From assembly GCF_014302995.1 (NCBI RefSeq), contig NZ_CP060295.1, positions 2,843,501 through 2,907,500 of the forward strand: DNA of 64,000 nt, written 5' to 3'. Under the pieces are notes generated by a model that worked only from the letters and a program-made list of their open reading frames with translations, was not told the DNA's origin and searched no databases. This DNA comes from Variovorax sp. PAMC26660. GTDB taxonomy: Bacteria > Pseudomonadota > Gammaproteobacteria > Burkholderiales > Burkholderiaceae_C. Positions 1 through 64,000 of this stretch are shown here, piece by piece. The position numbers and the translations under genes are program-made. How positions within the stretch are numbered: position 1 is the first letter of the stretch; each line of letters opens with the position of its first letter.

Positions 1-42
1 GCATGCACACGCATCGCGGCCGCTTGCGAAGCGCTCGAATGA
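1..42 (+). CDS. possible 3' end of an upstream gene (partial)
   Basis: Frame 1 is open from the window edge and stops at TGA 40-42, giving a 13-residue tail ending in AAACEALE. It would be the C-terminus of a gene lying to the left. Thirteen codons are too few to identify a family, and an open frame this short occurs by chance in GC-rich DNA. The support is that the frame stops just before an intergenic repeat that starts at 51. Confidence 0.3.
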   Translation, partial: ACTRIAAACEALE

Positions 43-50
43 CTTTGAAT

Positions 51-165
51 TTCTCCCTGCCCTCCCGGGGGAGGGCAGGGGTGGGGGCTGGCGGCGTATC
101 AAATGCTGTCGGCACAACTGGCGCCGCTTGCCCCCATCCCAACCTTCCCCCGGAGGGGGAAGGCG
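51..165. repeat. GC-rich intergenic repeat, copy 1
   Basis: A G-rich arm (GGGGGAGGGCAGGGGTGGGG) and a C-rich arm (TGCCCCCATCCCAACCTTCC) flank a less conserved centre of about 35 bp, and each arm also holds a smaller inverted repeat of C and G runs. The same architecture recurs at 37683-37800 with a different centre. It looks like a REP-type palindromic intergenic element. It lies immediately upstream of the ThDP enzyme gene, so it would be in or before that gene's leader. Confidence 0.7.
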
Positions 166-199
166 CAACACCCGATACCTTCATCTCCTTGGACATCGC

Positions 200-1873
200 A
201 TGACTTCCTCCCGCACCGGCGGCCAGATCCTGGTCGACCAGCTCATCACTCACGGCGTGCAGCAGCTCTTCTGCGTGCCTGGCGAAAGTTTTCTCGCCGT
301 GCTCGACGCGCTGCACGACGCATCCATCGACGTGACCGTGTGCCGCCAGGAAGGCGGCGCCACCATGATGGCCGAGGCGCAGGGCAAGCTCACGGGCAAG
401 CCCGGCATCTGCTTCGTCACGCGCGGTCCGGGCGCCACCAACGCGGCGGCCGGCGTGCACATCGCGCACCAGGACTCGACACCGCTGCTGCTGTTCGTGG
501 GCCAGGTCGCACGCGATGCGCTGGGCCGCGAGGCCTTCCAGGAACTGGACTACGGCGCGGTCTTCGGCACCATGGCCAAGTGGGTCGTGCAGATCGACGA
601 TCCGGCGCGCTTGCCGGAACTCGTCTCGCGCGCCTTCCATGTCGCGACCTCGGGCCGGCCCGGCCCGGTGGTGATCGCGCTGCCCGAAGACATGCTGACC
701 GAAGCCGCGGCGGTGGCCGACGCGCTGCCCTATGCGGTGACGGAAACCCATCCCGGCGCGGCGCAACTGGCCGATCTGCAGCAGCGCCTGTCACAGGCGC
801 AGCGGCCGGTTGTCATCCTCGGCGGCAGCCGTTGGTCGGAACAGGCCGGACTGCAGTTCGCGGCTTTCGCCGAGGCTTTCTCGCTGCCCGTGTACTGCTC
901 GTTCCGTCGCCAGATGCTGCTGTCGGCCGAGCACCCTTGCTATGCGGGCGACCTGGGGCTCGGAGCGAACCCGCGCATGCTCGAACGCATCCGCGATTCA
1001 GACCTCGTGTTGCTGGTCGGCGGGCGCATGTCTGAAGTGCCATCGCAAGGCTACGAACTGCTGGCCATTCCGCAGCCCAAGCAGGCACTGGTGCATGTGC
1101 ACGCCGATGCCGACGAGATCGGCAAGCTCTACCGGCCCGCGCTGGGCATCCACGCCACGCCGCAGGCGTTTGCCGAAGCGGTGACCGCGTTGCGCCCGGC
1201 TTCGACGCCGACCTGGCAGGCCGAGACGAAGACGGCGCGCGAAGACTTCCTGCGCTGGAGCGATCCGGCCCCGATCCGCATTCCCGGCCCGTTGCAGATG
1301 GGCGAGGTCATGCAGCATCTGCGCGAAGTTCTGCCTGCCGACACCATCTTCTGCAACGGCGCGGGCAACTTTGCCACCTGGGTGCATCGCTTCTGGCCGT
1401 TCCGCGCGTTCGCGAGCCAGCTCGCTCCCACCAGCGGTTCGATGGGTTACGGCCTGCCGGCCGGCGTCGGCGCCAAGCGGCTGTGGCCGCAGCGCGAGGT
1501 GGTCGTGTTCGCGGGCGACGGCGATTTCATGATGCACGGCCAGGAGTTCGCGACCGCCGTGCAATACGGCCTGCCGATCATCGTGGTGCTGCTGGACAAC
1601 GCCATGTACGGCACGATCCGCATGCACCAGGAAAAGCACTATCCCGGCCGCATCAGCGCGACGCAGTTGAAGAACCCCGACTTCCGCGGCTATGCCGAGG
1701 TGTTCGGCGGCCATGGCGAGCGTGTGACGACGACCGAAGAATTCGGCCCTGCGCTGGCCCGCGCCCGTGCGAGCGGCAAGCCGGCGATCCTGCATTGCCT
1801 GCTGGACCCGGAAGCGATCACGCCCGGTAGCACGCTGCAGTCGATTCGCAAGGCTGCGTTGGCTGCGGGCTGA
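200..1873 (+). CDS. thiamine pyrophosphate-dependent enzyme, acetolactate synthase-like
   Basis: This is a 557-residue ThDP enzyme of the acetolactate synthase/benzoylformate decarboxylase superfamily. The N-terminal Pyr domain carries the catalytic glutamate in RQEGGA (Glu51). A central Rossmann-like domain follows, and the C-terminal PP domain has the ThDP-Mg motif starting GDGDFMMHG and ending near LLDNAMYGTIR. The ATG at 200 is chosen because the upstream in-frame extension runs into the intergenic repeat. The length fits a single-subunit enzyme. The substrate is not evident: no regulatory subunit or branched-chain biosynthesis gene is adjacent, so a catabolic 2-oxoacid decarboxylase or carboligase role is as likely as acetolactate synthesis. 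Confidence 0.85.
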   Translation: MTSSRTGGQILVDQLITHGVQQLFCVPGESFLAVLDALHDASIDVTVCRQEGGATMMAEAQGKLTGKPGICFVTRGPGATNAAAGVHIAHQDSTPLLLFVGQVARDALGREAFQELDYGAVFGTMAKWVVQIDDPARLPELVSRAFHVATSGRPGPVVIALPEDMLTEAAAVADALPYAVTETHPGAAQLADLQQRLSQAQRPVVILGGSRWSEQAGLQFAAFAEAFSLPVYCSFRRQMLLSAEHPCYAGDLGLGANPRMLERIRDSDLVLLVGGRMSEVPSQGYELLAIPQPKQALVHVHADADEIGKLYRPALGIHATPQAFAEAVTALRPASTPTWQAETKTAREDFLRWSDPAPIRIPGPLQMGEVMQHLREVLPADTIFCNGAGNFATWVHRFWPFRAFASQLAPTSGSMGYGLPAGVGAKRLWPQREVVVFAGDGDFMMHGQEFATAVQYGLPIIVVLLDNAMYGTIRMHQEKHYPGRISATQLKNPDFRGYAEVFGGHGERVTTTEEFGPALARARASGKPAILHCLLDPEAITPGSTLQSIRKAALAAG

Positions 1874-1898
1874 GTTTTGTGTGGTTTTGAGCGATGCC

Positions 1899-2148
1899 GT
1901 TCAGGGCGACGCTCACGCCGACACGGTGCTCTTTTTCGCGAATGTCCCCCGCTTCGCTCCTCCTTTATTTCGCGAAAAAGAGCCCCGTATCGGCGTGAGC
2001 GCTCAGAGCACTTTTTGATCGGCTGCACACCAGCAGCGTGCCCCTGTGCGAATGACGCCAGGTGCTCCCCGCAGCGAAATAAAGGAGGAGCGAAGCGGGG
2101 GACATTCGCGGAGGGGAGCACCTGGTGTCATTCGCACTCGCCCTGAAC
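1899..2148 (+). repeat. dispersed 250-bp double-hairpin element, copy 1
   Basis: The element is bounded by 10-bp terminal inverted repeats, GTTCAGGGCG at 1899 and CGCCCTGAAC ending at 2148. The left hairpin (about 1909-2001) pairs CTCACGCCGACACGG with its distal complement. The right hairpin (about 2045-2136) pairs GTGCGAATGACGCCAGG with CCTGGTGTCATTCGCAC. The apical parts, 1938-1973 and 2074-2109, are perfect 36-nt reverse complements of each other. It begins 25 bp after the stop of the ThDP gene and separates it from a convergent gene. No protein-coding gene is credible inside it. Confidence 0.9.
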
Positions 2149-2161
2149 ACTCCCGAAGAAG

Positions 2162-2464
2162 TCAACGCAACCCACCCACATAACGAGGCGGCGGCGTAGG
2201 CGGATTCCCATCAGGCTGCCGCGCCGCCAGCCGCGCAGCACGCGCCAACGGCTCCATGGCCTGCTCGAGACGCGTGGCAAGTTGCTCAAGCTCTGCGTCC
2301 TGCGTGTCCGCCGCATGCGCGCGCGTCATGCGCACGATCTCGGCGGCGTACTCGGCATTGGTTGCCATCCACTCGGTGTCGGTCACGCGCCCATGCTTTC
2401 GCCGCAATGCCACATGCAGGCGGGCGGCGAGGGCGATGCGTTCGCTTTCTGACATGGATGGCAT
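2162..2464 (-). CDS. small hypothetical protein
   Basis: This is a 100-residue protein I do not recognise. It is predicted soluble and mostly helical. A basic N-terminal segment (ALRRKHGR) is followed by an alanine-rich amphipathic region and a proline-rich tail (NPPTPPPRYVGG). It has no signal peptide or membrane segment. It starts 18 bp after the ammonium transporter stop on the same strand, so the two are probably co-transcribed. GlnK is the usual partner encoded beside amtB, but this protein shows no PII motifs. Its real status rests on position and length. Confidence 0.6.
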   Translation of the reverse strand: MPSMSESERIALAARLHVALRRKHGRVTDTEWMATNAEYAAEIVRMTRAHAADTQDAELEQLATRLEQAMEPLARAARLAARQPDGNPPTPPPRYVGGLR

Positions 2465-2482
2465 GGTTCCTCCGTCGGTGGA

Positions 2483-3718
2483 TCAGCTCCCCAGGTGTTC
2501 ACGATGCTGTGCAAGATCGAGGCCCAGTTGCTCGCTTTCCGGATCGACGCGCAATCCGACCAGGATGTGCACGAGGAACAGCACCACCGCCGTGCCCGTG
2601 GCGCTGTAGATCGCCACGCTGCCGACGGCGATGGCCTGCGTCAGTACGTTGCCGGTTGCGCCCGAGATGCGCGCATCGGCGAACACCCCCGTGAGCAGCG
2701 CGCCCACGACCCCGCCGATGCCGTGCACACCGAACACGTCGAGCGAATCGTCCGCGCCCAGCAGATGCTTCAGCCCGGTCGCGCCCCAGTAGCAGGCCAG
2801 TCCCGCGATGCCGCCGATGGCCAGCGCGGCCAACGGCGTCACGAAACCAGCCGCCGGCGTGATCGCGACCAGCCCCGCCACCAGCCCCGAGCACAGTCCC
2901 AGCAGCGACGGACTGCGCCGCACGGTCCACTCGCCAATCATCCAGGTCATCGCCCCGGCTGCCGCCGCGATGTGCGTGACCAGCATCGCCAGGCCCGCGC
3001 GCCCGTCGGCCGCCACCGCCGAACCCGCATTGAAGCCGAACCAGCCCACCCACAACAGACCGGCCCCCACCATCGTGAACGCCAGGCTGTAGGGCTCGAA
3101 GGCCTCGCGCCCGTAGCCCTTGCGCGGCCCGAGCGCATAGGCGCAGACCAGCCCCGCGATGCCCGCATTGACGTGCACCACCGAGCCGCCCGCGAAGTCG
3201 AGCGCGCCCATCTGCGCGAGCCAGCCACCCGGCTCCCAGACCCAGTGCGCGATCGGCGCATAGACCAGCACGCTCCACAGCAGCGCGAACCACAGTACCG
3301 CCGAAAAACGCATGCGCTCGACGAAGGCACCCAGCACCAGCGCAGTGGTGATGATCGCGAAGGTCAACTGGAACATCGCGTAGACCGATTCGGGCACGTT
3401 GGGCGCGACATGGCTCACCGCCACCTGGCCCGCCTCCTTCAGGTACTCGAAGCCCGAGAACCAGAAACGACCGGTGCCGCCCAGCCAGGGCCAGCCTTCG
3501 GTGAACGCCAGCGAATAGCCCAGCGCGAACCAGGTCAGCGAGACCGCCGCAGAAATCGCCACGACGCTCGCCATGGTGGCCAGCACGTTCTTGCGGCGCA
3601 CCATGCCCGCATAGAACAGCGCGATGCCGGGCAGCGTCATCAGCAGCACCAGCGCGGTCGAGGTCATCATCCAGGCGGTGTCGGCCGCGTTGATGGAGGC
3701 TTGCGGGACCAAGGCCAT
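2483..3718 (-). CDS. amtB: ammonium transporter AmtB
   Basis: This 411-residue Amt/Mep/Rh-family ammonium channel of the inner membrane has about eleven hydrophobic spans. The pore twin histidines are visible as His182 (GGSVVHVNAG) and His332 (DVFGVHGIGG), and the N-terminal ADTAWMMTSTALVLLM and GIALFYAGMVRRKN motifs are typical. The N-terminus is short, without the cleaved leader of the E. coli protein. A sigma-54 promoter ends about 40 bp before the ATG, with an NtrC-type box about 75 bp further upstream, so transcription under nitrogen limitation is expected. No glnK lies next to it, which is unusual for the family. Confidence 0.96.
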   Translation of the reverse strand: MALVPQASINAADTAWMMTSTALVLLMTLPGIALFYAGMVRRKNVLATMASVVAISAAVSLTWFALGYSLAFTEGWPWLGGTGRFWFSGFEYLKEAGQVAVSHVAPNVPESVYAMFQLTFAIITTALVLGAFVERMRFSAVLWFALLWSVLVYAPIAHWVWEPGGWLAQMGALDFAGGSVVHVNAGIAGLVCAYALGPRKGYGREAFEPYSLAFTMVGAGLLWVGWFGFNAGSAVAADGRAGLAMLVTHIAAAAGAMTWMIGEWTVRRSPSLLGLCSGLVAGLVAITPAAGFVTPLAALAIGGIAGLACYWGATGLKHLLGADDSLDVFGVHGIGGVVGALLTGVFADARISGATGNVLTQAIAVGSVAIYSATGTAVVLFLVHILVGLRVDPESEQLGLDLAQHREHLGS

Positions 3719-3757
3719 GGCAGTGCTCTTCTTCGAGTTGTGGACTGTGGCTTTACG

Positions 3758-3773
3758 TGCACAAGTCGTGCCA
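3758..3773 (-). promoter_or_regulatory. sigma-54 (-24/-12) promoter of amtB
   Basis: On the minus strand this reads TGGCACGACTTGTGCA, one mismatch from the consensus TGGCACGNNNNTTGCA, with the invariant GG and GC separated by ten bases. The predicted start of transcription lies about 28 nt before the amtB ATG at 3718. Confidence 0.85.
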
Positions 3774-3846
3774 CATCGTTAACTAGCAGAAACACTTTGG
3801 TTTGCGAACAGGTCTTCCGAGGTAAGGCAAAGCGGGTAATTCCCAA

Positions 3847-3863
3847 TGCACTGGCGCGGTGCA
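3847..3863. promoter_or_regulatory. NtrC enhancer box upstream of amtB
   Basis: TGCACTGGCGCGGTGCA matches the NtrC palindrome TGCAC-N7-GTGCA exactly. It lies about 75 bp upstream of the -24 element, a normal distance for an enhancer-bound activator of sigma-54 polymerase. A single box is visible; NtrC commonly uses two. Confidence 0.75.
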
Positions 3864-3988
3864 CCCCCTAAAGTCTGCCCACTCGCGAACGGGCCCTGCT
3901 CGTGCTGCCGAGGGTCCGAGGAGACAATCCCCCGAACAAGAAAAATGCTTTCCAAGGCTCCATACGAGATGCCATGTCTGAACTTGAA

Positions 3989-4017
3989 AAGGCGCCGCTG
4001 GTCGGCGCCTTTTTTTA
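3989..4017 (+). terminator. rho-independent terminator
   Basis: A perfect 9-bp stem, AAGGCGCCG and CGGCGCCTT with a 5-nt loop, is followed by a run of seven T. No annotated gene on the plus strand ends before it. Either a short untranslated RNA (about 3865-4017) ends here or it is left from a lost gene. Confidence 0.8.
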
Positions 4018-4135
4018 TGTCCGTCCGAATGTCGCGGGGCGCACTTTTCCTTTAGACCAAACAGCCCCGGTTCGCACGCAGTACATGCGTATGCCGCTAT
4101 CGTTTCGGTAGCAACCCCGGTGAGACAATCCCGCC

Positions 4136-4894
4136 ATGGAAATGCTGGTGGTGACGGGCGCCTCGCTGCTCGCGGGTTTTGTCGATTCGATCGTGGGTGG
4201 TGGCGGGTTGATCCTGGTGCCGGCGCTGTTCGCCGTGTTTCCGGGCGCACCGCCGGCCACGCTGCTGGGCACCAACAAGAGCGCGTCCATTTGGGGCACG
4301 GCCGCCGCCGCGGCCCAATTCAGCCAGCGCGTGCAGATGCGTTGGGGCGCGTTGTGGCCGGCCGCGCTGCTCGGTTTTGCCGGTTCGATGCTGGGCGCCT
4401 GGGGCGTCACGATGTTTCCGGGGGACTTCCTGCGCCGGGCGCTGCCGGTCATCCTGCTCGGGGTGCTGCTCTACACGCTGGCGCGCAAGGACATGGGGCG
4501 GCTGCACGCGCCGCGCTTCAGCGGCCGGGCCGAAACGCTGGCCGCCTGCGCCATCGGCCTGTCGATCGGGCTGTACGACGGCTTCTTCGGGCCGGGCGCG
4601 GGCAGTTTCCTGGTGTTCCTGTTCGTGCGCTGGATGGGCTACGACTTCCTCAATGCCTCGGCCTCCGCCAAGATCATCAACACGTTGACCAACGCCGCCG
4701 CGCTGATATTGCTGGCGGCCAAGGGGCACGTCTGGTGGCACTACGGGCTGGTGATGGCGGTGGCCAATGTGGCGGGCAGCCTGCTGGGTACGCGCGTGGC
4801 GCTGAAGCACGGCGCGGGCTTTGTGCGGGTGGTGTTCATCGTGGTCGTGAGTGCGCTGATCTTGAAGACGGCTTACGACGCGTTTCTGAAATGA
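4136..4894 (+). CDS. TSUP (TauE/SafE) family membrane transporter
   Basis: This 252-residue inner-membrane protein has about seven or eight hydrophobic segments and the two-fold repeated TSUP architecture: GFVDSIVGGGGLILVPAL near the N-terminus and GLYDGFFGPGAGSF in the second half. The family exports sulfite, sulfoacetate and other organosulfur or C2 anions, or takes up sulfur compounds. The substrate cannot be told from sequence. The ATG at 4136 follows a GGTGAGACAATC stretch. The gene stands alone, with a terminator upstream and a dispersed repeat 48 bp after its stop. Confidence 0.9.
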   Translation: MEMLVVTGASLLAGFVDSIVGGGGLILVPALFAVFPGAPPATLLGTNKSASIWGTAAAAAQFSQRVQMRWGALWPAALLGFAGSMLGAWGVTMFPGDFLRRALPVILLGVLLYTLARKDMGRLHAPRFSGRAETLAACAIGLSIGLYDGFFGPGAGSFLVFLFVRWMGYDFLNASASAKIINTLTNAAALILLAAKGHVWWHYGLVMAVANVAGSLLGTRVALKHGAGFVRVVFIVVVSALILKTAYDAFLK

Positions 4895-4942
4895 AACCCT
4901 GGTCTTGGGTTTGACGCGGTGTGCTTGTGGGGCGCTGCTGCT

Positions 4943-5191
4943 GTTCAGGGCGTCGCCCACGCCGACACGGTGCTCTTTTTCGCGAATGTCCCCCGCTTCG
5001 CTCCTCCTTTATTTAGCTAAAAAGAGCCCCGTATCGACGTGAGCGTTCGGAGTAGTCGTTGATCACAGGATCAATAGCAGCGTGCCCTGTGCGAATGACG
5101 CCAGGTGCTCCCCGCAGCGAAATAAAGGAGGAGCGAAGCGGGGGACATTCGCGGAGGGGAGCACCTGGTGTCATTCGCACGCACCCCGGAC
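4943..5191 (+). repeat. dispersed 250-bp double-hairpin element, copy 2
   Basis: It starts with GTTCAGGGCG 48 bp after the TSUP gene stop and ends with the diverged repeat CACCCCGGAC. The right hairpin is intact. The left hairpin is degraded: the distal arm reads TTTAGCTAAAAAGAG where other copies have TTTCGCGAAAAAGAG. The central linker forms a small hairpin, TTGATCACAGGATCAA. It separates convergent genes (TSUP gene and tctA). Confidence 0.9.
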
Positions 5192-5221
5192 AGCGGCGCC
5201 CAGAAACAAGAGCCGCAAATG

Positions 5222-5243
5222 AAAAAGCCCCCAGAAGGGGGCT
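5222..5243 (-). terminator. terminator of the tctBA operon
   Basis: On the minus strand, AGCCCCC and GGGGGCT form a 7-bp stem with a 4-nt loop, followed by TTTTT. It lies about 20 bp beyond the tctA stop at 5265. Confidence 0.88.
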
Positions 5244-5264
5244 GTTGATGGAGGCCGAAGCCGA

Positions 5265-6776
5265 TCACTCCTCGACGAAGGCTTCCTCGCGCTTGGCCTT
5301 GATGGCCGGCAACAGCACGATGCCCAACAGCATCGCTGCAGCCACCAGCAACCCTGCCGACAGCGGCCGCGTGACGAACACGCTCCACGCCCCACGCGAC
5401 AGCAGCAGCGCGCGCCGCAGGTTCTCTTCCATCATCGGCCCCAGGATGAAGCCCAGCAGCAGCGGCGCAGGCTCCGTCCGCAGCTTGATGAACAGATAGC
5501 CGATGAAGCCGAAGGCCGCCACCATCCACACGTCGAAGGTGTTGTTGTTGGTCGAGTACACGCCGATCGCACAGAACAGCACGATCGCCGGGAACAGGAA
5601 CTTGTAAGGCACCGTCAGCAGCTTGATCCACATGCCGATCAGCGGCAGGTTCAGGATGATCAGCATCGCGTTGCCGATCCACATCGAGGCGATCAGGCCC
5701 CAGAACAGCTCAGGGTTGCTGGTCATCACCTGCGGGCCGGGCTGGATGTTGTGGATCGTCATGGCACCCACCATCAACGCCATCACCGCGTTGGGCGGAA
5801 TGCCCAGCGTCAGCAGCGGAATGAAGGAGGTCTGCGCACCGGCGTTGTTGGCCGATTCGGGCGACGCCACGCCGCGGATGTTGCCCTTGCCGAAGGGCAC
5901 TTCGCCCGGCTTCATGCGGATCTTCTTTTCGAGCGCATAAGACGCGAACGAAGCCAGCAGTGCGCCGCCGCCCGGCAGGATGCCCAGGGCCGAGCCCAGC
6001 GCCGTGCCGCGCAGCACGGCGGGCATCATGCGTTTGAAGTCGTCCTTGGTGGGCCACAGGCCCTTGACCTTGTGCGTGAACACTTCGCGCTCATCGTCGG
6101 GCTGCGAGAGGTTGCCGATGATTTCGCCATAGCCGAACACGCCCATCGCGATCACCACGAAGCCGATGCCGTCGGTGAGTTCGGGAATGTCGAAGCTGTA
6201 GCGCGCCACACCCGAGTTGACGTCGGTGCCCACGATGCCGAGCAAGAGGCCCAGCACGATCATCGCCACCGCCTTCAGCAGCGAGCCCGAAGCCAGCACC
6301 ACCGCGCCGATCAGGCCCAGCGTCATCAGCGAGAAGTACTCGGCCGGGCCGAACTTGAAGGCCAGCTCGGTCAGCGGCGGCGCGAAGGCCGCCAGGATCA
6401 GCGTGCCCACGCAACCCGCGAAGAACGAGCCCAGGCCCGCCGCCGCCAGCGCGGGACCCGCGCGGCCCTGCCTTGCCATCTGGTAGCCGTCGATGCAGGT
6501 GACCACCGAGGACGACTCCCCGGGCAGGTTCACCAGGATGGCCGTGGTCGAGCCGCCGTACTGCGCGCCGTAGTAGATGCCGGCCAGCATGATCAGCGCC
6601 GACACGGGCGGCAGCGCGTAGGTGGCGGGCAGCAGCATCGCGATGGTCGCGACCGGGCCGATGCCCGGCAGCACGCCGATCAGCGTGCCCAGGATGCAGC
6701 CCAGCAGGCAATACAGCAGGTTGGTGAAGGTGAAGGCAACGCCGAAACCGATGGAAAGGTTGTGGATCAGGTCCAT
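5265..6776 (-). CDS. tctA: tripartite tricarboxylate transporter large permease TctA
   Basis: This 503-residue large membrane subunit of a TTT-family carrier has about twelve hydrophobic segments. Family signatures include IGVLPGIGPVATIAMLLP near the N-terminus, YGGSTTAILVNLPGE and, further on, GILPGGGALLASFASY. It works with TctB and a periplasmic TctC protein to import a carboxylate. It is encoded 12 bp after tctB. There is no tctC in this locus, so the binding protein must come from elsewhere; two orphan tctC genes are in this window at 53.3 and 54.4 kb. Confidence 0.95.
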   Translation of the reverse strand: MDLIHNLSIGFGVAFTFTNLLYCLLGCILGTLIGVLPGIGPVATIAMLLPATYALPPVSALIMLAGIYYGAQYGGSTTAILVNLPGESSSVVTCIDGYQMARQGRAGPALAAAGLGSFFAGCVGTLILAAFAPPLTELAFKFGPAEYFSLMTLGLIGAVVLASGSLLKAVAMIVLGLLLGIVGTDVNSGVARYSFDIPELTDGIGFVVIAMGVFGYGEIIGNLSQPDDEREVFTHKVKGLWPTKDDFKRMMPAVLRGTALGSALGILPGGGALLASFASYALEKKIRMKPGEVPFGKGNIRGVASPESANNAGAQTSFIPLLTLGIPPNAVMALMVGAMTIHNIQPGPQVMTSNPELFWGLIASMWIGNAMLIILNLPLIGMWIKLLTVPYKFLFPAIVLFCAIGVYSTNNNTFDVWMVAAFGFIGYLFIKLRTEPAPLLLGFILGPMMEENLRRALLLSRGAWSVFVTRPLSAGLLVAAAMLLGIVLLPAIKAKREEAFVEE

Positions 6777-6788
6777 GGTGTTCTCTCC

Positions 6789-7277
6789 TCAGCCCGAAAT
6801 GAAAGTGGGCCAGACCTGGATCTGCAACTTGAGCGCCCAGATGAACGCCACGTAGCTGCCAGCCGCCAGGATGGTCGAGAGAACCAGCACGTCGCGCAGC
6901 TTGAACTGCTCGCCCGCCATGCTCGAGATGATCGTGAGCGCGTAGATCGCGATGATCATGCCCATCGCCGGCAGTCCGATGCTGGGCAGTCCGCCCAGCA
7001 GCACGCCGAAGGCGAGGTTGGCACCGAGCACGAAGGCCAGCGGCTTCCAGGCCCATTTGCCGATCGGATCGCCGTCGGTGGTTTCCACCACCAGCGACTG
7101 GAACATGATGATGGCCCCGAGGATGGCCAGCAGGATGCCCAGCATCAGCGGGAAGTATCCGGGCCCCATGCGGGCCCCATTGCCGACCGTGTAGGTGGTC
7201 GCGCCGATCGCGAAAGCGCCCCCCACGGTGGTGAACATGACTCCTGAAAAGAAGTCAGCCTGACTCTTTATTTTCAT
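6789..7277 (-). CDS. tctB: tripartite tricarboxylate transporter small subunit TctB
   Basis: This 162-residue protein with four hydrophobic segments is the normal size and layout for TctB, the small membrane subunit of TTT carriers. The ATG at 7277 (MKIKSQADFFSG) is chosen because it has a GAGGGTCGAGAG ribosome-binding region directly upstream; the longer open frame lacks hydrophobic or family-like sequence. It precedes tctA by 12 bp and is first in the transcript. Confidence 0.9.
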   Translation of the reverse strand: MKIKSQADFFSGVMFTTVGGAFAIGATTYTVGNGARMGPGYFPLMLGILLAILGAIIMFQSLVVETTDGDPIGKWAWKPLAFVLGANLAFGVLLGGLPSIGLPAMGMIIAIYALTIISSMAGEQFKLRDVLVLSTILAAGSYVAFIWALKLQIQVWPTFISG

Positions 7278-7414
7278 CTCTCGACCCTCTTGTTTTGGAG
7301 GGATGAGGGTCGTCGTCGGCGGCTGACCGTTGGCTGACCGCCCCGGTACGGACAAATGCGTACCGGGGGGACAGGGTTCTCCCCGGGGTTCCTTGAAAGG
7401 TGCAGGGCAGAAAC

Positions 7415-7441
7415 GAAAAAAGCTCCCGAAGGAGCTTTTTA
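7415..7441 (-). terminator. terminator of the RRM protein gene
   Basis: AGCTCC and GGAGCT form a 6-bp stem with a CGAA tetraloop, flanked by A6 on one side and T5 on the other, so it can act on either strand. On the minus strand it lies about 45 bp after the RNA-binding protein stop. Confidence 0.88.
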
Positions 7442-7483
7442 TTCATTCAGAGAGCCGAAGCTCTCATGAGTGCGGGTGAGGGC

Positions 7484-7903
<420 letters not shown>

Positions 7904-7906
7904 GGA

Positions 7907-7949
7907 GGGACTCCTAATTCAAACCAACAAAACAAAGCGATGGAGTCCC
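7907..7949 (-). promoter_or_regulatory. leader hairpin sequestering the RRM gene ribosome-binding site
   Basis: The 8-nt arms GGGACTCC (7942-7949 on the minus strand) and GGAGTCCC (7907-7914) are perfectly complementary and separated by 27 nt that is mostly A/T. The Shine-Dalgarno AGGAG is part of the downstream arm, seven bases before the ATG. If the arms pair in the mRNA, the ribosome-binding site is closed. This is inferred from sequence only. Confidence 0.55.
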
Positions 7950-8083
7950 AGAATCACAACAAACAAAATGCGCTGTGGCGCGAAACTGACCGATCACCGA
8001 ATTACGTGCACGGGAGACAAGCTCGCAGACACGTAGGTCGGATTATCCAGCCCCATTTACAAAAAGAGTGGGGAAATCATGTG

Positions 8084-8320
8084 TTATTGAGAAACAACCC
8101 GGCCGGATGGGCCGTTTCGCAACGGTTTGAGCAGGTCCGAGAGCCCGTTGTGGTCTATTTCATGCATCAACTGGAGGAGCCGGCCGATTTCTCCCGAGGG
8201 AAAACCCTCGCGTGCAAACCACGTCAGGTAATTTCCGGGCAAATCGGCGATCAGCGTGCCCTTGTGCTTGCCGAAGGGCATTTGCAGGGTCACGAGGCGC
8301 TGGAGGTCTTCGGGCTGCAT
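8084..8320 (-). CDS. DUF3820 family protein
   Basis: This 78-residue protein contains the DUF3820 pattern MPFGKHKG, LIADLPGNYLTWFAREGFPSGEIGRLL, which the family shares as a small stand-alone domain. The function is not established; related domains occur in putative nucleic-acid-associated proteins. It starts only 4 bp after the stop of the SUI1 gene upstream, so the two are translated from one transcript. It is followed by 180 bp of leader for the RRM gene. Confidence 0.85.
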   Translation of the reverse strand: MQPEDLQRLVTLQMPFGKHKGTLIADLPGNYLTWFAREGFPSGEIGRLLQLMHEIDHNGLSDLLKPLRNGPSGRVVSQ

Positions 8321-8324
8321 CGAT

Positions 8325-8699
8325 CTATCCTCCCGCCCGCTTGACCGTGTGGCCCTGCTTGGCCAGCGCCGCGATCACCAGTTCGCGATGGTCGCCCTGG
8401 ATTTCGATGGTGCCGTCCTTCACCGTGCCGCCCGAGCCGCAGGCGGTTTTGAGCTGTTTTCCCACCGCCGCGAGCGCCACCGCATCGAGCGCCAGGCCCT
8501 TGACCACCGTCACGCCCTTGCCTTTGCGTCCCTTGGTCTCGTGCGATACACGCACAATGCCGTCAGTGGCCGGAACGCGCGCCTTCAGATCCTTGCAGCG
8601 GCACTGCGCCATCGGCGCGCCGCAATCGGGGCACATGCGGCCGCCCGCCTCGGTGGAATACACCAGGGCAGTGGCCTGATTGCTTTTCGTCGTCGCCAT
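8325..8699 (-). CDS. SUI1/eIF1-like translation factor (YciH family)
   Basis: This 124-residue protein has a four-cysteine zinc-binding segment (CPDCGAPMAQCRC) followed by the SUI1 domain with RKGKGVTVVKGL and the glycine loop TACGSGGTVKDGTIEIQGDH. YciH-type factors are the bacterial relatives of eIF1 and affect start-site fidelity. The start is uncertain. ATG 8699 gives MATTKSN with AAGAGATGG upstream; in-frame starts at 8708 and 8747 are possible. The coding region begins almost back-to-back with rhlE, leaving little room for separate promoters. Confidence 0.85.
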   Translation of the reverse strand: MATTKSNQATALVYSTEAGGRMCPDCGAPMAQCRCKDLKARVPATDGIVRVSHETKGRKGKGVTVVKGLALDAVALAAVGKQLKTACGSGGTVKDGTIEIQGDHRELVIAALAKQGHTVKRAGG

Positions 8700-8747
8700 T
8701 CGATCCATCTCTTCTTTGTTTCCGGGTTTCTCTCTCTGTCTGCTCAC

Positions 8748-10025
8748 ATGCCATTCGACTCACTGGGCCTGGCCCCCGCGCTCGTGCAGGCTGCCGCCGA
8801 AAGCGGCTATGCCGCGCCGACCGCCATCCAGGCTGCGGCCATCCCCGCGATTTTGCAAGGTCGCGACGTGCGGGGCTCGGCGCAGACCGGCTCCGGCAAG
8901 ACCGCCGCATTTTCCCTGCCGCTGCTGCAGCGCCTGGTCGCCGAAGCCTCGCAGTCGCCCCGCCGCGTGCGCGCGCTGGTGCTCGTGCCCACGCGCGAAC
9001 TCGCAGCCCAGGTCGGCGAGACCATGCGCAGCCTGGCGCAGCACCTGCCCGAACGCCTGAAGATCGCGATTGCCTTCGGCGGCGTGTCGATCAACCCGCA
9101 GATGATGGGCCTGCGCGGCGGTGCCGACATCGTGATCGCCACGCCCGGCCGGCTGCTCGACCTGGTGGACCACAACGCGCTCAAGCTCAACACCGTGTCG
9201 ACGCTCGTGCTCGACGAGGCCGACCGCCTGTTCGACCTGGGCTTTGCCGAAGAACTCAACCGCATCCTCGCGATGCTGCCCGCGCAGCGCCAGAACCTGC
9301 TGTTCTCCGCCACCTTCCCGCCCGCCATCCAGGCGCTGGCCGACGGCATGCTGCGCGACCCCGCCGTCATCGACGTGCAGGGCGAGCCTGGCACCGAGCC
9401 GAACATCGTGCAGCGCGTGATCGAGGTCGACCCCGACCGTCGCACGCAACTGCTGCGCCATCTGCTGAAAGAGAACGAGTGGGAGCGTGTGCTGGTCTTC
9501 GTCGCCACGCAGCATTCGGCGCAGATCGTGGCCGAGAAGCTCTACAAGAACGGCGTGTATGCCGTGCCCTTCCACGGCGACATCGCGCAGGGCACGCGCA
9601 CCGACATCCTTGCGCAGTTCAAGCAGAGCCGCTGGGATGTGGTGATTGCCACCGACCTTGCGGCCCGCGGCATCGACATCGCGCAACTGCCCGTGGTCAT
9701 CAACTACGACCTGCCGCGCTCGCCGACCGACTACATCCACCGCATCGGCCGCACCGGTCGCGCGGGTGAAAGCGGCCTGGCCATCAGTTTCGTGAGCGCA
9801 TCCACCGAAGCGCATTTCCGCGTGATCGAGAAACGTCAGGGCCTGAGCCTGCCGCGCGAGCGCATCGAAGGCTTCGAGCCGACGGAAGTCGCGGCGCCGG
9901 TGGTCGATGCGTCGGGCACCGGTGGCATCAAGGGCAAGCGGCCGAGCAAGAAGGACAAGCTGCGCGCGGCGGCTGCACTTGCCGCGGCAACGCAGCAGCA
10001 AGGCGACGCTGAAAGGAACGACTGA
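8748..10025 (+). CDS. rhlE: DEAD-box ATP-dependent RNA helicase, RhlE type
   Basis: This 425-residue helicase carries the full motif set: Q-motif region (PTAIQAAAIP), Walker A AQTGSGKT at 45-52, PTRELA, TPGRLLD, DEAD at 156-159, SAT at 187-189 and the C-terminal HRIGRTGR. A basic tail (KGKRPSKKDKLRAAA) probably aids RNA binding. RhlE proteins remodel structured RNA in ribosome maturation and degradation, often in the cold. The ATG at 8748 matches the usual MPFDSLGL start; earlier in-frame starts lie over the divergent SUI1 gene. No clear Shine-Dalgarno is visible. It sits beside other RNA-related genes (SUI1, RRM protein). Confidence 0.95.
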   Translation: MPFDSLGLAPALVQAAAESGYAAPTAIQAAAIPAILQGRDVRGSAQTGSGKTAAFSLPLLQRLVAEASQSPRRVRALVLVPTRELAAQVGETMRSLAQHLPERLKIAIAFGGVSINPQMMGLRGGADIVIATPGRLLDLVDHNALKLNTVSTLVLDEADRLFDLGFAEELNRILAMLPAQRQNLLFSATFPPAIQALADGMLRDPAVIDVQGEPGTEPNIVQRVIEVDPDRRTQLLRHLLKENEWERVLVFVATQHSAQIVAEKLYKNGVYAVPFHGDIAQGTRTDILAQFKQSRWDVVIATDLAARGIDIAQLPVVINYDLPRSPTDYIHRIGRTGRAGESGLAISFVSASTEAHFRVIEKRQGLSLPRERIEGFEPTEVAAPVVDASGTGGIKGKRPSKKDKLRAAAALAAATQQQGDAERND

Positions 10026-10039
10026 ACGGCGGCTGCCGT

Positions 10040-10342
10040 TCAGCCCGCCGCGTAGTCCACCTGGTGTCGCGCGACGCGCAGGTCACCCAGCTCCTCGCGA
10101 ACCCGCAGGTGCGCCGGGTGCGTGGCGTAGCCGTCGAGCGAGGCCTGGCTGTCGAACTCGCTGTACAGCACCACGTCGCAGGCATAGGCCACGCGGCTCG
10201 AATCCACGCCCACCTCGATGTGAAGCAGGCCCGGAACCTGGCCGCGCAGCAATTCAAACTTGTGCTTGAGCAGTTGCGCGGCCTGCGCTTTTTCTTCCTG
10301 CGACTCGCCGCGCAGGTCCCACATCACGATGTGCTTGAACAT
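10040..10342 (-). CDS. Dabb (stress-responsive alpha/beta-barrel) domain protein
   Basis: This 100-residue protein begins MFKHIVMWDL, the characteristic Dabb start, and has the conserved VGVDSSRVAYACDVVLYSEF and LDGYATHPAH segments. Dabb proteins are small dimeric ferredoxin-like barrels; some are enzymes of polyketide cyclisation, while most bacterial ones are uncharacterised. The start at 10342 is fixed by that N-terminal motif. It ends 14 bp from the convergent rhlE stop. Confidence 0.9.
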   Translation of the reverse strand: MFKHIVMWDLRGESQEEKAQAAQLLKHKFELLRGQVPGLLHIEVGVDSSRVAYACDVVLYSEFDSQASLDGYATHPAHLRVREELGDLRVARHQVDYAAG

Positions 10343-10425
10343 GGGGACGATGGTAGGCACGCGCCTTGAGAAAGGCCATGCGCCGCGAGCCTCGTGTGTG
10401 AAGAACAGTTTTCCGTTTCCGTGCG

Positions 10426-11184
10426 CTATGCGTGCTTGCCGAGGAAGCTCGAAATCAGATCCATGGGCAACGGAAACACGATGGTCGTGTTCTTGTCCGC
10501 GCCGATCACCGTCAGCGTTTCGAGGTAGCGCAGCTGGATCGCCTGCGGCTCCTGTGCCAGCACGCGCGCGGCCTGGAACAGCTTTTCGGACGCCTGCAGT
10601 TCGCCCTCGGCGTGGATCACCTTGGCGCGGCGTTCGCGCTCCGCCTCGGCCTGCCGCGCGATGGCGCGAACCATGGATTCGGTGAGGTCGATCTGCTTGA
10701 TCTCGACGTTCGACACCTTGATGCCCCATGACGCCGTCTGCACGTCCAGCGACTCGCGCACATCCAGGTTGAGCTTCTCGCGCTCGGCCAGCATGTCGTC
10801 CAACTGGTGCTTGCCCAGCACCGAGCGCAGCGTGGTCTGCGCCAGCTGGCTGGTGGCATTGAAAAAGTCCTTCACCTCGATGATGGCTTTCTCCGCATCG
10901 ACGATGCGGAAGTACACGACCGCGCTGACCTTCACCGACACGTTGTCGCGCGAGATCACGTCCTGCGTCGGCACTTCGAGCACCACGGTGCGCAGATCGA
11001 CCCGCACCACCTGCTGGATGCCCGGGATCACGATCACCAGACCGGGGCCCGAGACTTTCGAGAACCGTCCGAGGGTGAACACGATGCCGCGCTCGTACTC
11101 CCGAAAAATCCAGATCGCCGAAAAAACCAGCACCGCCAGCAAGACGAGAACGACGGCGCCAATGCCATAAGTGAAAGAGAGCAT
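10426..11184 (-). CDS. slipin (SPFH/band 7 membrane protein)
   Basis: This 252-residue stomatin-like protein has one N-terminal transmembrane segment (about 8-28) followed by the SPFH domain (REYERGIVFTLGRF, GPGLVIVIPGIQQVVRVDLR) and a coiled-coil stretch rich in Arg, Ala and Glu (RQAEAERERRAKVIHAEGE). Slipins form oligomeric rings that organise membrane microdomains. In many bacteria the gene is paired with an NfeD-type serine protease gene; none is present here, making this an orphan slipin. Confidence 0.93.
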   Translation of the reverse strand: MLSFTYGIGAVVLVLLAVLVFSAIWIFREYERGIVFTLGRFSKVSGPGLVIVIPGIQQVVRVDLRTVVLEVPTQDVISRDNVSVKVSAVVYFRIVDAEKAIIEVKDFFNATSQLAQTTLRSVLGKHQLDDMLAEREKLNLDVRESLDVQTASWGIKVSNVEIKQIDLTESMVRAIARQAEAERERRAKVIHAEGELQASEKLFQAARVLAQEPQAIQLRYLETLTVIGADKNTTIVFPLPMDLISSFLGKHA

Positions 11185-11299
11185 GGTGATCTCCCGCGAC
11201 CCCGACAGGAGTCGCTGGATCGTTGGACACGCGCAGGGCGCAGGCGTTCCAGATGGGCGCGAAGATGGGTCGGCACCGACGCCCGGTGTAGGCGCGCGC

Positions 11300-12463
11300 C
11301 TACCAGCCCATCTGCCGCGCCGCCAGTTCCTTCATGATTTCCTCGGCGCCGCCGCCGATCATCATCACCTTGACCTCGCGGTAGATGCGCTCGCTCACCG
11401 TGCCGCGCATGAAGCCCATGCCGCCGAGAATTTGCACCGCTTGATCGGCGCAGAACTGCATGGTCTGCGTCGCGTGGTTCTTGAGCATGCAGATCTGCGC
11501 CACCCACTCGGGCGCGTTGAATCGGCCCGCCGCCTCGTGTGCATCGCCCTCGGCCGACACCGCTTCGAGCCAGGCCTCGGTGGAGGCAATGCGCATCTGC
11601 ATGTCCACCAGCTTGTGGCGCACCACCTGGTGCTCGATGAGCGCGGCGCCGAAGGTCTTGCGTTCGCGCGCCCAGGCCAGCGCTTCGTCGAGGCAGGCTT
11701 GCGAAAAGCCCAGTGCGCCGGCCGCCAGCCCGATGCGCTCGCCGTTGAAGTTGCCCATGACCATGCGAAAGCCTTCGCCTTCGTTCCCCAGAAGGTAGCG
11801 CGCGGGCACGCGCACGTTGTCGAAATGCAGCGTGGCGGTGTCGGAGCACAGCCAGCCCATCTTCGACAGGCGCGTGCGACTGAGGCCGGCCGAATCGCCC
11901 GGCACCAGCAGCATCGAGATACCACCCGCGCCACGCCCTTCGCCGGTGCGCACGGCCACCGTGATCCAGTCGGCGCGCATGCCCGAGGTGATGAAGGTCT
12001 TCTCGCCGTTCACCACGTAGTGATCGCCGTCGCGCTTTGCTGTGGTGCGCAGCGCTGCCACGTCCGAGCCGCCACCGGGTTCGGTGATGGCGAGCGCCGC
12101 GATCTTCTCGCCGCGCAGCACCGGCGGCACCACTTCCTGGCGCACTGCATCGCTCGCATGCAGCACCACGGGCGGCAGGCCGATGTTGTGGGAGAACAGG
12201 CTGGCCAGCACCCCACCGCTCTTGCCGTGGCGCGCGAGCGCGATCCATGCGGGCAGCTTGAGCGCGTAAGAGGCCGGCGTGCCACCCAGCGCCTCGGGAT
12301 AGCTCAGCCCGAGCAGCCCCAATTCGGCGGCGCGCGTGTACAGCGCGCGCGGAAATTCGCCCGCGTCGTCCCATGCCTGCACATGCGGCGCGATCTCGCT
12401 TTCGGCAAAGCGCCGCACCGTGTCGGCGAGCGCCGTGCGGTCGGCATGCAGTTCGGCGTCCAT
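11300..12463 (-). CDS. acyl-CoA dehydrogenase (second of pair)
   Basis: This 387-residue flavoenzyme has the normal acyl-CoA dehydrogenase layout: N-terminal helices, a central beta domain with ITEPGGGSDVAAL and EKTFITSGM, and C-terminal helices with QILGGMGFMRGTVSERIYRE. It oxidises an acyl-CoA to the enoyl-CoA and passes electrons to ETF. The start at 12463 follows the stop of the preceding dehydrogenase gene by 8 bp, so the genes are co-translated or closely coupled. It is last of a five-gene operon with a biotin carboxylase; two non-identical dehydrogenases suggest sequential or alternative oxidation of a branched acyl chain. Confidence 0.92.
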   Translation of the reverse strand: MDAELHADRTALADTVRRFAESEIAPHVQAWDDAGEFPRALYTRAAELGLLGLSYPEALGGTPASYALKLPAWIALARHGKSGGVLASLFSHNIGLPPVVLHASDAVRQEVVPPVLRGEKIAALAITEPGGGSDVAALRTTAKRDGDHYVVNGEKTFITSGMRADWITVAVRTGEGRGAGGISMLLVPGDSAGLSRTRLSKMGWLCSDTATLHFDNVRVPARYLLGNEGEGFRMVMGNFNGERIGLAAGALGFSQACLDEALAWARERKTFGAALIEHQVVRHKLVDMQMRIASTEAWLEAVSAEGDAHEAAGRFNAPEWVAQICMLKNHATQTMQFCADQAVQILGGMGFMRGTVSERIYREVKVMMIGGGAEEIMKELAARQMGW

Positions 12464-12471
12464 GCTGCGCT

Positions 12472-13635
12472 TCAGCCGTGCTGCGGCGGCCGCTTGGCGA
12501 TGCCCATGGTTTTCGCCAGGATGCCGAGCATCACTTCGTCCGCGCCGCCGCCGATCGAGCCCAGCCGGCCGTCGCGGTACAGGCGCGAGACGCGGTTTTC
12601 GAGCGTGAAGCCCATGCCGCCCCAGAACTGCAGGCAGGTGTCGGCCACCTGCCGCGTCAGGCGCCCGGTCTTGAGCTTGGCCATCGAGGCCAGTTCGAGC
12701 ACGTCCTCGCCCTGCACATGCAGGTCGCAGGCGCGGTACGTCAGCGCGCGCAGCGCCTCCACCTCGGTCTTGAGTTCGGCCAGCTTGAACTGCACCCACT
12801 GCTGGTCGGCCAGCGTGCCGCCGAACATCTGGCGCTGCTGCGCCCATTCGATGGTCTGTGCGATGCAGTCTTCCATCGATTCGAGCGAACTCGCGGCGGC
12901 CCACAGCCGCTCTTCCTGGAACTGCTGCATCTGGTAGATGAAGCCCTGGCCCTCTTCACCGATGCGATAGCGCTGCGGCACGCGCACGTTGTCGAAATAG
13001 ATGAGGCCCGTGTCGCTGGAATTCATGCCGATCTTGCGGATCTTCCTGGCCTTCTCGATGCCGGGAAGGTTCATCGGCACCATCACCAGCGACTTGTTGC
13101 GGTGCACCGGCCCGTCGCTGGTGTTGACCAGCATGCACATCCAGTCGGCCTGCAGGCTGTTGGTGATCCACATCTTCTGGCCGCTGATGAGGTAGTCGTC
13201 GCCGTCCTTGCGCGCATGGCTCTTCAGGCCCGCCACGTCGCTGCCCGCGCCGGGCTCGCTCACGCCGATGCAGCCGACCATGTCGCCCGCGATGGCGGGC
13301 GCCAGGAATTCGCGGCGCAGTTCATCGCTGCCGAAGCGTGCGAGCGCGGGTGTGCACATGTCGGTCTGCACGCCAATCGCCATCGGCACGCCGCCGCAAC
13401 TGATGTGGCCCAGCGCCTCGGCCATGGCCATCGCATACGAATAGTCGAGCCCGGCGCCGCCGAAGGCCTCGGGCTTGTTCAGGCCCAGCAGGCCGAGGTT
13501 GCCGAGCTTCTTGAAAACCTCGTGCGCGGGAAAGATCTCGGCCGCTTCCCATTCGTCCACATGCGGGTTGATCTCTTCGTCGATGAAGCGGCGCAGGGTC
13601 TTCTGTATCTCGAGGTGTTCGTGGGTGTACTGCAT
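12472..13635 (-). CDS. acyl-CoA dehydrogenase, possibly citronellyl-CoA dehydrogenase type
   Basis: This 387-residue acyl-CoA dehydrogenase has VSEPGAGSDVAGL (flavin/substrate region), QKMWITNSLQADW and CLQFWGGMGFTLENRVSRLYRD. The N-terminal INPHVDEWEAAEIFPAHEVFKKLG resembles what I recall of AtuD proteins (citronellyl-CoA dehydrogenase) of the acyclic terpene pathway; that is recognition from memory, not a search. It lies 15 bp after the SDR gene in the carboxylase operon, the expected setting for AtuD. Confidence 0.9.
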   Translation of the reverse strand: MQYTHEHLEIQKTLRRFIDEEINPHVDEWEAAEIFPAHEVFKKLGNLGLLGLNKPEAFGGAGLDYSYAMAMAEALGHISCGGVPMAIGVQTDMCTPALARFGSDELRREFLAPAIAGDMVGCIGVSEPGAGSDVAGLKSHARKDGDDYLISGQKMWITNSLQADWMCMLVNTSDGPVHRNKSLVMVPMNLPGIEKARKIRKIGMNSSDTGLIYFDNVRVPQRYRIGEEGQGFIYQMQQFQEERLWAAASSLESMEDCIAQTIEWAQQRQMFGGTLADQQWVQFKLAELKTEVEALRALTYRACDLHVQGEDVLELASMAKLKTGRLTRQVADTCLQFWGGMGFTLENRVSRLYRDGRLGSIGGGADEVMLGILAKTMGIAKRPPQHG

Positions 13636-13650
13636 GTTGCTTGTCTCCGG

Positions 13651-14574
13651 TCAGTCGTTCGATTCGTTCTTCGGCGGTGTCTGGAACACGCGCGGCGTCT
13701 GCGCCAGGTGAAAGCCATCGAAAGGCCGCACCGCCGCGCGCTGCTGCGCTTCTGCATTCGGCAGCGCCATCGGCCAGCCCATGCGCACCTGCGGCCGCGC
13801 GCCATCGACGCGCAGCACGCTGCCGCTGATGAAGCTGGCCGCAGGGCTCAGCAGGAAGGCGATGGCGCCGGAGGTCTCGGCCTCGTTGCCGAAGCGGCCT
13901 GCGGGCACGGTCTTGCGCATGGCGCGCAGCATGTCGCCGGCTTCTGGCGGGTAGTGGTCCATGCCGCTGGATGCGATGTAGCCCGGCGCCACCGCGTTCA
14001 CGCGCACGCCGCTGGCGGCCCATTCGAGCGCAGCCGTTTCGGTGAAGCTCACCATACCGGCGCGCGCCGCGCCGCTGTGGCCCATGTTCGGCATCGAGCC
14101 CCACATGTCGGCCACGATATTGACGATGGCGCCGCCGTTCGCCCGCATGCTCTGCACGAAGCATTCGCGCGCCACGAGAAAGCCGCCGGTGAGATTGGTG
14201 TGGATCACCGCCTCCCAGCCCTTGGCCGAGATGTCGGCCAGCGGCGTGATGTATTGGCCGCCAGCGTTGTTGACGAGGCCGTCGATGCGGCCATGCGCGG
14301 TGACGATGGCAGCGATGGCCGTGCGCACTGCTTCTTCCTGGCGGATGTCGAAGGCCTGGGTGCTGGCCTTGCCACCGGCCTCGACGATCTCGGTTTGCAC
14401 CGCTGCGAGCTTCTCGGCGTTGCGGCCGACCAGCACGACTTGCGCGCCGAGCACTGCCAACTCGTGTGCCGTGCAGCGGCCGATGCCCGAGCCGCCGCCC
14501 GTGACGACGATGACCTGCCCGCCGAAAAGGCCGGGTGCGAAGACGGAGCGGTAGCGGGAAGAGGGGGCGTTCAT
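13651..14574 (-). CDS. SDR-family enoyl-CoA/dienoyl-CoA reductase-like protein
   Basis: This 307-residue short-chain dehydrogenase has the cofactor motif TGGGSGIGRC and NNAGG. The usual Tyr-x3-Lys is absent: the equivalent stretch reads GHSGAARAGM, as in the peroxisomal trans-2-enoyl-CoA and 2,4-dienoyl-CoA reductase branch (HTGAAR), and the C-terminus LLSPAASFISGSVLRVDG fits that branch too. It therefore probably reduces an unsaturated acyl-CoA with NADPH rather than an alcohol or ketone. The start at 14574 (MNAPSSRYRS) excludes a non-homologous upstream extension. It is third in the carboxylase operon. Confidence 0.88.
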   Translation of the reverse strand: MNAPSSRYRSVFAPGLFGGQVIVVTGGGSGIGRCTAHELAVLGAQVVLVGRNAEKLAAVQTEIVEAGGKASTQAFDIRQEEAVRTAIAAIVTAHGRIDGLVNNAGGQYITPLADISAKGWEAVIHTNLTGGFLVARECFVQSMRANGGAIVNIVADMWGSMPNMGHSGAARAGMVSFTETAALEWAASGVRVNAVAPGYIASSGMDHYPPEAGDMLRAMRKTVPAGRFGNEAETSGAIAFLLSPAASFISGSVLRVDGARPQVRMGWPMALPNAEAQQRAAVRPFDGFHLAQTPRVFQTPPKNESND

Positions 14575-14623
14575 GCGAAAGACTTCCGGGAAATTGAAAG
14601 GAAGAAGGCGACGGCGGCGGTCG

Positions 14624-16576
14624 TCATGCGTCGGCGATCTCCGCGACCACATGGCGCGCGGCCACCTGTGCGCCCACGGCCACATGCAGTGCGGCGACAC
14701 GGCCGGCACGCGGGGCGCAATGCACGTGTTCCATCTTCATTGCCTCCAGCGTGACGAGCGGTTGACCAGCCGCGACCGCGTCGCCTTCGGCCACCAGCAG
14801 GGCGATCACGCGGCCGTTCATCGAGGCGCGCAGCAGGCCGTCGCTGCCTGCGGCGTCGGCGCGCGCCTCCGTGACATGCGTGAGGTCGCGCAGCTCGAAG
14901 GACCGGCCGTTGAAGTGAATCCACAGGTGGTCTGAAGCTTCGCGCACTGCCAGTGCTTGATCCGCCACGCCCCGGCACGAGAAGCGCACCGTGCCGTCGC
15001 CCGGCAAGGCCAGCAGCTCGACCCGCGCGGGCGCGCCGTCGTCCAGTGCCACATCGAAATGCCCGACGCCGCGCGGTGTCACGCGGGCTGCATGCACCTT
15101 GCCGTCGAGCGTGAATCGCAGGGCATTGGGCAGCGTGTGCGCGAGCGGTGAAGGCCACCCGCGCTCACCCAACTGGAGCAGCAGTGCGGCCAGCAGGGCG
15201 GCTTGCGTGTGGGTGGCCGCATCGGGTGCGAGCAGCGCATCGAGGTGATCGGCGATGAACGCGGTGGTCGCGCCGCCGCTTGCAAACACGTCGTGCGAGA
15301 GCACGCGCTGCAGCAACTGCTGGTTGGTCGCGATGCCCAGTGCCACCGTGTCCTGCAGGCCTGCGATCAGCCGGTGCCTGGCTTCATCGCGCGTGCGGCC
15401 ATGGGCGACGAGCTTGGCGATCATCGAATCGTAGAAGGGCGGCACGACCGCACCGTCGCGCAGCGCGTGTTCGGTGCGCAGGGCCACTGCCGGCCGCCAT
15501 GCGGCGAGCGTGCCGCTCTGCGGCATGAAGCCCTGCTGCGGGTCTTCGGCGCAAAGCCGCACCTCGATCGCGTGGCCGGTGATGCGCACGTCCTGCTGCG
15601 TCAGCGGCAGGGGCTCGCCGGCTGCTACGCGCAGCTGCAGTTCGACCAGATCAAGCCCGGTCACCGCCTCGGTCACCGGGTGTTCGACCTGCAGGCGCGT
15701 GTTCATTTCCATGAACCAGTACTGGCCTTCGGCATCGAGCAGGAATTCGAGCGTGCCCGCGCCTTCGTACGCGATGGCCTTCGCGGCGACGACGGCGGTG
15801 GTGCCCATGCGTTCGCGCAGCGCCTCGGACACTGCCGGCGAGGGCGCTTCTTCGACGACCTTCTGATGCCGACGCTGCACCGAGCAGTCGCGCTCGCCGA
15901 GATGGATGGCGTTGCCGTGCCGGTCGGCGAACACCTGGATCTCGATGTGGCGCGGCGCAACGATGGCGCGCTCCAGGATCACCGTGGCATCGCCGAAGGC
16001 GTTGAGCGCTTCGGATTGCGCGCTCTGCAGCAACTCGGCAAACGATGCGGCCGAGGTCACGAGCCGCATGCCGCGCCCGCCGCCACCAGCGGTGGCTTTG
16101 ATCATCACGGGCCATCCGATGCGCGCGGCTTCGGTCGCGAGTTTTGCGGCACCCTGGTCTTCGCCCTGGTAGCCCGGAATGCAGGGCACGCCGGCTGCCT
16201 GCATCAGCCGCTTGGCGCCGGCCTTGTCGCCCATCGTGCGAATGGCTTCGGGCGAAGGGCCGATGAAGACCAGCCCCGCATCGCGGCAGGCCTGTGCGAA
16301 CTCGGCGTTCTCCGCGAGGAAGCCGTAGCCGGGGTGCACCGCATCGGCACCGCTGGTGCGCGCGGCCTCGATGATGGCGGCGATGTTCAGATAGCTTTGC
16401 GCGGGCAGCGACTCGCCGATCCACACGGCCTGGTCGGCTTGCCGCACGTGTTCGGCATCTGCGTCGGCGCTGGAATACACCGCCACGGTGCGGTAGCCCA
16501 TGGTGCGCGCTGTGCGCATCACGCGTACCGCGATCTCGCCGCGGTTCGCAATCAGGATCTTGTGGAAACTGCTCAT
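14624..16576 (-). CDS. acyl-CoA carboxylase alpha subunit (biotin carboxylase + BCCP)
   Basis: This 650-residue protein joins an ATP-grasp biotin carboxylase (KILIANRGEIAVRVMRTA at the start, GGGGRGMRLV, MEMNTRLQVEHPVTE) to a C-terminal biotinyl domain with EAMKMEH, the biotinyl lysine being Lys614. It carboxylates biotin for the adjacent carboxyltransferase. The start overlaps the carboxyltransferase stop by 4 bp (ATGA). Size and domain order fit 3-methylcrotonyl-CoA and geranyl-CoA carboxylase alpha subunits equally well. Confidence 0.94.
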   Translation of the reverse strand: MSSFHKILIANRGEIAVRVMRTARTMGYRTVAVYSSADADAEHVRQADQAVWIGESLPAQSYLNIAAIIEAARTSGADAVHPGYGFLAENAEFAQACRDAGLVFIGPSPEAIRTMGDKAGAKRLMQAAGVPCIPGYQGEDQGAAKLATEAARIGWPVMIKATAGGGGRGMRLVTSAASFAELLQSAQSEALNAFGDATVILERAIVAPRHIEIQVFADRHGNAIHLGERDCSVQRRHQKVVEEAPSPAVSEALRERMGTTAVVAAKAIAYEGAGTLEFLLDAEGQYWFMEMNTRLQVEHPVTEAVTGLDLVELQLRVAAGEPLPLTQQDVRITGHAIEVRLCAEDPQQGFMPQSGTLAAWRPAVALRTEHALRDGAVVPPFYDSMIAKLVAHGRTRDEARHRLIAGLQDTVALGIATNQQLLQRVLSHDVFASGGATTAFIADHLDALLAPDAATHTQAALLAALLLQLGERGWPSPLAHTLPNALRFTLDGKVHAARVTPRGVGHFDVALDDGAPARVELLALPGDGTVRFSCRGVADQALAVREASDHLWIHFNGRSFELRDLTHVTEARADAAGSDGLLRASMNGRVIALLVAEGDAVAAGQPLVTLEAMKMEHVHCAPRAGRVAALHVAVGAQVAARHVVAEIADA

Positions 16577-18183
16577 GGCCGTGCCACCGAAAACTGCATG
16601 GCCTGCGGCGTGCGTGCATCGGCATCGCGGCAGATCGATAGAACTTCGGCCAGCACCGCGCGCGTGTCACGCGGGTCGATCACGCCATCGTCCAGCAGCA
16701 TCGCGCTGGTGGTGAACACGCTCATCTGCCGGTCGAAGCGCTCGACGATCTGCTGCTGCATTGCGTCGATCTTCGCGGTATCGACCGTGCCCTTGCGTGC
16801 CATGCCGGCCTCCATCACGATGGCCATGGTCTTGGCGGCCTGCTCGCCGCCCATCACCGCGGTGCGCGCGTTGGGCCACGAGAAACAGAAGCGTGGCGCA
16901 AAGCCCCGGCCGCACATGCCGTAGTTGCCCGCGCCGTAAGAAGCGCCGCAGTACAGCGTGATCTGCGGCACCGTGGCGCTGGTCACGGCCTGGATCATCT
17001 TGGCGCCGTGCTTGATGATGCCGGCCTCTTCATGCGCACGGCCCACCATGTAGCCGGTGATGTTCTGCAGGTAGACGATGGGCGTGCGCGACTGGCAGCA
17101 GGCCTGGATGAAGTGCGTGGCCTTGGTGGCGCCGTCGGAATCGATGGGGCCGTTGTTGGTGATGAGGCCCACGGCATGGCCTTCGAGCCGGATGTGGCCG
17201 CAGACGGTGGCGCTGCCGTAGTGCTCGCTGAATTCCAGGAACTCCGAACCATCGGCGATGCGCGCGATGACTTCGCGCATGTCCACCGGACGGCGGCCAT
17301 CGCTCGGCATGATGCCGAGCAGGTCGTCGGCGTCGTAGCGCGGCGGTGCGAACTTGCGGGGCGCTTCATCGCGTGCCCAGTCGATGCCGCCGAGGATCGA
17401 GCGCGCGATGCGGATGGCGTCACGGTCGTCTTCGGCCAGGTAGTCGCCCAGGCCCGAGATGTGGGTGTGCATCACGGCGCCGCCCAGTTCCTCTTCGGTG
17501 GCGATCTCGCCGGTGGCAGCCTTCAGCAAGGGCGGCCCCGCGAGGAAGGCTCGTGTGCGGTCGCGCACCATCACGATGTAGTCGGACAGCCCCGTCTGGT
17601 AGGCGCCGCCCGCGGTGGATGAACCATGCGTCACCGTCACCACCGGCAGCCCGGCGGCCGAGAGCCGCGCGAGGTTGCGAAAGATGCTGCCGCCGCGCAC
17701 GAAGTCCTGCACGCGGTACTGCATGAGATTGGCGCCAGCGCTTTCCACCAACTGCACATAGGGCAGCTTGTTCTCGAGCGCGATCTCCTGCACGCGCAAC
17801 TGCTTGTCGAGCCCCATCGGCTGCAGCGCGCCGGCGTCGATGCCGGAGTCGGAGGCGCTGACCATGCAGCGCACGCCCGCCACCTGGCCGATGCCCGAGA
17901 TCAGCCCGCCACCGGGCACGCTCTTCGACAGGTCAGGGTTGTCATGGCCCAGCCCCGCGAGCGAGGCGAGCGGCAGGAAGGGCGCGCCGGTGTCGAGCAG
18001 CAGCGCGATGCGTTCGCGCGGCAGCAGTTGCCCGCGCCTGGCAAAGCGCTCGGCCGAGGCGCCGGAGGCGGCGGCGGCGCGGGCCTCGTGTGCGCGCACC
18101 TGTTCGAGCAAGGCGAGCATGCTGGTGCGGTTGGCCTGAAAGGTGTCGCTGGCCGCGTGCAGCCGGGATTCGATGACGGGCAT
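16573..18183 (-). CDS. acyl-CoA carboxylase beta subunit (carboxyltransferase), MCC/geranyl-CoA type
   Basis: This 536-residue carboxyltransferase has both crotonase-like halves: the N-terminal half with SVPGGGLISGIGQVAG and THGSSTAGGAYQTGLSD, and the C-terminal half with GLITNNGPIDSDGATKATHFI and YGAGNYGMCGRGF. It transfers carboxybiotin to the gamma carbon of a 3-methyl-2-enoyl-CoA. The operon encodes two acyl-CoA dehydrogenases and an SDR but no HMG-CoA lyase, which leans toward a geranyl-CoA carboxylase (AtuC-like) rather than the leucine pathway; this is inference. A perfect 12-bp inverted repeat lies just before its ATG. Confidence 0.92.
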   Translation of the reverse strand: MPVIESRLHAASDTFQANRTSMLALLEQVRAHEARAAAASGASAERFARRGQLLPRERIALLLDTGAPFLPLASLAGLGHDNPDLSKSVPGGGLISGIGQVAGVRCMVSASDSGIDAGALQPMGLDKQLRVQEIALENKLPYVQLVESAGANLMQYRVQDFVRGGSIFRNLARLSAAGLPVVTVTHGSSTAGGAYQTGLSDYIVMVRDRTRAFLAGPPLLKAATGEIATEEELGGAVMHTHISGLGDYLAEDDRDAIRIARSILGGIDWARDEAPRKFAPPRYDADDLLGIMPSDGRRPVDMREVIARIADGSEFLEFSEHYGSATVCGHIRLEGHAVGLITNNGPIDSDGATKATHFIQACCQSRTPIVYLQNITGYMVGRAHEEAGIIKHGAKMIQAVTSATVPQITLYCGASYGAGNYGMCGRGFAPRFCFSWPNARTAVMGGEQAAKTMAIVMEAGMARKGTVDTAKIDAMQQQIVERFDRQMSVFTTSAMLLDDGVIDPRDTRAVLAEVLSICRDADARTPQAMQFSVARP

Positions 18184-18187
18184 GGAG

Positions 18188-18228
18188 AGTCTGTGCAGAT
18201 CGCTTGTTGTTGGGGGTCTGCACAGACT
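18188..18228. promoter_or_regulatory. 12-bp inverted repeat before the carboxylase operon
   Basis: AGTCTGTGCAGA (18188-18199) and TCTGCACAGACT (18217-18228) are perfect inverted repeats with a 17-bp spacer. They end 5 bp from the start codon of the first operon gene, where a ribosome-binding site would be; no convincing Shine-Dalgarno is seen. It could be an operator for an unlinked repressor or a leader hairpin that controls translation. Confidence 0.6.
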
Positions 18229-18261
18229 TTAGGCCGCGGGCGCCGGGCCCGCTTGTGCCAA

Positions 18262-19032
18262 CTAGCTGGTACGCGCGCGCTGTGTGGGCGGCGCGTCGAG
18301 GCTGCTGCCGGTGACCACCCAGTAGATGAAGATCAGCACCGCGCCGGCCGTGCCGAACACCGTGAGCCCCATGGAGCTGCCGCCGATGGCCAGTGCATCG
18401 GTGGGTGCGGAGGCGATGCAGATCATGCTGGCCGCGCTCATGCCCACGTAGTGCATGGTGCAGACCGCCACGCCCATGACGGCGGCGGCCGCGACCTTGT
18501 GGGTGAACTTGTTCAGGTTGAACGCCAGCCACAGGGCGGCGGCGGCCGCGCTGATGGCGATCAGCACCGACAAGCCGACCGTGGCGATGTTGAAGTCCAT
18601 CGACGCGCGCATGTTCATTGCGAACATGCCCATGTAGTGCATCACGCACACGCCGAGCCCGGCCAGCAGGCTGCCCGCCGCCCAGCCCGACTTGCTGAAC
18701 TTGCGCCGTCCGCCGGCCATGTAGAGGGCAATGCCCGAGATCAGGATGGCTGCCACCAGCGACACCACCGTCAGCGGCATGTTGTACGAGATGCCGACCG
18801 GCAGCCGGTACGCCAGCATGCCGATGAAGTGCATCGACCAGATGCCGATGCCGCCCAGCGCCACCGCGGCGCAGGCCACGACGGCGAGGTTGGGTTTGCC
18901 ATCCGCGCCCACCATGCGCCCGGCGCAGATGAGCGCCACCAGCGAGCCGGCGAATGAGATCAGGAAGGAGAGCGCCACCAGCCCGAGCGAGTATTCGGGC
19001 GATAGCAGTTGGCCTACGACGAGCGGAGTCAT
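18262..19032 (-). CDS. MHYT-domain integral membrane sensor protein
   Basis: This 256-residue protein of seven hydrophobic spans has three MHYT motifs, SMHFIGM, VMHYMGM and TMHYVGM, each at the outer end of a span. These motifs are thought to bind a metal such as copper and sense diatomic gases. In most bacteria MHYT is fused to GGDEF, EAL or kinase domains; here it stands alone, so it would need a separate output partner. It is read from an unusually AT-rich upstream region around 19120-19165. Confidence 0.93.
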   Translation of the reverse strand: MTPLVVGQLLSPEYSLGLVALSFLISFAGSLVALICAGRMVGADGKPNLAVVACAAVALGGIGIWSMHFIGMLAYRLPVGISYNMPLTVVSLVAAILISGIALYMAGGRRKFSKSGWAAGSLLAGLGVCVMHYMGMFAMNMRASMDFNIATVGLSVLIAISAAAAALWLAFNLNKFTHKVAAAAVMGVAVCTMHYVGMSAASMICIASAPTDALAIGGSSMGLTVFGTAGAVLIFIYWVVTGSSLDAPPTQRARTS

Positions 19033-19138
19033 GCGTTTGTCCCTTCAGGAAAAAACGCCTCGCCAATGCCCCCGACAGCCGGATGCGATCGGGACGCCAC
19101 GAGACGTCCCGGCCAGTCTGTAATATTTGTTTTTAAAA

Positions 19139-19154
19139 GTAAATGGAAATTTAC
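19139..19154. promoter_or_regulatory. AT-rich palindrome upstream of the MHYT gene
   Basis: GTAAAT-GGAA-ATTTAC is a 6-bp perfect palindrome with a 4-bp spacer, in a stretch of about 45 bp that is strikingly AT-rich for this genome (about 19120-19165). It lies between the NHL lipoprotein stop and the MHYT start, about 107 bp before the MHYT ATG. It is a plausible promoter/operator region; the binding protein is unknown. Confidence 0.45.
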
Positions 19155-19167
19155 ACTTATTGTTACG

Positions 19168-20871
19168 CTACCTTACGGCGCGAATCCGATATATCGCATT
19201 GTTGCGATCGGCCGCCATGTAGATCGTGCCGTCGCTGCCCACGGCGACACCCGTGACCACGTAGGGCGCAGGCAAGCCGGGCCCTGGCGCGAGGCCGATC
19301 GGCAGGTTGTCGGCCACGGTTCGGCGGCTGCCGTTGGCTGGATCGATCTCGACCAGCCGGCGGGCCGCGGTTTCGGCCACGATGAAGCTGCCCCACGGTG
19401 TCTGTGCCACGCCTTCGGGCAGCGCCAGCCCGTCGGCCACGGTGCGCAGCGGCGCACTGGCGTCCAGCGGAATGCGCAGCAGCTTGCCGGCCGCCTCGGT
19501 GACGTAGAGCGCGCCATCCTGGCCCACGATCATCTGCACCGGGCCGCTCAGACCGCTAGCAAGCACCAACTTGTCAGCAAACTTCGGCCCGCTCGCGCGG
19601 GTGATGCTGCCGCTGGCCAGTTCGGCGTAGATCACGCTGCCGTCGGGCATGGGGATCGCGTCGAACGGCGCCTTCAGGCCGTGGATGGTTTCGACGGTCT
19701 TGAGCGTCTGGCGGTCGACCAGTTGCACCGTGCCGCCGAACCATGAACTGAGCGCGAACAGCCTGGCCGACAGCCCGACCGCGAAGGGGTAGTCCAGGTC
19801 CGGATCGCGCTGCATGCGGAACACGTCGCGTACTTCGCCGGTGCGCACGTCGACCTGGCGAAAGCCGAAGACGTCGGCCACCCAGAGGTCGTTGCCGTCG
19901 ATCTTCATGCCGGCCGGCACCGCCACCTTGCCGCTGGTGAGCGTGCGCAGGTCGCCCGTGGCGGGGTTGAAGGACTGCACCTCGTTGTTCGCCATGTTCG
20001 ACACATAGATCATCCCGTCGGGCGTGTCCTTTGCAATGGCGAGGTTGTCCAGCGACGGGCGCAGTTGCTTGGCCACGGTCTTGCTGCCGGTGGCCAGGTC
20101 CACGCGCACCAGCTCGCCGCTGCGCGCATCGACCACCCAGAGGTTGCCCTTGCCGTCGAGGTTGGCCGCGGCCGGGATCTTGAAGCCCTCGGCGATCACG
20201 GTCATGGCGCCATTCGCCGGATCGATCTTCACCACCTGGCCCTTGAACCACAGAGGCCCGTACAGCATGCCGTCGGGCCCGACCTCGAAGCCGTTGAAGC
20301 CGCCCATGTCCTTCTTGATGAGCCGGGGCGGCTTCTTGCCGTCGCGGTCGATCTCCCAGAGCGCGTCGCCCAGGAACACCTGCGAGGCGTAGAGCTTGCC
20401 GTTGCGGCGATCGAAGTCGAGCGAGTTCAGGCCGGGCAGGTCCTTGGCCAGCACGCGCAGCGGCGCGGTGTCGCTCTCGCGGTAGCGCAGCTTGCCCATG
20501 AGGTAGTTGGTCCATGCCAGCTCGCCGTTGGGGCCGACCGCGATGTCGTCCGCCTGGCCTTCGGGCGCGTCGACCAGCACCTTCGCCGCACCGGTGGTGC
20601 GGTCCACTTCCCACAGCGTGTTGCCCAGCACGCTGCCCGCGAGCAGGCGGCCCTTGGCATCGATGGCCAGCCCGTGCACGCCAGCGAACGAGGAGGGCGC
20701 GACCAGCGCTTCGGGCGCGGCCCACGATGCGGGCCGCGTGGGCGGTGCCGACGGCAATGACGGTGCGGCCGATGGCGGCGGCGCGGACACCGGCGGCGTC
20801 ACCGTGCTGCAGGCGCCCAGCAGGGCGACGATGGCAGCCAGCGAGGCGGCGTGAAGGCGAGGGCGGGGCAT
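19168..20871 (-). CDS. NHL/SMP-30-like beta-propeller lipoprotein
   Basis: This 567-residue exported lipoprotein has a signal peptide ending in the lipobox LLGAC (MPRPRLHAASLAAIVALLGAC), a short Pro/Ser/Ala linker, then at least ten repeats of the form GLAIDAKGRLLAGS, DDIAVGPNGELAWTNY, GFEVGPDGMLYGPLW typical of six-bladed NHL or strictosidine synthase-like propellers. It may comprise two propellers. Such proteins bind ligands or act as lactonases, but no catalytic set is evident. The start at 20871 is chosen because it gives a proper signal sequence. It has no operon partner in the same direction nearby. Confidence 0.85.
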   Translation of the reverse strand: MPRPRLHAASLAAIVALLGACSTVTPPVSAPPPSAAPSLPSAPPTRPASWAAPEALVAPSSFAGVHGLAIDAKGRLLAGSVLGNTLWEVDRTTGAAKVLVDAPEGQADDIAVGPNGELAWTNYLMGKLRYRESDTAPLRVLAKDLPGLNSLDFDRRNGKLYASQVFLGDALWEIDRDGKKPPRLIKKDMGGFNGFEVGPDGMLYGPLWFKGQVVKIDPANGAMTVIAEGFKIPAAANLDGKGNLWVVDARSGELVRVDLATGSKTVAKQLRPSLDNLAIAKDTPDGMIYVSNMANNEVQSFNPATGDLRTLTSGKVAVPAGMKIDGNDLWVADVFGFRQVDVRTGEVRDVFRMQRDPDLDYPFAVGLSARLFALSSWFGGTVQLVDRQTLKTVETIHGLKAPFDAIPMPDGSVIYAELASGSITRASGPKFADKLVLASGLSGPVQMIVGQDGALYVTEAAGKLLRIPLDASAPLRTVADGLALPEGVAQTPWGSFIVAETAARRLVEIDPANGSRRTVADNLPIGLAPGPGLPAPYVVTGVAVGSDGTIYMAADRNNAIYRIRAVR

Positions 20872-21018
20872 GCGTTCTTCTCCTCTTTTGAGTGCGCGGA
20901 GCAGTCTAGGAGGCGGACGTGTCACCCGCGTCCCCCCGGGGACAGGATGCGCACTTTCGTTCGCTGTGGATTACCCGCAGCCTTCAGCTCCCATTCACAC
21001 CTTGCGTGCCTTCTTCGT

Positions 21019-22278
21019 TCAGCCGCGCAGCAGTTGCGTGACCGTGTGGATCAGCAGCCCCACCAGCCCGCCCACCAGCGTGCCGTTGATGCGAATGAAC
21101 TGCAGGTCGCGCCCGATGTTGCGTTCGAGTTCGAGCGTCATCTCCTGTGCATTCCACTCGCCCACGCGCTCCTCGATGTAGTGGCGGATGTCCTCGCGGT
21201 AGCGCTCGATGGCCAGTGGCGCGGCCGCCTCGATCTGCTCGTTGATCCAGCGGCGGATCGGTTCGTCGGCCTGCAACCGCGTGCCGAGCGCGCCGGTCAT
21301 CGACGCGATGCGCTGGCGGATCGTCGAATTGCCGCGGCCCAGGTCGTCGTGCAGCCATGCCAGCAACTCGCCCCAGAGCCCGTGCAGGTAGTCGCCCAGG
21401 GCCGGGTGCGCGATCAGCTCGGCGCGTATCTGCTCGCCGCGCTGCTGGAATTCGGGATCGAGCTTCAGCCGCACCACGAAGTCGTCGACGAAGTGGTCGA
21501 AGCGCTTGCGCATCGGATGGTCGGGCTCGGCCGCGAGTTCGCCGATGGTGTGCGCCACCGCCGCCACGATCTTGCGCGTGGCCAGCTTGGCCGCCACCTG
21601 GTCCAGGCCCACGTAGCGCAGCGTCTTGATCTCGCGCGCAATCGCCTCGGTGATGTGCGCCTGCATCTGCTCGCCTTCGAGCAGGCCGGCCACCTGCTGC
21701 AGCACGTCGTCGAGCAGCGCCTGATGGCGCCCACCCGCCGTGAGCGCGTCGAGCGCCTGGCCGGTCAGGCGCGAAAGGTCGATTTTCGCGAGGCCTGCAG
21801 CGGCGGCGCGCCCCATGAAGTCGCGCACCCGCTCGTCGTCGAAAGCCGTGAGCCCGTAGCGCGTGGCGGCCACGCCCCATTCGCCCAGCTTCTCGCCGCT
21901 CGAGGGGTGGGCCAGCCAATCGGCGATGCGGCCGGCCGCATCGAACTGGCGCAGCTTGGCGAGCACCTGTTCGGTGCTCAGGAAGTTGTTGCAGATGAAG
22001 CCGGCGAGCTTGGCGCCGATGCGGTCCTTGTTGCTCGGGATGATCGCGGTGTGCGGAATCGGCAGGCCCAGCGGCCGGCGAAACAGCGCCACCACCGCGA
22101 ACCAGTCGGCAATGGCGCCGACCATCGCGGCTTCCGCGAAGGCCGCCACATAGCCCCAGGCCGGATGCTGCGCATGCAGCGCGCTCGCCACCGCATAGAG
22201 CAGCGCCGCCGCGCACAACAGGCCGAGCGCGACGCGTTTCATGCGACGCAATGCGTCGCTGCCGTTGTCGTCAGCCAA
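21019..22278 (-). CDS. DUF445 family membrane-anchored protein
   Basis: This 419-residue DUF445 (YjiN-type) protein has N-terminal hydrophobic segments (about 14-70) with the family motif GAIADWFAVVALFRRPLGLPIPHTAIIP, a long helical region, and a C-terminal hydrophobic anchor (NGTLVGGLVGLLIHTVTQLL). Its function is unknown in the family. The gene overlaps the 3' end of argE upstream by 8 bp, implying one transcript. Confidence 0.9.
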   Translation of the reverse strand: MADDNGSDALRRMKRVALGLLCAAALLYAVASALHAQHPAWGYVAAFAEAAMVGAIADWFAVVALFRRPLGLPIPHTAIIPSNKDRIGAKLAGFICNNFLSTEQVLAKLRQFDAAGRIADWLAHPSSGEKLGEWGVAATRYGLTAFDDERVRDFMGRAAAAGLAKIDLSRLTGQALDALTAGGRHQALLDDVLQQVAGLLEGEQMQAHITEAIAREIKTLRYVGLDQVAAKLATRKIVAAVAHTIGELAAEPDHPMRKRFDHFVDDFVVRLKLDPEFQQRGEQIRAELIAHPALGDYLHGLWGELLAWLHDDLGRGNSTIRQRIASMTGALGTRLQADEPIRRWINEQIEAAAPLAIERYREDIRHYIEERVGEWNAQEMTLELERNIGRDLQFIRINGTLVGGLVGLLIHTVTQLLRG

Positions 22279-23437
22279 TGGCCGGCGAGGTGGCCAGGCG
22301 TTCCATGAACAGCTCGCAGCGCGCGAGCTGTTCCAGGCTCACGAATTCGTCGGGCTGGTGCGCCTGCTCGATGCTGCCGGGTCCGCACACCACCGTGGGG
22401 ATGCCGGCGTTCTTGAACAGGCCCGCTTCGGTGCCGAAGGCCACCAGCGTGGTGCGCTCTTCGCCCGCCAGGCGTTGCGCGAGCAGCGTGATCGGGTCGT
22501 TGGCCGCGCCCAGGAAGCTCGGGATCTCGCAGATGGTCTCGAACTTGAAGCCCGCATCGGGCGCCACCTTCTTCATCGCGGGCTCGATGCTGCCGGCATA
22601 GGCCACCACATCGGCCTGCATGCGCCGGGCGTCGGCCGTGGGCAGGTCGCGGAATTCATAGCGGAACTCGGCGTCGCGCGGCACCACGTTGTCGGCAATG
22701 CCGCCGTGGAACTGGCCCACGCTCGCGGTGCTGAAGGGCACGTCGAAGCCCTCGTAGCGCGGCTCGTTGCGCTCGAAGTCTTCCGCCATGTCGCGCACCT
22801 TGCCGATCACGCGCGCCGCCATCTCGATGGCGTTGACCGATTTCGGCGTGAGCGACGAATGCGCTTCCTTGCCGCGCACGCAGCACTTGTAGCGGTACAC
22901 GCCCTTGTGCGCGATGGCCGGCACCATGCTGGTGGGTTCGCCCACGATGCAGGCCAGCGGCTTGATGCCGGCGTCGCGCATGTCGGCGATGAGTTCCTTC
23001 ACGCCGAAGCAGCCGATCTCTTCTTCATAGCTGAAGGCGAAGTGCACCGCGAAGGGCGAGTCGCTTTCCAGGAAGCGATGGGCGTTGGCCAGCGCGATGG
23101 CAATGAAGCTCTTCATGTCGGCCGAGCCGCGTCCGTACAGGCGCTCGTTCTGCACCACGGCGGACAGCGGATCGACGCTCCAGTCCTGCCCGTCCCAGGG
23201 CACCGTGTCGGTGTGGCCCGAGACGATCACACCGGCCGGCTTGCCTTCGCCCAGCGTGGCGAACAGGTTCGCCTTGGTGCGCTCGGCGTTGTAGGTGATG
23301 CGGCTCTTCACGCCCAAGGCCGCGAGGTGGCTCTGCGCGAAGTCGATCAGTTGCAGGTTGCTGTTGGCGCTGATGGTGTTCATGCGCACCAAGGATTGGG
23401 CCAGCAGAAGGCTTTGGGGGGAAAGCGTGTGGAGCAT
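22271..23437 (-). CDS. argE: acetylornithine deacetylase, ArgE (M20 family)
   Basis: This 388-residue M20 metallohydrolase has metal ligands visible in VSGHTDTVPWDG (His/Asp), the catalytic glutamate and ligand pair in SYEEEIGCFG, and the dimerisation domain between. The C-terminal region has CGPGSIEQAHQPDEFVSLEQL, diagnostic for ArgE. It hydrolyses N-acetylornithine to ornithine in arginine synthesis. The start at 23437 has GGGAGA nine bases upstream. It overlaps the DUF445 gene by 8 bp. Confidence 0.93.
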   Translation of the reverse strand: MLHTLSPQSLLLAQSLVRMNTISANSNLQLIDFAQSHLAALGVKSRITYNAERTKANLFATLGEGKPAGVIVSGHTDTVPWDGQDWSVDPLSAVVQNERLYGRGSADMKSFIAIALANAHRFLESDSPFAVHFAFSYEEEIGCFGVKELIADMRDAGIKPLACIVGEPTSMVPAIAHKGVYRYKCCVRGKEAHSSLTPKSVNAIEMAARVIGKVRDMAEDFERNEPRYEGFDVPFSTASVGQFHGGIADNVVPRDAEFRYEFRDLPTADARRMQADVVAYAGSIEPAMKKVAPDAGFKFETICEIPSFLGAANDPITLLAQRLAGEERTTLVAFGTEAGLFKNAGIPTVVCGPGSIEQAHQPDEFVSLEQLARCELFMERLATSPAIG

Positions 23438-23537
23438 GCAACACATTCTCCCGGAAGTCGGTGCGGCGCGTCGACAGATGTCGAAGCCGTCATGCGAAGC
23501 GGGTACGCTGCCTCTTTTTTGGACGGAGAAAAAGACC

Positions 23538-24725
23538 ATGCGCACCCTTCAGATCGCCCTGACCGCGACCGCCGCCCTGTGCGTCGCAGCCTGCAGCACC
23601 ACCGGCCCCTCCAACAAGCTGCTGACGCTCGATGGCAACCCGCCGCTGGTCATCGCGCATCGCGGTGCCTCGGGCTATCTGCCGGAAGAAACGCTCGAAG
23701 CCTATTCGCGCGCCATCGAACTGGGCGCCGACGTGATCGAGATGGACCTGGTCTCCACCAAGGACGGCGTGCTCATCGCCCGCCACGACCCCAACCTCGC
23801 CATCAGCACCGACGTGGCCAAGCACCCCCGCTTCGCCTCGCGCAAGAAGACCATCAAGGTCGACGGCGAAACCCAGACCGGCTGGTTCAGCAACGACTTC
23901 ACGCTCGCCGAAATCAAGACCCTGGGCGGCATCTCGACCGACGCCGAGCGCGCGCAGGAATACAACGGCAAGTTCAAGGTCGTGACCTTCCAGGAGATCA
24001 TCGATTTCGCCAAGGCCAAGACGAAGGAAACCGGCCGCACCATCGCGATCTACCCCGAGTCGAAGAACCCGACCTACTTCCGCGAACTCGGCCTGCCGAT
24101 CGAGGACAAGATGGTCGCCGCCATCGTCGCCGCCGGCTGGAACAACAAGGCCGCACCCATCTATGTGCAGTCCTTCGAGCCGGGCAGCCTGAAGTACATG
24201 AAAGCCAAGGGCCTGAACACGAAGATCATCCAGCTGATCGACGGTGACAGCGTCGACCTGAAGACCGGCGCCGTGACCTTCGCCGTGCCCAGCGACCGCC
24301 CCTACGACTGGACCAAGGCCGGCGACAAGCGCAACTTCGACGCCATGGTCACGCCCGCGGGCCTGGCCGAAATCAAGACCTATGCCGATGGCATCGGCCC
24401 GTGGAAGCGCTACATCGTCAGCATCAAGGGCACCATTGGCGCCGATGGCAAGCCGGTCGACGTGAACAAGGACGGCAAGATCAACGATGCCGACGCCACC
24501 TCGATGGCCCCGACCACGCTGATTGCCGACGCGCACAAGGCCGGCCTGTTCGTTCACCCCTTCACCTTCCGCAACGAGTCGCGCCGCCTGGCTTCCGACT
24601 ACAACAAGGATGGCAAGAACGAATACGCCGTGTACTACAAGCTCGGCGTGGACGGCGTGTTCACCGACTTCACCGACACCGCGCTGGCCGCGCGCGCTGA
24701 CTACCTGAAGAGCATCGGCCGCTGA
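23538..24725 (+). CDS. glycerophosphodiester phosphodiesterase lipoprotein with EF-hand-like loop
   Basis: This 395-residue exported lipoprotein has its lipobox cysteine at Cys19 (LCVAAC). The GDPD barrel carries HRGASG (His41-Arg42), Glu68/Asp70 in EMDL and His83 in ARHDP. It hydrolyses glycerophosphodiesters to glycerol-3-phosphate plus alcohol at the cell surface or in the periplasm. An insertion near residues 308-319 (DVNKDGKINDAD) matches a calcium EF-hand/dockerin loop exactly, and a second DxNxDG occurs at 354. These suggest Ca-dependent activity. It is divergent from argE. Confidence 0.93.
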   Translation: MRTLQIALTATAALCVAACSTTGPSNKLLTLDGNPPLVIAHRGASGYLPEETLEAYSRAIELGADVIEMDLVSTKDGVLIARHDPNLAISTDVAKHPRFASRKKTIKVDGETQTGWFSNDFTLAEIKTLGGISTDAERAQEYNGKFKVVTFQEIIDFAKAKTKETGRTIAIYPESKNPTYFRELGLPIEDKMVAAIVAAGWNNKAAPIYVQSFEPGSLKYMKAKGLNTKIIQLIDGDSVDLKTGAVTFAVPSDRPYDWTKAGDKRNFDAMVTPAGLAEIKTYADGIGPWKRYIVSIKGTIGADGKPVDVNKDGKINDADATSMAPTTLIADAHKAGLFVHPFTFRNESRRLASDYNKDGKNEYAVYYKLGVDGVFTDFTDTALAARADYLKSIGR

Positions 24726-24738
24726 GGTCCGGCGGCTT

Positions 24739-25653
24739 TCAGAAGGTGGTCGGATGGCCGGCGCTGTCGGTCTCCGATACCTTGAAGCGCGCCAGCTCGG
24801 TGCGCAGCCAGGTGCCCGCCTTGCCGAGCGGGCGCGCCTTGTTCCAGAGCAGGTCGACGCCCAGCAGCCAGTCGGTGTGCGGGTAGGCACCCAGCTGTAG
24901 CTCGACCAGTTCGCCATCGGCCAGTTCGCGCTGGACCAGCCGCCTCGGCAAGGTGGCCCAGCCCAGGCCGGCGCGCGTCATCTCCAGCAGCGCCAGGTAG
25001 CTCTCGGCGCGCCAGCATCGCGTGGCGCCCAGGTACTCGGTGGTGGGCAGCCGCTCGCTGTGCGCGCTGAAGGCGAGCCGGCGATGCCGGTGCAGGTCGG
25101 TGAAGTTCACCGCAGCCATGGCCGCCAGCGGATGCCCGCGCGCTGCCACATGCGCCATCACCAGCTTGCCCATCTGCACGAAGTCCAGCTCGCGCGCATA
25201 GCCCGGCTGCGCGAACCCGATGCCGAGCTGCGCCTCGCCCTGCTGCACCAGTGCGCTGACATCGCCGTGCAGCGGATGCCGCACTTCCAGGTCGACATAC
25301 GGAAACTGCGCGGCAAAGGCCGCGAACGCAGGCATCAGCACGTTGTAGGGAATTTCGATGGCCAGCGTGAGGCCGGACTCGACCGACTCCGCCAGGCTCT
25401 GCGCATGGCCTTCCAGTGCGAGGCATCGGTCGAGCACGCCGTTGGCCTCGCGCAGCATGCGATGGCCGGCCTCCGTCAGCGTGGGGATCTTGGTCGCGCG
25501 GTCGAACAGCGCCACGCCCAGGTCGACTTCGAGGTTGCCGATGGCCGCGCTCACCGTCGATTGCGTCTTGCCCAACTGGCGCGCCGCCGCCGAAAAAGAA
25601 CCGGCCTGCGCCACGGCGGCAAAGGTTTCGAGTTGCTCCAGCGAATAGCGCAC
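24739..25653 (-). CDS. LysR-family regulator of the adjacent purine genes
   Basis: This 304-residue LysR-type regulator has an N-terminal winged helix-turn-helix (LETFAAVAQAGSFSAAARQLGKTQSTVS) and a periplasmic-binding-protein-like effector domain. It is divergent from the NCS2 permease gene with 130 bp between the starts, the usual arrangement for a LysR protein regulating its neighbour. The effector is probably a purine or its breakdown product, by context only. It converges on the GDPD gene, whose stop is 13 bp away. Confidence 0.92.
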   Translation of the reverse strand: MRYSLEQLETFAAVAQAGSFSAAARQLGKTQSTVSAAIGNLEVDLGVALFDRATKIPTLTEAGHRMLREANGVLDRCLALEGHAQSLAESVESGLTLAIEIPYNVLMPAFAAFAAQFPYVDLEVRHPLHGDVSALVQQGEAQLGIGFAQPGYARELDFVQMGKLVMAHVAARGHPLAAMAAVNFTDLHRHRRLAFSAHSERLPTTEYLGATRCWRAESYLALLEMTRAGLGWATLPRRLVQRELADGELVELQLGAYPHTDWLLGVDLLWNKARPLGKAGTWLRTELARFKVSETDSAGHPTTF

Positions 25654-25666
25654 GGCGTCCTTCTTC

Positions 25667-25683
25667 CATCGAAAAAAACGATG
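25667..25683. promoter_or_regulatory. candidate LysR operator
   Basis: CATCG-N7-CGATG, an interrupted palindrome with an A-tract spacer, lies 14 bp from the LysR start and 101 bp before the permease start. It is positioned for autoregulation and activation of the divergent gene. No other dyad in the gap is as clear. Confidence 0.45.
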
Positions 25684-25783
25684 AATACTAACTTTGACGC
25701 CCGATGGAGGCCATCGATCATCCGCCCCGTCCGGCCGCAGAGCCGGGCAAAAAAACAGCCGACATACAACGCGGAGACTTTCG

Positions 25784-27121
25784 ATGACCCTTTCTTCCGG
25801 TGCCCACCCCGTGGACGAAGTGCTGCCCCCGCAGCAGATGGCAACCTACGGGCTGCAGCATGTGCTGGTGCTCTATGCGGGCGCGGTGGCCGTGCCGCTG
25901 ATCCTGGGCAGCGCGCTCGGGCTCACGCAGGCGCAGGTCGTGACGCTGATCAATGCCAACCTGCTGACCTCCGGCATTGCCACGCTGATCCAGACCCTGG
26001 GTTTCTGGAAGTTCGGCGCGCGGCTGCCGCTGGTGCAGGCCTGCTCGTTCATCGCGCTGGCGCCGATGATCATGATCGGCAAGGAATACGGCCTGCCTTA
26101 TGTGTTCGGCGCCGTCATCGCCGGCGGCGCCATCACGGTGCTGCTGGCGCCGGTGATCAGCCGGCTGCTGCGCTTTTTTCCGCCAGTGGTCATCGGCAGC
26201 CTCATCACCGTGATCGGCATTTCGCTGATGCCGGCTGCCGCGATCTGGCTGGGCGGCGGCAACCCGGATGCGGCCGACTTCGGCAGCGTGCAGAACCTGC
26301 TGCTGGGCCTTGCGACCATTGCCATCACGCTGTTCGTCTATGCGCGGTTCAGCGGCTTCGTCGGCAACCTCGCGGTGCTGCTGGGGCTGATTGCGGGCAC
26401 GGCGATTGCAGCGGCCTTCGGGCTCACCGATTTCGTGCAGGTGGGCCATGCGGCGTGGTTCGAGGTGAGCGCGCCTTTCGCATTCGGCCTGCCCGCGTTC
26501 GGGCTGGCTCCCATCCTGATCATGACGCTCGCGATGCTGGTCATCATGGCCGAGACCACTGGCAACTGCCTGGCCATCGGGCAGATCGTCGGTCGTCCGT
26601 CGACCCAGGCGACGCTGGGCAACGCCTTTCGTGCCGATGGGTTGTCGACCATGATCGGCGGCGTCTTCAACAGCTTTCCCTACAACGCCTTCACGCAGAA
26701 CACCGGACTCATCGCGCTGTCGGGCATCAAGAGCCGCTACGTGGTGGCCTCGGCGGGCGCCATCATGGTGCTGATGGGGTTGTTTCCCAAGCTCGGTGCA
26801 TTGATCGCCTCGGTGCCGCGGCCGGTGCTCGGCGGCTGCGCGATCGTGATGTTCGGCATGACGACGGTGGCGGGCATCCAGGAACTCTCGCGCGTCAAGT
26901 TCGAAGGCACGCGCAACGCGATCATCGTGGCCGTGTCGGTGAGCGTGGGCGTGCTGCCGATGTCGTTCCCCGCGCTGTTCGCGCATGCCAGCGGCCCGCT
27001 CAAGCTGGTGCTCGAAAGCGGCATCTTCCTGGGTGCGATCACGGCGGTGCTGCTCAATCTGCTGCTGAACCGGGGGGCGGCGACGGTGACCGAAGAAGCA
27101 CCCGTTGCCGTGGTGCACTGA
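25784..27121 (+). CDS. NCS2-family nucleobase (xanthine/uracil) permease
   Basis: This 445-residue inner-membrane symporter has about fourteen hydrophobic segments. It starts PPQQMATYGLQHVLVLYAGAV and contains the family motif region AETTGNCLAIGQIVGRP (helix 8) and NSFPYNAFTQNTGLIALSGIKSRYV (helix 10). The helix-10 motif is of the purine (xanthine/urate) branch rather than uracil. The ATG at 25784 follows GCGGAGACTTTCG. A deaminase gene follows after 40 bp, supporting purine uptake. Confidence 0.92.
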   Translation: MTLSSGAHPVDEVLPPQQMATYGLQHVLVLYAGAVAVPLILGSALGLTQAQVVTLINANLLTSGIATLIQTLGFWKFGARLPLVQACSFIALAPMIMIGKEYGLPYVFGAVIAGGAITVLLAPVISRLLRFFPPVVIGSLITVIGISLMPAAAIWLGGGNPDAADFGSVQNLLLGLATIAITLFVYARFSGFVGNLAVLLGLIAGTAIAAAFGLTDFVQVGHAAWFEVSAPFAFGLPAFGLAPILIMTLAMLVIMAETTGNCLAIGQIVGRPSTQATLGNAFRADGLSTMIGGVFNSFPYNAFTQNTGLIALSGIKSRYVVASAGAIMVLMGLFPKLGALIASVPRPVLGGCAIVMFGMTTVAGIQELSRVKFEGTRNAIIVAVSVSVGVLPMSFPALFAHASGPLKLVLESGIFLGAITAVLLNLLLNRGAATVTEEAPVAVVH

Positions 27122-27161
27122 TCCAGACAAATCTTTTTTCTCTTGACGAAGCTCTACTGAC

Positions 27162-27683
27162 ATGAACCACAGCCCACCCAACGCCACGCCCGCCAACCTG
27201 TCCACGCGCGACCTCGAACTGCTGCGCATGACGATCGCGCTGTCGGAAGAATCGAAGGCCCGTGGCCGCCATCCCTTTGCCGCGCTGGTGGCCGACGAGC
27301 ACGGCGAAGTCGTCGTGACGGCCGGCAACAACTCGATGCCCCCCGAGGGCGACCCCACGCAGCACGCCGAGCTGGTCGCGGCCGCGCAGGCGGCGCGCCT
27401 GCGCACGCCGGAGCAACTGGCCCGCTGCACGCTGTTCACCAGCGCCGAGCCCTGCTGCATGTGCGCCGGCGCCATCTACTGGACGAACATCGGCCGCGTG
27501 GTCTATGCGCTTTCCGAACATGCGCTGCTCGGCCTGACCGGCGACCATCCGGAAAACCCGACCTTCTCGCTGCCTTGCCGCGAGGTCTTCGTGCGTGGTC
27601 AGCGGCGCGTCGAAGTGGTGGGGCCGCTGCTCGAAGACGAAGCCGCGGCGCCGCATCGCGGCTTCTGGACCGCAGGCCATTGA
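27162..27683 (+). CDS. cytidine deaminase-fold nucleoside/guanine deaminase
   Basis: This 173-residue zinc deaminase has HAE at 68-70 (zinc His and proton-shuttle Glu) and PCCMC at 97-101 (zinc cysteines), in the layout of small guanine deaminases and TadA-like enzymes. With a purine permease directly upstream, deamination of guanine to xanthine (or of a related base) is the best guess. It could also act on another amino-purine. Its length is typical of the stand-alone family. Confidence 0.88.
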   Translation: MNHSPPNATPANLSTRDLELLRMTIALSEESKARGRHPFAALVADEHGEVVVTAGNNSMPPEGDPTQHAELVAAAQAARLRTPEQLARCTLFTSAEPCCMCAGAIYWTNIGRVVYALSEHALLGLTGDHPENPTFSLPCREVFVRGQRRVEVVGPLLEDEAAAPHRGFWTAGH

Positions 27684-27755
27684 CGCACCGGCTGCGTGTT
27701 TTCCGCCGTGCCTCGAAATGCCAGAGTGGATAGACTGGCGTTTTGAGACCACGCC

Positions 27756-28958
27756 ATGAAACTCATTGATTCCCTCGTCACGCAGGCGGCCGGCATTGCC
27801 GCCGTCCGACGTGACCTCCACGCCCACCCCGAACTCTGCTTCGAAGAAGTCCGCACCGCTGATGTGGTGGCAGGCAAGCTCACCGAATGGGGCATTCCCA
27901 TCCACCGGGGGCTCGGCACCACCGGCGTGGTCGGCATCATCAAGAACGGCACCAGCCACCGCGCCGTCGGCCTGCGCGCCGACATGGACGCGCTGCCCGT
28001 CACCGAACTCAACACCTTCGCCCACGCCAGCCAGCACCACGGCAAGATGCACGCCTGCGGCCACGACGGCCACACGGCCATGCTGCTCGCAGCCGCGCAG
28101 CACCTGGCCAAGAACCGCAACTTCGACGGCACCGTCTACCTGATCTTCCAGCCGGCCGAAGAGGGCGGCGGCGGTGCCCGCGAAATGATCAAGGAAGGGC
28201 TGTTCGAGCAGTTCCCCATGGACGCCGTGTTCGGCATGCACAACTGGCCCGGCATGGCCGCCGGCCAGTTCGCCGTGAGCCCCGGCCCGGTGATGGCGTC
28301 GGGCAACAAGTTCTACCTCAACGTGATCGGCAAGGGCGGCCACGCCGCGCTGCCGCAGACCGGCATCGACCCGGTGCCGATCGCCTGCGAGATCGTGCAG
28401 GCCTTCCAGACCATCCTGACGCGCAAGATGAAGCCGACCGATTCGGCCGTGATCTCGGTCACCACCATCCACGCGGGCGAAACCAACAACGTGATTCCCG
28501 ACAACTGCGAGCTGTCGGGCACCGTGCGCACCTTCTCGCTCGACGTGCTGGACATGATCGAGGCGAAGATGAAGCAGGTCTCGGAGCACATCTGCGCGGC
28601 GCATGACGCCACCTGCGACTTCCGCTTCGAGCGCTACTACCCGCCGACCATCAACACCGAGGCCGAGGCCAACTTCGCGCGCCGCGTGATGGGCGACATC
28701 GTCGGTGCCGAGAACGTGCTCAAGCAGGAAGCCGCCATGACCTCGGAAGACTTCGCCTTCATGCTGCAGGCCAAGCCCGGTGCCTATGCCTTCATCGGCA
28801 ACGGCGACGGCGCGCACCGCGACGTGCACCACGGCGAAGGCCCGTGCACGCTGCACAACGCGAGTTACGACTTCAACGACGACCTCATTCCATTGGGCGC
28901 CACCTGCTGGGTGCAGATCGCCGAGCAGTTCCTCAAGCCCGGCGGGGGCGCCCCATGA
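27756..28958 (+). CDS. M20 family amidohydrolase (hippurate hydrolase type)
   Basis: This 400-residue metallohydrolase has RRDLHAHPELCFEE, the metal motif CGHDGH (101-106), the QPAEEGGGGARE catalytic glutamate region and MHNWPG. The family releases acids from N-acyl amino acids, such as benzoyl-glycine or indole-acetyl conjugates. Its stop overlaps the ATG of the next gene by 4 bp, so it is translationally coupled to the M14-like peptidase. Confidence 0.92.
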   Translation: MKLIDSLVTQAAGIAAVRRDLHAHPELCFEEVRTADVVAGKLTEWGIPIHRGLGTTGVVGIIKNGTSHRAVGLRADMDALPVTELNTFAHASQHHGKMHACGHDGHTAMLLAAAQHLAKNRNFDGTVYLIFQPAEEGGGGAREMIKEGLFEQFPMDAVFGMHNWPGMAAGQFAVSPGPVMASGNKFYLNVIGKGGHAALPQTGIDPVPIACEIVQAFQTILTRKMKPTDSAVISVTTIHAGETNNVIPDNCELSGTVRTFSLDVLDMIEAKMKQVSEHICAAHDATCDFRFERYYPPTINTEAEANFARRVMGDIVGAENVLKQEAAMTSEDFAFMLQAKPGAYAFIGNGDGAHRDVHHGEGPCTLHNASYDFNDDLIPLGATCWVQIAEQFLKPGGGAP

Positions 28959-30049
28959 TCGGCATCGCCGAAGCCTTCTCGCCGCGCTACGCGCAGGCGC
29001 GCCAGAAATTCCTTCAAGGCTGCGTGAGTGCCGGCCTCACGGTCGAGCCGCATGCGCACCCGCTCAAGGGCCGCGACGGTGAAGACCTGTCGATGGACGT
29101 GGCGCTCGACGGCGATGCCAATGCCGAGCATCTGCTGATCGTCACCAGCGCCTGCCACGGCGTCGAAGGCCATTGCGGCAGCGGCGTGCAGGTGTTCGCG
29201 CTGCACGACGCCGAATGGCGAGAGAAGGCCAGGGCGCAGGGTGTGGCGGTGCTGTATGTGCACGCGCTGAACCCGCACGGTTTTTCTTATGGCCGACGTG
29301 TCACGCAAGAGAACGTCGACTTGAACCGCAACTTCATCGACTTCTCCAAGCCGGTGCCGGTGAACGAGCCCTACGCCAAGCTGCATGCGCTGTTGTTGCC
29401 CGACACCTGGCCGCCCACGCCAGACAACCAGGCCGCGATTGCGAAGTGGATCGACAAGCACGGCGCCACCGCCTACCAGGCGGCCGTCACCAGCGGCCAG
29501 TACCAGTTCGACGACGGCCTGTTCTTCGGCGGCAAGGCGCCGACCTGGAGCAACAAGACCATTCGCGAAGTGCTGCGCCGCCATGCGGGCCGCGCGCGCC
29601 GCGTGGCCTGGATCGACCTGCACACGGGGCTCGGGCCGAACGGTCTGGGCGAGCGCATCTTTGCCTGCAAGGACGACAAGGTCGCCTATGCGCGCGCCAA
29701 TGCCTGGTGGGGCACGCCTGCGGAGCCGGTCACGTCGATCTACGATGGCTCGTCGACCTCGGCGCTGTTGCGTGGGTTGATGTGGGACGCCATGTATGAG
29801 GAGTGCCCGCAGGCCGAGTACACCGGCATCGCGCTCGAATACGGCACGTTGCCGATGATCGAAGTGACCGGTGCGCTGCGTGCCGACCACTGGCTGCACA
29901 AGCACCCGGAAGCACCGTCCGATCTGGCCGATGGCATTCGCGCGCGGATGGTCGAGGCCTTTTATACGGACACCGATGCGTGGCGTGGGCAGATCGTCAG
30001 CCAGGCTCGGCAGGCGATGTTTCAGGCTGTGGATGGGCTTGCTGGCTGA
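28955..30049 (+). CDS. M14-like (DUF2817) metallopeptidase
   Basis: This 364-residue protein of the DUF2817 branch of zinc carboxypeptidases has the conserved TSACHGVEGHCGSGVQ (metal ligands within HGVEGH), HALNPHGFSYGRRVTQENVDLNRNF and WIDLHTGLG. The ATG at 28955 is within the TGA of the M20 gene (ATGA). The strict coupling suggests the two hydrolases attack the same peptide or N-acyl substrate in succession. No signal peptide is seen, so it is probably cytoplasmic. Confidence 0.9.
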   Translation: MIGIAEAFSPRYAQARQKFLQGCVSAGLTVEPHAHPLKGRDGEDLSMDVALDGDANAEHLLIVTSACHGVEGHCGSGVQVFALHDAEWREKARAQGVAVLYVHALNPHGFSYGRRVTQENVDLNRNFIDFSKPVPVNEPYAKLHALLLPDTWPPTPDNQAAIAKWIDKHGATAYQAAVTSGQYQFDDGLFFGGKAPTWSNKTIREVLRRHAGRARRVAWIDLHTGLGPNGLGERIFACKDDKVAYARANAWWGTPAEPVTSIYDGSSTSALLRGLMWDAMYEECPQAEYTGIALEYGTLPMIEVTGALRADHWLHKHPEAPSDLADGIRARMVEAFYTDTDAWRGQIVSQARQAMFQAVDGLAG

Positions 30050-30086
30050 GCCTTTTTGATTTGATGCGTTGAATTGGGGTGCTGCC

Positions 30087-30336
30087 GTTCAGGGCGTCGC
30101 TCCCGCCGACACGGTGCTCTTTTTCGCGAATGTCCCCCGCTTCGCTCCTCCTTTATTTCGCGAAAAAGAGCCCCGTATCGACGTGAGCGCTCAGAGCGGT
30201 CGTTGATCGCAGGATCAATAGCAGCGTGCCTCTGTGCGAATGACACCGGGTGCTCCCCGCAGCGAAATAAAGGAGGAGCGAAGCGGGGGACATTCGCGGA
30301 GGGGAGCACCCGGTGTCATTCGCACCCGCCCTGAAC
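30087..30336 (+). repeat. dispersed 250-bp double-hairpin element, copy 3
   Basis: Termini are GTTCAGGGCG and CGCCCTGAAC. It lies 37 bp after the M14 gene stop and 84 bp before the oxidoreductase gene, on the same strand as both. In the right hairpin both arms differ from copy 1 in matching fashion (GACACCGGG pairs CCCGGTGTC; copy 1 has GACGCCAGG with CCTGGTGTC). The centre has TGATCGCAGGATCA. Confidence 0.92.
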
Positions 30337-30420
30337 AAGCGGCGCCACGAATGCCCCAACGGCCGTCATCGTGAAAACCTCCCTCTGTGCTTTGGTTTGC
30401 GCACAAATTAGACTCGCCCG

Positions 30421-32481
30421 ATGGCCCACGCACCGGATACCTTGCTCGAAGAAGCACCCCAGACCGCAACGTCCACCGTGCTGGGGGCCTGCCCCCACGA
30501 CTGCCCGGACACCTGCGCGCTCGTCACCACCGTCAAGGACGGTGTCGCCGTGAAGTTGCAGGGCAATGCCGCCCACTCGCACACCGGTGGCGTGCTGTGC
30601 ACCAAGGTGTCGCGCTACATCGAGCGCAACGACCATGCCGAACGGCTGGTGCAGCCCCTCAAACGCGTCGGCCCCAAGGGCAGCGGCCAGTTCGAGCCGG
30701 TGTCGTGGGATGCCGCGCTGGACGACATCGCCGCGCAACTTCGGTCATTGCAGGGCAATTCTGAAGAAATTCTTCCCTACAGCTACGCGGGCACCATGGG
30801 GCTGGTGCAAGGCGAATCGATGGACCGGCGCTTCTTCCACAAGCTGGGCGCCACGCTGCTGGACCGTACGATCTGCTCGATGGCTGGCGGCGAGGCCATG
30901 GTCTACACGCTGGGCGCCAAGGTCGGCATGCGGATCGAGTTCTTCGCCGAAGCCAAGCTGATCCTCATCTGGGGCAGCAACTCCATCGCCAGCAACCTGC
31001 ATTTCTGGCGCCATGCGCAGGCCGCCAAGCGCGCCGGTGCACGGCTGGTGTGCATCGACCCGCGCAAGACCGAAACCGCCGACAAGTGCGACGAACACAT
31101 CGCGCTGCTGCCCGGCACCGACGCCGCGCTGGCGCTGGCACTGATGCACGAGCTGATCGTGCATGACTGGCTCGACCACGACTACATCGCTCAACACACG
31201 CTGGGCTGGGAACAGTTGCGCGAGCGTGCGCTGCAGTGGCCGCCTTCGCGTGCGGCGCAAGTCTGCGGCGTGCCCGAAGAACAGATCGTGGCGCTGGCCC
31301 AGGCCTACGGCACCACCAAGCCAGCCGCGATCCGCTTGAACTACGGCATGCAGCGCGTGCGCGGCGGCGGCAACGCGGCCCGCGCCATCGCCTGCCTGCC
31401 CGCGCTGGTGGGTGCGTGGCGCGACCGCGCGGGTGGCCTGCTGCTGAGCAGCTCGGGCCACTACCCGGTCGACCGCGCCGCGTTGCAGCGGCCCGACCTG
31501 CTGGCCGGCCGCCGGCCGCGCACCGTCAACATGAGCACCATTGGCGACGCGCTGCTCGACACCGCCAAGCCGGTAAAGGCCATCGTGGTCTACAACAGCA
31601 ACCCCGTTGCCGTGGCGCCCGAGTCGGCCAAGGTGGTGGCGGGCTTCGCGCGCGAAGACCTGTTCACCGTGGTGCTGGAGCAGTTCCGCACCGACACCGC
31701 CGATTACGCCGACTACCTGCTGCCCGCCACCACGCAACTGGAGCACTGGGACATCCACTGCAGCTACGGCCACACCGACGTGCTGCTCAACCGCCCGGCC
31801 GTGGCGCCGCGCGGTGAGGCCCGCAGCAACGCCTGGGTGTTTCGCGAACTCGCGCGCCGCATGGGCTTCGACGAGCCCTGCTTCTCGGAGAGCGACGAAT
31901 CGCTGTGCCGCACCGCCTTTGCCGAAGACACCATTGACTTCGCGCAGTTGCTTGCGCAGGGCTTCACCACGGTGAAGCTGCCCGATGCGCCCTTTGCCGA
32001 AGGCAAGTTCCCAACGCCCTCGGGCCGCTGCGAATTCTTCAGTGGGCGCCTGCAGGCCATGGGCATGGACGGCCTGCCCGACCACGTGCCCAACTGGGAG
32101 CCCGCCGGCAGCTCGACCGAGTTCCCGCTCGCGATGATCTCGCCGCCCGCGCGCAACTTTCTCAACTCGACCTTCGTCAATGTGACGAGCTTGCGCGCCA
32201 TCGAAGTCGAGCCGCTGCTCGAAATCCACGAGGCCGATGCCGCCGCGCGCGGCATCGAGGACGGCGCCACCGTGCGCGTGTTCAACAAGCGCGGCGAGCA
32301 CCGCTGCCGCGCCGAGGTCTCGCGCCGTGCGCGCCAGGGCGTGGTGCACGGCATGGGCATCTGGTGGCGCAAGCTCGGCATGGACGGCACCAACGTCAAC
32401 GAACTCACCAGCCAGCGCCTGACCGACATCGGCCGCGGACCCACTTTCTACGACTGTCTGGTGCAAGTCGAAAAAGCATGA
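30421..32481 (+). CDS. molybdopterin oxidoreductase (DMSO reductase superfamily)
   Basis: This 686-residue molybdenum enzyme has an N-terminal [4Fe-4S] site with spaced cysteines CPHDCPDTC and a fourth in GVLC. Molybdopterin-binding domains follow (YAGTMGLVQGESMDRRF, IWGSNSIASNLHFW, CIDPRKTETADKCDEHI) and a C-terminal MGD-binding barrel (ASLRAIEVEPLLEIHEADA region). No Tat leader is seen, so it is probably cytoplasmic. The natural substrate is unknown; no small electron-transfer subunit is adjacent. Its stop overlaps the next gene by 4 bp. Confidence 0.92.
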   Translation: MAHAPDTLLEEAPQTATSTVLGACPHDCPDTCALVTTVKDGVAVKLQGNAAHSHTGGVLCTKVSRYIERNDHAERLVQPLKRVGPKGSGQFEPVSWDAALDDIAAQLRSLQGNSEEILPYSYAGTMGLVQGESMDRRFFHKLGATLLDRTICSMAGGEAMVYTLGAKVGMRIEFFAEAKLILIWGSNSIASNLHFWRHAQAAKRAGARLVCIDPRKTETADKCDEHIALLPGTDAALALALMHELIVHDWLDHDYIAQHTLGWEQLRERALQWPPSRAAQVCGVPEEQIVALAQAYGTTKPAAIRLNYGMQRVRGGGNAARAIACLPALVGAWRDRAGGLLLSSSGHYPVDRAALQRPDLLAGRRPRTVNMSTIGDALLDTAKPVKAIVVYNSNPVAVAPESAKVVAGFAREDLFTVVLEQFRTDTADYADYLLPATTQLEHWDIHCSYGHTDVLLNRPAVAPRGEARSNAWVFRELARRMGFDEPCFSESDESLCRTAFAEDTIDFAQLLAQGFTTVKLPDAPFAEGKFPTPSGRCEFFSGRLQAMGMDGLPDHVPNWEPAGSSTEFPLAMISPPARNFLNSTFVNVTSLRAIEVEPLLEIHEADAAARGIEDGATVRVFNKRGEHRCRAEVSRRARQGVVHGMGIWWRKLGMDGTNVNELTSQRLTDIGRGPTFYDCLVQVEKA

Positions 32482-33608
32482 GGCCGCTGTTTGCCTTGAC
32501 GCTGGCCGGTGCGGCGCTGTTGTCGCTCTCCGGCTGCGCCGACCTCGGCTATTACTGGCAATCCGCCAGTGGCCACATCGGCATCATGCGGGCCGCCAAG
32601 CCCGTGCCCGAATGGCTGGCCGACCCGGCTGTTTCGGCGCCGCTCAAGGCCAAGCTCGAACTCACGCAACGCATCCGCAGTTTCGCCGTGACCGAGCTGG
32701 GCCTGCCCGACAACCCGAGCTACAAGTCGTACGCCGACCTGCACCGCGCCGCCGCCGTGTGGAACGTGGTGGCCGCGCCGCCGTATTCGCTCACGCTCAA
32801 GAGCTGGTGCTTCCCGGTCGCGGGCTGCGTGGGCTATCGCGGTTACTACGACGAAGCTGCGGCCAAGACCGAAGCCGAGGCGCAGAAGAAGCTCGACATG
32901 GAAGTGGCCGTGTACCCCGTGCCCGCGTATTCCACGCTGGGCTGGATGAACTGGGCCGGCGGCGATCCGTTGTTGTCCACCTTCATCGGCTACCCCGAGG
33001 GCGAACTCGCGCGCATCGTGTTCCACGAGCTGGCGCACCAGGTGCTTTACGTGGCGGGCGACACGGTGTTCAACGAGTCCTACGCCACAGCGGTCGAACG
33101 CATCGGCGGCGCGATGTGGCTGCAGCGCGAAGCCGGCGATGCAGCCCGCCGCGAATACACGCAGTTCGATTCGCAACGCCAGGACTTCAGGGCGCTGGCA
33201 CTGAACACCCGTCGCGCGCTGACGCAGGTCTACGAATCGCCGCAAGCCAAGGCCAAGGACTGGGCCGCCGTGGAAGTCATGAAGCAGGCTGCCATGGCCG
33301 ACTTCCGCGCGCGCTATGCCAAGCTGCGCGAGGGCTGGACCGGGCCGCGCCAGGGCGCTTATGACGGCTGGGTGGCGCGCGCCAACAACGCGGCCTTCGG
33401 TGCACAGGGCGCCTACGACGACCTGGTGCCTAGCTTCGAGAAACTTTTCGAGCGCGAGGGCCACGACTGGCCGCGCTTCTACACTGAGGTCCGGCGCATT
33501 TCCCGGCTGCCGACCGAGGAAGAACGCCGCAGCGCGCTGCAGGCGGCCACCGGTATCCTGCAAACCCACAGCGACCACAACGACAAAAACGGAGATCACG
33601 GTGCCTGA
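32478..33608 (+). CDS. zinc aminopeptidase lipoprotein (COG4324 type)
   Basis: This 376-residue exported lipoprotein has its lipobox cysteine at Cys20 (SLSGC), as in the COG4324 putative aminopeptidases. The zinc site HELAH is at 183-187 with a downstream Glu200 in FNESYAT, giving a gluzincin-type ligand set. The start codon lies inside the stop of the molybdopterin enzyme gene (ATGA). The substrate is unknown. Confidence 0.9.
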   Translation: MRPLFALTLAGAALLSLSGCADLGYYWQSASGHIGIMRAAKPVPEWLADPAVSAPLKAKLELTQRIRSFAVTELGLPDNPSYKSYADLHRAAAVWNVVAAPPYSLTLKSWCFPVAGCVGYRGYYDEAAAKTEAEAQKKLDMEVAVYPVPAYSTLGWMNWAGGDPLLSTFIGYPEGELARIVFHELAHQVLYVAGDTVFNESYATAVERIGGAMWLQREAGDAARREYTQFDSQRQDFRALALNTRRALTQVYESPQAKAKDWAAVEVMKQAAMADFRARYAKLREGWTGPRQGAYDGWVARANNAAFGAQGAYDDLVPSFEKLFEREGHDWPRFYTEVRRISRLPTEEERRSALQAATGILQTHSDHNDKNGDHGA

Positions 33609-33915
33609 CATCCATATCGAACGCAACCACACGCTGGGCATTGCCGGCGCACGCGAAGTCGCGCGCCAATGGGTGCAACAGGCCGAGCAGGAGTTCGGCC
33701 TCGAATGCGCTTACACCGAAGGCAAAGACCGAGACACCGCGCAGTTCACCCGCGCCGGCATCGACGGCACTGTCGAGGTCACGGCCAGCACCTTCACGCT
33801 CGATGCCACGCTGGGCTTTCTGTTCAGCAGCTTCAGCGATCAGATCGAGCAGAAGATCACGCGCAACCTCGATGCGCTGCTCGACGCTCCTCAGGGCGGC
33901 AGCCGCTTCGCCTGA
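33601..33915 (+). CDS. polyhydroxyalkanoic acid system family protein
   Basis: This 104-residue protein resembles the PHA_gran_rgn family (IHIERNHTLGIAGAREVARQWVQQAEQEFGL, VEVTASTFTLDATLGFLFSSF), small proteins found with poly-hydroxyalkanoate genes. Start is GTG at 33601 with GGAG nine bases before; it overlaps the aminopeptidase gene end by 8 bp. A phasin gene lies 12 kb away, so this strain probably stores PHA. Confidence 0.85.
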   Translation: MPDIHIERNHTLGIAGAREVARQWVQQAEQEFGLECAYTEGKDRDTAQFTRAGIDGTVEVTASTFTLDATLGFLFSSFSDQIEQKITRNLDALLDAPQGGSRFA

Positions 33916-33933
33916 GCGGCTTCCTTCTTTCTT

Positions 33934-34671
33934 TCAGACGATGGTGTAGCCGCCGTCCACCGGCAGCGCGACACCGCTCACCATCGACGCGCCGTCGCTC
34001 AGCAGGAACAGGATCGGCGCGACCACTTCTTCCACCTGCGCGAAGCGACCCAGCGGAATGCCCCGGATCGCCGCTGCGCTCTTGACCGGATCGGCCCAGG
34101 CCTGTTCGGCCATCGGCGTGAGCGTGACGGTGGGGTTCACGCTGTTCACGCGAATGCCGTGCGGTCCGAATTCGAGGCACAACGAGCGCGTGATCGCATC
34201 CATCGCGGCCTTCGAGGCGCAGTAGCAAAGATGCGCGTCGAGCGCCACCAGTGCGGCCTGGCTCGACACATTGACGATGCTGCCGCGCACGCCGGCCGCG
34301 ATCATGGCCTTGCCGCAGCGCGAGGCCACCAATGCCGCCGCGCGTGCATTGACGGCCATCACGGCATCGAAGTTCTCGGCCTGCAGGTCGAGTGCCGATT
34401 CGAGCAGGGCTATGCCGGCGCAGTTCACCACGAGGTCGAAGGCTGGCAATGTCGCGAGTGCGCTTTCCAGCGCGGGGGCGTCGGCCACGTCGAGTGCCAG
34501 CGGCGTGCAATTGGCTTCAGTGTGCAGTGCTTCCAACGCGGCCGCGTTGCGTCCTATGGCGGTGACCTGCGCGCCTGACTGCGCGAGCCGTACCGCCACT
34601 GCGCGGCCGATGCCGCTGCTCGCACCGGTCACGAGTGCGCGCTTGCCTGAGAAGTCGAAGGAGGTGGTCAT
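33934..34671 (-). CDS. SDR polyol/carbonyl reductase of the sugar operon
   Basis: This 245-residue classical SDR has TGASSGIGRA (NAD(P) site), NCAGI, the catalytic serine in NVSSQAAL and YCASK (Tyr-x3-Lys). It resembles L-xylulose reductase/carbonyl reductase-type enzymes. The start at 34671 removes a 16-residue stretch that is read from the 5' flank. It ends the polyol operon, after a dispersed repeat that separates it from the kinase gene. It likely interconverts a ketose and a sugar alcohol. Confidence 0.9.
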   Translation of the reverse strand: MTTSFDFSGKRALVTGASSGIGRAVAVRLAQSGAQVTAIGRNAAALEALHTEANCTPLALDVADAPALESALATLPAFDLVVNCAGIALLESALDLQAENFDAVMAVNARAAALVASRCGKAMIAAGVRGSIVNVSSQAALVALDAHLCYCASKAAMDAITRSLCLEFGPHGIRVNSVNPTVTLTPMAEQAWADPVKSAAAIRGIPLGRFAQVEEVVAPILFLLSDGASMVSGVALPVDGGYTIV

Positions 34672-34695
34672 GTCAGTGGGTCTATTTGATGTTGT

Positions 34696-34945
34696 GTTCA
34701 GGGCGGGTGCGAATGACACCAGGAGCTCCCCTCCGCGAATGTCCCCCGCTTCGCTCCTCCTTTATTTCGCTGCGGGGAGCACCCGGTGTCATTCGCACCT
34801 AGGCACGCTGCTGGTGTGCAGCCGATCAACGACCGCTCTGACCGCTCACGCCGATACGGGGCTCTTTTTCGCGAAATAAAGGAGGAGCGAAGCGGGGGAC
34901 ATTCGCGAAAAAGAGCACCGTGTCGGCGTGAGTGCCGCCCCGAAC
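34696..34945 (-). repeat. dispersed 250-bp double-hairpin element, copy 4
   Basis: It is inverted with respect to copies 1-3. On the minus strand its leading end is 29 bp after the FGGY kinase stop. The other end lies 24 bp before the SDR start, so it fills the kinase-SDR gap. Termini are GTTCAGGGCG at 34696 and GCCGCCCCGAAC ending 34945. Both long hairpins are intact. Confidence 0.92.
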
Positions 34946-34974
34946 AGCGGCGCCTCAAATCGAAAGAAAAGAGT

Positions 34975-36501
34975 TCACCCCAGCCGATGCATCGCATCCC
35001 GCAACGCCGGGTAAAGCGATTTGTAGATCTCGAAGCGCTCGCGATACACCGCTTGCGCCGCAGGCTCCGGCCGCGCCCGTTCAACCAGCGTGACCCAGCC
35101 GCTCTCTGCGACAGTTGCGTCGACCAGCCCAGCACCGAGCGCAGCAAGCATCGCCGCACCAAGCGCCGCCTCGACCTCTTCCTCGATGGTGAACACCCGG
35201 TAGCCCGTGATGTCCGCCACGATCTGCATCCACAGGTCTGAATGCGCTGCGCCGCCGACCACGATGAGCCGGTCGTCCAGCGGCTGCCCGCTCTGCCGGC
35301 CGGCCTCGATGTTGTGTTGCAGCGCAAAGCTCACGCCTTCGAGCACTGCGCGGTACAGATGCGCGCGGCTGTGGGCGAGCGAAAGGCCGATGAATGCGCC
35401 CTTGGCCTGTGCGTCCCAGATCGGGCTGCGCTCGCCCATCAGGTAGGGCAGGAAGACCAGCCCCTGCGCACCGGGCGGAACGTCGACAGCCTTGCGCTCG
35501 ATCAGCGCGTGCGCGTCCTCGCCGGTGCGCGCGGCCTCGGCAATTTCGGCCTGGCAGAAGGTGTCCTTGAACCATGTGATGGCCGCCCCCGCCGTGATCG
35601 CGCCGCCGAACACATAGCTGCGGTCCGCGCCCCGGTACACGTGCGGCATGGTGATGAGCTTGTGCCGCGCATCGACCGTCGGGCTCACGAAGCCCCAGCA
35701 CATGCTGGTGCCGATCATCGCCACATGGTCGCCGCTGCCGGTGACGCCCGCGCAGAAAGTCGCCACGGCCGCATCGACGCCACCCGCCATCAGCGGCATG
35801 CCTTCGGCAAGGCCCAGCTTCGCAGCCCATTCCGCGCTCAGGCCACCCACCACATCGCTCGACTCGACAAGGCGCGGCGGCATCATGCGCGCCGGAATGC
35901 CGAGCATGTCGAGTGCTTCGCTCGACCAGCGGCGCCGCGCCGCGTCGTACACGCCGCCGATGTTGCCGGCCGAACTGTGATCGACCGCAAGCTCGCCCGT
36001 CAGCCGCCAGTTGATGTAACTGTTGGGCGGCAGGAAGTACGCGGTCTTTGCCCACACCTCGGGCAACTGCTCGCGAACCCACAGGATCTTCGTGAAGCCG
36101 TAATAACTGTCGACGCCGTTGCCGGTGATGGCTTCGAGACGCGGCACATCGACATTCGTGTTCACCCACGCGACTTCGGCGGTGGCACGCCGGTCCATCC
36201 AGATCAGGCAGGGGTGCAGCGGTTGCATGGCGTCATCGACCGGGATGCCCGCGCCGCCGTAGAGGCTGCTCACGCACATCGCGGCGATGTCCGTGGGCGC
36301 GATGCCGCTCTGCGCGACGCAGGTGCGGACGCTCTCGCACACCGCGTCGAACCACACCGTGCAGTCCTGTTGCGCCCACAGCGGCTGCGGCGTTTCGGGC
36401 TGGTAGGCCACGCTGTGTTGCGAATGCACCTTGCCGTCGATGCCGACCAGCAGGCACTTGGTGCTCTGCGTGCCGATGTCGACGCCGATCACGTATTTCA
36501 T
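34975..36501 (-). CDS. FGGY-family carbohydrate kinase
   Basis: This 508-residue sugar kinase of the xylulokinase/glycerol kinase fold starts with the ATP-binding loop KYVIGVDIGTQSTKCLL. The C-terminal FGGY signature region includes GVSFALQHNIEAGR and GGAAHSDLWMQIVADITG. It phosphorylates the ketose or polyol produced by the operon's dehydrogenases. The start at 36501 is fixed by the N-terminal motif. It starts 11 bp after the zinc dehydrogenase stop. Confidence 0.93.
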   Translation of the reverse strand: MKYVIGVDIGTQSTKCLLVGIDGKVHSQHSVAYQPETPQPLWAQQDCTVWFDAVCESVRTCVAQSGIAPTDIAAMCVSSLYGGAGIPVDDAMQPLHPCLIWMDRRATAEVAWVNTNVDVPRLEAITGNGVDSYYGFTKILWVREQLPEVWAKTAYFLPPNSYINWRLTGELAVDHSSAGNIGGVYDAARRRWSSEALDMLGIPARMMPPRLVESSDVVGGLSAEWAAKLGLAEGMPLMAGGVDAAVATFCAGVTGSGDHVAMIGTSMCWGFVSPTVDARHKLITMPHVYRGADRSYVFGGAITAGAAITWFKDTFCQAEIAEAARTGEDAHALIERKAVDVPPGAQGLVFLPYLMGERSPIWDAQAKGAFIGLSLAHSRAHLYRAVLEGVSFALQHNIEAGRQSGQPLDDRLIVVGGAAHSDLWMQIVADITGYRVFTIEEEVEAALGAAMLAALGAGLVDATVAESGWVTLVERARPEPAAQAVYRERFEIYKSLYPALRDAMHRLG

Positions 36502-36512
36502 GGTGTGTGGTC

Positions 36513-37643
36513 TCAGGGTCTGGGCTGCGGCTTGAGCAGCACCTTGATGGAATCCAGCGAGTTTGCCAGCGCGAAGGCGCGCTCCCATTCGGTCAACGGA
36601 AAGTCGTGCGTCACGATGCCCTTCGAGGTGACGAGGCCGCGCGCCAACAGGTCGATGGCAATCGGGTAGCAGTAGGGCCCCAGGTGCGCGCCACGCACGT
36701 CCAGTTCCTTGCGGTCGCCGATGATCGACCAGTCGGCGCTGGTCTCCGAGCCGAACACGCTGAACTCGACGAAGCGACCGAGCTTGCGGATCATCTCCAG
36801 CCCCTGCGTCACGCCGATGGGTGCGCCGGTGGTCTCGATGTACACGTCGCAACCGTAGCCTTCGGTCAGGCCCTTGACGATGGCATCGGCGTTCTCGGTC
36901 TTCGGGTTGATCGTCACGTCGGCGCCGAACTGCCTTGCGAGTGCCAGGCGCTCGGGCACGAGGTCGATCACGATCAGCTTTTTCGGCGTCTTCAGGCGCG
37001 CGGCCTGCACCATCATCAGGCCGAGGGGGCCGGCGCCAGCGATCACCACCACGTCGTCGAGCTGGATGTCGCCACGGTTCACCGTATGGATCGCGCACGA
37101 CAGCGGCTCGATGATGGCAGCGTCTTCCAGCGAGATGTCATCGGGGATCTTGTGCACGCGCGAGGTCGGCGGCAGCCGCATGTAGTCGGCCATGCCGCCA
37201 TCGGCCACGATGCGCTGGAAGCCGAAGATGTTGTGCACCTCGCACATCCAGTACTTGCCCGAAGTACAGAAGCGGCACTTGCCGCAGGGCACGATCTGCT
37301 CGGCGATCACGCGGTCGCCTTTCTCCACGCCGAAGTGTTCGGCCGCGCCTTCGCCGAGTGCTTCGACGTAGCCGAAGAACTCGTGGCCAGGAATGACCGG
37401 CGCCTTGACCCACGAAGGCTGGCCGTCGCCGCCCCAGAACATCTTCGCGCCCGAGTGGCACTTGCAGTCGGAGGCGCAGATGCCGCAGGCGGCGATGGAG
37501 ATCAGCAGTTCGTTGCGGCCGATGGTGGGCATCGCGACGGTTTCGAGGCGGTAGTCCTTGGGGCCGTGGCACACGACGGCCTGCATGGCGGCGAGTTCAC
37601 CGATGGCGCCCGATGCGTTGGGCTGGAGTTTTTGATACGACAT
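36513..37643 (-). CDS. zinc-dependent polyol dehydrogenase, erythritol/L-threitol type
   Basis: This 376-residue MDR-family dehydrogenase has the catalytic zinc set CGICASDCK and GHEFFG, structural zinc cysteines in CGKCRFCTSGKYWMCE, and the NAD fold in IAGAGPLGLMMVQAARL. Its sequence strongly resembles what I recall of proteins named erythritol/L-threitol dehydrogenase; that naming is from memory. The start at 37643 (MSYQKLQ) is preceded by a GC-rich repeat. It is encoded between the ABC permease and kinase genes, as for a polyol catabolic operon. Confidence 0.9.
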   Translation of the reverse strand: MSYQKLQPNASGAIGELAAMQAVVCHGPKDYRLETVAMPTIGRNELLISIAACGICASDCKCHSGAKMFWGGDGQPSWVKAPVIPGHEFFGYVEALGEGAAEHFGVEKGDRVIAEQIVPCGKCRFCTSGKYWMCEVHNIFGFQRIVADGGMADYMRLPPTSRVHKIPDDISLEDAAIIEPLSCAIHTVNRGDIQLDDVVVIAGAGPLGLMMVQAARLKTPKKLIVIDLVPERLALARQFGADVTINPKTENADAIVKGLTEGYGCDVYIETTGAPIGVTQGLEMIRKLGRFVEFSVFGSETSADWSIIGDRKELDVRGAHLGPYCYPIAIDLLARGLVTSKGIVTHDFPLTEWERAFALANSLDSIKVLLKPQPRP

Positions 37644-37682
37644 GGGGTCCTTGTGGTCAGAGGGTGTGTTGTGTTCGGGTCT

Positions 37683-37800
37683 TTCTCCCTCCCCTTCCGG
37701 GGGAGGGCAGGGGTGGGGGCAAGCGGCGGTCGATAAGGCGCTGTGGCTGATCCAGCGCCGCCTGCCCCCCATCCCAGCCTTCCCCCAGAGGGGGAAGGAG
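37683..37800. repeat. GC-rich intergenic repeat, copy 2
   Basis: This is the same architecture as 51-165: GGGGGAGGGCAGGGGTGGGG, a variable 35-bp centre, then TGCCCCCCATCCCAGCCTTC. The arms are mutually complementary and can form a long hairpin. It lies between the permease stop and the dehydrogenase start inside one operon, so it is likely present in the mRNA. Confidence 0.7.
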
Positions 37801-37817
37801 CAAGACAGGAAAGAGGG

Positions 37818-38798
37818 TCAGCGTTTCGCCTCGCGGCTGATGAAGATGGCGAGCAGAACGATCCCGCCCTTGATGATCAATTGCAGGTACGGCGACACGC
37901 CGATCATGTTGAGACCGTTGTTCAGCACGCCGAGCAACAGCGCGCCGACCAGCGTGCCCACGATGGCACCGCGTCCACCGGCAATGGACGTACCGCCCAT
38001 CACCACCGCCGCGATGGCGTCCAGTTCGAAGCCCACGCCCACGCCGGGCTGTCCACTGGTCACGCGTGCGGCTTGCACGATGCCGGCAATCGCTGCGGTG
38101 AATCCGCTCAGCCCATACACAAGCAGCTTGTAGCGCGATACACGCACGCCAGACAGCCGCGTGGCTTCCTCATTGCCTCCGATGGCATACACATAGCGGC
38201 CGAACGGTGCCATGTTCAGCAGCACGTAGGCCACGAGGTAAGTCGCCAGCATGATGAGGATCGGCACCTTGATGCCCGCCAGCACACCGCCGCCAAGGAA
38301 GGCGAACGAGTCCGGCAAGCCATCGATCGGATAGCCGCCCGTGTAGATCAATGCAACGCCGCGTGCGATGCCCATGGTGGCCAGCGTCACGATGATCGGC
38401 GGCATGCGCAGATAGGCCACGCAGTAGCCGTTGAAGAGGCCGATCACCACGCCGACGGCCAGCCCCAGCGGCACGGCAAGCATCGGAGGAAGTCCGAACT
38501 GCACCATCATCCCCGAGGCCAGCGTGCCCGACAGCGCGACCACCGCACCCACCGAAAGATCGATGCCGCCGGTAAGGATCGCGGCCGTCATGCCTACCGC
38601 GATGATCGCGTTGATGGACGACTGCAGCGCGATGTTCTGCAGATTGCCCCATGAGAGGAAGTTGTCGGTCGCGACGATCATGAAGATCGAGATGGCGATG
38701 AGTCCTACCAGTGGGAGGAATGCTGTGGAGCGGCGCAACTGGGTGAAGAAGCTGCCTGCAGGCGCCGGCGGTGTGGGGTGGGTGGTGGTGGCGTTCAT
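37818..38798 (-). CDS. sugar ABC transporter permease (RbsC type)
   Basis: This 326-residue inner-membrane permease of the carbohydrate CUT2 family has eight to ten hydrophobic segments and the typical LTGGIDLSVGAVVALSG, AYLRMPPIIVTLATMGIARG, and AVVMGGTSIAGGRGAIVGTLVGALLLGVLNNG. It forms the channel for the RbsA-like ATPase and RbsB-like binding protein encoded upstream. The start at 38798 (MNATTTHP) is chosen over an upstream extension that reads from the dispersed repeat. A 363-bp gap with repeat copy 5 separates it from the ATPase gene. Confidence 0.93.
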   Translation of the reverse strand: MNATTTHPTPPAPAGSFFTQLRRSTAFLPLVGLIAISIFMIVATDNFLSWGNLQNIALQSSINAIIAVGMTAAILTGGIDLSVGAVVALSGTLASGMMVQFGLPPMLAVPLGLAVGVVIGLFNGYCVAYLRMPPIIVTLATMGIARGVALIYTGGYPIDGLPDSFAFLGGGVLAGIKVPILIMLATYLVAYVLLNMAPFGRYVYAIGGNEEATRLSGVRVSRYKLLVYGLSGFTAAIAGIVQAARVTSGQPGVGVGFELDAIAAVVMGGTSIAGGRGAIVGTLVGALLLGVLNNGLNMIGVSPYLQLIIKGGIVLLAIFISREAKR

Positions 38799-38846
38799 TT
38801 CAGGTGCTCCACTGGGCATTGCTGGTTTGTGAAGACGAGGGCTTTT

Positions 38847-39098
38847 GTTCGGGGTGCGTGCGAATGACACCGGGAGCTCCCCTGTGCGAATGTCCCCCGC
38901 TTCGCTCCTCCTTTATTTCGCTGCGGGGAGCACCCGGTGTCATTCGCACATGGGCGGGCTGCTGGTGATCGGCGATCAACAACCGCTCTGTCCAACGCTC
39001 ACGCCGATACGGTGCTCTTTTTCGCGAAATAAAGGAGGAGCGAAGCGGGGGACATTCGCGAAAAAGAGCACCGTGTCGGCGTGAGCGACGCCCTGAAC
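38847..39098 (-). repeat. dispersed 250-bp double-hairpin element, copy 5 (inside ABC operon)
   Basis: It is inverted; on the minus strand it begins with GTTCAGGGCG 63 bp after the ATPase stop and ends 48 bp before the permease start. The terminal repeat at 38847 is diverged (GTTCGGGGTG). The right hairpin arms carry GACACCGGG with CCCGGTGTC. The linker has TGATCGCCGATCA. It interrupts what is otherwise a compact transporter operon. Confidence 0.92.
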
Positions 39099-39161
39099 AG
39101 CAGCGCCCAGAACAACGAACGCCAAACGCAGCGCATCGAATCAAAAGACCCGCAGTGGCAG

Positions 39162-40679
39162 TCATTGAAGGCTCCCCGATGAAGTGGCGCAACGCATGAT
39201 GTCGCCCGAGTTGATGGCATCGCCTTCGAGCGTCGCCACGATGGCCCCGCCAGAGAACACAGCGACGCGATCGCACATGCCGACGATCTCGGGCAGCTCG
39301 CTCGAAATCATCACGATCGATTTGCCCTGCCGCGTGAGTTCGCGCATCAGGCTGTAGATCTCCGCCTTGGCGCCCACGTCGATGCCGCGCGTCGGCTCGT
39401 CGAAGATCAGCACCTCGCAGTCGTGACCGAGCCAGCGCGCAATCACCACCTTCTGCTGGTTGCCACCCGAGAGCGTCGCCACCCGCGTCTCGATGTCGGG
39501 CGCCTTCACGCCCACACGCTTCGAGAGTTCGCTGGCCGACTGCTTCTCCGACTTCTGGCTCACCAGCCCCGCATGGCGGTGCTTGCCCAGGTTGTTCATC
39601 GAGATGTTGAAGCGGATCGTGAAGTCGGTGATCAGCCCCTCGACCTTGCGACTCTCCGGCAACAGGCCGATGCCGTTTTCCAGCGCCTGCGTCGGGTCGT
39701 TCAAGCGCACGGACTTGCCGTTGCGCAGAACAGTCTTGCGATGCACGCGGTCGGCACCCATCATTCCCAACGCAAGTTCGGTGCGGCCCGAACCCACCAG
39801 CCCCGCAAAGCCAAGGATCTCGCCTTCGTACAGATCGAAGGCGTTGACGGGACCGCCTTTCGCGAGCTGGATCTCCGTCACTTCGAGCACCTTGCGCTCG
39901 CGCGGTGCAGGCTGCGGCTTCGGCGGAAAGTTGTGCTCGATCCGGCGGCCCACCATCATCTCGACCAGCGCATCCACATCGGTCGCGCCGACGTCTGCGT
40001 GCCCCGCATTGGCCCCATCGCGCAGCACGCTGATGCGGTCGCACACCTCGAAAATTTCGTCCAGGTGGTGCGAGATGAAGATCATCGCCACGCCCCTGCC
40101 GCGCAGCTCGCGCATGATCCTGAACAGATGCCCCGCCTCGTTCGGCGTGAGCGTGGCGGTCGGCTCGTCGAGCACCAGCAGCCGCGCCTTCAGCGACAGC
40201 GCCTTGCCGATCTCGACGAACTGCTGCTGCGCCACCGAGAGCCGGCAGATCGGCACGCCCAGATCGATCTGCACACCCAGTTCATCGAACAGTGCCTGCG
40301 CCGAACGCCTCATTGCCGCCTTGTCCATCAGCCCGAAGCGGTTCTTCAGATATCGGCCGAGAAAAATGTTCTCCACCGCGTTCAGGTACGGCACCAGGCT
40401 GAACTCCTGGAAGATGATGCCGATGCCCGCCGCAATCGCGTCGTTGTAGCCCGCGAACTTGCGCTCGCTGCCTTCGATGAAGATGCGGCCCTCGTCGGCC
40501 TGGTAGATGCCGCCGAGGATCTTCATCAGCGTCGACTTGCCCGCGCCGTTCTCGCCGAGCAGCGCATGCACCTCGCCCTTGCGGATCGAGAGGTCGATGC
40601 CCGCGAGCGCCTTCACGCCGGGGAAGCTCTTCGAGACGCCTTCGAGCCGCAGCATCTCGGCGTTGTCGTTCGTGGTCAC
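39162..40679 (-). CDS. sugar ABC transporter ATP-binding protein (RbsA type)
   Basis: This 505-residue protein has two ATPase halves. The N-terminal half has Walker [10 protein letters not shown] and signature [15 protein letters not shown]; the C-terminal half has a degenerate loop [15 protein letters not shown] and [15 protein letters not shown], the normal CUT2 pattern. Start is GTG at 40679 with only a weak ribosome-binding site (AGGCGGA). It energises the adjacent permease for sugar or polyol import. Confidence 0.95.
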
Positions 40680-40712
40680 GGGCTTGTCCGCCTGCTTGTT
40701 TGTTTGCGCGGC

Positions 40713-41633
40713 TTACCAGCTGAAGGTCTTGGCGCCTTCAGCGTCGATCAGCTTCACATCGACCGGCACGGCAGCCGGCACGTTGGCCCCCCACTTCTTG
40801 GCGAGCGCGATACCGATGGCCAGGCGGATCTGGTCGCGCGGGTACTGCGCGGTGGTCGCGATGAACTTCGAGCCCGGCTTCTGCATCGCCTTGATGGCTT
40901 CGGGCGCACCATCGACGCTGGTGAGCTTCACGTCCTTGCCGCTGGCTTCGATGGCGGCGAGCGCGCCCATCGAGCCACCGTCGTTCACGCTGAAGATGCC
41001 CTTCAGGTTGCCGTTGGCCTGCAGGATGTTTTCAGTGACGGTGAGCGCGGTGGCGCGCTCCTGCTTGCCGTTCTGCGTGCTCACCACCTTGATGCCCGGG
41101 TACTTGGCGAGTGCTTCGCGGCAGCCCTTCACGCGTTCCAGGATCGGCACGACCGGAATGCCGTCGAGGATGGCCACGTCGCCCTTCTCGCCGATGTTCT
41201 TCGCAAGGTACTCGCAGGCCAGGCGGCCCGCGTCGGTGTTCTTGGAGCCCACGAACGAATCGACCGGGCCTTGTGCGTTGGCATCCACCGCCACCACGAT
41301 CAGTCCTGCCTTCTTGGCCGAACGCACCGCCGACTGCACACCGGCGGAGTCGGTCGGGTTCAGCAGCAGGATGTCGACCTTCTTCTGGATCATGTCTTCC
41401 ACGTCGCCGATCTGCTTGGCCACGTCGTGCCGCGCGTCGGTGGTGACCACGGTCGCGCCGATGGTGGCGGCGGCTTCTTCCAGCGCCTGCTTCATCGTCA
41501 CGAAGTAGGGGTTGTTCAGTTCCTGGAAGGTCATGCCGATGCGCAGTGGCTGCTTCGGCGTCTGCGCCTGTGCGGCGGATGCACCGCAGACCAGCGCGGC
41601 GGTGAGGGCGGTGGCTTTGAGGATGTTCTTCAT
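40713..41633 (-). CDS. sugar ABC transporter substrate-binding protein (RbsB type)
   Basis: This 306-residue periplasmic binding protein has a signal peptide (MKNILKATALTAALVCGASAAQAQ) and a Peripla_BP_4 fold (GMTFQELNNPYFVTMKQAL, ILLLNPTDSAGVQSAV, FSVNDGGSMGALAAI). The start at 41633 gives the proper leader. It is the first transport gene after the AraC regulator gene. The ligand is probably a tetritol or other small polyol from the operon's enzymes. Confidence 0.94.
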   Translation of the reverse strand: MKNILKATALTAALVCGASAAQAQTPKQPLRIGMTFQELNNPYFVTMKQALEEAAATIGATVVTTDARHDVAKQIGDVEDMIQKKVDILLLNPTDSAGVQSAVRSAKKAGLIVVAVDANAQGPVDSFVGSKNTDAGRLACEYLAKNIGEKGDVAILDGIPVVPILERVKGCREALAKYPGIKVVSTQNGKQERATALTVTENILQANGNLKGIFSVNDGGSMGALAAIEASGKDVKLTSVDGAPEAIKAMQKPGSKFIATTAQYPRDQIRLAIGIALAKKWGANVPAAVPVDVKLIDAEGAKTFSW

Positions 41634-41759
41634 GATGGCTGTCTCCTTGGGTTTGTGACTGACGGACCGACTGTCGAAAAAACGCGGACAAAGGCTCGCC
41701 CCACGCGGCACCCGAAGGGCCGCGTCGGTGACGACACGGGGAACACGAAAAGCGCCTGG

Positions 41760-42650
41760 CTACGGCGGGTTGGCGGCACGCGAGGCCGCAGCCTGCATGC
41801 GATGGAAATTGCGGAACTTGGTTGGCGGCATGCGCTTGTGCAACAAGAACTGCCGGTTGAAGTTCGACACGTTGTTGAAGCCCACGTCCATGCAGACGTC
41901 GAGCACCGGCTTCTCGCTGTTGGTCAGCAGCTCGCAGGCGCGGCTGATGCGCAGCCGGTTCACGTAGCGCACGAAAGACTGGCCCGTGTGCTTGCGGAAC
42001 GACCGCGAGAAAGCGCTCGGGCTTTGGCCCACCAGCTCGGCCAGCATCGGCTCGCGCAGGTCGTCGCCCAGGTTGGCCGCGATGTGCGCCAGCACGTTGT
42101 TGATCGCGTGCGACATGAAGGCCTTGGGGTCGGGCTTGAACGCGGGGCTGGCCAGCCGCTGGCGGTCGCTGCTGTCGACCAGCAGTTCGAGCAAAGACAG
42201 CAGCAGGATCACGCGGCGCAATCCGCGCGCTTCGAGCAGCGATTCCATGATCGGTTTGGCGGCGATCGCGGTCTCGGCGGAAAAGAGCACGCCCGCGCCC
42301 GACTCGGCCAGCAGCGGCACGATGCGCTCGAACTCGGGAAAGGCCGCGGCCATGTGATCGGGCAGTGTGGCCGGGAACTGGATCACGATGCCGCGCCGCT
42401 CGACGCTCTGGCCGGCGGGCACGTCGCTGATCCAGTTGTGCGGCAGGTCGGGGCCCATCAGCACGAGGTTGCCGGGCTCGAAGTGGCCGACGTGGTCGCC
42501 CACGAAGTAGACGCCGCGTGTTTCGACGATCAACTGGATTTCGTATTCGGGGTGGAAGTGCCAGCGCACCGTGCGATACGGATAGCCGTGCGCCCAGGCG
42601 GTGAACGATTCGTCACCGCGGACTTCGACGATTTCCAGATCGGGTTGCAT
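41760..42650 (-). CDS. AraC-family regulator of the polyol operon
   Basis: This 296-residue regulator has an N-terminal cupin-like effector domain (WHFHPEYEIQLIVETRGVYFVGDHVGHF) and a C-terminal pair of helix-turn-helices (AELVGQSPSAFSRSFRKHTG, VGFNNVSNFNRQFLLHKRMPPTKFR). The start at 42650 (MQPDLEIVE) is chosen because the longer frame has no related sequence. It is encoded 126 bp upstream of the binding-protein gene on the same strand and most probably activates the operon. Confidence 0.93.
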   Translation of the reverse strand: MQPDLEIVEVRGDESFTAWAHGYPYRTVRWHFHPEYEIQLIVETRGVYFVGDHVGHFEPGNLVLMGPDLPHNWISDVPAGQSVERRGIVIQFPATLPDHMAAAFPEFERIVPLLAESGAGVLFSAETAIAAKPIMESLLEARGLRRVILLLSLLELLVDSSDRQRLASPAFKPDPKAFMSHAINNVLAHIAANLGDDLREPMLAELVGQSPSAFSRSFRKHTGQSFVRYVNRLRISRACELLTNSEKPVLDVCMDVGFNNVSNFNRQFLLHKRMPPTKFRNFHRMQAAASRAANPP

Positions 42651-42959
42651 GGCGTTCCTTGTTCCTTGTCTCTGTGTTTGTTGTGAATGGCGACGTGTGA
42701 CAGCGTGGGGCGGACTGTACGAATCGCCCAGGACGTCAACAACCAGAGATGGCGCCTCAGGTTGATACTTTTTTGACATCGAAGCAAGCCGCTGAGCATG
42801 GGCATTGCATCGCAGCAAAGTGCTTTCTCCTCCGGGGAGAGTGGGGCGCCACGGTGCGATTGCTGCACTGCAAAAGTCGCTGAAAGCACCGGGTCAAAAA
42901 TTCATAGGTGTTTTCCCGCCCCGAGAGCGTCGGGCGTCGGCACGGCACACTCTGGCGCC
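42651..42959. other. intergenic region between divergent regulator and CoA-transferase genes
   Basis: This 309-bp gap holds the divergent promoters of the AraC gene and the CoA-transferase gene. Apart from an A/T-rich stretch with TTGATACTTTTTTGACA near 42763-42779 I see no palindrome, repeat, RNA structure or short gene worth calling. Confidence 0.6.
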
Positions 42960-44198
42960 ATGACGAACACCTCTTCTTCTCCTGTGGCCACGGGCCCGTT
43001 GGCCGGCCTCAAGGTCGTCGAACTCGGGCAACTCATCGCCGGGCCCTTTGCCGCACGCACGCTGGCCGACTTCGGCGCCGAGGTCATCAAGATCGAGCCG
43101 CCCGGCGCGGGCGACCCGCTGCGCACCTGGCGGCTGCTGAAAGACGGCACGTCGGTCTGGTGGCAGGTGCAATCGCGCAACAAGCGCTCGCTGGCGCTCG
43201 ACCTGCGCGAGCCCGAGGCGCAGGCCATCGTGCGCCAGCTCGCGGCCGAGGCCGATGTGCTGATCGAGAATTTCCGCCCCGGTGCAATGGAAGGCTGGGG
43301 GCTGGGGCCCGATGCGCTGCTGGCCACCAACCCCGCGCTCGTGATGCTGCGCATCAGCGGCTACGGACAGACCGGTCCGTACCGTGACCGCCCAGGCTTC
43401 GGCGTGGTAGCCGAGGCCATGGGCGGGCTGCGCCATCTCACGGGCGAGCCGGGCCGCGTGCCGGTGCGCGTGGGTGTGTCGATCGGCGACACGCTGGCGT
43501 CATTGCACGGCGTGATCGGCGTGCTGATGGCGATGCAGCACCGGCATGCGACGGTGAGCGCCGAGCATCCGAAGGGCGTGGGGCAGGTGATCGACGTGGC
43601 GCTCTACGAAGCGGTCTTCAACTGCATGGAAAGCCTGCTGCCCGAGTACGGCGAATTCGGCGCGGTGCGCGAGGCGGCCGGCAGTGCATTGCCCGGCATC
43701 GCACCGACCAATGCGTACCGCTGCGCGGATGGCGGCTATGCCATCGTCGCGGGCAATGGCGACAGCATCTTTCGCAGGCTCATGGAATGCATCGGCCGGC
43801 CTGATCTCGCTGCCGATCCGGCGCTGTCGGGCAACGCCGGGCGGGTGGCGCAAGTCGAAATGCTCGATGCCGCCATCGGCGACTGGGCCGCGCAGCGCAC
43901 GGTGAACGACGTGCTCGCGGCGCTCGATGCGGCGCACGTGCCGGGCGGTCGCATCTACACCATCGCCGACATCGCGGCCGATGCGCACTACGCCGCGCGC
44001 GGCATGCTGCAACAGGTGCTGATGCCCGACGGCAGCGCGCTCGCGGTGCCCGGCTTCGTGCCCAAGCTGTCGCTCACGCCCGCCAGCCACCGGCACAACG
44101 CGCCAGCGCTGGGTGCCGACACCGATGCGGTGTTGAAGGAGATCGGGTTGAGCGCCGAGCAGATCGCCGCGCTGCATGCGCGCGGGATCGTCGGCTAA
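42960..44198 (+). CDS. CaiB/BaiF (class III) CoA-transferase
   Basis: This 412-residue CoA-transferase has the family start GPLAGLKVVELGQLIAGPFAARTLADFGAEVIKIEPPG, with SRNKRSLALDLREPEAQ next. The catalytic Asp is expected in the following segment, near ENFRPGAMEGWGLG. It moves CoA between carboxylic acids. The start at 42960 fits the family; there is no in-frame neighbour to indicate the substrate. An acyl-CoA-binding protein is encoded convergently 13 bp away. Confidence 0.92.
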   Translation: MTNTSSSPVATGPLAGLKVVELGQLIAGPFAARTLADFGAEVIKIEPPGAGDPLRTWRLLKDGTSVWWQVQSRNKRSLALDLREPEAQAIVRQLAAEADVLIENFRPGAMEGWGLGPDALLATNPALVMLRISGYGQTGPYRDRPGFGVVAEAMGGLRHLTGEPGRVPVRVGVSIGDTLASLHGVIGVLMAMQHRHATVSAEHPKGVGQVIDVALYEAVFNCMESLLPEYGEFGAVREAAGSALPGIAPTNAYRCADGGYAIVAGNGDSIFRRLMECIGRPDLAADPALSGNAGRVAQVEMLDAAIGDWAAQRTVNDVLAALDAAHVPGGRIYTIADIAADAHYAARGMLQQVLMPDGSALAVPGFVPKLSLTPASHRHNAPALGADTDAVLKEIGLSAEQIAALHARGIVG

Positions 44199-44211
44199 CG
44201 GGCGAGGGCTG

Positions 44212-44469
44212 TCAGGCGCGCAGCGATTCGATCAGGTCGATGTACTGCTGCTTGGCGTCGTCGGCGCTCGCGCCCTTCAGAGCCGTCCATGCGTCCCACT
44301 TGGCACGCGCCACGAAGTCGCTGAAGCTGGGCTTCTTGGCGGCGTTGTCGCCTTCGGTGGCCTGCTTGAACAGGCCGTAGATCTTGAGCAGCGTCGGGTT
44401 GTCGGGGCGCTCGGCGAGCAGCTTGGAGTTGGCCTGGGCGGCTTCGAACTGGGCGTTGAGATCGGACAT
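44212..44469 (-). CDS. acyl-CoA-binding protein (ACBP)
   Basis: This 85-residue four-helix ACBP contains YGLFKQATEGDN and ARAKWDAWTALKG, the conserved ligand-binding residues (Tyr, Lys, Trp). It binds medium to long acyl-CoA in the cytoplasm. The ATG at 44469 is used; an upstream TTG would add three residues. ACBPs are uncommon in bacteria but present in several beta- and gammaproteobacteria. Its neighbours are acyl-CoA-related (CoA-transferase, phasin, thioesterase). Confidence 0.94.
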   Translation of the reverse strand: MSDLNAQFEAAQANSKLLAERPDNPTLLKIYGLFKQATEGDNAAKKPSFSDFVARAKWDAWTALKGASADDAKQQYIDLIESLRA

Positions 44470-44533
44470 GGCGGTCAAATTGATAAGCAGAAAACGCGCA
44501 TCTTAAATGCCGTGGTACCTGCCTGTACCAGGC

Positions 44534-45370
44534 TCAGTCCCGCAAGCCCACCCGCGCCAGTTCCACATCCAGCCGCTCCCGCGCATCCGCCGGCTTCAGC
44601 GCCGCGGCCTTCTCGAAGAGCTGCGTGGCCTCGCCCATGCGCGACTCGCCGTGCAGCATCGCGAGCGCGCGGGCGTACTCCATCATTCCTGCGGCCGAAT
44701 CGGGATGCAGCTCAAGGCCGCGCTCGAACAGCTCGATCGATGTTTCGGCACGCACGCCGTAGGTCATGCGGCCGACCAGCGCGCCCACCTTGTCGATCAC
44801 CTCGGCATGGAAGGCGGCCAGTGCGACATGCGCGTCGGCATGCCGGGGCTGCAGCGCGATCACGCGTTCCAGCGCGGCCTTGAGCTTGCTGCCCAAACCC
44901 TGCGCCAGTGCACGCGCCACGCTGATGCCCTGGCTGTAGCGGCCCAGCGCATAGGCCTGCCAGTACAGGGCGTGGCAGTTCTCGGGCTCGGCGACAGCTT
45001 GCGCGCCGGCGCGTTCGATCACCTGGCGGAACATCGACAGGCGCACGGCTTCGCGCGGTTCGAGGTAGTTGGCGTAGATGGCGGTCGCCTGGTTGGCGAG
45101 CGTCTGGCCGTCGCCGCCGTGCAGCAATCCGATGGTGGCGGCGCGTTCGAATTCGCCGCTGTGGTACAGCGCCCAGCCTTCGGCGAGCGGCGTGCCTTCG
45201 GCCGGCGGCGGCAGTTCATGGCCGGCATGCAGGCGCTGCCAATGCGGCAGCACGCTGCGCGCGTCGAAGCGCGGCACGTCGGCGTAGGGCAGGGGCGTCC
45301 AGGGTTCCGCGTTGGCGGCAACCGGACTGGCGGACATCAGCGAGAGCGGTTTGAAGTCTGGGTGGGGCAT
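44534..45370 (-). CDS. TPR-like hypothetical protein
   Basis: This 278-residue soluble protein has tetratricopeptide-like helical repeats, clearest in the segments EGWALYHSGEFERAATIGLL, NCHALYWQAYALGRYSQGI and SIELFERGLELHPDSAAGMM. It has no signal peptide. I do not recognise a named family. It follows the TetR gene by 3 bp and is surely in the same transcript. Confidence 0.82.
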   Translation of the reverse strand: MPHPDFKPLSLMSASPVAANAEPWTPLPYADVPRFDARSVLPHWQRLHAGHELPPPAEGTPLAEGWALYHSGEFERAATIGLLHGGDGQTLANQATAIYANYLEPREAVRLSMFRQVIERAGAQAVAEPENCHALYWQAYALGRYSQGISVARALAQGLGSKLKAALERVIALQPRHADAHVALAAFHAEVIDKVGALVGRMTYGVRAETSIELFERGLELHPDSAAGMMEYARALAMLHGESRMGEATQLFEKAAALKPADARERLDVELARVGLRD

Positions 45371-45373
45371 GGT

Positions 45374-46081
45374 CTAGACCGCCATATCGACTGTGGGGGC
45401 CGCAGCGCTGCCGCCGTTCGCGGCATCTTCCCCGTTGTAGGCATTGCTCAGTGTCAGCAGATGCCGTCGCTGTTCCCGGCCCAGGTAGGGCGCCAGCAGG
45501 TGCAGCGTGTGATGGCCGCCGCGCAGCAGTGCGCCCTGCGCATGTGCCGGCTCCAGCGCCTCGCGCGGGTTGCGCACGTACTCGTAGCTGAGCCAGTAGG
45601 TCAGCACCACGACCATGCTCTGCGCGAGCGTGTCGACCTCGTGCGCGTCGATCTCCAGATGGCCGGCGCGGCTCAGGCCTGCAATCAGCTGGCGGATGGC
45701 GCGGGCCTTGTTCTTCAGCACCAGCTGGAACTGGGTCTCGATGTGCCGGTTCTTGCTCAGCAGGTCGTTGAGGTCGCGGTACAGAAAGCGGTAGCGCCAG
45801 ATCAGCTCGAACAGGCTGTGCATGAAGAACCACGCGTCCTCCACGTCGTGCACGCCTTCGCTGGCGTGCAGCAGCTCGTTGAGCTCGGCCTCGTAGGCTT
45901 CGTAGAGCTTGTTGATCAGCTCTTCCTTGGCGGGGTAGTGGTAGTAGAGATTGCCCGGACTGATGTTGAGTTCGCCCGCCACCAATGTGGTGGAGACGTT
46001 CGGTTCCCCGAAGCGGTTGAACAGGTCCAATGCGGCTTCGAGGATGCGTTGCGCTGTGCGGCGTGGCGCCTTCTTTGCCAT
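45374..46081 (-). CDS. TetR-family regulator, possibly PHA-related
   Basis: This 235-residue regulator has an N-terminal TetR helix-turn-helix (RILEAALDLFNRFGEPNVSTTLVAGELNISPGNLYYHY) and a long C-terminal ligand domain rich in aromatic residues. The start at 46081 (MAKKAPRR) is set by the HTH. It is encoded between a phasin and a TPR protein; in Pseudomonas the TetR protein PhaD sits beside phasin genes, so a PHA-linked role is plausible but unproven. Confidence 0.9.
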   Translation of the reverse strand: MAKKAPRRTAQRILEAALDLFNRFGEPNVSTTLVAGELNISPGNLYYHYPAKEELINKLYEAYEAELNELLHASEGVHDVEDAWFFMHSLFELIWRYRFLYRDLNDLLSKNRHIETQFQLVLKNKARAIRQLIAGLSRAGHLEIDAHEVDTLAQSMVVVLTYWLSYEYVRNPREALEPAHAQGALLRGGHHTLHLLAPYLGREQRRHLLTLSNAYNGEDAANGGSAAAPTVDMAV

Positions 46082-46132
46082 GTCGGTGCCCCCGTGTGTC
46101 TCGTGGTCTCTTGGGGACACTCTAGCGTATGT

Positions 46133-46153
46133 GCACCGCACCATGAACGGTGC
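46133..46153. promoter_or_regulatory. candidate TetR operator palindrome
   Basis: GCACCG-N9-CGGTGC lies 51 bp upstream of the TetR gene start in the gap after the phasin gene. The half-site spacing suits a TetR dimer. It is short and could be coincidental in GC-rich DNA. Confidence 0.35.
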
Positions 46154-46206
46154 GGGACATGTTTTGCGGCGCTGATTTTTTGTGCAGTGCCGCAATACCG
46201 GCAGGG

Positions 46207-46722
46207 TCAGCCGGCGTTGCCGCTGTTGTGGCGGCGCACGGTTTTCTTCGCGGGAGCAGTGGGTGCCTTGCGTGCCGCGGTCTTGCGGGCGGCGCGCGCT
46301 GTCTTGGCGGGCGTGGCGGTTTCGCTGGCGCCGGCGCGGTGCTTCAGTTGCGCTTCGAGGGTGTCGATGCGGGCCTGCAGTGCGGCCATGTCGGCGGCCG
46401 AGGGCACGCCGAGTTTTTCGAGCGCGCGGGCCACGCGTTCTTCGAAGATGTTCTCCAGCTTGCCCCACTGGCCGGCGGCCTTGGTGCCGAACTCGCTGGC
46501 AAAGCCGGCCATGCGGGTCTGGGCTTGCGCCAGGGTTTCTTCGGCGGCTTGCTGGGTCTTCTTCTGCATGCCGGCGCCGTCCTTGACCAGCGCCTCGAAG
46601 GCCTTGCTGCCTTCCTGCTGCATCTTGGCGAAGGCGCCGAGGCCGGCCAGCCAGATCTGCTGGGCGGAATCCTTGATGCGGTCGGAGGCTTTGTTGTTGC
46701 TGTCGTCGTCGGCGGTGGCCAT
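46207..46722 (-). CDS. phasin / PHA granule-associated protein (PhaF/PhaI type)
   Basis: This 171-residue protein has a phasin N-terminal domain (QQIWLAGLGAFAKMQQEGSKAFEALVKDG), a leucine/alanine coiled coil (DMAALQARIDTLEAQLK), then a basic, alanine-rich tail (ARAARKTAARKAPTAPAKKTVRR) of histone H1 type. Such PhaF-like proteins coat polyhydroxyalkanoate granules and tether them to DNA. It precedes the TetR gene in the same orientation. Confidence 0.93.
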   Translation of the reverse strand: MATADDDSNNKASDRIKDSAQQIWLAGLGAFAKMQQEGSKAFEALVKDGAGMQKKTQQAAEETLAQAQTRMAGFASEFGTKAAGQWGKLENIFEERVARALEKLGVPSAADMAALQARIDTLEAQLKHRAGASETATPAKTARAARKTAARKAPTAPAKKTVRRHNSGNAG

Positions 46723-46812
46723 GCGGAGGTTCCTTGAAAGGGGGCGTCGAATCGCAAGACTCTAGCCGCCCACGGCCTCTGCCGTTAGAGCTTTCCGCCT
46801 AGTTGTGCAGGG

Positions 46813-47262
46813 TCAGGGTGTGGCGCCGGCCGCGCGACTGGCGTCGAGGTGCGTCTTGGCACGCTCGGCCAGGGCCATTTCGCCGGGCGTGCCGGGCACG
46901 AAGCTCTGCACCGGCAGCGGGCGGCCATGCGAGTCGACCGAGACGAACACGATCAGGCATTCGGTGGTTTTCTCCATCACGCCGCCCTTCATGTCGCCGC
47001 TGCGCACCTCGACCGAGATGTTCATGCTGGTGGTGCCGGTGTAGGCCAGGCGGGCTTCGACCTCGACGAGGTCGCCGATCATGATCGGCCGGTGAAAGCG
47101 GATGCTGCCGATGAAGGCGGTGACGCAGTAGCGCTTGGCCCAGCTGGTCGCGCAGGCGTAGCCGGCCTCGTCGATCCATTTCATGACCGTGCCGCCGTGG
47201 ACCTTACCGCCGAAGTTGACGGTGCTGGGCTCGGCGAGAAAGCGCAGGGTGATGGAAGACAT
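46813..47262 (-). CDS. hotdog-fold acyl-CoA thioesterase (YciA/BACH type)
   Basis: This 149-residue thioesterase has NFGGKVHGGTVMKWIDEAGYACA with the catalytic Asp in WIDEAG and the helix typical of this family, and IRFHRPIMIGDLVEVEA. It hydrolyses acyl-CoA in the cytoplasm. It is 90 bp before the phasin gene on the same strand. Confidence 0.92.
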   Translation of the reverse strand: MSSITLRFLAEPSTVNFGGKVHGGTVMKWIDEAGYACATSWAKRYCVTAFIGSIRFHRPIMIGDLVEVEARLAYTGTTSMNISVEVRSGDMKGGVMEKTTECLIVFVSVDSHGRPLPVQSFVPGTPGEMALAERAKTHLDASRAAGATP

Positions 47263-47400
47263 GGGCGCCTTTTTTGTGGGGGCTGTGGGTGGGGAGCCGC
47301 GATTATGCGAGCGGCCTGTGGTTTGCTCTCGCGCCGGCTGTCTCCCGTGAATGCTCGTCTGTCTGCAAGGCTTGTGCCAGTGAGCGTTCTTGGCGTTGCT

Positions 47401-47653
47401 GTTCGGGGTAGGTGCGAATGACGCCAGGAGCTCCCCTCCGCGAATGTCCCCCGCTTCGCTCCTCCTTTATTTCGCTGCGGGGAGCACCTGGCGTCATTCG
47501 CACTGGGCACGCTGCTGGTGATCGCCGATCAACAACCGCTCTGTCCAACGCTCACGCCGATACGGTGCTCTTTTTTCGCGAAATAAAGGAGGAGCGAAGC
47601 GGGGGACATTCGCGAAAAAAGAGCACCGTGTCGGCGTGAGCGACGCCCTGAAC
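47401..47653 (-). repeat. dispersed 250-bp double-hairpin element, copy 6
   Basis: It is inverted; on the minus strand it begins with GTTCAGGGCG 17 bp after the LysR stop. The distal terminal repeat is GTTCGGGGTA at 47401. Right arms carry GACGCCAGG with CCTGGCGTC, fully paired, unlike copy 1 which keeps one G-U. The T-run of the left stem is one base longer (TTTTTT). The thioesterase gene starts 139 bp further on. Confidence 0.92.
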
Positions 47654-47670
47654 AGCAGCGTACAAAATCT

Positions 47671-48564
47671 TCACCCGTTGAACAACTGAGCCAACGTGCG
47701 CCGCAGCCAAGCATTCCCCGGGTCCGCATGAAAGCGCTCGTGCCAGTGCTGCTTCACCGCGTAGTCCGGTAGCGTGAAGGGCAGCTCCAACAGCTTCACC
47801 GGCTCCTGCGTCGCCAGCACCTTGCCCAGGATGCGCGGCACCACCACGATCAGCTCGGTGTGCGCCACGATGCGCGCCACGCTCAAGAAGCTCGACAGCC
47901 GCACCACCACGTCGCGCTTGAGCCCCAGCCGGGCGATGGTCGTGTCGACGATGGCGTGGCCCGTGCCTGAAGTCGACACCACCGCATGCGCCTCCGCCTC
48001 GAAGCGCTTGCGCGTGAGCCGGGCGCCGATGCGCGGATGGTTCTGCGCCGCCAGGCAGACGAAGTTCTGCATGAACAGCGTCTGCTGGTAGAAGCCCGCG
48101 TCCAGTTGCGGCATGAAGCCCACGGCCAGATCGACCTCGCCGTCCTGCAGCCGGCGACCGCTGATCGTGGAAATGATCTCGGTCTCGATGTGCACGCCCG
48201 GCGCCACATGCCGCAGATGGTCAAGCAGCCCGGGCAACAGCACCACCTCGCTGATGTCGGTCATGCAGATGCGAAAGCGCCGCTGCGCCTGCGCCGGATC
48301 GAAGCTGCTGCGATTGCCCTGGGCCTGCGCCAGTTGCGCCAATGCCTCGCGCAGGTTGGGATAGATGCGCTCGGCGTGCGGCGTGGGCTGCATGCCCTGC
48401 GCGGTGCGCGTGAACAGCCGGTCGTCGAAATGCGCGCGCAGCTTGTTGAGCGCGGTGCTCGCCGCCGCCTGTGCCATGCCCAGCCGCTCGGCCGCCTTCG
48501 AGACATTGCCGGTCTTGTAGACCTCGTCGAACACGGCGAGCCATTCGAGATCGAGCTTGGACAT
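47671..48564 (-). CDS. LysR-family regulator of the gentisate cluster
   Basis: This 297-residue LysR regulator has the HTH LEWLAVFDEVYKTGNVSKAAERLGMAQAAASTAL and an effector domain with CMTDISEVVLLPGLLDHL and FMQNFVCLAAQNHPRIG (NodD/NahR-like branch). It is divergent from the gentisate dioxygenase gene, with 143 bp between starts, and is the likely activator, with 3-hydroxybenzoate or gentisate as inducer by context. Confidence 0.92.
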   Translation of the reverse strand: MSKLDLEWLAVFDEVYKTGNVSKAAERLGMAQAAASTALNKLRAHFDDRLFTRTAQGMQPTPHAERIYPNLREALAQLAQAQGNRSSFDPAQAQRRFRICMTDISEVVLLPGLLDHLRHVAPGVHIETEIISTISGRRLQDGEVDLAVGFMPQLDAGFYQQTLFMQNFVCLAAQNHPRIGARLTRKRFEAEAHAVVSTSGTGHAIVDTTIARLGLKRDVVVRLSSFLSVARIVAHTELIVVVPRILGKVLATQEPVKLLELPFTLPDYAVKQHWHERFHADPGNAWLRRTLAQLFNG

Positions 48565-48597
48565 GGGGGGCTTTTCCGAAGGCGAAAGACACCATTA

Positions 48598-48616
48598 TCC
48601 GAATTTGCAATTCCGG
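48598..48616. promoter_or_regulatory. candidate LysR operator of the gentisate operon
   Basis: GAATT-TGC-AATTC (48601-48613) is a perfect interrupted palindrome, extended on both sides by TCC and CGG. It lies 34 bp from the LysR start and about 95 bp before the dioxygenase start, the usual place of a LysR recognition site. Confidence 0.5.
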
Positions 48617-48707
48617 GTATTGACCACCGGCCTTGAGGAAATAGTGGTGCGGATCAACAATGCCGCCGTTGGCGTTGTTCGTCGCCAGCGCCCGGAGACA
48701 AACCCGC

Positions 48708-49796
48708 ATGAACCCCGCCCCGCAAAAAAAAGCCCCCGCGTCCGCCCCGGCCAACGCCGCAGAGCGCCGCGACTACTACGCGCGCATCCGCCCGCTGAAC
48801 CTCACGCCGCTGTGGGAATCGCTGCACGCACTGGTGCCGCGCGAACCGCAGACGCCCTGCGTGCCGGCGCTCTGGCGCTACGACGAGATCCGCCCGCTGC
48901 TGATGGAATCGGCCGACCTCATCACCGCCGAGGAGGCCGTGCGCCGCGTGCTGGTGCTCGAAAACCCGGCGCTGCCCGGCAACTCGTCGATCACGCAGTC
49001 GATCTACGCGGGCCTGCAGCTCATCATGCCGGGCGAGATCGCGCCTTCGCACCGCCATGTGCAGTCGGCCCTGCGCTTCATCGTCGACGGCAAGGGCGCC
49101 TACACCACGGTGGGCGGCGAGCGCACCACCATGTACCCGGGCGACTTCATCATCACGCCCTCGTGGGCCTGGCATGACCACGGCAACGAAGGCATCGGCG
49201 GTGTGACCGAGCCGGTGGTCTGGCTCGACGGGCTCGACATTCCGATGCTGCGTTTCTTCGACGCGGGCTTTGCCGAGAACGACGACGCCAAGGTGCAGCA
49301 CGTGTCGCGGCCCGAAGGCCACAGCCTTGCGCGCTTCGGCCACAACATGGTGCCGGTGCGGCACGACCATGTGTCGGCCACTTCGCCGATCTTCAACTAC
49401 CCCTATGCGCGCAGCCGCGAAGCATTGGCCCAATTGCAGAAGCAGGAAGCACCCGATGCCTGGCTCGGCCACAAGCTGCGCTACGTCAACCCGCTGACGG
49501 GCGGCTCGCCGATGCCGACCATCTCGACCAATCTGCAACTGCTGCCGAAGGGCTTCGCCGGCAAGACGCACCGCGCGACCGATGGCGCCGTGTACAGCGT
49601 GGTCGAAGGCCATGGCACTGCAGAGATTGCGGGCCAGCGCTTCGAGTTCGGTCCGCGCGACACCTTCGTCGTGCCGTCGTGGGCGCCGCTGCGTTTGCTG
49701 GCCGAAGCAGAAGATGTGGTGCTCTTCAGCTTCTCCGATCGCCCCGTGCAGCAGGCCATGGGCATCCTGCGCGAAGCCTTTCTCGAAGACGCCTGA
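48708..49796 (+). CDS. gentisate 1,2-dioxygenase
   Basis: This 362-residue bicupin dioxygenase has the first cupin metal site in [20 protein letters not shown] with [17 protein letters not shown] and a second cupin with [24 protein letters not shown] pattern near residues 285-305. It opens gentisate to maleylpyruvate using Fe(II) and O2. The ATG at 48708 has GGAGA nine bases upstream. It is the first gene of the catabolic operon. Confidence 0.93.
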
Positions 49797-49862
49797 ACAC
49801 AGGCGCATCTCTTTCCTTTTCATTTGTTCGACCGTGTGCCGCCGTGTGCGGCAGGAGCCCCC

Positions 49863-50567
49863 ATGTCCTTCGTTTTCACGCCCCCTTCCATCGTCGGCCT
49901 GCCCATCGTCGATTCCGACAAGCTGTTCCCCGTGCGCCGCGTCTACTGCGTCGGCCGCAACTACGCGGCGCATGCGCGCGAGATGGGGTTCGACCCCGAG
50001 CGCGAACCGCCTTTCTTCTTCTGCAAGCCCAATGACGACGCATCGGTGGTGCCCGTGGCCGAAGGCCAGACCGGTTCCATTCCGTACCCGCCGCTCACGA
50101 GCAACTACCACTACGAAGCCGAGCTGGTCGTCGCCATCGGCAAGGGCGGCAAGGACATCCCGGTCGAGCAGGCCGCCAGCCACATCCACAGCTATGCCGT
50201 GGGCCTGGACATGACGCGCCGCGACCTGCAGATGAAGATGCGCGAGCAGGGCCGCCCGTGGGAAATCGGCAAGGCCTTCGACTTCTCGGCACCCATCGCA
50301 CCGCTGCGCACGCTGGCCGACATGGGCGAGGTCAACGGCGGCGCCATCACGCTCGAAGTCGACGGGCAGGTGCGCCAGAGCAGCGACATCGCGCACCTGA
50401 TCTGGTCGGTCAATGAAGTGATCGCCAATCTCTCGACGCTCTTCACGCTGCAGCCCGGCGACCTGATCTTCACCGGCACGCCCGAAGGCGTGGGCGCAGT
50501 GAAGGCGGGCCAGACGATCAAGGTGAGCATCGAGCGACTGCCTTCGCTGACCGTTCGCATCGACTGA
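49863..50567 (+). CDS. fumarylpyruvate/maleylpyruvate hydrolase (FAH family)
   Basis: This 234-residue fumarylacetoacetate hydrolase-family enzyme has YCVGRNYAAHAREMG, the metal-binding glutamates in YHYEAELVVAIGKGG, and GDLIFTGTPEGVG. In the gentisate route it cleaves fumarylpyruvate to fumarate and pyruvate. The usual intermediate isomerase is not encoded in this cluster, so direct hydrolysis of maleylpyruvate is possible. It starts 66 bp after the dioxygenase stop. Confidence 0.92.
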   Translation: MSFVFTPPSIVGLPIVDSDKLFPVRRVYCVGRNYAAHAREMGFDPEREPPFFFCKPNDDASVVPVAEGQTGSIPYPPLTSNYHYEAELVVAIGKGGKDIPVEQAASHIHSYAVGLDMTRRDLQMKMREQGRPWEIGKAFDFSAPIAPLRTLADMGEVNGGAITLEVDGQVRQSSDIAHLIWSVNEVIANLSTLFTLQPGDLIFTGTPEGVGAVKAGQTIKVSIERLPSLTVRID

Positions 50568-50627
50568 CACGACGGCGCTCACCGGAGCGCCAGCCGCCCG
50601 GGAACACAACGACAAGGAGACATCCAC

Positions 50628-51998
50628 GTGCCAGCCGTCCCCCCACCCATCGACGTCGCCAGCTTCATCGATCAGCGCAAGGTATCGCCCTACCAGATCA
50701 TGATCGTGGTCCTGTGCTTTTTGATCGTGGCCATCGATGGCTTCGACACGGCCGCGATCGGTTTCATTGCGCCGGCCATCCGGGCGCAATGGCAGCTCGC
50801 GCCGGCCCAGCTCGCACCGGTCTTCGGCGCCGGCCTGTTCGGCCTCATGGTGGGCGCGCTGACCATCGGACCCTTCGCCGACCGCTTCGGCCGCAGGACC
50901 GTGCTGCTGCTCAGCGTCTTCTTCTTCGGCCTCATGAGCCTGGTCTCGGCCTGGTCGACATCGCTGGACATGCTGATCGTGCTGCGCTTTCTCACCGGCC
51001 TGGGGCTTGGAGGCGCCATGCCCAATGCGATCACGCTGACCGCCGAATACTGCCCCGAGAAACGGCGCTCGCTGCTGGTCATGACGATGTTCTGCGGCTT
51101 CACCGTCGGCTCGGCACTGGGCGGCCTGGCGTCCGCCGGCCTGGTCGAAGCCTACGGCTGGCATTCGGTGCTCGTCGTGGGTGGCGTGCTGCCGCTGTTG
51201 TTGCTGCCGGTGCTGTGGGTGCTGCTGCCCGAGTCGGCTCGTTATCTCGTCACCACCGGCAAGCGCCTGGACGAAGTCACGCGGACGCTGCGGCGCATCT
51301 CGCCCCACACGGACCTGCAAGGGGCCATCTACAAGCTGCCGCCGCCGCCGCCGCCGCCGCCGCGGCCGCCGGCCGGCTCGCCGGTGTCGCATCTCTTCAG
51401 GCCCGACCTGCTGCGGGGCACCTTGCTGATGTGGCTGGCCTTCTTCATGAGCATGCTGATCATCTATCTGCTGTCGAGCTGGTTGCCGACGCTGCTCAAG
51501 ACCACCGGCGTCAGCCTCAAGACCGCGGCGCTGATCACCATGATGTTCCAGGTGGGCGGCACCCTGGGCGCGATCGTTCTGGGTTGGCTGATGGACCGGG
51601 CCAATCCGCACTACGTGCTGGCCGCTGCCTATGGGCTCGCGGCGCTTTTCATTGCCGCCATCGGCAGCGTCACCGCAACGCCGTGGCTCGTGGGAACGGT
51701 GGTGTTCCTGGCCGGCTTCTGCGTCTCCGGTGGCCAGGTCGGCGCCAACGCACTGTCGGCGGGCTTCTATCCCACCGATTGCCGTGCGACCGGCGTCAGC
51801 TGGGCCAACGGAATCGGACGCATCGGATCGGTGGTCGGGTCGATGGGCGGTGGCGCGATGCTGGCCATGGGCCTGACGCTGCCGTCCCTGTTCGCGGTGG
51901 TCGGCATTCCGGCCATCGTCGCGGGGCTGACCCTGGCCATGCTGGGCGTTCATCGGGCGAGGACGCAGCCGCCGGCCGCCCATGCCGTGCGCGCCTAG
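50628..51998 (+). CDS. MFS aromatic acid:H+ symporter (AAHS family) with polyproline loop
   Basis: This 456-residue transporter of twelve spans has the AAHS start IDGFDTAAIGFIAPAI and the MFS loop GPFADRFGRRTVLL. It probably imports 3-hydroxybenzoate or gentisate. Start is GTG at 50628 with AAGGAGA upstream. The central cytoplasmic loop contains eight consecutive prolines plus two more (residues 238-248, PPPPPPPPRPP), encoded by (CCG)8, an unusual microsatellite. Eight prolines would require EF-P for translation. Confidence 0.92.
   Translation: MPAVPPPIDVASFIDQRKVSPYQIMIVVLCFLIVAIDGFDTAAIGFIAPAIRAQWQLAPAQLAPVFGAGLFGLMVGALTIGPFADRFGRRTVLLLSVFFFGLMSLVSAWSTSLDMLIVLRFLTGLGLGGAMPNAITLTAEYCPEKRRSLLVMTMFCGFTVGSALGGLASAGLVEAYGWHSVLVVGGVLPLLLLPVLWVLLPESARYLVTTGKRLDEVTRTLRRISPHTDLQGAIYKLPPPPPPPPRPPAGSPVSHLFRPDLLRGTLLMWLAFFMSMLIIYLLSSWLPTLLKTTGVSLKTAALITMMFQVGGTLGAIVLGWLMDRANPHYVLAAAYGLAALFIAAIGSVTATPWLVGTVVFLAGFCVSGGQVGANALSAGFYPTDCRATGVSWANGIGRIGSVVGSMGGGAMLAMGLTLPSLFAVVGIPAIVAGLTLAMLGVHRARTQPPAAHAVRA
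51339..51362 (+). repeat. (CCG)8 trinucleotide tract in the MFS gene
   Basis: Eight uninterrupted CCG codons encode residues 238-245, followed by CGG CCG CCG. Replication slippage would change the loop length by whole residues without a frameshift. Confidence 0.9.
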
Positions 51999-52040
51999 AC
52001 ATCGAATGACCCGCTCTCAGAGATACGCAAGGAATTCAAG

Positions 52041-53264
52041 ATGACGTCGACCCGAGTCAACCCCACCGTGCTGCTCGTCGGCGGCGGCATCGGCGGCATG
52101 GCCGCCGCGCTCGCACTGGCCCGGCTGGGCGTGGCCATCGACCTGCTGGAGCAGAGCGCCGCCATCGGCGAGATTGGCGCCGGCCTGCAGCTCGGCCCCA
52201 ATGCCTTCGCGGCGCTCGATGCGCTGGGCGTCGGCGAGGCGGTGCGCAAGGGCTCGGTGTTCACCGACCGGCTGGTGATGATGGACGCGGTCGATTGCAG
52301 CGAAGTGGCCTCGGTGCCGGTCGGCGAAGCCTTCCGCGCGCGCTTCGGAAATCCGTATGCGGTGAGCCACCGTGCCGACCTGCACGGTGCGATCCACGAG
52401 GCGGTGAAGCAGCATCCGCTGATCCGCTTTCACACCTCGGCGCAGGTGGAATCGCTCGACATCGGCGCGCACGGCGTGACGGCGGTCACGCGCGATGGCC
52501 GGTGCTTCACCGCCGATGCCATCGTCGGCTGCGACGGCGTGAAGTCGGTGGTGCGCGCCAAGCTCATCGGCGATGCGCCGCGCGTCTCGGGCCACGTGGT
52601 CTATCGCGCGGTGGTGCCAGCGGCCGACATGCCGGTCGACCTGCGCTGGAACGCGCCCGTGGTCTGGGCCGGTCCCAACTGCCACCTGGTGCACTACCCG
52701 TTGCGCCACGGCGAGCAATACAACCTGGTCGTCACCTTCCACAGCCGCGACGCGGAAGAGTGGGGCGTGACCGATGGCAGCAAGGAAGAAGTGCTGTCGT
52801 ACTTCGAGGGCGTGCATGCGCGCCCGCGCCAGTTGCTCGACCGGCCCACTTCGTGGCGCCGCTGGAGCACCGCCGACCGCGACCCGGTCGCGCGCTGGAG
52901 CGAGGGCTCGGCCACGCTGCTGGGCGATGCGGCGCATCCCATGATGCAGTACCTTGCGCAGGGCGCCTGCATGGCGCTCGAAGACGCGGTGACGTTGGGC
53001 GAAGCCGTGAAGGCCTGTGATTTCGACATGCCGGCCGCATTCAAACTCTACGAAGCTGCCCGTGTCGCCCGCACGGCGCGCGTGGTGCTGTCGGTGCGCG
53101 AGATGGGCCGCATCTATCACGCCAGCGGCGTGGAACGGCTGGTGCGCAACAGCCTCTGGGTGGGGCGCACGCCCGAGCGTTTCTACGATGCCGTCGAGTG
53201 GCTGTATGCCTGGCGGCCCGAGCACTGCCTGGACGATGCGCCGGAGGCTCTTTCGCCGCGCTGA
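52041..53264 (+). CDS. FAD-dependent 3-hydroxybenzoate 6-monooxygenase-like enzyme
   Basis: This 407-residue single-component flavin hydroxylase has the FAD dinucleotide motif VGGGIGGMAA at 13-22, the DG motif in IVGCDGVKS and the GD motif in LLGDAAHPMMQYLAQGACMALED. The gene context (gentisate dioxygenase, FAH hydrolase, aromatic-acid transporter) indicates hydroxylation of 3-hydroxybenzoate to gentisate with NADH. A salicylate 5-hydroxylating role is less likely because that enzyme is usually multicomponent. The ATG at 52041 follows an AAGGAATTCAAG ribosome-binding region. Confidence 0.92.
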   Translation: MTSTRVNPTVLLVGGGIGGMAAALALARLGVAIDLLEQSAAIGEIGAGLQLGPNAFAALDALGVGEAVRKGSVFTDRLVMMDAVDCSEVASVPVGEAFRARFGNPYAVSHRADLHGAIHEAVKQHPLIRFHTSAQVESLDIGAHGVTAVTRDGRCFTADAIVGCDGVKSVVRAKLIGDAPRVSGHVVYRAVVPAADMPVDLRWNAPVVWAGPNCHLVHYPLRHGEQYNLVVTFHSRDAEEWGVTDGSKEEVLSYFEGVHARPRQLLDRPTSWRRWSTADRDPVARWSEGSATLLGDAAHPMMQYLAQGACMALEDAVTLGEAVKACDFDMPAAFKLYEAARVARTARVVLSVREMGRIYHASGVERLVRNSLWVGRTPERFYDAVEWLYAWRPEHCLDDAPEALSPR

Positions 53265-53319
53265 ACCCCGTTCCCTTCATCATCACTATTCGAGGCCAAA
53301 GGCCCAGGAGACAAAAACC

Positions 53320-54297
53320 ATGAAATTTCCGCGCGCATTGCTCACCGGTATCCTTGCCCTGAGCGCCACCACGGGCGCGCTGGCGCAGGCCGGCGACTTT
53401 CCGAACAAGCCGGTGACGCTGGTCACGCCCTTTGCAGCCGGCAGTGGGCCCGATGCGGTGCTGCGCCTCGTGTCCGACAAGCTCTCGCGCCTGTGGGGCC
53501 AGCGCGTGCTGATCGACAACAAGCCCGGTGGCGGCGGCTTCATCGCCATCGACCAGGCACGCCGCGCCGCGCCCGATGGCTACACGCTGCTGCAGCTCGA
53601 CAGCGAGCACATCGCCGCGCTGCCGCACCTGTACAAGTCGAAGAACTTCGTGACGCTGCAGCACTTCGACCCGGTGGCTTCGCTGTTCCGCACCCCCTTC
53701 TTCGTGGCCGTGGCCACCGACTCGAAGTGGAAGAACATGAGCGACCTGATCGCCGCCGCCAAGGCCGAGCCGGACGGCATCGTCTACGGTTCCTGGGGCG
53801 TCGGCAGCCCCGGCCACCTGGGCGCGCAGCAGCTCGAAGCGCTGACCGGCATCCGCATGCGGCACGCGCCATACCGCGAGGTGTCGCAACTGTTCTCCAA
53901 CGTCGGCGCCGGCGACGTGCCGTGGAGCTTTGCCAGCATCCCGTCGAGCCAGGGCATCTACAAGGCCGGCAAGCTGCGCTACCTGGCCATTGCCGCGCCC
54001 AAGCGCATCGCGCAGATGCCCGACGTGCCGACCATGGCCGAGGCCGGCGGCCCGGCCTCGCTGGAGGTCAATTCCTTCGTGTCGCTGCTCGCGCCCAAGG
54101 GCGTGCCGGCGGCCATCAAGGCGAAGATCAATGCCGACGTGGCCCAGGTCATCGCCGATCCCGAGATCCGTGCCCGCTTCGACACCTTCGCCTTCGAGCC
54201 GCTGGCCTGGTCGCCCGAGGAAATCGGTCGCAATGCCGAGGCCAAGTCCAAGGTGTACGGCGAGCTGGTGCGCAGGGGCAACATCAGCCTCGATTGA
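53320..54297 (+). CDS. TctC-family periplasmic substrate-binding protein 1
   Basis: This 325-residue Bug/TctC-type binding protein has a signal peptide (MKFPRALLTGILALSATTGALAQ), then FPNKPVTLVTPFAAGSGPDAVLRL and VLIDNKPGGGGFIAIDQARRAAPDGYTLL. It binds a carboxylate in the periplasm. No TctA or TctB is encoded nearby. A ribosome-binding site CAGGAGAC precedes ATG 53320. It may serve the aromatic-acid cluster as uptake or sensing protein. Confidence 0.93.
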   Translation: MKFPRALLTGILALSATTGALAQAGDFPNKPVTLVTPFAAGSGPDAVLRLVSDKLSRLWGQRVLIDNKPGGGGFIAIDQARRAAPDGYTLLQLDSEHIAALPHLYKSKNFVTLQHFDPVASLFRTPFFVAVATDSKWKNMSDLIAAAKAEPDGIVYGSWGVGSPGHLGAQQLEALTGIRMRHAPYREVSQLFSNVGAGDVPWSFASIPSSQGIYKAGKLRYLAIAAPKRIAQMPDVPTMAEAGGPASLEVNSFVSLLAPKGVPAAIKAKINADVAQVIADPEIRARFDTFAFEPLAWSPEEIGRNAEAKSKVYGELVRRGNISLD

Positions 54298-54379
54298 CAA
54301 GGGCGCGACTTGCCCGGTGTCTCGCTCGACAGTTAAGCTGGCCTTCTTTGTTTTTGACAACTTTTTCACACTTTTCTCC

Positions 54380-55357
54380 ATGCAAGCCACCAAGAGAGCC
54401 CTCCTGATTGCCTGCGGTCTGGCGGCCGCCGCCGCGCTGCCGCTGACCGCCAGCGCCGACAACAACACCTGGCCGACCAAGCCGATCCGCCTGCTGGTGG
54501 GCTTTCCGGGTGGCTCCACGCCCGACATCGCGGCGCGCACCATCGCCGAGCCGCTGTCGAAGGCGCTCGGCCAGCCGATCGTGGTCGACAACAAGGCCGG
54601 CGCCTCCGGCAACATCGCGGCCGACCAGGTGGCCAAGGCCACCGACGACCACACGCTGGGCATCGTCATCAACGGCAACCTCACGTCGTCCAAGATGCTG
54701 TACGCCAAGCTGCCGTACGACCCGGTGAAGGACTTCACGTACCTGTCGCTGATTGCGACCGCGCCGCTGGTGCTGGTGGCACAGAACAATCTGCCCTCGG
54801 GCACCGCTTTCTTCGACGCGGGACGCAAGGCCGGCGACAAGTGGAACTACGGCTCGGTCGGCATCGGCTCGGTCGGCCATCTGGGCATGGAACTGCTCAA
54901 GACCCGCGTGCCCGGCTTCAAGCCCGAGCACGTGCCCTACCAGGGCAACCCGCAGGTCATCACCGCCATGCTGGGGGACCAGGTGCAGATGGGCCTGATT
55001 CCCCCGGGCGTGGCCATGCCGCAGATCAGGGCCGGCAAGCTCAAGGCCATCGGCCTGACGGGCGGCCGCAGCGCGCTGGTGCCGGAGATTCCGCCGCTGT
55101 CCGACGCCGGCGTGAAGGACTTCAATCTCGAGGTGTGGGTGGCGCTGCTCGGCCCGGCCAATCTGTCGAAGACCGCGCAGGCACGCATCAGCCACGCACT
55201 CGAAGGCGTCATGAAAGACCCGGACGTGCGCCGCAAGCTCTTCGAGCAAGGCTGGCAGGCCGTGGGCACCTCGCCGGACGGCATGCGCACGCGCGTGAAC
55301 GAAGAGGCGGCGATCATGACCAAGATCATCTCGGCTCGCGGCATCAAGCTCCAGTGA
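54380..55357 (+). CDS. TctC-family periplasmic substrate-binding protein 2
   Basis: This is a second 325-residue TctC-type protein, clearly different in sequence from the first. It has a leader MQATKRALLIACGLAAAAALPLTASA, PTKPIRLLVGFPGGSTPDIAARTI and VVDNKAGASGNIAADQVAKA. There is no clear Shine-Dalgarno before ATG 54380; the start is set by the signal peptide. Its stop overlaps the start of the FAD oxidoreductase gene (TGATG), so the two are translationally coupled. Confidence 0.92.
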   Translation: MQATKRALLIACGLAAAAALPLTASADNNTWPTKPIRLLVGFPGGSTPDIAARTIAEPLSKALGQPIVVDNKAGASGNIAADQVAKATDDHTLGIVINGNLTSSKMLYAKLPYDPVKDFTYLSLIATAPLVLVAQNNLPSGTAFFDAGRKAGDKWNYGSVGIGSVGHLGMELLKTRVPGFKPEHVPYQGNPQVITAMLGDQVQMGLIPPGVAMPQIRAGKLKAIGLTGGRSALVPEIPPLSDAGVKDFNLEVWVALLGPANLSKTAQARISHALEGVMKDPDVRRKLFEQGWQAVGTSPDGMRTRVNEEAAIMTKIISARGIKLQ

Positions 55358-56706
55358 TGACAGCCCAGACCTTGCACGAACCGGCACGCGAACTGCCGGT
55401 CTTCGGTGAATACGACGTGGTGGTGGTCGGCGGCGGCCCCGCCGGCATCGCTGCCGCAGTGAGCGCAGCGCGCCACGGTGCCAACACGCTGCTGGTGGAA
55501 CGCTACGGCTTTCTCGGCGGTATGGGCACGGCCGGCGGCGTCACCAACTTCGCGGGCCTGTACGGCAAACGCAAGGGCGAGATGACGCAATTGGTGCACG
55601 GCGTGGTCGACGACCTGATCGACCGCATCGCCGGGCTCAACGGCATGAACCAGCCGCAGAACGGCATGGGCGGGCGCATCTGCGTGCGCTCTTACGACAC
55701 CTCGGCGTACAAGCTGGCGGCCGACCAGTTGCTTGAAGCGGCGGGCGTGAAGCTGCTGTTCCATGCGTATGCGGCCGCGGTGATCCGGGACGGCAGCCGC
55801 ATCGCGGCGCTGGTGGTCGAGACCAAGTCGGGCCGCCAGGCGATCCGCGCCAACGCCTTCATCGATGCCAGCGGCGACGCCGACGTGGCCGCCTTCGCGG
55901 GCGTGCCCTTCGAAGTGGGCGACGGCCACGGCAGCGGGCTGTTCCCGACCACGATGTTCCGCATCGGCCAGGTCGATGCACCGGCCGCGCTCGAAGCCGT
56001 GGGCGAGTTCAAGGCGATCAACGACTACATGGCCCGCGCCGAGCAGCAGAAGCCGGGCGTCTACAAGTTCCCGCGCGAAGGCGCGATCCTGCGGCCCAAC
56101 AAGGACCCGCGCGAATGGCGCGCCAACGTCACGCAGATCCGCAACGCCCAGGGCCGTGCGATGAACGGCGTGGACGCGCGCGAACTCACCGAAGGCGAAC
56201 TCGAAGGCCGCAGGCAGATCAGCGAGTACTTCAAGTTCCTGAAGGCCGAGGTGCCGGGCTTCGCAGGGTCGGCCATCGTGGAGATCGCGCCGCAGGTCGG
56301 CATCCGCGAGACGCGGCGCATCGAAGGGCTGTATGCGCTCGATCGCGAGGACATCCTTTCGTCGGCGAAGTTCGACGACAACATCGGCCTGAATGCCTGG
56401 CCGATGGAAATGCATGCCGACGGCCGTATCGAGTGGGCCTTCCCGCGCGACGAAGCCAACGCCTACAACCACTTGCCCTGGCGCATGCTGGTGCCGCGCA
56501 CGCTGGACAACCTGCTGGTGGCCGGGCGCTGCGCCTCGATGACGCACGAAGGCCAGTCGGCCGCGCGCGCCAGCGGTGGCTGCTTCGTGATGGGGCAGGC
56601 CGCGGGCACGGCGGCGGCATCGCTGGGCCGCACGGCCTTTGCGAGCGTGGACGTGCCGGCGCTGCAAAAGAAGCTGGCCGCCGACGGCGTGGACCTGGAC
56701 CGCTGA
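55357..56706 (+). CDS. FAD-dependent oxidoreductase (FAD_oxidored family)
   Basis: This 449-residue flavoprotein has VVVVGGGPAGIAAAVSAARHG as FAD site, LVERYGFLGGMGTAG and a C-terminal NLLVAGRCASMTHEGQSAARASGGCFVMGQAAG. The family contains succinate dehydrogenase/fumarate reductase-like flavoproteins of unknown substrate. The ATG at 55357 shares one base with the upstream tctC stop. The pairing suggests it oxidises the ligand brought in by that TctC protein; that is inference. Confidence 0.88.
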   Translation: MTAQTLHEPARELPVFGEYDVVVVGGGPAGIAAAVSAARHGANTLLVERYGFLGGMGTAGGVTNFAGLYGKRKGEMTQLVHGVVDDLIDRIAGLNGMNQPQNGMGGRICVRSYDTSAYKLAADQLLEAAGVKLLFHAYAAAVIRDGSRIAALVVETKSGRQAIRANAFIDASGDADVAAFAGVPFEVGDGHGSGLFPTTMFRIGQVDAPAALEAVGEFKAINDYMARAEQQKPGVYKFPREGAILRPNKDPREWRANVTQIRNAQGRAMNGVDARELTEGELEGRRQISEYFKFLKAEVPGFAGSAIVEIAPQVGIRETRRIEGLYALDREDILSSAKFDDNIGLNAWPMEMHADGRIEWAFPRDEANAYNHLPWRMLVPRTLDNLLVAGRCASMTHEGQSAARASGGCFVMGQAAGTAAASLGRTAFASVDVPALQKKLAADGVDLDR

Positions 56707-56746
56707 ACGCGCCGTGCACGCGGATGGCGCTAGAGTCCGGGGCTTG

Positions 56747-57460
56747 ATGAACTCGAACCCCGGACGAAAAGTGCAATTTCTTTCGTTGTCGACCACTGCG
56801 CGTCGCATCCTCCTCGCCCTTTCCTGCGCCACCCTCGGCCTGATGCTGTCGGCTTGCGCCAGTACACCCGAAGGCGAGCCCGTCCACGGCAAGGACCGGA
56901 TACTGAGCCTTGTCGCGGCCAAGGACGGCCGCAAGCTCGCCATTGCCGGCGACAACTACCACTACGTGTTCGACGGCGATCCTTCCGTGGCGGCGCTGCT
57001 GCGCTGGGAAGGCCGCACCAAGATCACGCCCGCCCTGATCGGCGAGATGAAGGTGGCGCGCAACCAGAGCTTCGAGGGCCAGTACATGCTGATGGCCTTC
57101 GACGCCGACCTCACGCCCGAAGACAGGGTCTTCCTGGTCCAGACCGGCTTTGCGAGGGCGGACGTGAAGTACGGCGACCGCACCGGATCGGCGCTGCGCT
57201 ACTTCGGCACCATCTACGGCAAGCGCTATGCGGCGGCGCCGTTGAAGTCAGCCGACACGGTCGATTTTTCCAGGCGCTACTACGTCAATTTCGTCGAGCA
57301 GGAAACGCTCAGCGGCGCCTTTACCAAGGCCACGGCCACGCCGCTGGTGTACGCCGACGATGGCTCGATGCTGCTGGGCGGCGTGCCCGTGCGCGTTGTC
57401 CAGGGCGGAACCGACTACAGCTGCCGCGTCGGCGTCATGGGCGTCTGCTTCTACAGATAA
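56747..57460 (+). CDS. hypothetical lipoprotein
   Basis: This 237-residue exported lipoprotein has the lipobox LMLSAC after an unusually long, basic leader (MNSNPGRKVQFLSLSTTARRILLALSC). The mature part has mixed alpha/beta composition with no motif I recognise (AGDNYHYVFDGDPSVAALLRW, YYVNFVEQETLSG). It ends with two cysteines near the C-terminus (SCRVGVMGVCFYR) that could form a disulfide. Function unknown. Confidence 0.85.
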   Translation: MNSNPGRKVQFLSLSTTARRILLALSCATLGLMLSACASTPEGEPVHGKDRILSLVAAKDGRKLAIAGDNYHYVFDGDPSVAALLRWEGRTKITPALIGEMKVARNQSFEGQYMLMAFDADLTPEDRVFLVQTGFARADVKYGDRTGSALRYFGTIYGKRYAAAPLKSADTVDFSRRYYVNFVEQETLSGAFTKATATPLVYADDGSMLLGGVPVRVVQGGTDYSCRVGVMGVCFYR

Positions 57461-57562
57461 GAAGCGCTCCCTGATCGGCCTGACCGACCCGCGACAGCCC
57501 GCGGGCCCGGCCTTTGCTATGGTTGCGGGTTGCCCTTTTTTGCGTTGACCGCCCCCCGCCAG

Positions 57563-58447
57563 ATGACCACCGATCCCGCCACCGCCGCCCGCCTCGTCGA
57601 CGAACTCGTCGCCCTCATGCAGCTCCAGCCGCTCGGGGGCGACCGCTTCCTGGCGCAGAGCGAAGACATCGGCACGCCCGCCGTGTTCGGCGGCCAGGTG
57701 CTCGGCCAGTCGCTGATGGCCGCCAGCCTCACGGTCGGCGCCGAACGGCCGGTGCATTCGATGCACGCCTACTTCCTGCTGCCGGGCGAGCATGCGCCCA
57801 TTGAATACAGCGTCGACCGCGTGCGCGACGGCCGCAGCTTCACCACCCGCCACGTGGTGGCGCGCCAGCAGGAACGCATCATCTTCGAGATGTCGGCCTC
57901 GTTCCAGACGGTGGACGACGGCGTCGAGCACCAGTTCGACATTCCCCAGGTGGACGGTCCCGACGGGCTGCCGAGCGAACTCGACCAGCGCATCGCCCTG
58001 GGCGACCGCCTGCCCGAGCGCTGGCGCATCAAGGGCCTGGAGCCGCACGGCATCGAGTACCGCCGCGTCGAGCCCGAAGACCTGCTGACGCCGGTCGTGC
58101 GCCCGTCCGAAAGCGCGATCTGGATGCGCGCCATCGCGCCGCTGCCCGACGATCCGATGGTGCACCGCGCGCTGCTCGCCTATGCCTCCGACCACGGCCT
58201 GCTGCGCGCCGCCATGCTGCCCCACGGCCTGAGCTTCATGAGCGGCCAGGTGCGCCCCGCGAGCCTGGACCACGCGATGTGGTTCCACCGCGATTTCCGC
58301 ATGGACGACTGGCTGCTCTACGTGCTCGATTCGCCCAGCGCGAGCGGCGCACGCGGCCTGTGCCGTGGCAGCCTGTTCACGCGCGACGGCCGGCTGGTGG
58401 CCTCCACCGCGCAAGAAGGCATGCTGCGCATCATCAAGCCGCGCTGA
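57563..58447 (+). CDS. tesB: acyl-CoA thioesterase II (TesB)
   Basis: This 294-residue double-hotdog thioesterase has GTPAVFGGQVLGQSLMAA in the first half and the catalytic region in DHAMWFHRDFRMDDWLLY with LCRGSLFTRDGRLVASTAQEG at the end. It hydrolyses medium and long-chain acyl-CoA. The ATG at 57563 fits the TesB N-terminus; an upstream ATG at 57530 would add eleven residues. It overlaps the convergent GntR gene by 14 bp at the 3' end. Confidence 0.93.
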   Translation: MTTDPATAARLVDELVALMQLQPLGGDRFLAQSEDIGTPAVFGGQVLGQSLMAASLTVGAERPVHSMHAYFLLPGEHAPIEYSVDRVRDGRSFTTRHVVARQQERIIFEMSASFQTVDDGVEHQFDIPQVDGPDGLPSELDQRIALGDRLPERWRIKGLEPHGIEYRRVEPEDLLTPVVRPSESAIWMRAIAPLPDDPMVHRALLAYASDHGLLRAAMLPHGLSFMSGQVRPASLDHAMWFHRDFRMDDWLLYVLDSPSASGARGLCRGSLFTRDGRLVASTAQEGMLRIIKPR

Positions 58448-59168
58448 AGTCGCCGAGGTCGCTCACAGCGAGCGGCGACTGCGCCGCGCCGTCGCGGCTG
58501 CGCTCGTCCAGCAGCCGCTGGTAGTTGTCGCGCAGCAGGATGCCGGCGTAGTACACGTGCTCGCGCATCAACTGCTCGGCGCGCGCCGCGTCGCCCGAGA
58601 TCACCGCCTGCACGATGCGGTGGTGGTCGTCGTGCGAACGCAGGATCACGCCGTGGTCATTCCACAGCATGATCCGGTCCGACGCGAAAGGCACCGCCTG
58701 CGCCTGCGCGCCGAAGCGCACGATCCACTGGTTGCCGGCGCCGTGCATCAGCGCGTTGTGCAGCTTCACGTTCATCTGCTGGTAGGGCGCCAGGTCTTCG
58801 ACCAGCAGTTGCCCCTTCGCAAGTATTTCGTCGCCTTCGCGCAGGCACTCATGCAATAGCGCGGCGGTCGGCTTGTCCACGCCCAGCGCCGCAAAGCGCC
58901 GGCAGGCCAGCCCTTCCAGCACCGAGCGCACCTCGTAGGCCGCCAGGATGTCTTCGAGCGCGAACGAGCGCACCAGGTAGCCCTTCTTCGGCTGGTGGTC
59001 GATCAGCCCTTCCATCGCCAGCGCGGCCAGCGCGGCGCGCACCGGCGTGCGCGACACCTTGAGGTTTTCCGCGATCGGCACTTCCTCCACGCGCATGCCC
59101 GGCGCAAGCCGCCCGTGAAGGATCCAGGTGCGCAGCGTCTCTGTGACTTGTTGGGAGAGTGTGTCCAT
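58434..59168 (-). CDS. GntR-family (FCD) regulator
   Basis: This 244-residue GntR regulator of the FadR/FCD subfamily has the winged HTH LKVSRTPVRAALAALAMEGLIDHQPKKGY and the all-helical FCD domain starting near residue 85 (ILAAYEVRSVLEGLACRRFA, metal-binding His residues expected in HNALMHGAGNQ). It is divergent from the SDR/ABC operon with 146 bp between and has two matching GTATAC sites there. It probably represses the operon until the transported acid is present. Confidence 0.93.
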   Translation of the reverse strand: MDTLSQQVTETLRTWILHGRLAPGMRVEEVPIAENLKVSRTPVRAALAALAMEGLIDHQPKKGYLVRSFALEDILAAYEVRSVLEGLACRRFAALGVDKPTAALLHECLREGDEILAKGQLLVEDLAPYQQMNVKLHNALMHGAGNQWIVRFGAQAQAVPFASDRIMLWNDHGVILRSHDDHHRIVQAVISGDAARAEQLMREHVYYAGILLRDNYQRLLDERSRDGAAQSPLAVSDLGDFSAA

Positions 59169-59173
59169 GTCAG

Positions 59174-59253
59174 GTATACATGATGCCAGTGAAAATCAGA
59201 AATAAGGTGTGATATCAGGGTTAACGAGGACTGTAAAAAGTATCCATGTATAC
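59174..59253. promoter_or_regulatory. paired GTATAC operator sites between GntR and SDR genes
   Basis: GTATAC occurs at 59174-59179 within CAGGTATACATGATG and at 59248-59253 within CCATGTATACACAATG. The two are inverted copies of CATGTATAC and are 74 bp apart centre to centre, about seven helical turns. They lie in the divergent promoter region: one overlaps the GntR gene 5' end, the other precedes the SDR start by 62 bp. A dimer at each site could form a repression loop. Confidence 0.65.
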
Positions 59254-59314
59254 ACAATGCGGCCCTCGATCAACTTTCACGCCGCACCGATGCGGCACGG
59301 AGAACTCGCAGCCC

Positions 59315-60094
59315 ATGGCGGAACATCATGCACAAGCTCCCGGCCGGCTGGCCCTCGTGACCGGCGGCGGCCGTGGCATCGGCGAGGCCGTGAGCCGCCG
59401 CCTCGCGGCCAGCGGCTTTCGCGTCGTCGTGGCGGACATCGACGGCGACAACGCCCGCAATGTGGCGCAATCGCTGGGCGACGGCCATCACTTTCGCCAG
59501 TTCGACGTGAGCGACGAGGCTGCGGTCGAGTCCGCGTTCGACGGCATCGAAAGCCAGATCGGCCCGATCGCCGCGCTGGTCTGCGTGGCCGGCATCCTGC
59601 TGATGCCCGGCGGCGAACGCTCGCTCATCAAGGACACGTCGCTCGACGACTGGGAGCGCACCTTCGCGGTCAACGCGCGCAGCGTGTTCCTGTGCGGCCG
59701 CGCCTACCTGCGCCGCCGCGAGGCGCTGCCGGTGGCGCATGGCCGCATCGTCACCTTCGGTTCGGTGGCGGCGCAGTTGGGCGGCTACCGCTCCAGCGCG
59801 ACCTACATCGGCGCCAAGTCGGCGGTGCTCGGCTTGACCAAGGCGATGGCGCGCGAATCGGCGCACCTGGGCGTCACCGTCAACTCGGTGGCCCCCGGCC
59901 TGATCGACACCGACATGCTGCGCGGCACCGTGCGCAGCAGCGGCGCGCTCGACGCCGCGGCCGCCAACATCCCGCTCGGTCGCATCGGCACGGTGGACGA
60001 CGTGGCCGGCGCGGTCGACTACCTGGTCTCGGAGCAGGCGGCGTACATCACGGGCAACGTGATCGACGTCAACGGCGGCTACCGCATGCAGTAA
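59315..60094 (+). CDS. SDR-family oxidoreductase
   Basis: This 259-residue classical SDR has TGGGRGIGEA, VCVAGI (in place of NNAG), TFGSVAAQLGG with the catalytic serine, and YIGAK (Tyr-x3-Lys). The C-terminal AAYITGNVIDVNGGYRMQ is typical of 3-oxoacyl-ACP reductase-like dehydrogenases. The ATG at 59315 excludes an upstream region read through the operator. It is the first gene of the ABC operon. Confidence 0.92.
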   Translation: MAEHHAQAPGRLALVTGGGRGIGEAVSRRLAASGFRVVVADIDGDNARNVAQSLGDGHHFRQFDVSDEAAVESAFDGIESQIGPIAALVCVAGILLMPGGERSLIKDTSLDDWERTFAVNARSVFLCGRAYLRRREALPVAHGRIVTFGSVAAQLGGYRSSATYIGAKSAVLGLTKAMARESAHLGVTVNSVAPGLIDTDMLRGTVRSSGALDAAAANIPLGRIGTVDDVAGAVDYLVSEQAAYITGNVIDVNGGYRMQ

Positions 60095-60137
60095 GCGGGC
60101 AGCGCCTTTCACTCACCCATACCAACGGAGACAGCTC

Positions 60138-61364
60138 ATGAAAAAGAACCCTCTGATTCCCGCCCTGGCGAACATGGCACTGGCCGCCGCACTGTGCACC
60201 CTGGCGAGCGCCGCCTTCGCGCAGTCCGAGCCCGGCCTGACCGACAAGACCATCAAGATCGGCATGTTCTCGCCGATGTCGGGCGCGTCGATGAACTACG
60301 GCTTCGACGTCATCAACGCCGCGAAGATGTACTACGACAAGATCAACAAGGAAGGCGGCGTGAACGGCCGCAAGATCGAACTCGTGGTCGAAGACGACCG
60401 CTGCAATGCCAACGACCTGCTGGCCGCGGTGAAGAAGCTCACCGAGCAGGACCAGGTGTTTTTGCTCAACGGCGGCTCCTGCTCGGCGGCCGTGGTCGGC
60501 GCGCGCGAATACGTCGAGCGCGCCAAGATTCCGCTGGTCATGCTCAACGCCTCGGGCGACGGCGCGCTGTATCCGCCGTCGAAGTACATCTACGGCGCGT
60601 TCTCCATCTCGCAGCACGCGGTGGGCGGCTCGATGGTGCAGTTCGCGAGCGAGCAGCTCAAGGCCAAGAAGATCGGCTACATCAACCACGACGACGCCTA
60701 CGGCGGCTGGAACCTCGAGTCGGCCCAGGCACAGGCCAAGGCGCTCGGCGGCATCGACTTGCAGGTGCAGTCGGTCAACCCGAACATCACCGACGTGACG
60801 GCGCCCATGCTGAAGATCAAGGCGGCCAACCCCGACGTGCTGTTGCTCACCACCTATGCACGGCCGGTGAGCCTGATCGTCAAGCGTGCCTTCGAGCTGG
60901 GCTTCAACAAGCCCATCGTGCTGGCCGTGAACTCCACCGCCGATCTCAAGCAACTGGTGGAGAACGTGGGCAACAAGGATGCCTTCAAGAACGTCTACAT
61001 CCAGGAAGTGCTGGCCGACGTGCCCGGCGGTCCCAAGCTGAAGTGGGTGTACGACATGTACAAGGCCGCATACCCCGAGTTGGCTTCCAAGCCCGGCCAT
61101 CCGCAGGCCTACATGCCCTACGGCATTCCGCCCGCGATGGCCGTGGTCAATGCACTGAAGGCCGCCGGCCCCAACCCGACGCGCGAGAAGGTGCTGACGG
61201 CACTGTCGACGATGAAGTTCGACTCCGGCGTGATGGCCGGCCCGATCGAGTTCGGTCCGCAGGACCATGCGGCGCAGGAGTCGGCCATCTACATCAAGTT
61301 CGACGGCAGCAACATGGCGCAGGTGCCCGGCAGCTACAAGAGCGTGTGGACCTACAAGCCCTGA
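60138..61364 (+). CDS. branched-chain amino-acid-type ABC substrate-binding protein
   Basis: This 408-residue periplasmic binding protein of the LivJ/K type has a signal peptide (MKKNPLIPALANMALAAALCTLASAAFAQ), then KIGMFSPMSGASMNYGFDVINAAKMYYDKINKEGGVNGR and VVEDDRCNANDLLAAVKKL. Such proteins bind amino acids, amides or aromatic acids. The GntR control and SDR suggest a catabolic carboxylate or alcohol rather than leucine. It has GGAGA upstream. Confidence 0.92.
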   Translation: MKKNPLIPALANMALAAALCTLASAAFAQSEPGLTDKTIKIGMFSPMSGASMNYGFDVINAAKMYYDKINKEGGVNGRKIELVVEDDRCNANDLLAAVKKLTEQDQVFLLNGGSCSAAVVGAREYVERAKIPLVMLNASGDGALYPPSKYIYGAFSISQHAVGGSMVQFASEQLKAKKIGYINHDDAYGGWNLESAQAQAKALGGIDLQVQSVNPNITDVTAPMLKIKAANPDVLLLTTYARPVSLIVKRAFELGFNKPIVLAVNSTADLKQLVENVGNKDAFKNVYIQEVLADVPGGPKLKWVYDMYKAAYPELASKPGHPQAYMPYGIPPAMAVVNALKAAGPNPTREKVLTALSTMKFDSGVMAGPIEFGPQDHAAQESAIYIKFDGSNMAQVPGSYKSVWTYKP

Positions 61365-61379
61365 GGGCGCAGGCATTCC

Positions 61380-62282
61380 ATGAGCATCTCTGACATCTGG
61401 CTTTTCGTGCAGCAGGGCGTGCTGTCCGGCATCGTCACCGGCAGCGTCTATGCGCTGCTCGCGGTGGCGATCGTCATGGTCTTCAAGACCACCGACGTGC
61501 CGAACTTCTCGCAAGGCGAAATCTTCATGGCCGGCGGCTACGCCGCGCTCTTTCCGCTGGTGGTGTGGGGCTGGCCCTACTGGGCCGCGGTGCTCGCGAG
61601 CATCGTGGTCACCGCCATGCTCGCCGCCGCATTCCAGCGCGTGGTGATGCAGCGCGTGACCGCCTCGCGCGGCGTCGGCGTGCAGCTTGTCATTGCCACG
61701 CTCGGCTTCGCGTACCTGCTGAAAGGCCTGGTGCGCAAGACCGGCCTGGGCGACACGCCGCGCTCGCTGCCCTCGCTGGTGCCGCAGGACCCGATCATGA
61801 TCGGCCAGGCTTCGCTCACGCTGCTCGACCTGGCCATCTTCGGCTCGGCCGTGGTGGTGATGGTGCTGCTGTACCTGATGTTCACGCGCACCCGCACCGG
61901 CCAGGCCATGCGCGCGGTGGGCATGAACCCGCGCGGCGCGCAGATCGTGGGCGTGAAGCTTGGCACCATCCGCATGAAGATCTGGGCGCTCACGGGCGTC
62001 ATCTCGGCCATCTCGGCGCTGCTCATCACGCCCAAGATTCTCATCACGCCCGACATCGGCCACATCGCGATCCTGGCCTATGCGGCCGCCATCGTCGGTG
62101 GTTTCACCAGCCTGCCGGGCGCGGTGGTCGGCGGCTTCATCATCGGCATCGTCGAGAACCTGGTGGGGCTGTTCATTTCGTCCAACGCCATCGTGGTCGC
62201 GCCCTTCGTGGCGATCATGGTGGTGCTGCTGGTGCGTCCGCAAGGGCTGCTCGGCGGTAAGCCTCAGGTGAAGAAGGTATGA
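61380..62282 (+). CDS. livH: branched-chain amino-acid-type ABC permease LivH
   Basis: This 300-residue permease has eight hydrophobic segments and the conserved LivH pattern GIVTGSVYALLAVAIVMVFKTTDVPNFSQGEIFMAGGYAAL, GVGVQLVIATLGFAYLLKG, and AAIVGGFTSLPGAVVGGFIIG. It follows the binding-protein gene by 15 bp and overlaps livM by 4 bp. Confidence 0.94.
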   Translation: MSISDIWLFVQQGVLSGIVTGSVYALLAVAIVMVFKTTDVPNFSQGEIFMAGGYAALFPLVVWGWPYWAAVLASIVVTAMLAAAFQRVVMQRVTASRGVGVQLVIATLGFAYLLKGLVRKTGLGDTPRSLPSLVPQDPIMIGQASLTLLDLAIFGSAVVVMVLLYLMFTRTRTGQAMRAVGMNPRGAQIVGVKLGTIRMKIWALTGVISAISALLITPKILITPDIGHIAILAYAAAIVGGFTSLPGAVVGGFIIGIVENLVGLFISSNAIVVAPFVAIMVVLLVRPQGLLGGKPQVKKV

Positions 62283-63262
62283 GCGCTTCGACAGTTTCGT
62301 CCCCGTGGTGGGACCGCGCGGTGCTGCTCGGCATGGCCGTGGTGCTCGCGGTCCTGCCCTTCACCACCAGCGGCTATGTGCTGTACGTGGTCAACCTGCT
62401 GATGGTGTTCTCGGTGCTGGCGCTGGGCATGCACCTGGTCATCGGAGAGACGGGCCAGTTCGCGCTGTCGCACGCGGCCTTCTTCGGCATCGGCATCTAC
62501 ACGGCCGGGCTCATCAACAACCAGTGGCAGCCGCCGTTCTTCGTGTCGATCCTCGCGGGCGCCGTGCTGTCGGCCGCGCTCGGCTGGGTCATCGGCCTGC
62601 TGGCGCTGCGCATGCGCGACATCTACCTGGCGCTGGCCACCTTCGCCTTCGGCGAGGCGATGCAATGGGTGTTTTTGAACTGGGAGTCGGTGACCAAGGG
62701 CTCGAACGGCTTGCAGATGAAGCCGGCCTCGCTCGGCAGTTACCAGCTCATGAACGACCTGCAGGCCTACCCCTTCGTGATCGCCATTGCGGCGCTGATG
62801 CTGTGGCTGACCGTGGCGCTGTCGCGCTCGCGGCTGGGCTCGTCATTCCGCGCGGTGCGCGAGAGCGACGTGGCGGCAGTGGCCATGGGCGTGAACACGC
62901 GCACGGTGAAGGTCACGGCCTTCGTGCTGTCGGCGGCCTTCGCGGGCGTGGCGGGCGGCATGTACACGTTGTTCACCTCCTTCATCCACCCCGAGAGCCT
63001 GGGCTTCCAGACCACCATCCTGATCCTCACGATGGTGGTGGTGGGCGGCCTCGGTTCGGTGCGCGGCGCGGTGGCCGGTGCCATCGTGTTCGGCCTGGCG
63101 TCGGAGCTGCTGCGGCAGGCACCGTCGTACCAGGAAATCATCTACGGCGGCATCCTCATGCTCTTCATGATGTTCCTGCCCAAGGGCATGGCATCGCTCT
63201 TTACAGCGCGCCGCAAGTCGCAGCGTGCGAGCAGCGTCAACGTTGCGGAGAAGCACGCATGA
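62279..63262 (+). CDS. livM: branched-chain amino-acid-type ABC permease LivM
   Basis: This 327-residue permease is the LivM partner, with LVIGETGQFALSHAAFFGIGIYTAG, VAMGVNTRTVKVTAFVLSAAFAGVAGGMYTL and LTMVVVGGLGSVRGAVAGAIVFGLASELLR. Its start overlaps livH and its stop overlaps livG (ATGA), so all three are translationally coupled. Confidence 0.94.
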   Translation: MSASTVSSPWWDRAVLLGMAVVLAVLPFTTSGYVLYVVNLLMVFSVLALGMHLVIGETGQFALSHAAFFGIGIYTAGLINNQWQPPFFVSILAGAVLSAALGWVIGLLALRMRDIYLALATFAFGEAMQWVFLNWESVTKGSNGLQMKPASLGSYQLMNDLQAYPFVIAIAALMLWLTVALSRSRLGSSFRAVRESDVAAVAMGVNTRTVKVTAFVLSAAFAGVAGGMYTLFTSFIHPESLGFQTTILILTMVVVGGLGSVRGAVAGAIVFGLASELLRQAPSYQEIIYGGILMLFMMFLPKGMASLFTARRKSQRASSVNVAEKHA

Positions 63263-64000
63263 GCGCGACCGCATTTCTCGACGTGCGCGACATCAGCGTG
63301 GTGTTCGGCGGCCTCAAGGCGGTGAACGGCCTTTCGTTCCAGGTGGAGCAGGGCCGCATCCATGCGCTCATCGGGCCGAACGGCGCGGGCAAGTCGACCA
63401 CCTTCAACTGCATCTCGCGCTTCTACACGCCCAGCAGCGGCAGCGTGACCTTCGAGGGCCGCGAGCTGACGAGCGTGTCGCCGCACCGCATGGCCTCGCT
63501 CGGCATTGCGCGCACCTTCCAGAACCTGGAGCTGTTCGCCGAACTGTCGGTGCTCGAGAACGTCTTGCTCGGCACGCACTCACGCGGCGCCAGCACGCTG
63601 GGCCGGCTGCTGCGTCGCCCTGACCGCGCCACCGAAGACTTCGCCATGCACCTGCTGGAGCGCGTCGGCCTGGCCGACGAGCGTCATCAACCGGCGCGCG
63701 ACCTCGATTTCGGGCGCCAGAAGCTGCTGGAGCTGGCGCGCGCGCTGGCCATCAAGCCCAAGCTGCTGTTGCTCGACGAGCCCGCGGCCGGCCTGCGCAA
63801 CCGCGAGATCGAAAGCCTCGACCGGCTGCTGAAAGAGCTGGTGGCGCGCGACGGCATCACCGTGCTGCTGGTCGAGCATGTGATGCAACTGGTGATGTCC
63901 ATCTCGGACCGCATCACCGTCATGGCCTTCGGCGAGAAGATCGCGGAAGGCACGCCCGCGGAAATCGGCAGCAATGCGCGCGTGATCGAAGCCTATCTGG
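63259..64000 (+). CDS. livG: branched-chain amino-acid-type ABC ATPase LivG (partial, cut by window end)
   Basis: 247 codons are present before the window ends. Walker A is IGPNGAGKST, signature FGRQKLLELARAL, Walker B LLLLDEPAAGL and the LivG switch region LLVEHVMQLVMSISDRI. The start at 63259 overlaps the livM stop by 4 bp. The signature is less canonical than the usual GQQRRLEIARAL. A livF partner is expected beyond 64000. Confidence 0.94.
   Translation, partial: MSATAFLDVRDISVVFGGLKAVNGLSFQVEQGRIHALIGPNGAGKSTTFNCISRFYTPSSGSVTFEGRELTSVSPHRMASLGIARTFQNLELFAELSVLENVLLGTHSRGASTLGRLLRRPDRATEDFAMHLLERVGLADERHQPARDLDFGRQKLLELARALAIKPKLLLLDEPAAGLRNREIESLDRLLKELVARDGITVLLVEHVMQLVMSISDRITVMAFGEKIAEGTPAEIGSNARVIEAYL

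What the first reader, a model, noticed from the sequence alone, without database searches (positions are those of the whole stretch)
1899..47653. Family of six 250-bp double-hairpin elements with terminal inverted repeats
Copies at 1899-2148, 4943-5191, 30087-30336, 34696-34945, 38847-39098 and 47401-47653 share GTTCAGGGCG-type termini, two long hairpins and near-identical interiors. They contain no gene and no transposase is in the window. Six copies in 64 kb suggests many hundreds genome-wide if the density holds. It looks like a non-autonomous mobile or REP-like family specific to this lineage; I know of no name for it.
Basis: seen in the sequence. Interest (0 to 1): 0.85.

Follow-up and report, generated by a model that had tools for sequence, protein, structure and literature searches.

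The report
Paired-hairpin repeat family of Variovorax
The soil bacterium carries about 170 near-identical copies of a 250-base non-coding element made of two mirrored hairpins, mostly just behind genes, and its relatives carry a wider family in which hairpin shape and a short core are kept while the rest changes, probably a long-lived mobile repeat whose moving enzyme is still unknown.

Summary
In detail: six copies at the stated places, three in each orientation. The host is a Variovorax (7.39 Mb) with about 168 copies. Each copy is two arms of about 90-100 nt in inverted order; each arm is a hairpin with a covarying outer stem, an asymmetric internal loop (TGTCCCCC / TCCTCCTTKA) and a variable apical hairpin. 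It is not lineage-specific: a covariance model matches 31 of 37 Variovorax genomes and 66 of 141 genera of the GTDB family (E-values rough; core present in 30 of 30 weaker matches inspected). It is probably the repeat named BRE (Hot et al. 2011), whose sequence I could not compare. New here: strong covariation; wobble pairs kept on the purine-rich strand (123:17, and 71:7 in 30 further genomes); position just behind genes with biased orientation (46:13); copies at shared sites resemble their own genome's family rather than each other. The only Y1/RAYT gene is unlinked. Best reading: a REPIN-like non-autonomous element, recognised strand-specifically as a folded hairpin by an unknown factor and homogenised within genomes. 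Mobility is inferred; no insertion with clean ends or target duplication was seen.

The parts
1899..2148 (+). element copy 1 (arm 1 left)
1902..2010 (+). arm 1 of copy 1; C-rich core on + strand
   Evidence: covariance model R1, 93.2 bits
2037..2145 (-). arm 2 of copy 1, C-rich strand on -, purine-rich strand on +
   Evidence: R1, 98.5 bits
4943..5191 (+). element copy 2
   Evidence: arms 4946-5054 +, 5080-5188 -
30087..30336 (+). element copy 3 (site A)
   Evidence: no core at the site in the 8 relatives placed there
34696..34945 (-). element copy 4 (site B), inverted
   Evidence: diverged copy at the same site in G011, G004 and EL159, one arm in G014, a deleted form in G018, an end remnant in G017; absent in G016, G010, G009
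38847..39098 (-). element copy 5 (site C), inverted
   Evidence: same site occupied in G011 and G018, empty in G016, G010, G004, G014 and EL159
47401..47653 (-). element copy 6 (site D), inverted
   Evidence: no core in the 7 relatives placed there; remnant with both arms gone in EL159
34677..34980 (.). stretch missing in G009 and G010 at site B: element plus outer ends
   Evidence: alignment gap (query 5678-5981)
38805..39151 (.). stretch missing in G016 and G010 at site C
   Evidence: alignment gap (query 9806-10152)

Best explanation
The element is a REPIN-like, non-autonomous repeat built from two inverted copies of one structured arm (probably BRE). Shown here: each arm is kept as a hairpin by covariation, around a conserved asymmetric internal loop; the purine-rich strand of each arm is the one whose fold is protected; the arms stand C-arm then G-arm in all genomes looked at but one; copies sit mostly just behind genes; arms and whole copies are lost by deletion; copies within a genome are more alike than copies at the same site in different genomes. 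Inferred: a factor encoded elsewhere (an enzyme acting on folded single-stranded DNA, less likely RNA) reads the G-strand hairpin, one on each DNA strand, and spreads or overwrites copies, so that the family is homogenised genome-wide; copies are tolerated behind genes, where they may also form the 3' end of transcripts.
For: Copy number and control. Neighbouring cores in order +-: 94 of 94 in the own genome, 51 of 54 in other Variovorax (3 ++), 10 of 10 in other genera (a few loci were fetched twice, e.g. L295/L314, L127/L287); 14 of 15 arm pairs in 30 further loci. Covariation 0.613 against 0.169 +- 0.013 in shuffles and at most 0.13 slid (29 arms); 0.688 against 0.159 +- 0.011 in 45 arms from 30 genomes not used to build the model (alignment fitted to the structure). 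Substitutions in 56 own copies: core 0.12-0.24%, left end GTTCAGGGCG 1.4%, stems 3-9%, spacer 12%, beyond the ends 25-32%. Wobble cells on the G-strand against the C-strand: 123:17 in 104 distinct arms, 50:10 in 40 arms outside Variovorax (25 arms to 3, 12 ties), 71:7 in the 45 further arms (36 to 0, 9 ties); also for changes from A-T pairs, and for arm 1 where its G-strand is antisense to the gene read into it (49:7). At shared sites 7 of 7 ortholog pairs rank 10th-36th of 59; own paralogs average 0.926 (30 of 59 copies compared). Arms per Variovorax genome from none found to at least 59.
Against: No mobilising gene found. No arm lies beside 30 of 30 fetched Y1 loci; G035, G092 and the 89%-complete G018 carry arms without a detected Y1 gene, while six genomes with no arm found have one. 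No target-duplication signal in 56 copies. Some 'empty' sites are scars of loss. No full match on phages, viral contigs or plasmids other than large Variovorax replicons. Copies are not independent, so wobble counts overstate events (distinct events 52:15). Arm 2 with antisense G-strand shows little asymmetry (7:5, with 24 other mismatches), and orientation is biased relative to transcription (46:13): both point to a transcript-level effect. The arm order is reversed in G220. The shared-site result could also come from repeated insertion at the same places.
Confidence: 0.5

Rival explanations
1. A host RNA element: the second arm read from a gene (G-arm) caps the 3' end of mRNAs as a processing, stabilising or terminating hairpin, and copies are kept for that. 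If BRE is the same repeat, bprJ RNA of Bordetella is an example: transcribed, and changed in an RNase III mutant.
For: Of 105 own copies 59 lie between codirectional genes, 33 convergent, 8 divergent, 5 unclear; median 36 bp from the upstream stop; arm 1 upstream in 46 of 59 (p about 2e-5) (all intergenic gaps: 598 codirectional, 240 convergent, 256 divergent). Arm 2 has fewer unpaired positions when its G-strand is sense (0.61 versus 2.38 per arm, p 0.011; folding energy p 0.0015). bprJ seen by Northern blot and differentially expressed in an RNase III mutant (passages of PMC3110155 and PMC8386462).
Against: Arm 1's G-strand fold is protected as much where it is antisense (49:7) as where it is sense (12:1 and 45:7; p 0.63 for unpaired positions). 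Close relatives have few or no copies.
Confidence: 0.27
2. A MITE of a classical DDE transposon with GTTCAGGGCG inverted ends.
For: Inverted ends around most own copies.
Against: Ends not seen outside Variovorax while the core is conserved; no target-duplication signal.
Confidence: 0.07
3. A RAYT/REPIN pair proper, moved by the single Y1_Tnp gene (C1:3876126).
For: Inverted pair architecture; one Y1 gene in 32 of 36 genomes, two in G072.
Against: No arm beside 30 of 30 Y1 loci; no co-occurrence.
Confidence: 0.1
4. An old, no longer mobile repeat maintained only by gene conversion and lost by palindrome deletion.
For: Shared sites with genome-specific sequence; scars, half elements and lost arms.
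Against: Large copy-number differences within one genus; own sites without a core in every relative placed (A in 8, D in 7), though D is a scar in EL159.
Confidence: 0.2

Closest known systems
BRE, Beta-proteobacterial repeat element (Hot et al. 2011, PMC3110155)
   Same: ~90-bp G+C-rich repeat, mostly intergenic, sometimes several per site, in Bordetella, Polaromonas, Delftia, Acidovorax, Rhodoferax and other betaproteobacteria; up to 29 copies; possibly mobile (section 14 read, other passages by search). Length, composition and kind of host fit our arm.
   Different: What I read of the paper gives no structure, paired architecture or protected strand, and no function; Variovorax is not in its table; the sequence is in a figure and a supplement not held, so identity is untested. 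~168 paired copies is far above its maximum.
REPIN / BIME with RAYT (recalled; PMC3116915 seen as search listing and start of abstract, PMC2817692 as listing and two passages)
   Same: Inverted pair of palindromic units, intergenic, high copy, genome-specific families.
   Different: Units several times longer, conserved internal loop, no linked Y1 gene.
ERIC, NEMIS/Correia, BOX (recalled)
   Same: Short intergenic palindromic repeats that can be part of mRNA ends.
   Different: No sequence relation shown; no Rfam family matches our element.

Membership tests
BRE | sequence of the published repeat | not testable with these tools
BRE | 75-91 bp, G+C 63.7-78.9%, usually intergenic | tested here: met
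   arms about 90-100 nt inside model spans of 109-149 nt; G+C 0.58-0.77 for full-length matches, so some lie below the published range; own copies intergenic
BRE | found across betaproteobacterial genera, sometimes several per site | tested here: met
   66 of 141 genera of the family, unnamed; two elements in tandem in L293, first arms diverged
REPIN | two palindromic units in inverted order | tested here: met
   order reversed in G220
REPIN | RAYT (Y1 transposase) gene flanked by the units | tested here: not met
   0 of 30 Y1 loci have an arm within about 1.5 kb
REPIN | GTAG/CGTC-type tag next to the palindrome | not tested
   no systematic test; none noticed in alignment A2
MITE of a DDE transposon | target-site duplication | tested here: inconclusive
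   matched flanks no more alike than mismatched ones, but short duplications cannot be tested with fuzzy ends
MITE of a DDE transposon | parent transposon with the same ends | not tested
   no search made
known Rfam RNA | match to an Rfam 15 model | tested here: not met
   window at gathering scores, 30000-30450 at E up to 10

The most novel reading that the evidence does not exclude
A mobile repeat of a new type: each arm is read as a folded purine-rich strand, one on each DNA strand, by a factor that is not a Y1 transposase, and the element renews itself by overwriting existing copies, so that old sites stay filled while their sequence turns over to each genome's current family.
Probability: 0.3. 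Interest if true: 0.82.

Novelty: new variant of a known kind. Interest (0 to 1): 0.62.

Why it matters
As far as I recall, high-copy non-coding repeats in bacteria are best studied in gammaproteobacteria, Neisseria and streptococci. This family matches about half the genera sampled in a very large bacterial family and carries internal evidence of which strand folds and of sequence turnover at fixed sites. That makes testable how a repeat without a detectable transposase spreads and stays uniform, and what it does behind up to some 150 genes in one cell.

Tried and rejected
Lineage-specific family: rejected. Rfam RNA: none. Linked RAYT: rejected. Target duplication: no signal overall; site C alone shows a roughly 20-base resemblance of its two flanks, not exceptional against the control. 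Autonomous copy with a gene: the three unpaired arms in the own blocks look like plain arm deletions, and the predicted neighbours in 14 loci from other genera are ordinary genes, no transposase seen by eye. Phages and viruses: 0 exact-pattern matches in IMG/VR, one short weak hit in phages. Plasmids: full matches only on Variovorax replicons of over 1 Mb; weak partial hits elsewhere, e.g. a Burkholderia plasmid at E 0.04, not followed. Replication-strand bias: none obvious over most of the genome (9 to 2 in the last stretch). Fear that weak model matches are chance hairpins: of 36 genomes re-searched, best loci were given for 30, and 30 of 30 hold the core; the weakest (best E above 1e-10) were not inspected. 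Scar search: the script flagged 2 of 27 site-relative pairs, one of them false by eye; a further remnant (G016 at 2912213) was seen by eye. Literature: searches; only PMC3110155 described something like it. PMC3733652, PMC12306157 and PMC6006769 were only searched for taxon names and, in the last two, one further term, with no hits.
Full report
What is there. The host is Variovorax by its relatives: the 120 listed stretches of GTDB contigs with the exact core are Variovorax records (scan stopped at its limit). The six copies are real, 249-253 bp, three in each orientation. The own genome is one contig of 7,388,698 bp and has 168 forward and 169 reverse matches of the 30-bp core, control 0 and 0. 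In four fetched stretches (1.65 Mb) 56 pairs of this core and five unpaired ones were found; with apical variants 59 pairs, and the covariance model gave 121 arms of at least 75 bits (weaker antisense matches left out of this count).

Anatomy. Each element is two arms in inverted order, 20-29 nt apart between model spans in most loci (about 117 in L309). An arm is an outer stem of some 25 bp, an asymmetric internal loop and an apical mini-hairpin. In Variovorax the loop is closed by GCGAA/TTCGC; in 30 further genomes the common part is TGTCCYCC against TCCYCCTYNA, present in 43 of 45 arms and in 30 of 30 loci, and two of those closing pairs are mostly not formed. The conserved parts of the two arms are complements because the arms are inverted. 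The mini-hairpin changes length and sequence but stays a hairpin in most matched strings, by eye. On 29 arms, 26 of 31 predicted pairs have double changes; the covariation score is 0.613 against 0.169 +- 0.013 (0 of 500 shuffles), at most 0.13 when slid. On 45 arms not used for the model it is 0.688 against 0.159 +- 0.011 (there the measure 'further pair types' was reached by 64 of 500 shuffles). The structure came from the first alignment and the second is fitted to it, which favours both.

Which strand. In 104 distinct arms the outer stem has 123 A-C cells and 17 G-T cells read on the C-rich strand, that is 123 G-T on the purine-rich strand (distinct events 52:15). It holds in first arms (54:10) and second arms (69:7), in 62 Variovorax arms (70:6), in 40 arms outside Variovorax (50:10), in 45 further arms (71:7), for changes from A-T and from G-C pairs, and for new changes within the own genome (arm 1 116:16, arm 2 56:17). 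A mutation bias of the replicated or transcribed strand would not follow the arm's own polarity. I read it as selection on the folded purine-rich strand. Against over-reading: shared ancestry inflates counts; of 21 outside loci with such cells two go the other way (L297, L304) and two tie; arm 2 with antisense G-strand gives 7:5.

Where it sits. With a gene caller of my own, of 105 own copies 59 lie between codirectional genes, 33 convergent, 8 divergent, 5 unclear; all intergenic gaps in the blocks are 598, 240 and 256. Arm 1 is upstream in 46 of 59 codirectional cases. The median distance is 36 bp to the upstream stop and 62 bp to the next start.

Comparison of sites. Twelve of the 25 own elements in the 2.48-2.93 Mb block could be placed in at least one relative (for most relatives only 20 kb or less had been fetched). 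G016 lacks cores at 10 of 10 comparable sites, though one holds a remnant; G011 has an element at 3 of 9. EL159, about 92% identical, has the copy at B, lacks C, and at D keeps only the joined outer ends. G018 and G014 keep partial elements at B. So loss is common. At seven shared sites the copy in the relative is no closer to the own copy at that site than to other own copies (ranks 10, 16, 16, 20, 22, 32, 36 of 59), although flanks are 81-93% identical, while paralogs within a genome average 0.89-0.93. Conversion or overwriting explains this, or repeated insertion at the same sites.

Arm order. C-arm then G-arm in 94 of 94, 51 of 54 (3 ++) and 10 of 10 neighbouring core pairs and 14 of 15 arm pairs in 30 further loci; the exception, G220, shows the reversed order at both of its listed pairs.

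Distribution. Exact-type core: 10 of 61 Variovorax genomes, own included. Degenerate core: 21 of 200 genomes, 15 of 141 genera. Model R1: 31 of 37 Variovorax and 1 of 24 other genomes of the order; 70 of 150 genomes and 66 of 141 genera of the family at E <= 0.001, 53 of the 150 at E <= 1e-10 by my count of the table. Counts per genome are capped by the number of candidates scored.

The mover. One Y1_Tnp gene in the own genome; 33 of 36 genomes have it (two copies in G072), including six with no arm found; G018 (89% complete), G035 and G092 have arms and none detected. No arm lies in 30 of 30 fetched Y1 loci (34 places were found).

Known relatives. BRE (PMC3110155; section 14 read whole, other passages by search) fits in size, composition, hosts and position, but its sequence could not be compared. 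PMC8386462 (one passage) lists bprJ, the RNA in which BRE was found, among sRNAs differentially expressed in an RNase III mutant. I therefore call this a new variant of a known kind.

Judgement. Shown: structure, strand preference, architecture, position, within-genome uniformity, wide distribution. Inferred: mobility, a trans-acting reader of the hairpin, and overwriting. A transcript-end role is the strongest rival and may hold at the same time. The checks made before refiling strengthened distribution and strand preference and weakened 'fixed order' by one genome; I left the odds as they were.

Noticed in passing
L159 (own C1:3876126-3876461): A Y1 transposase-like gene occurs once in 32 of 36 genomes (twice in G072), with or without repeats, which looks like a domesticated gene; no arm beside it.
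   Followed up: partly
L445 (G220) 1341-1626: The two arms stand in reversed order (G-arm first), unlike the pairs of the other genomes looked at; a second listed pair of G220 does the same.
   Followed up: no
L299/L302, L296/L297 and L292/L293: Copies in different genomes, some of different genera, lie beside the same kind of gene (by eye from translations): shared or preferred sites.
   Followed up: no
L009-L128 (KBW07, Root411 records): Many of the listed KBW07 matches lie near contig ends, and Root411 has N runs and shortened copies: the repeats appear to break assemblies, so counts in drafts may be low.
   Followed up: no
right flanks of 6 of 56 own copies, about 98 bases from the core: The word CTGAAATGA is enriched (6 against 0.11 expected), perhaps next to gene starts.
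   Followed up: no
L274, L276, L335-L339 (G011, G018); L446: Some arms have CCTCC...TCCCCC in place of CCCCC...TCCTCC: a paired swap within the internal loop.
   Followed up: no
window 38740-39190: The two flanks of copy C resemble each other over about 20 bases that occur once in relatives without the copy.
   Followed up: partly
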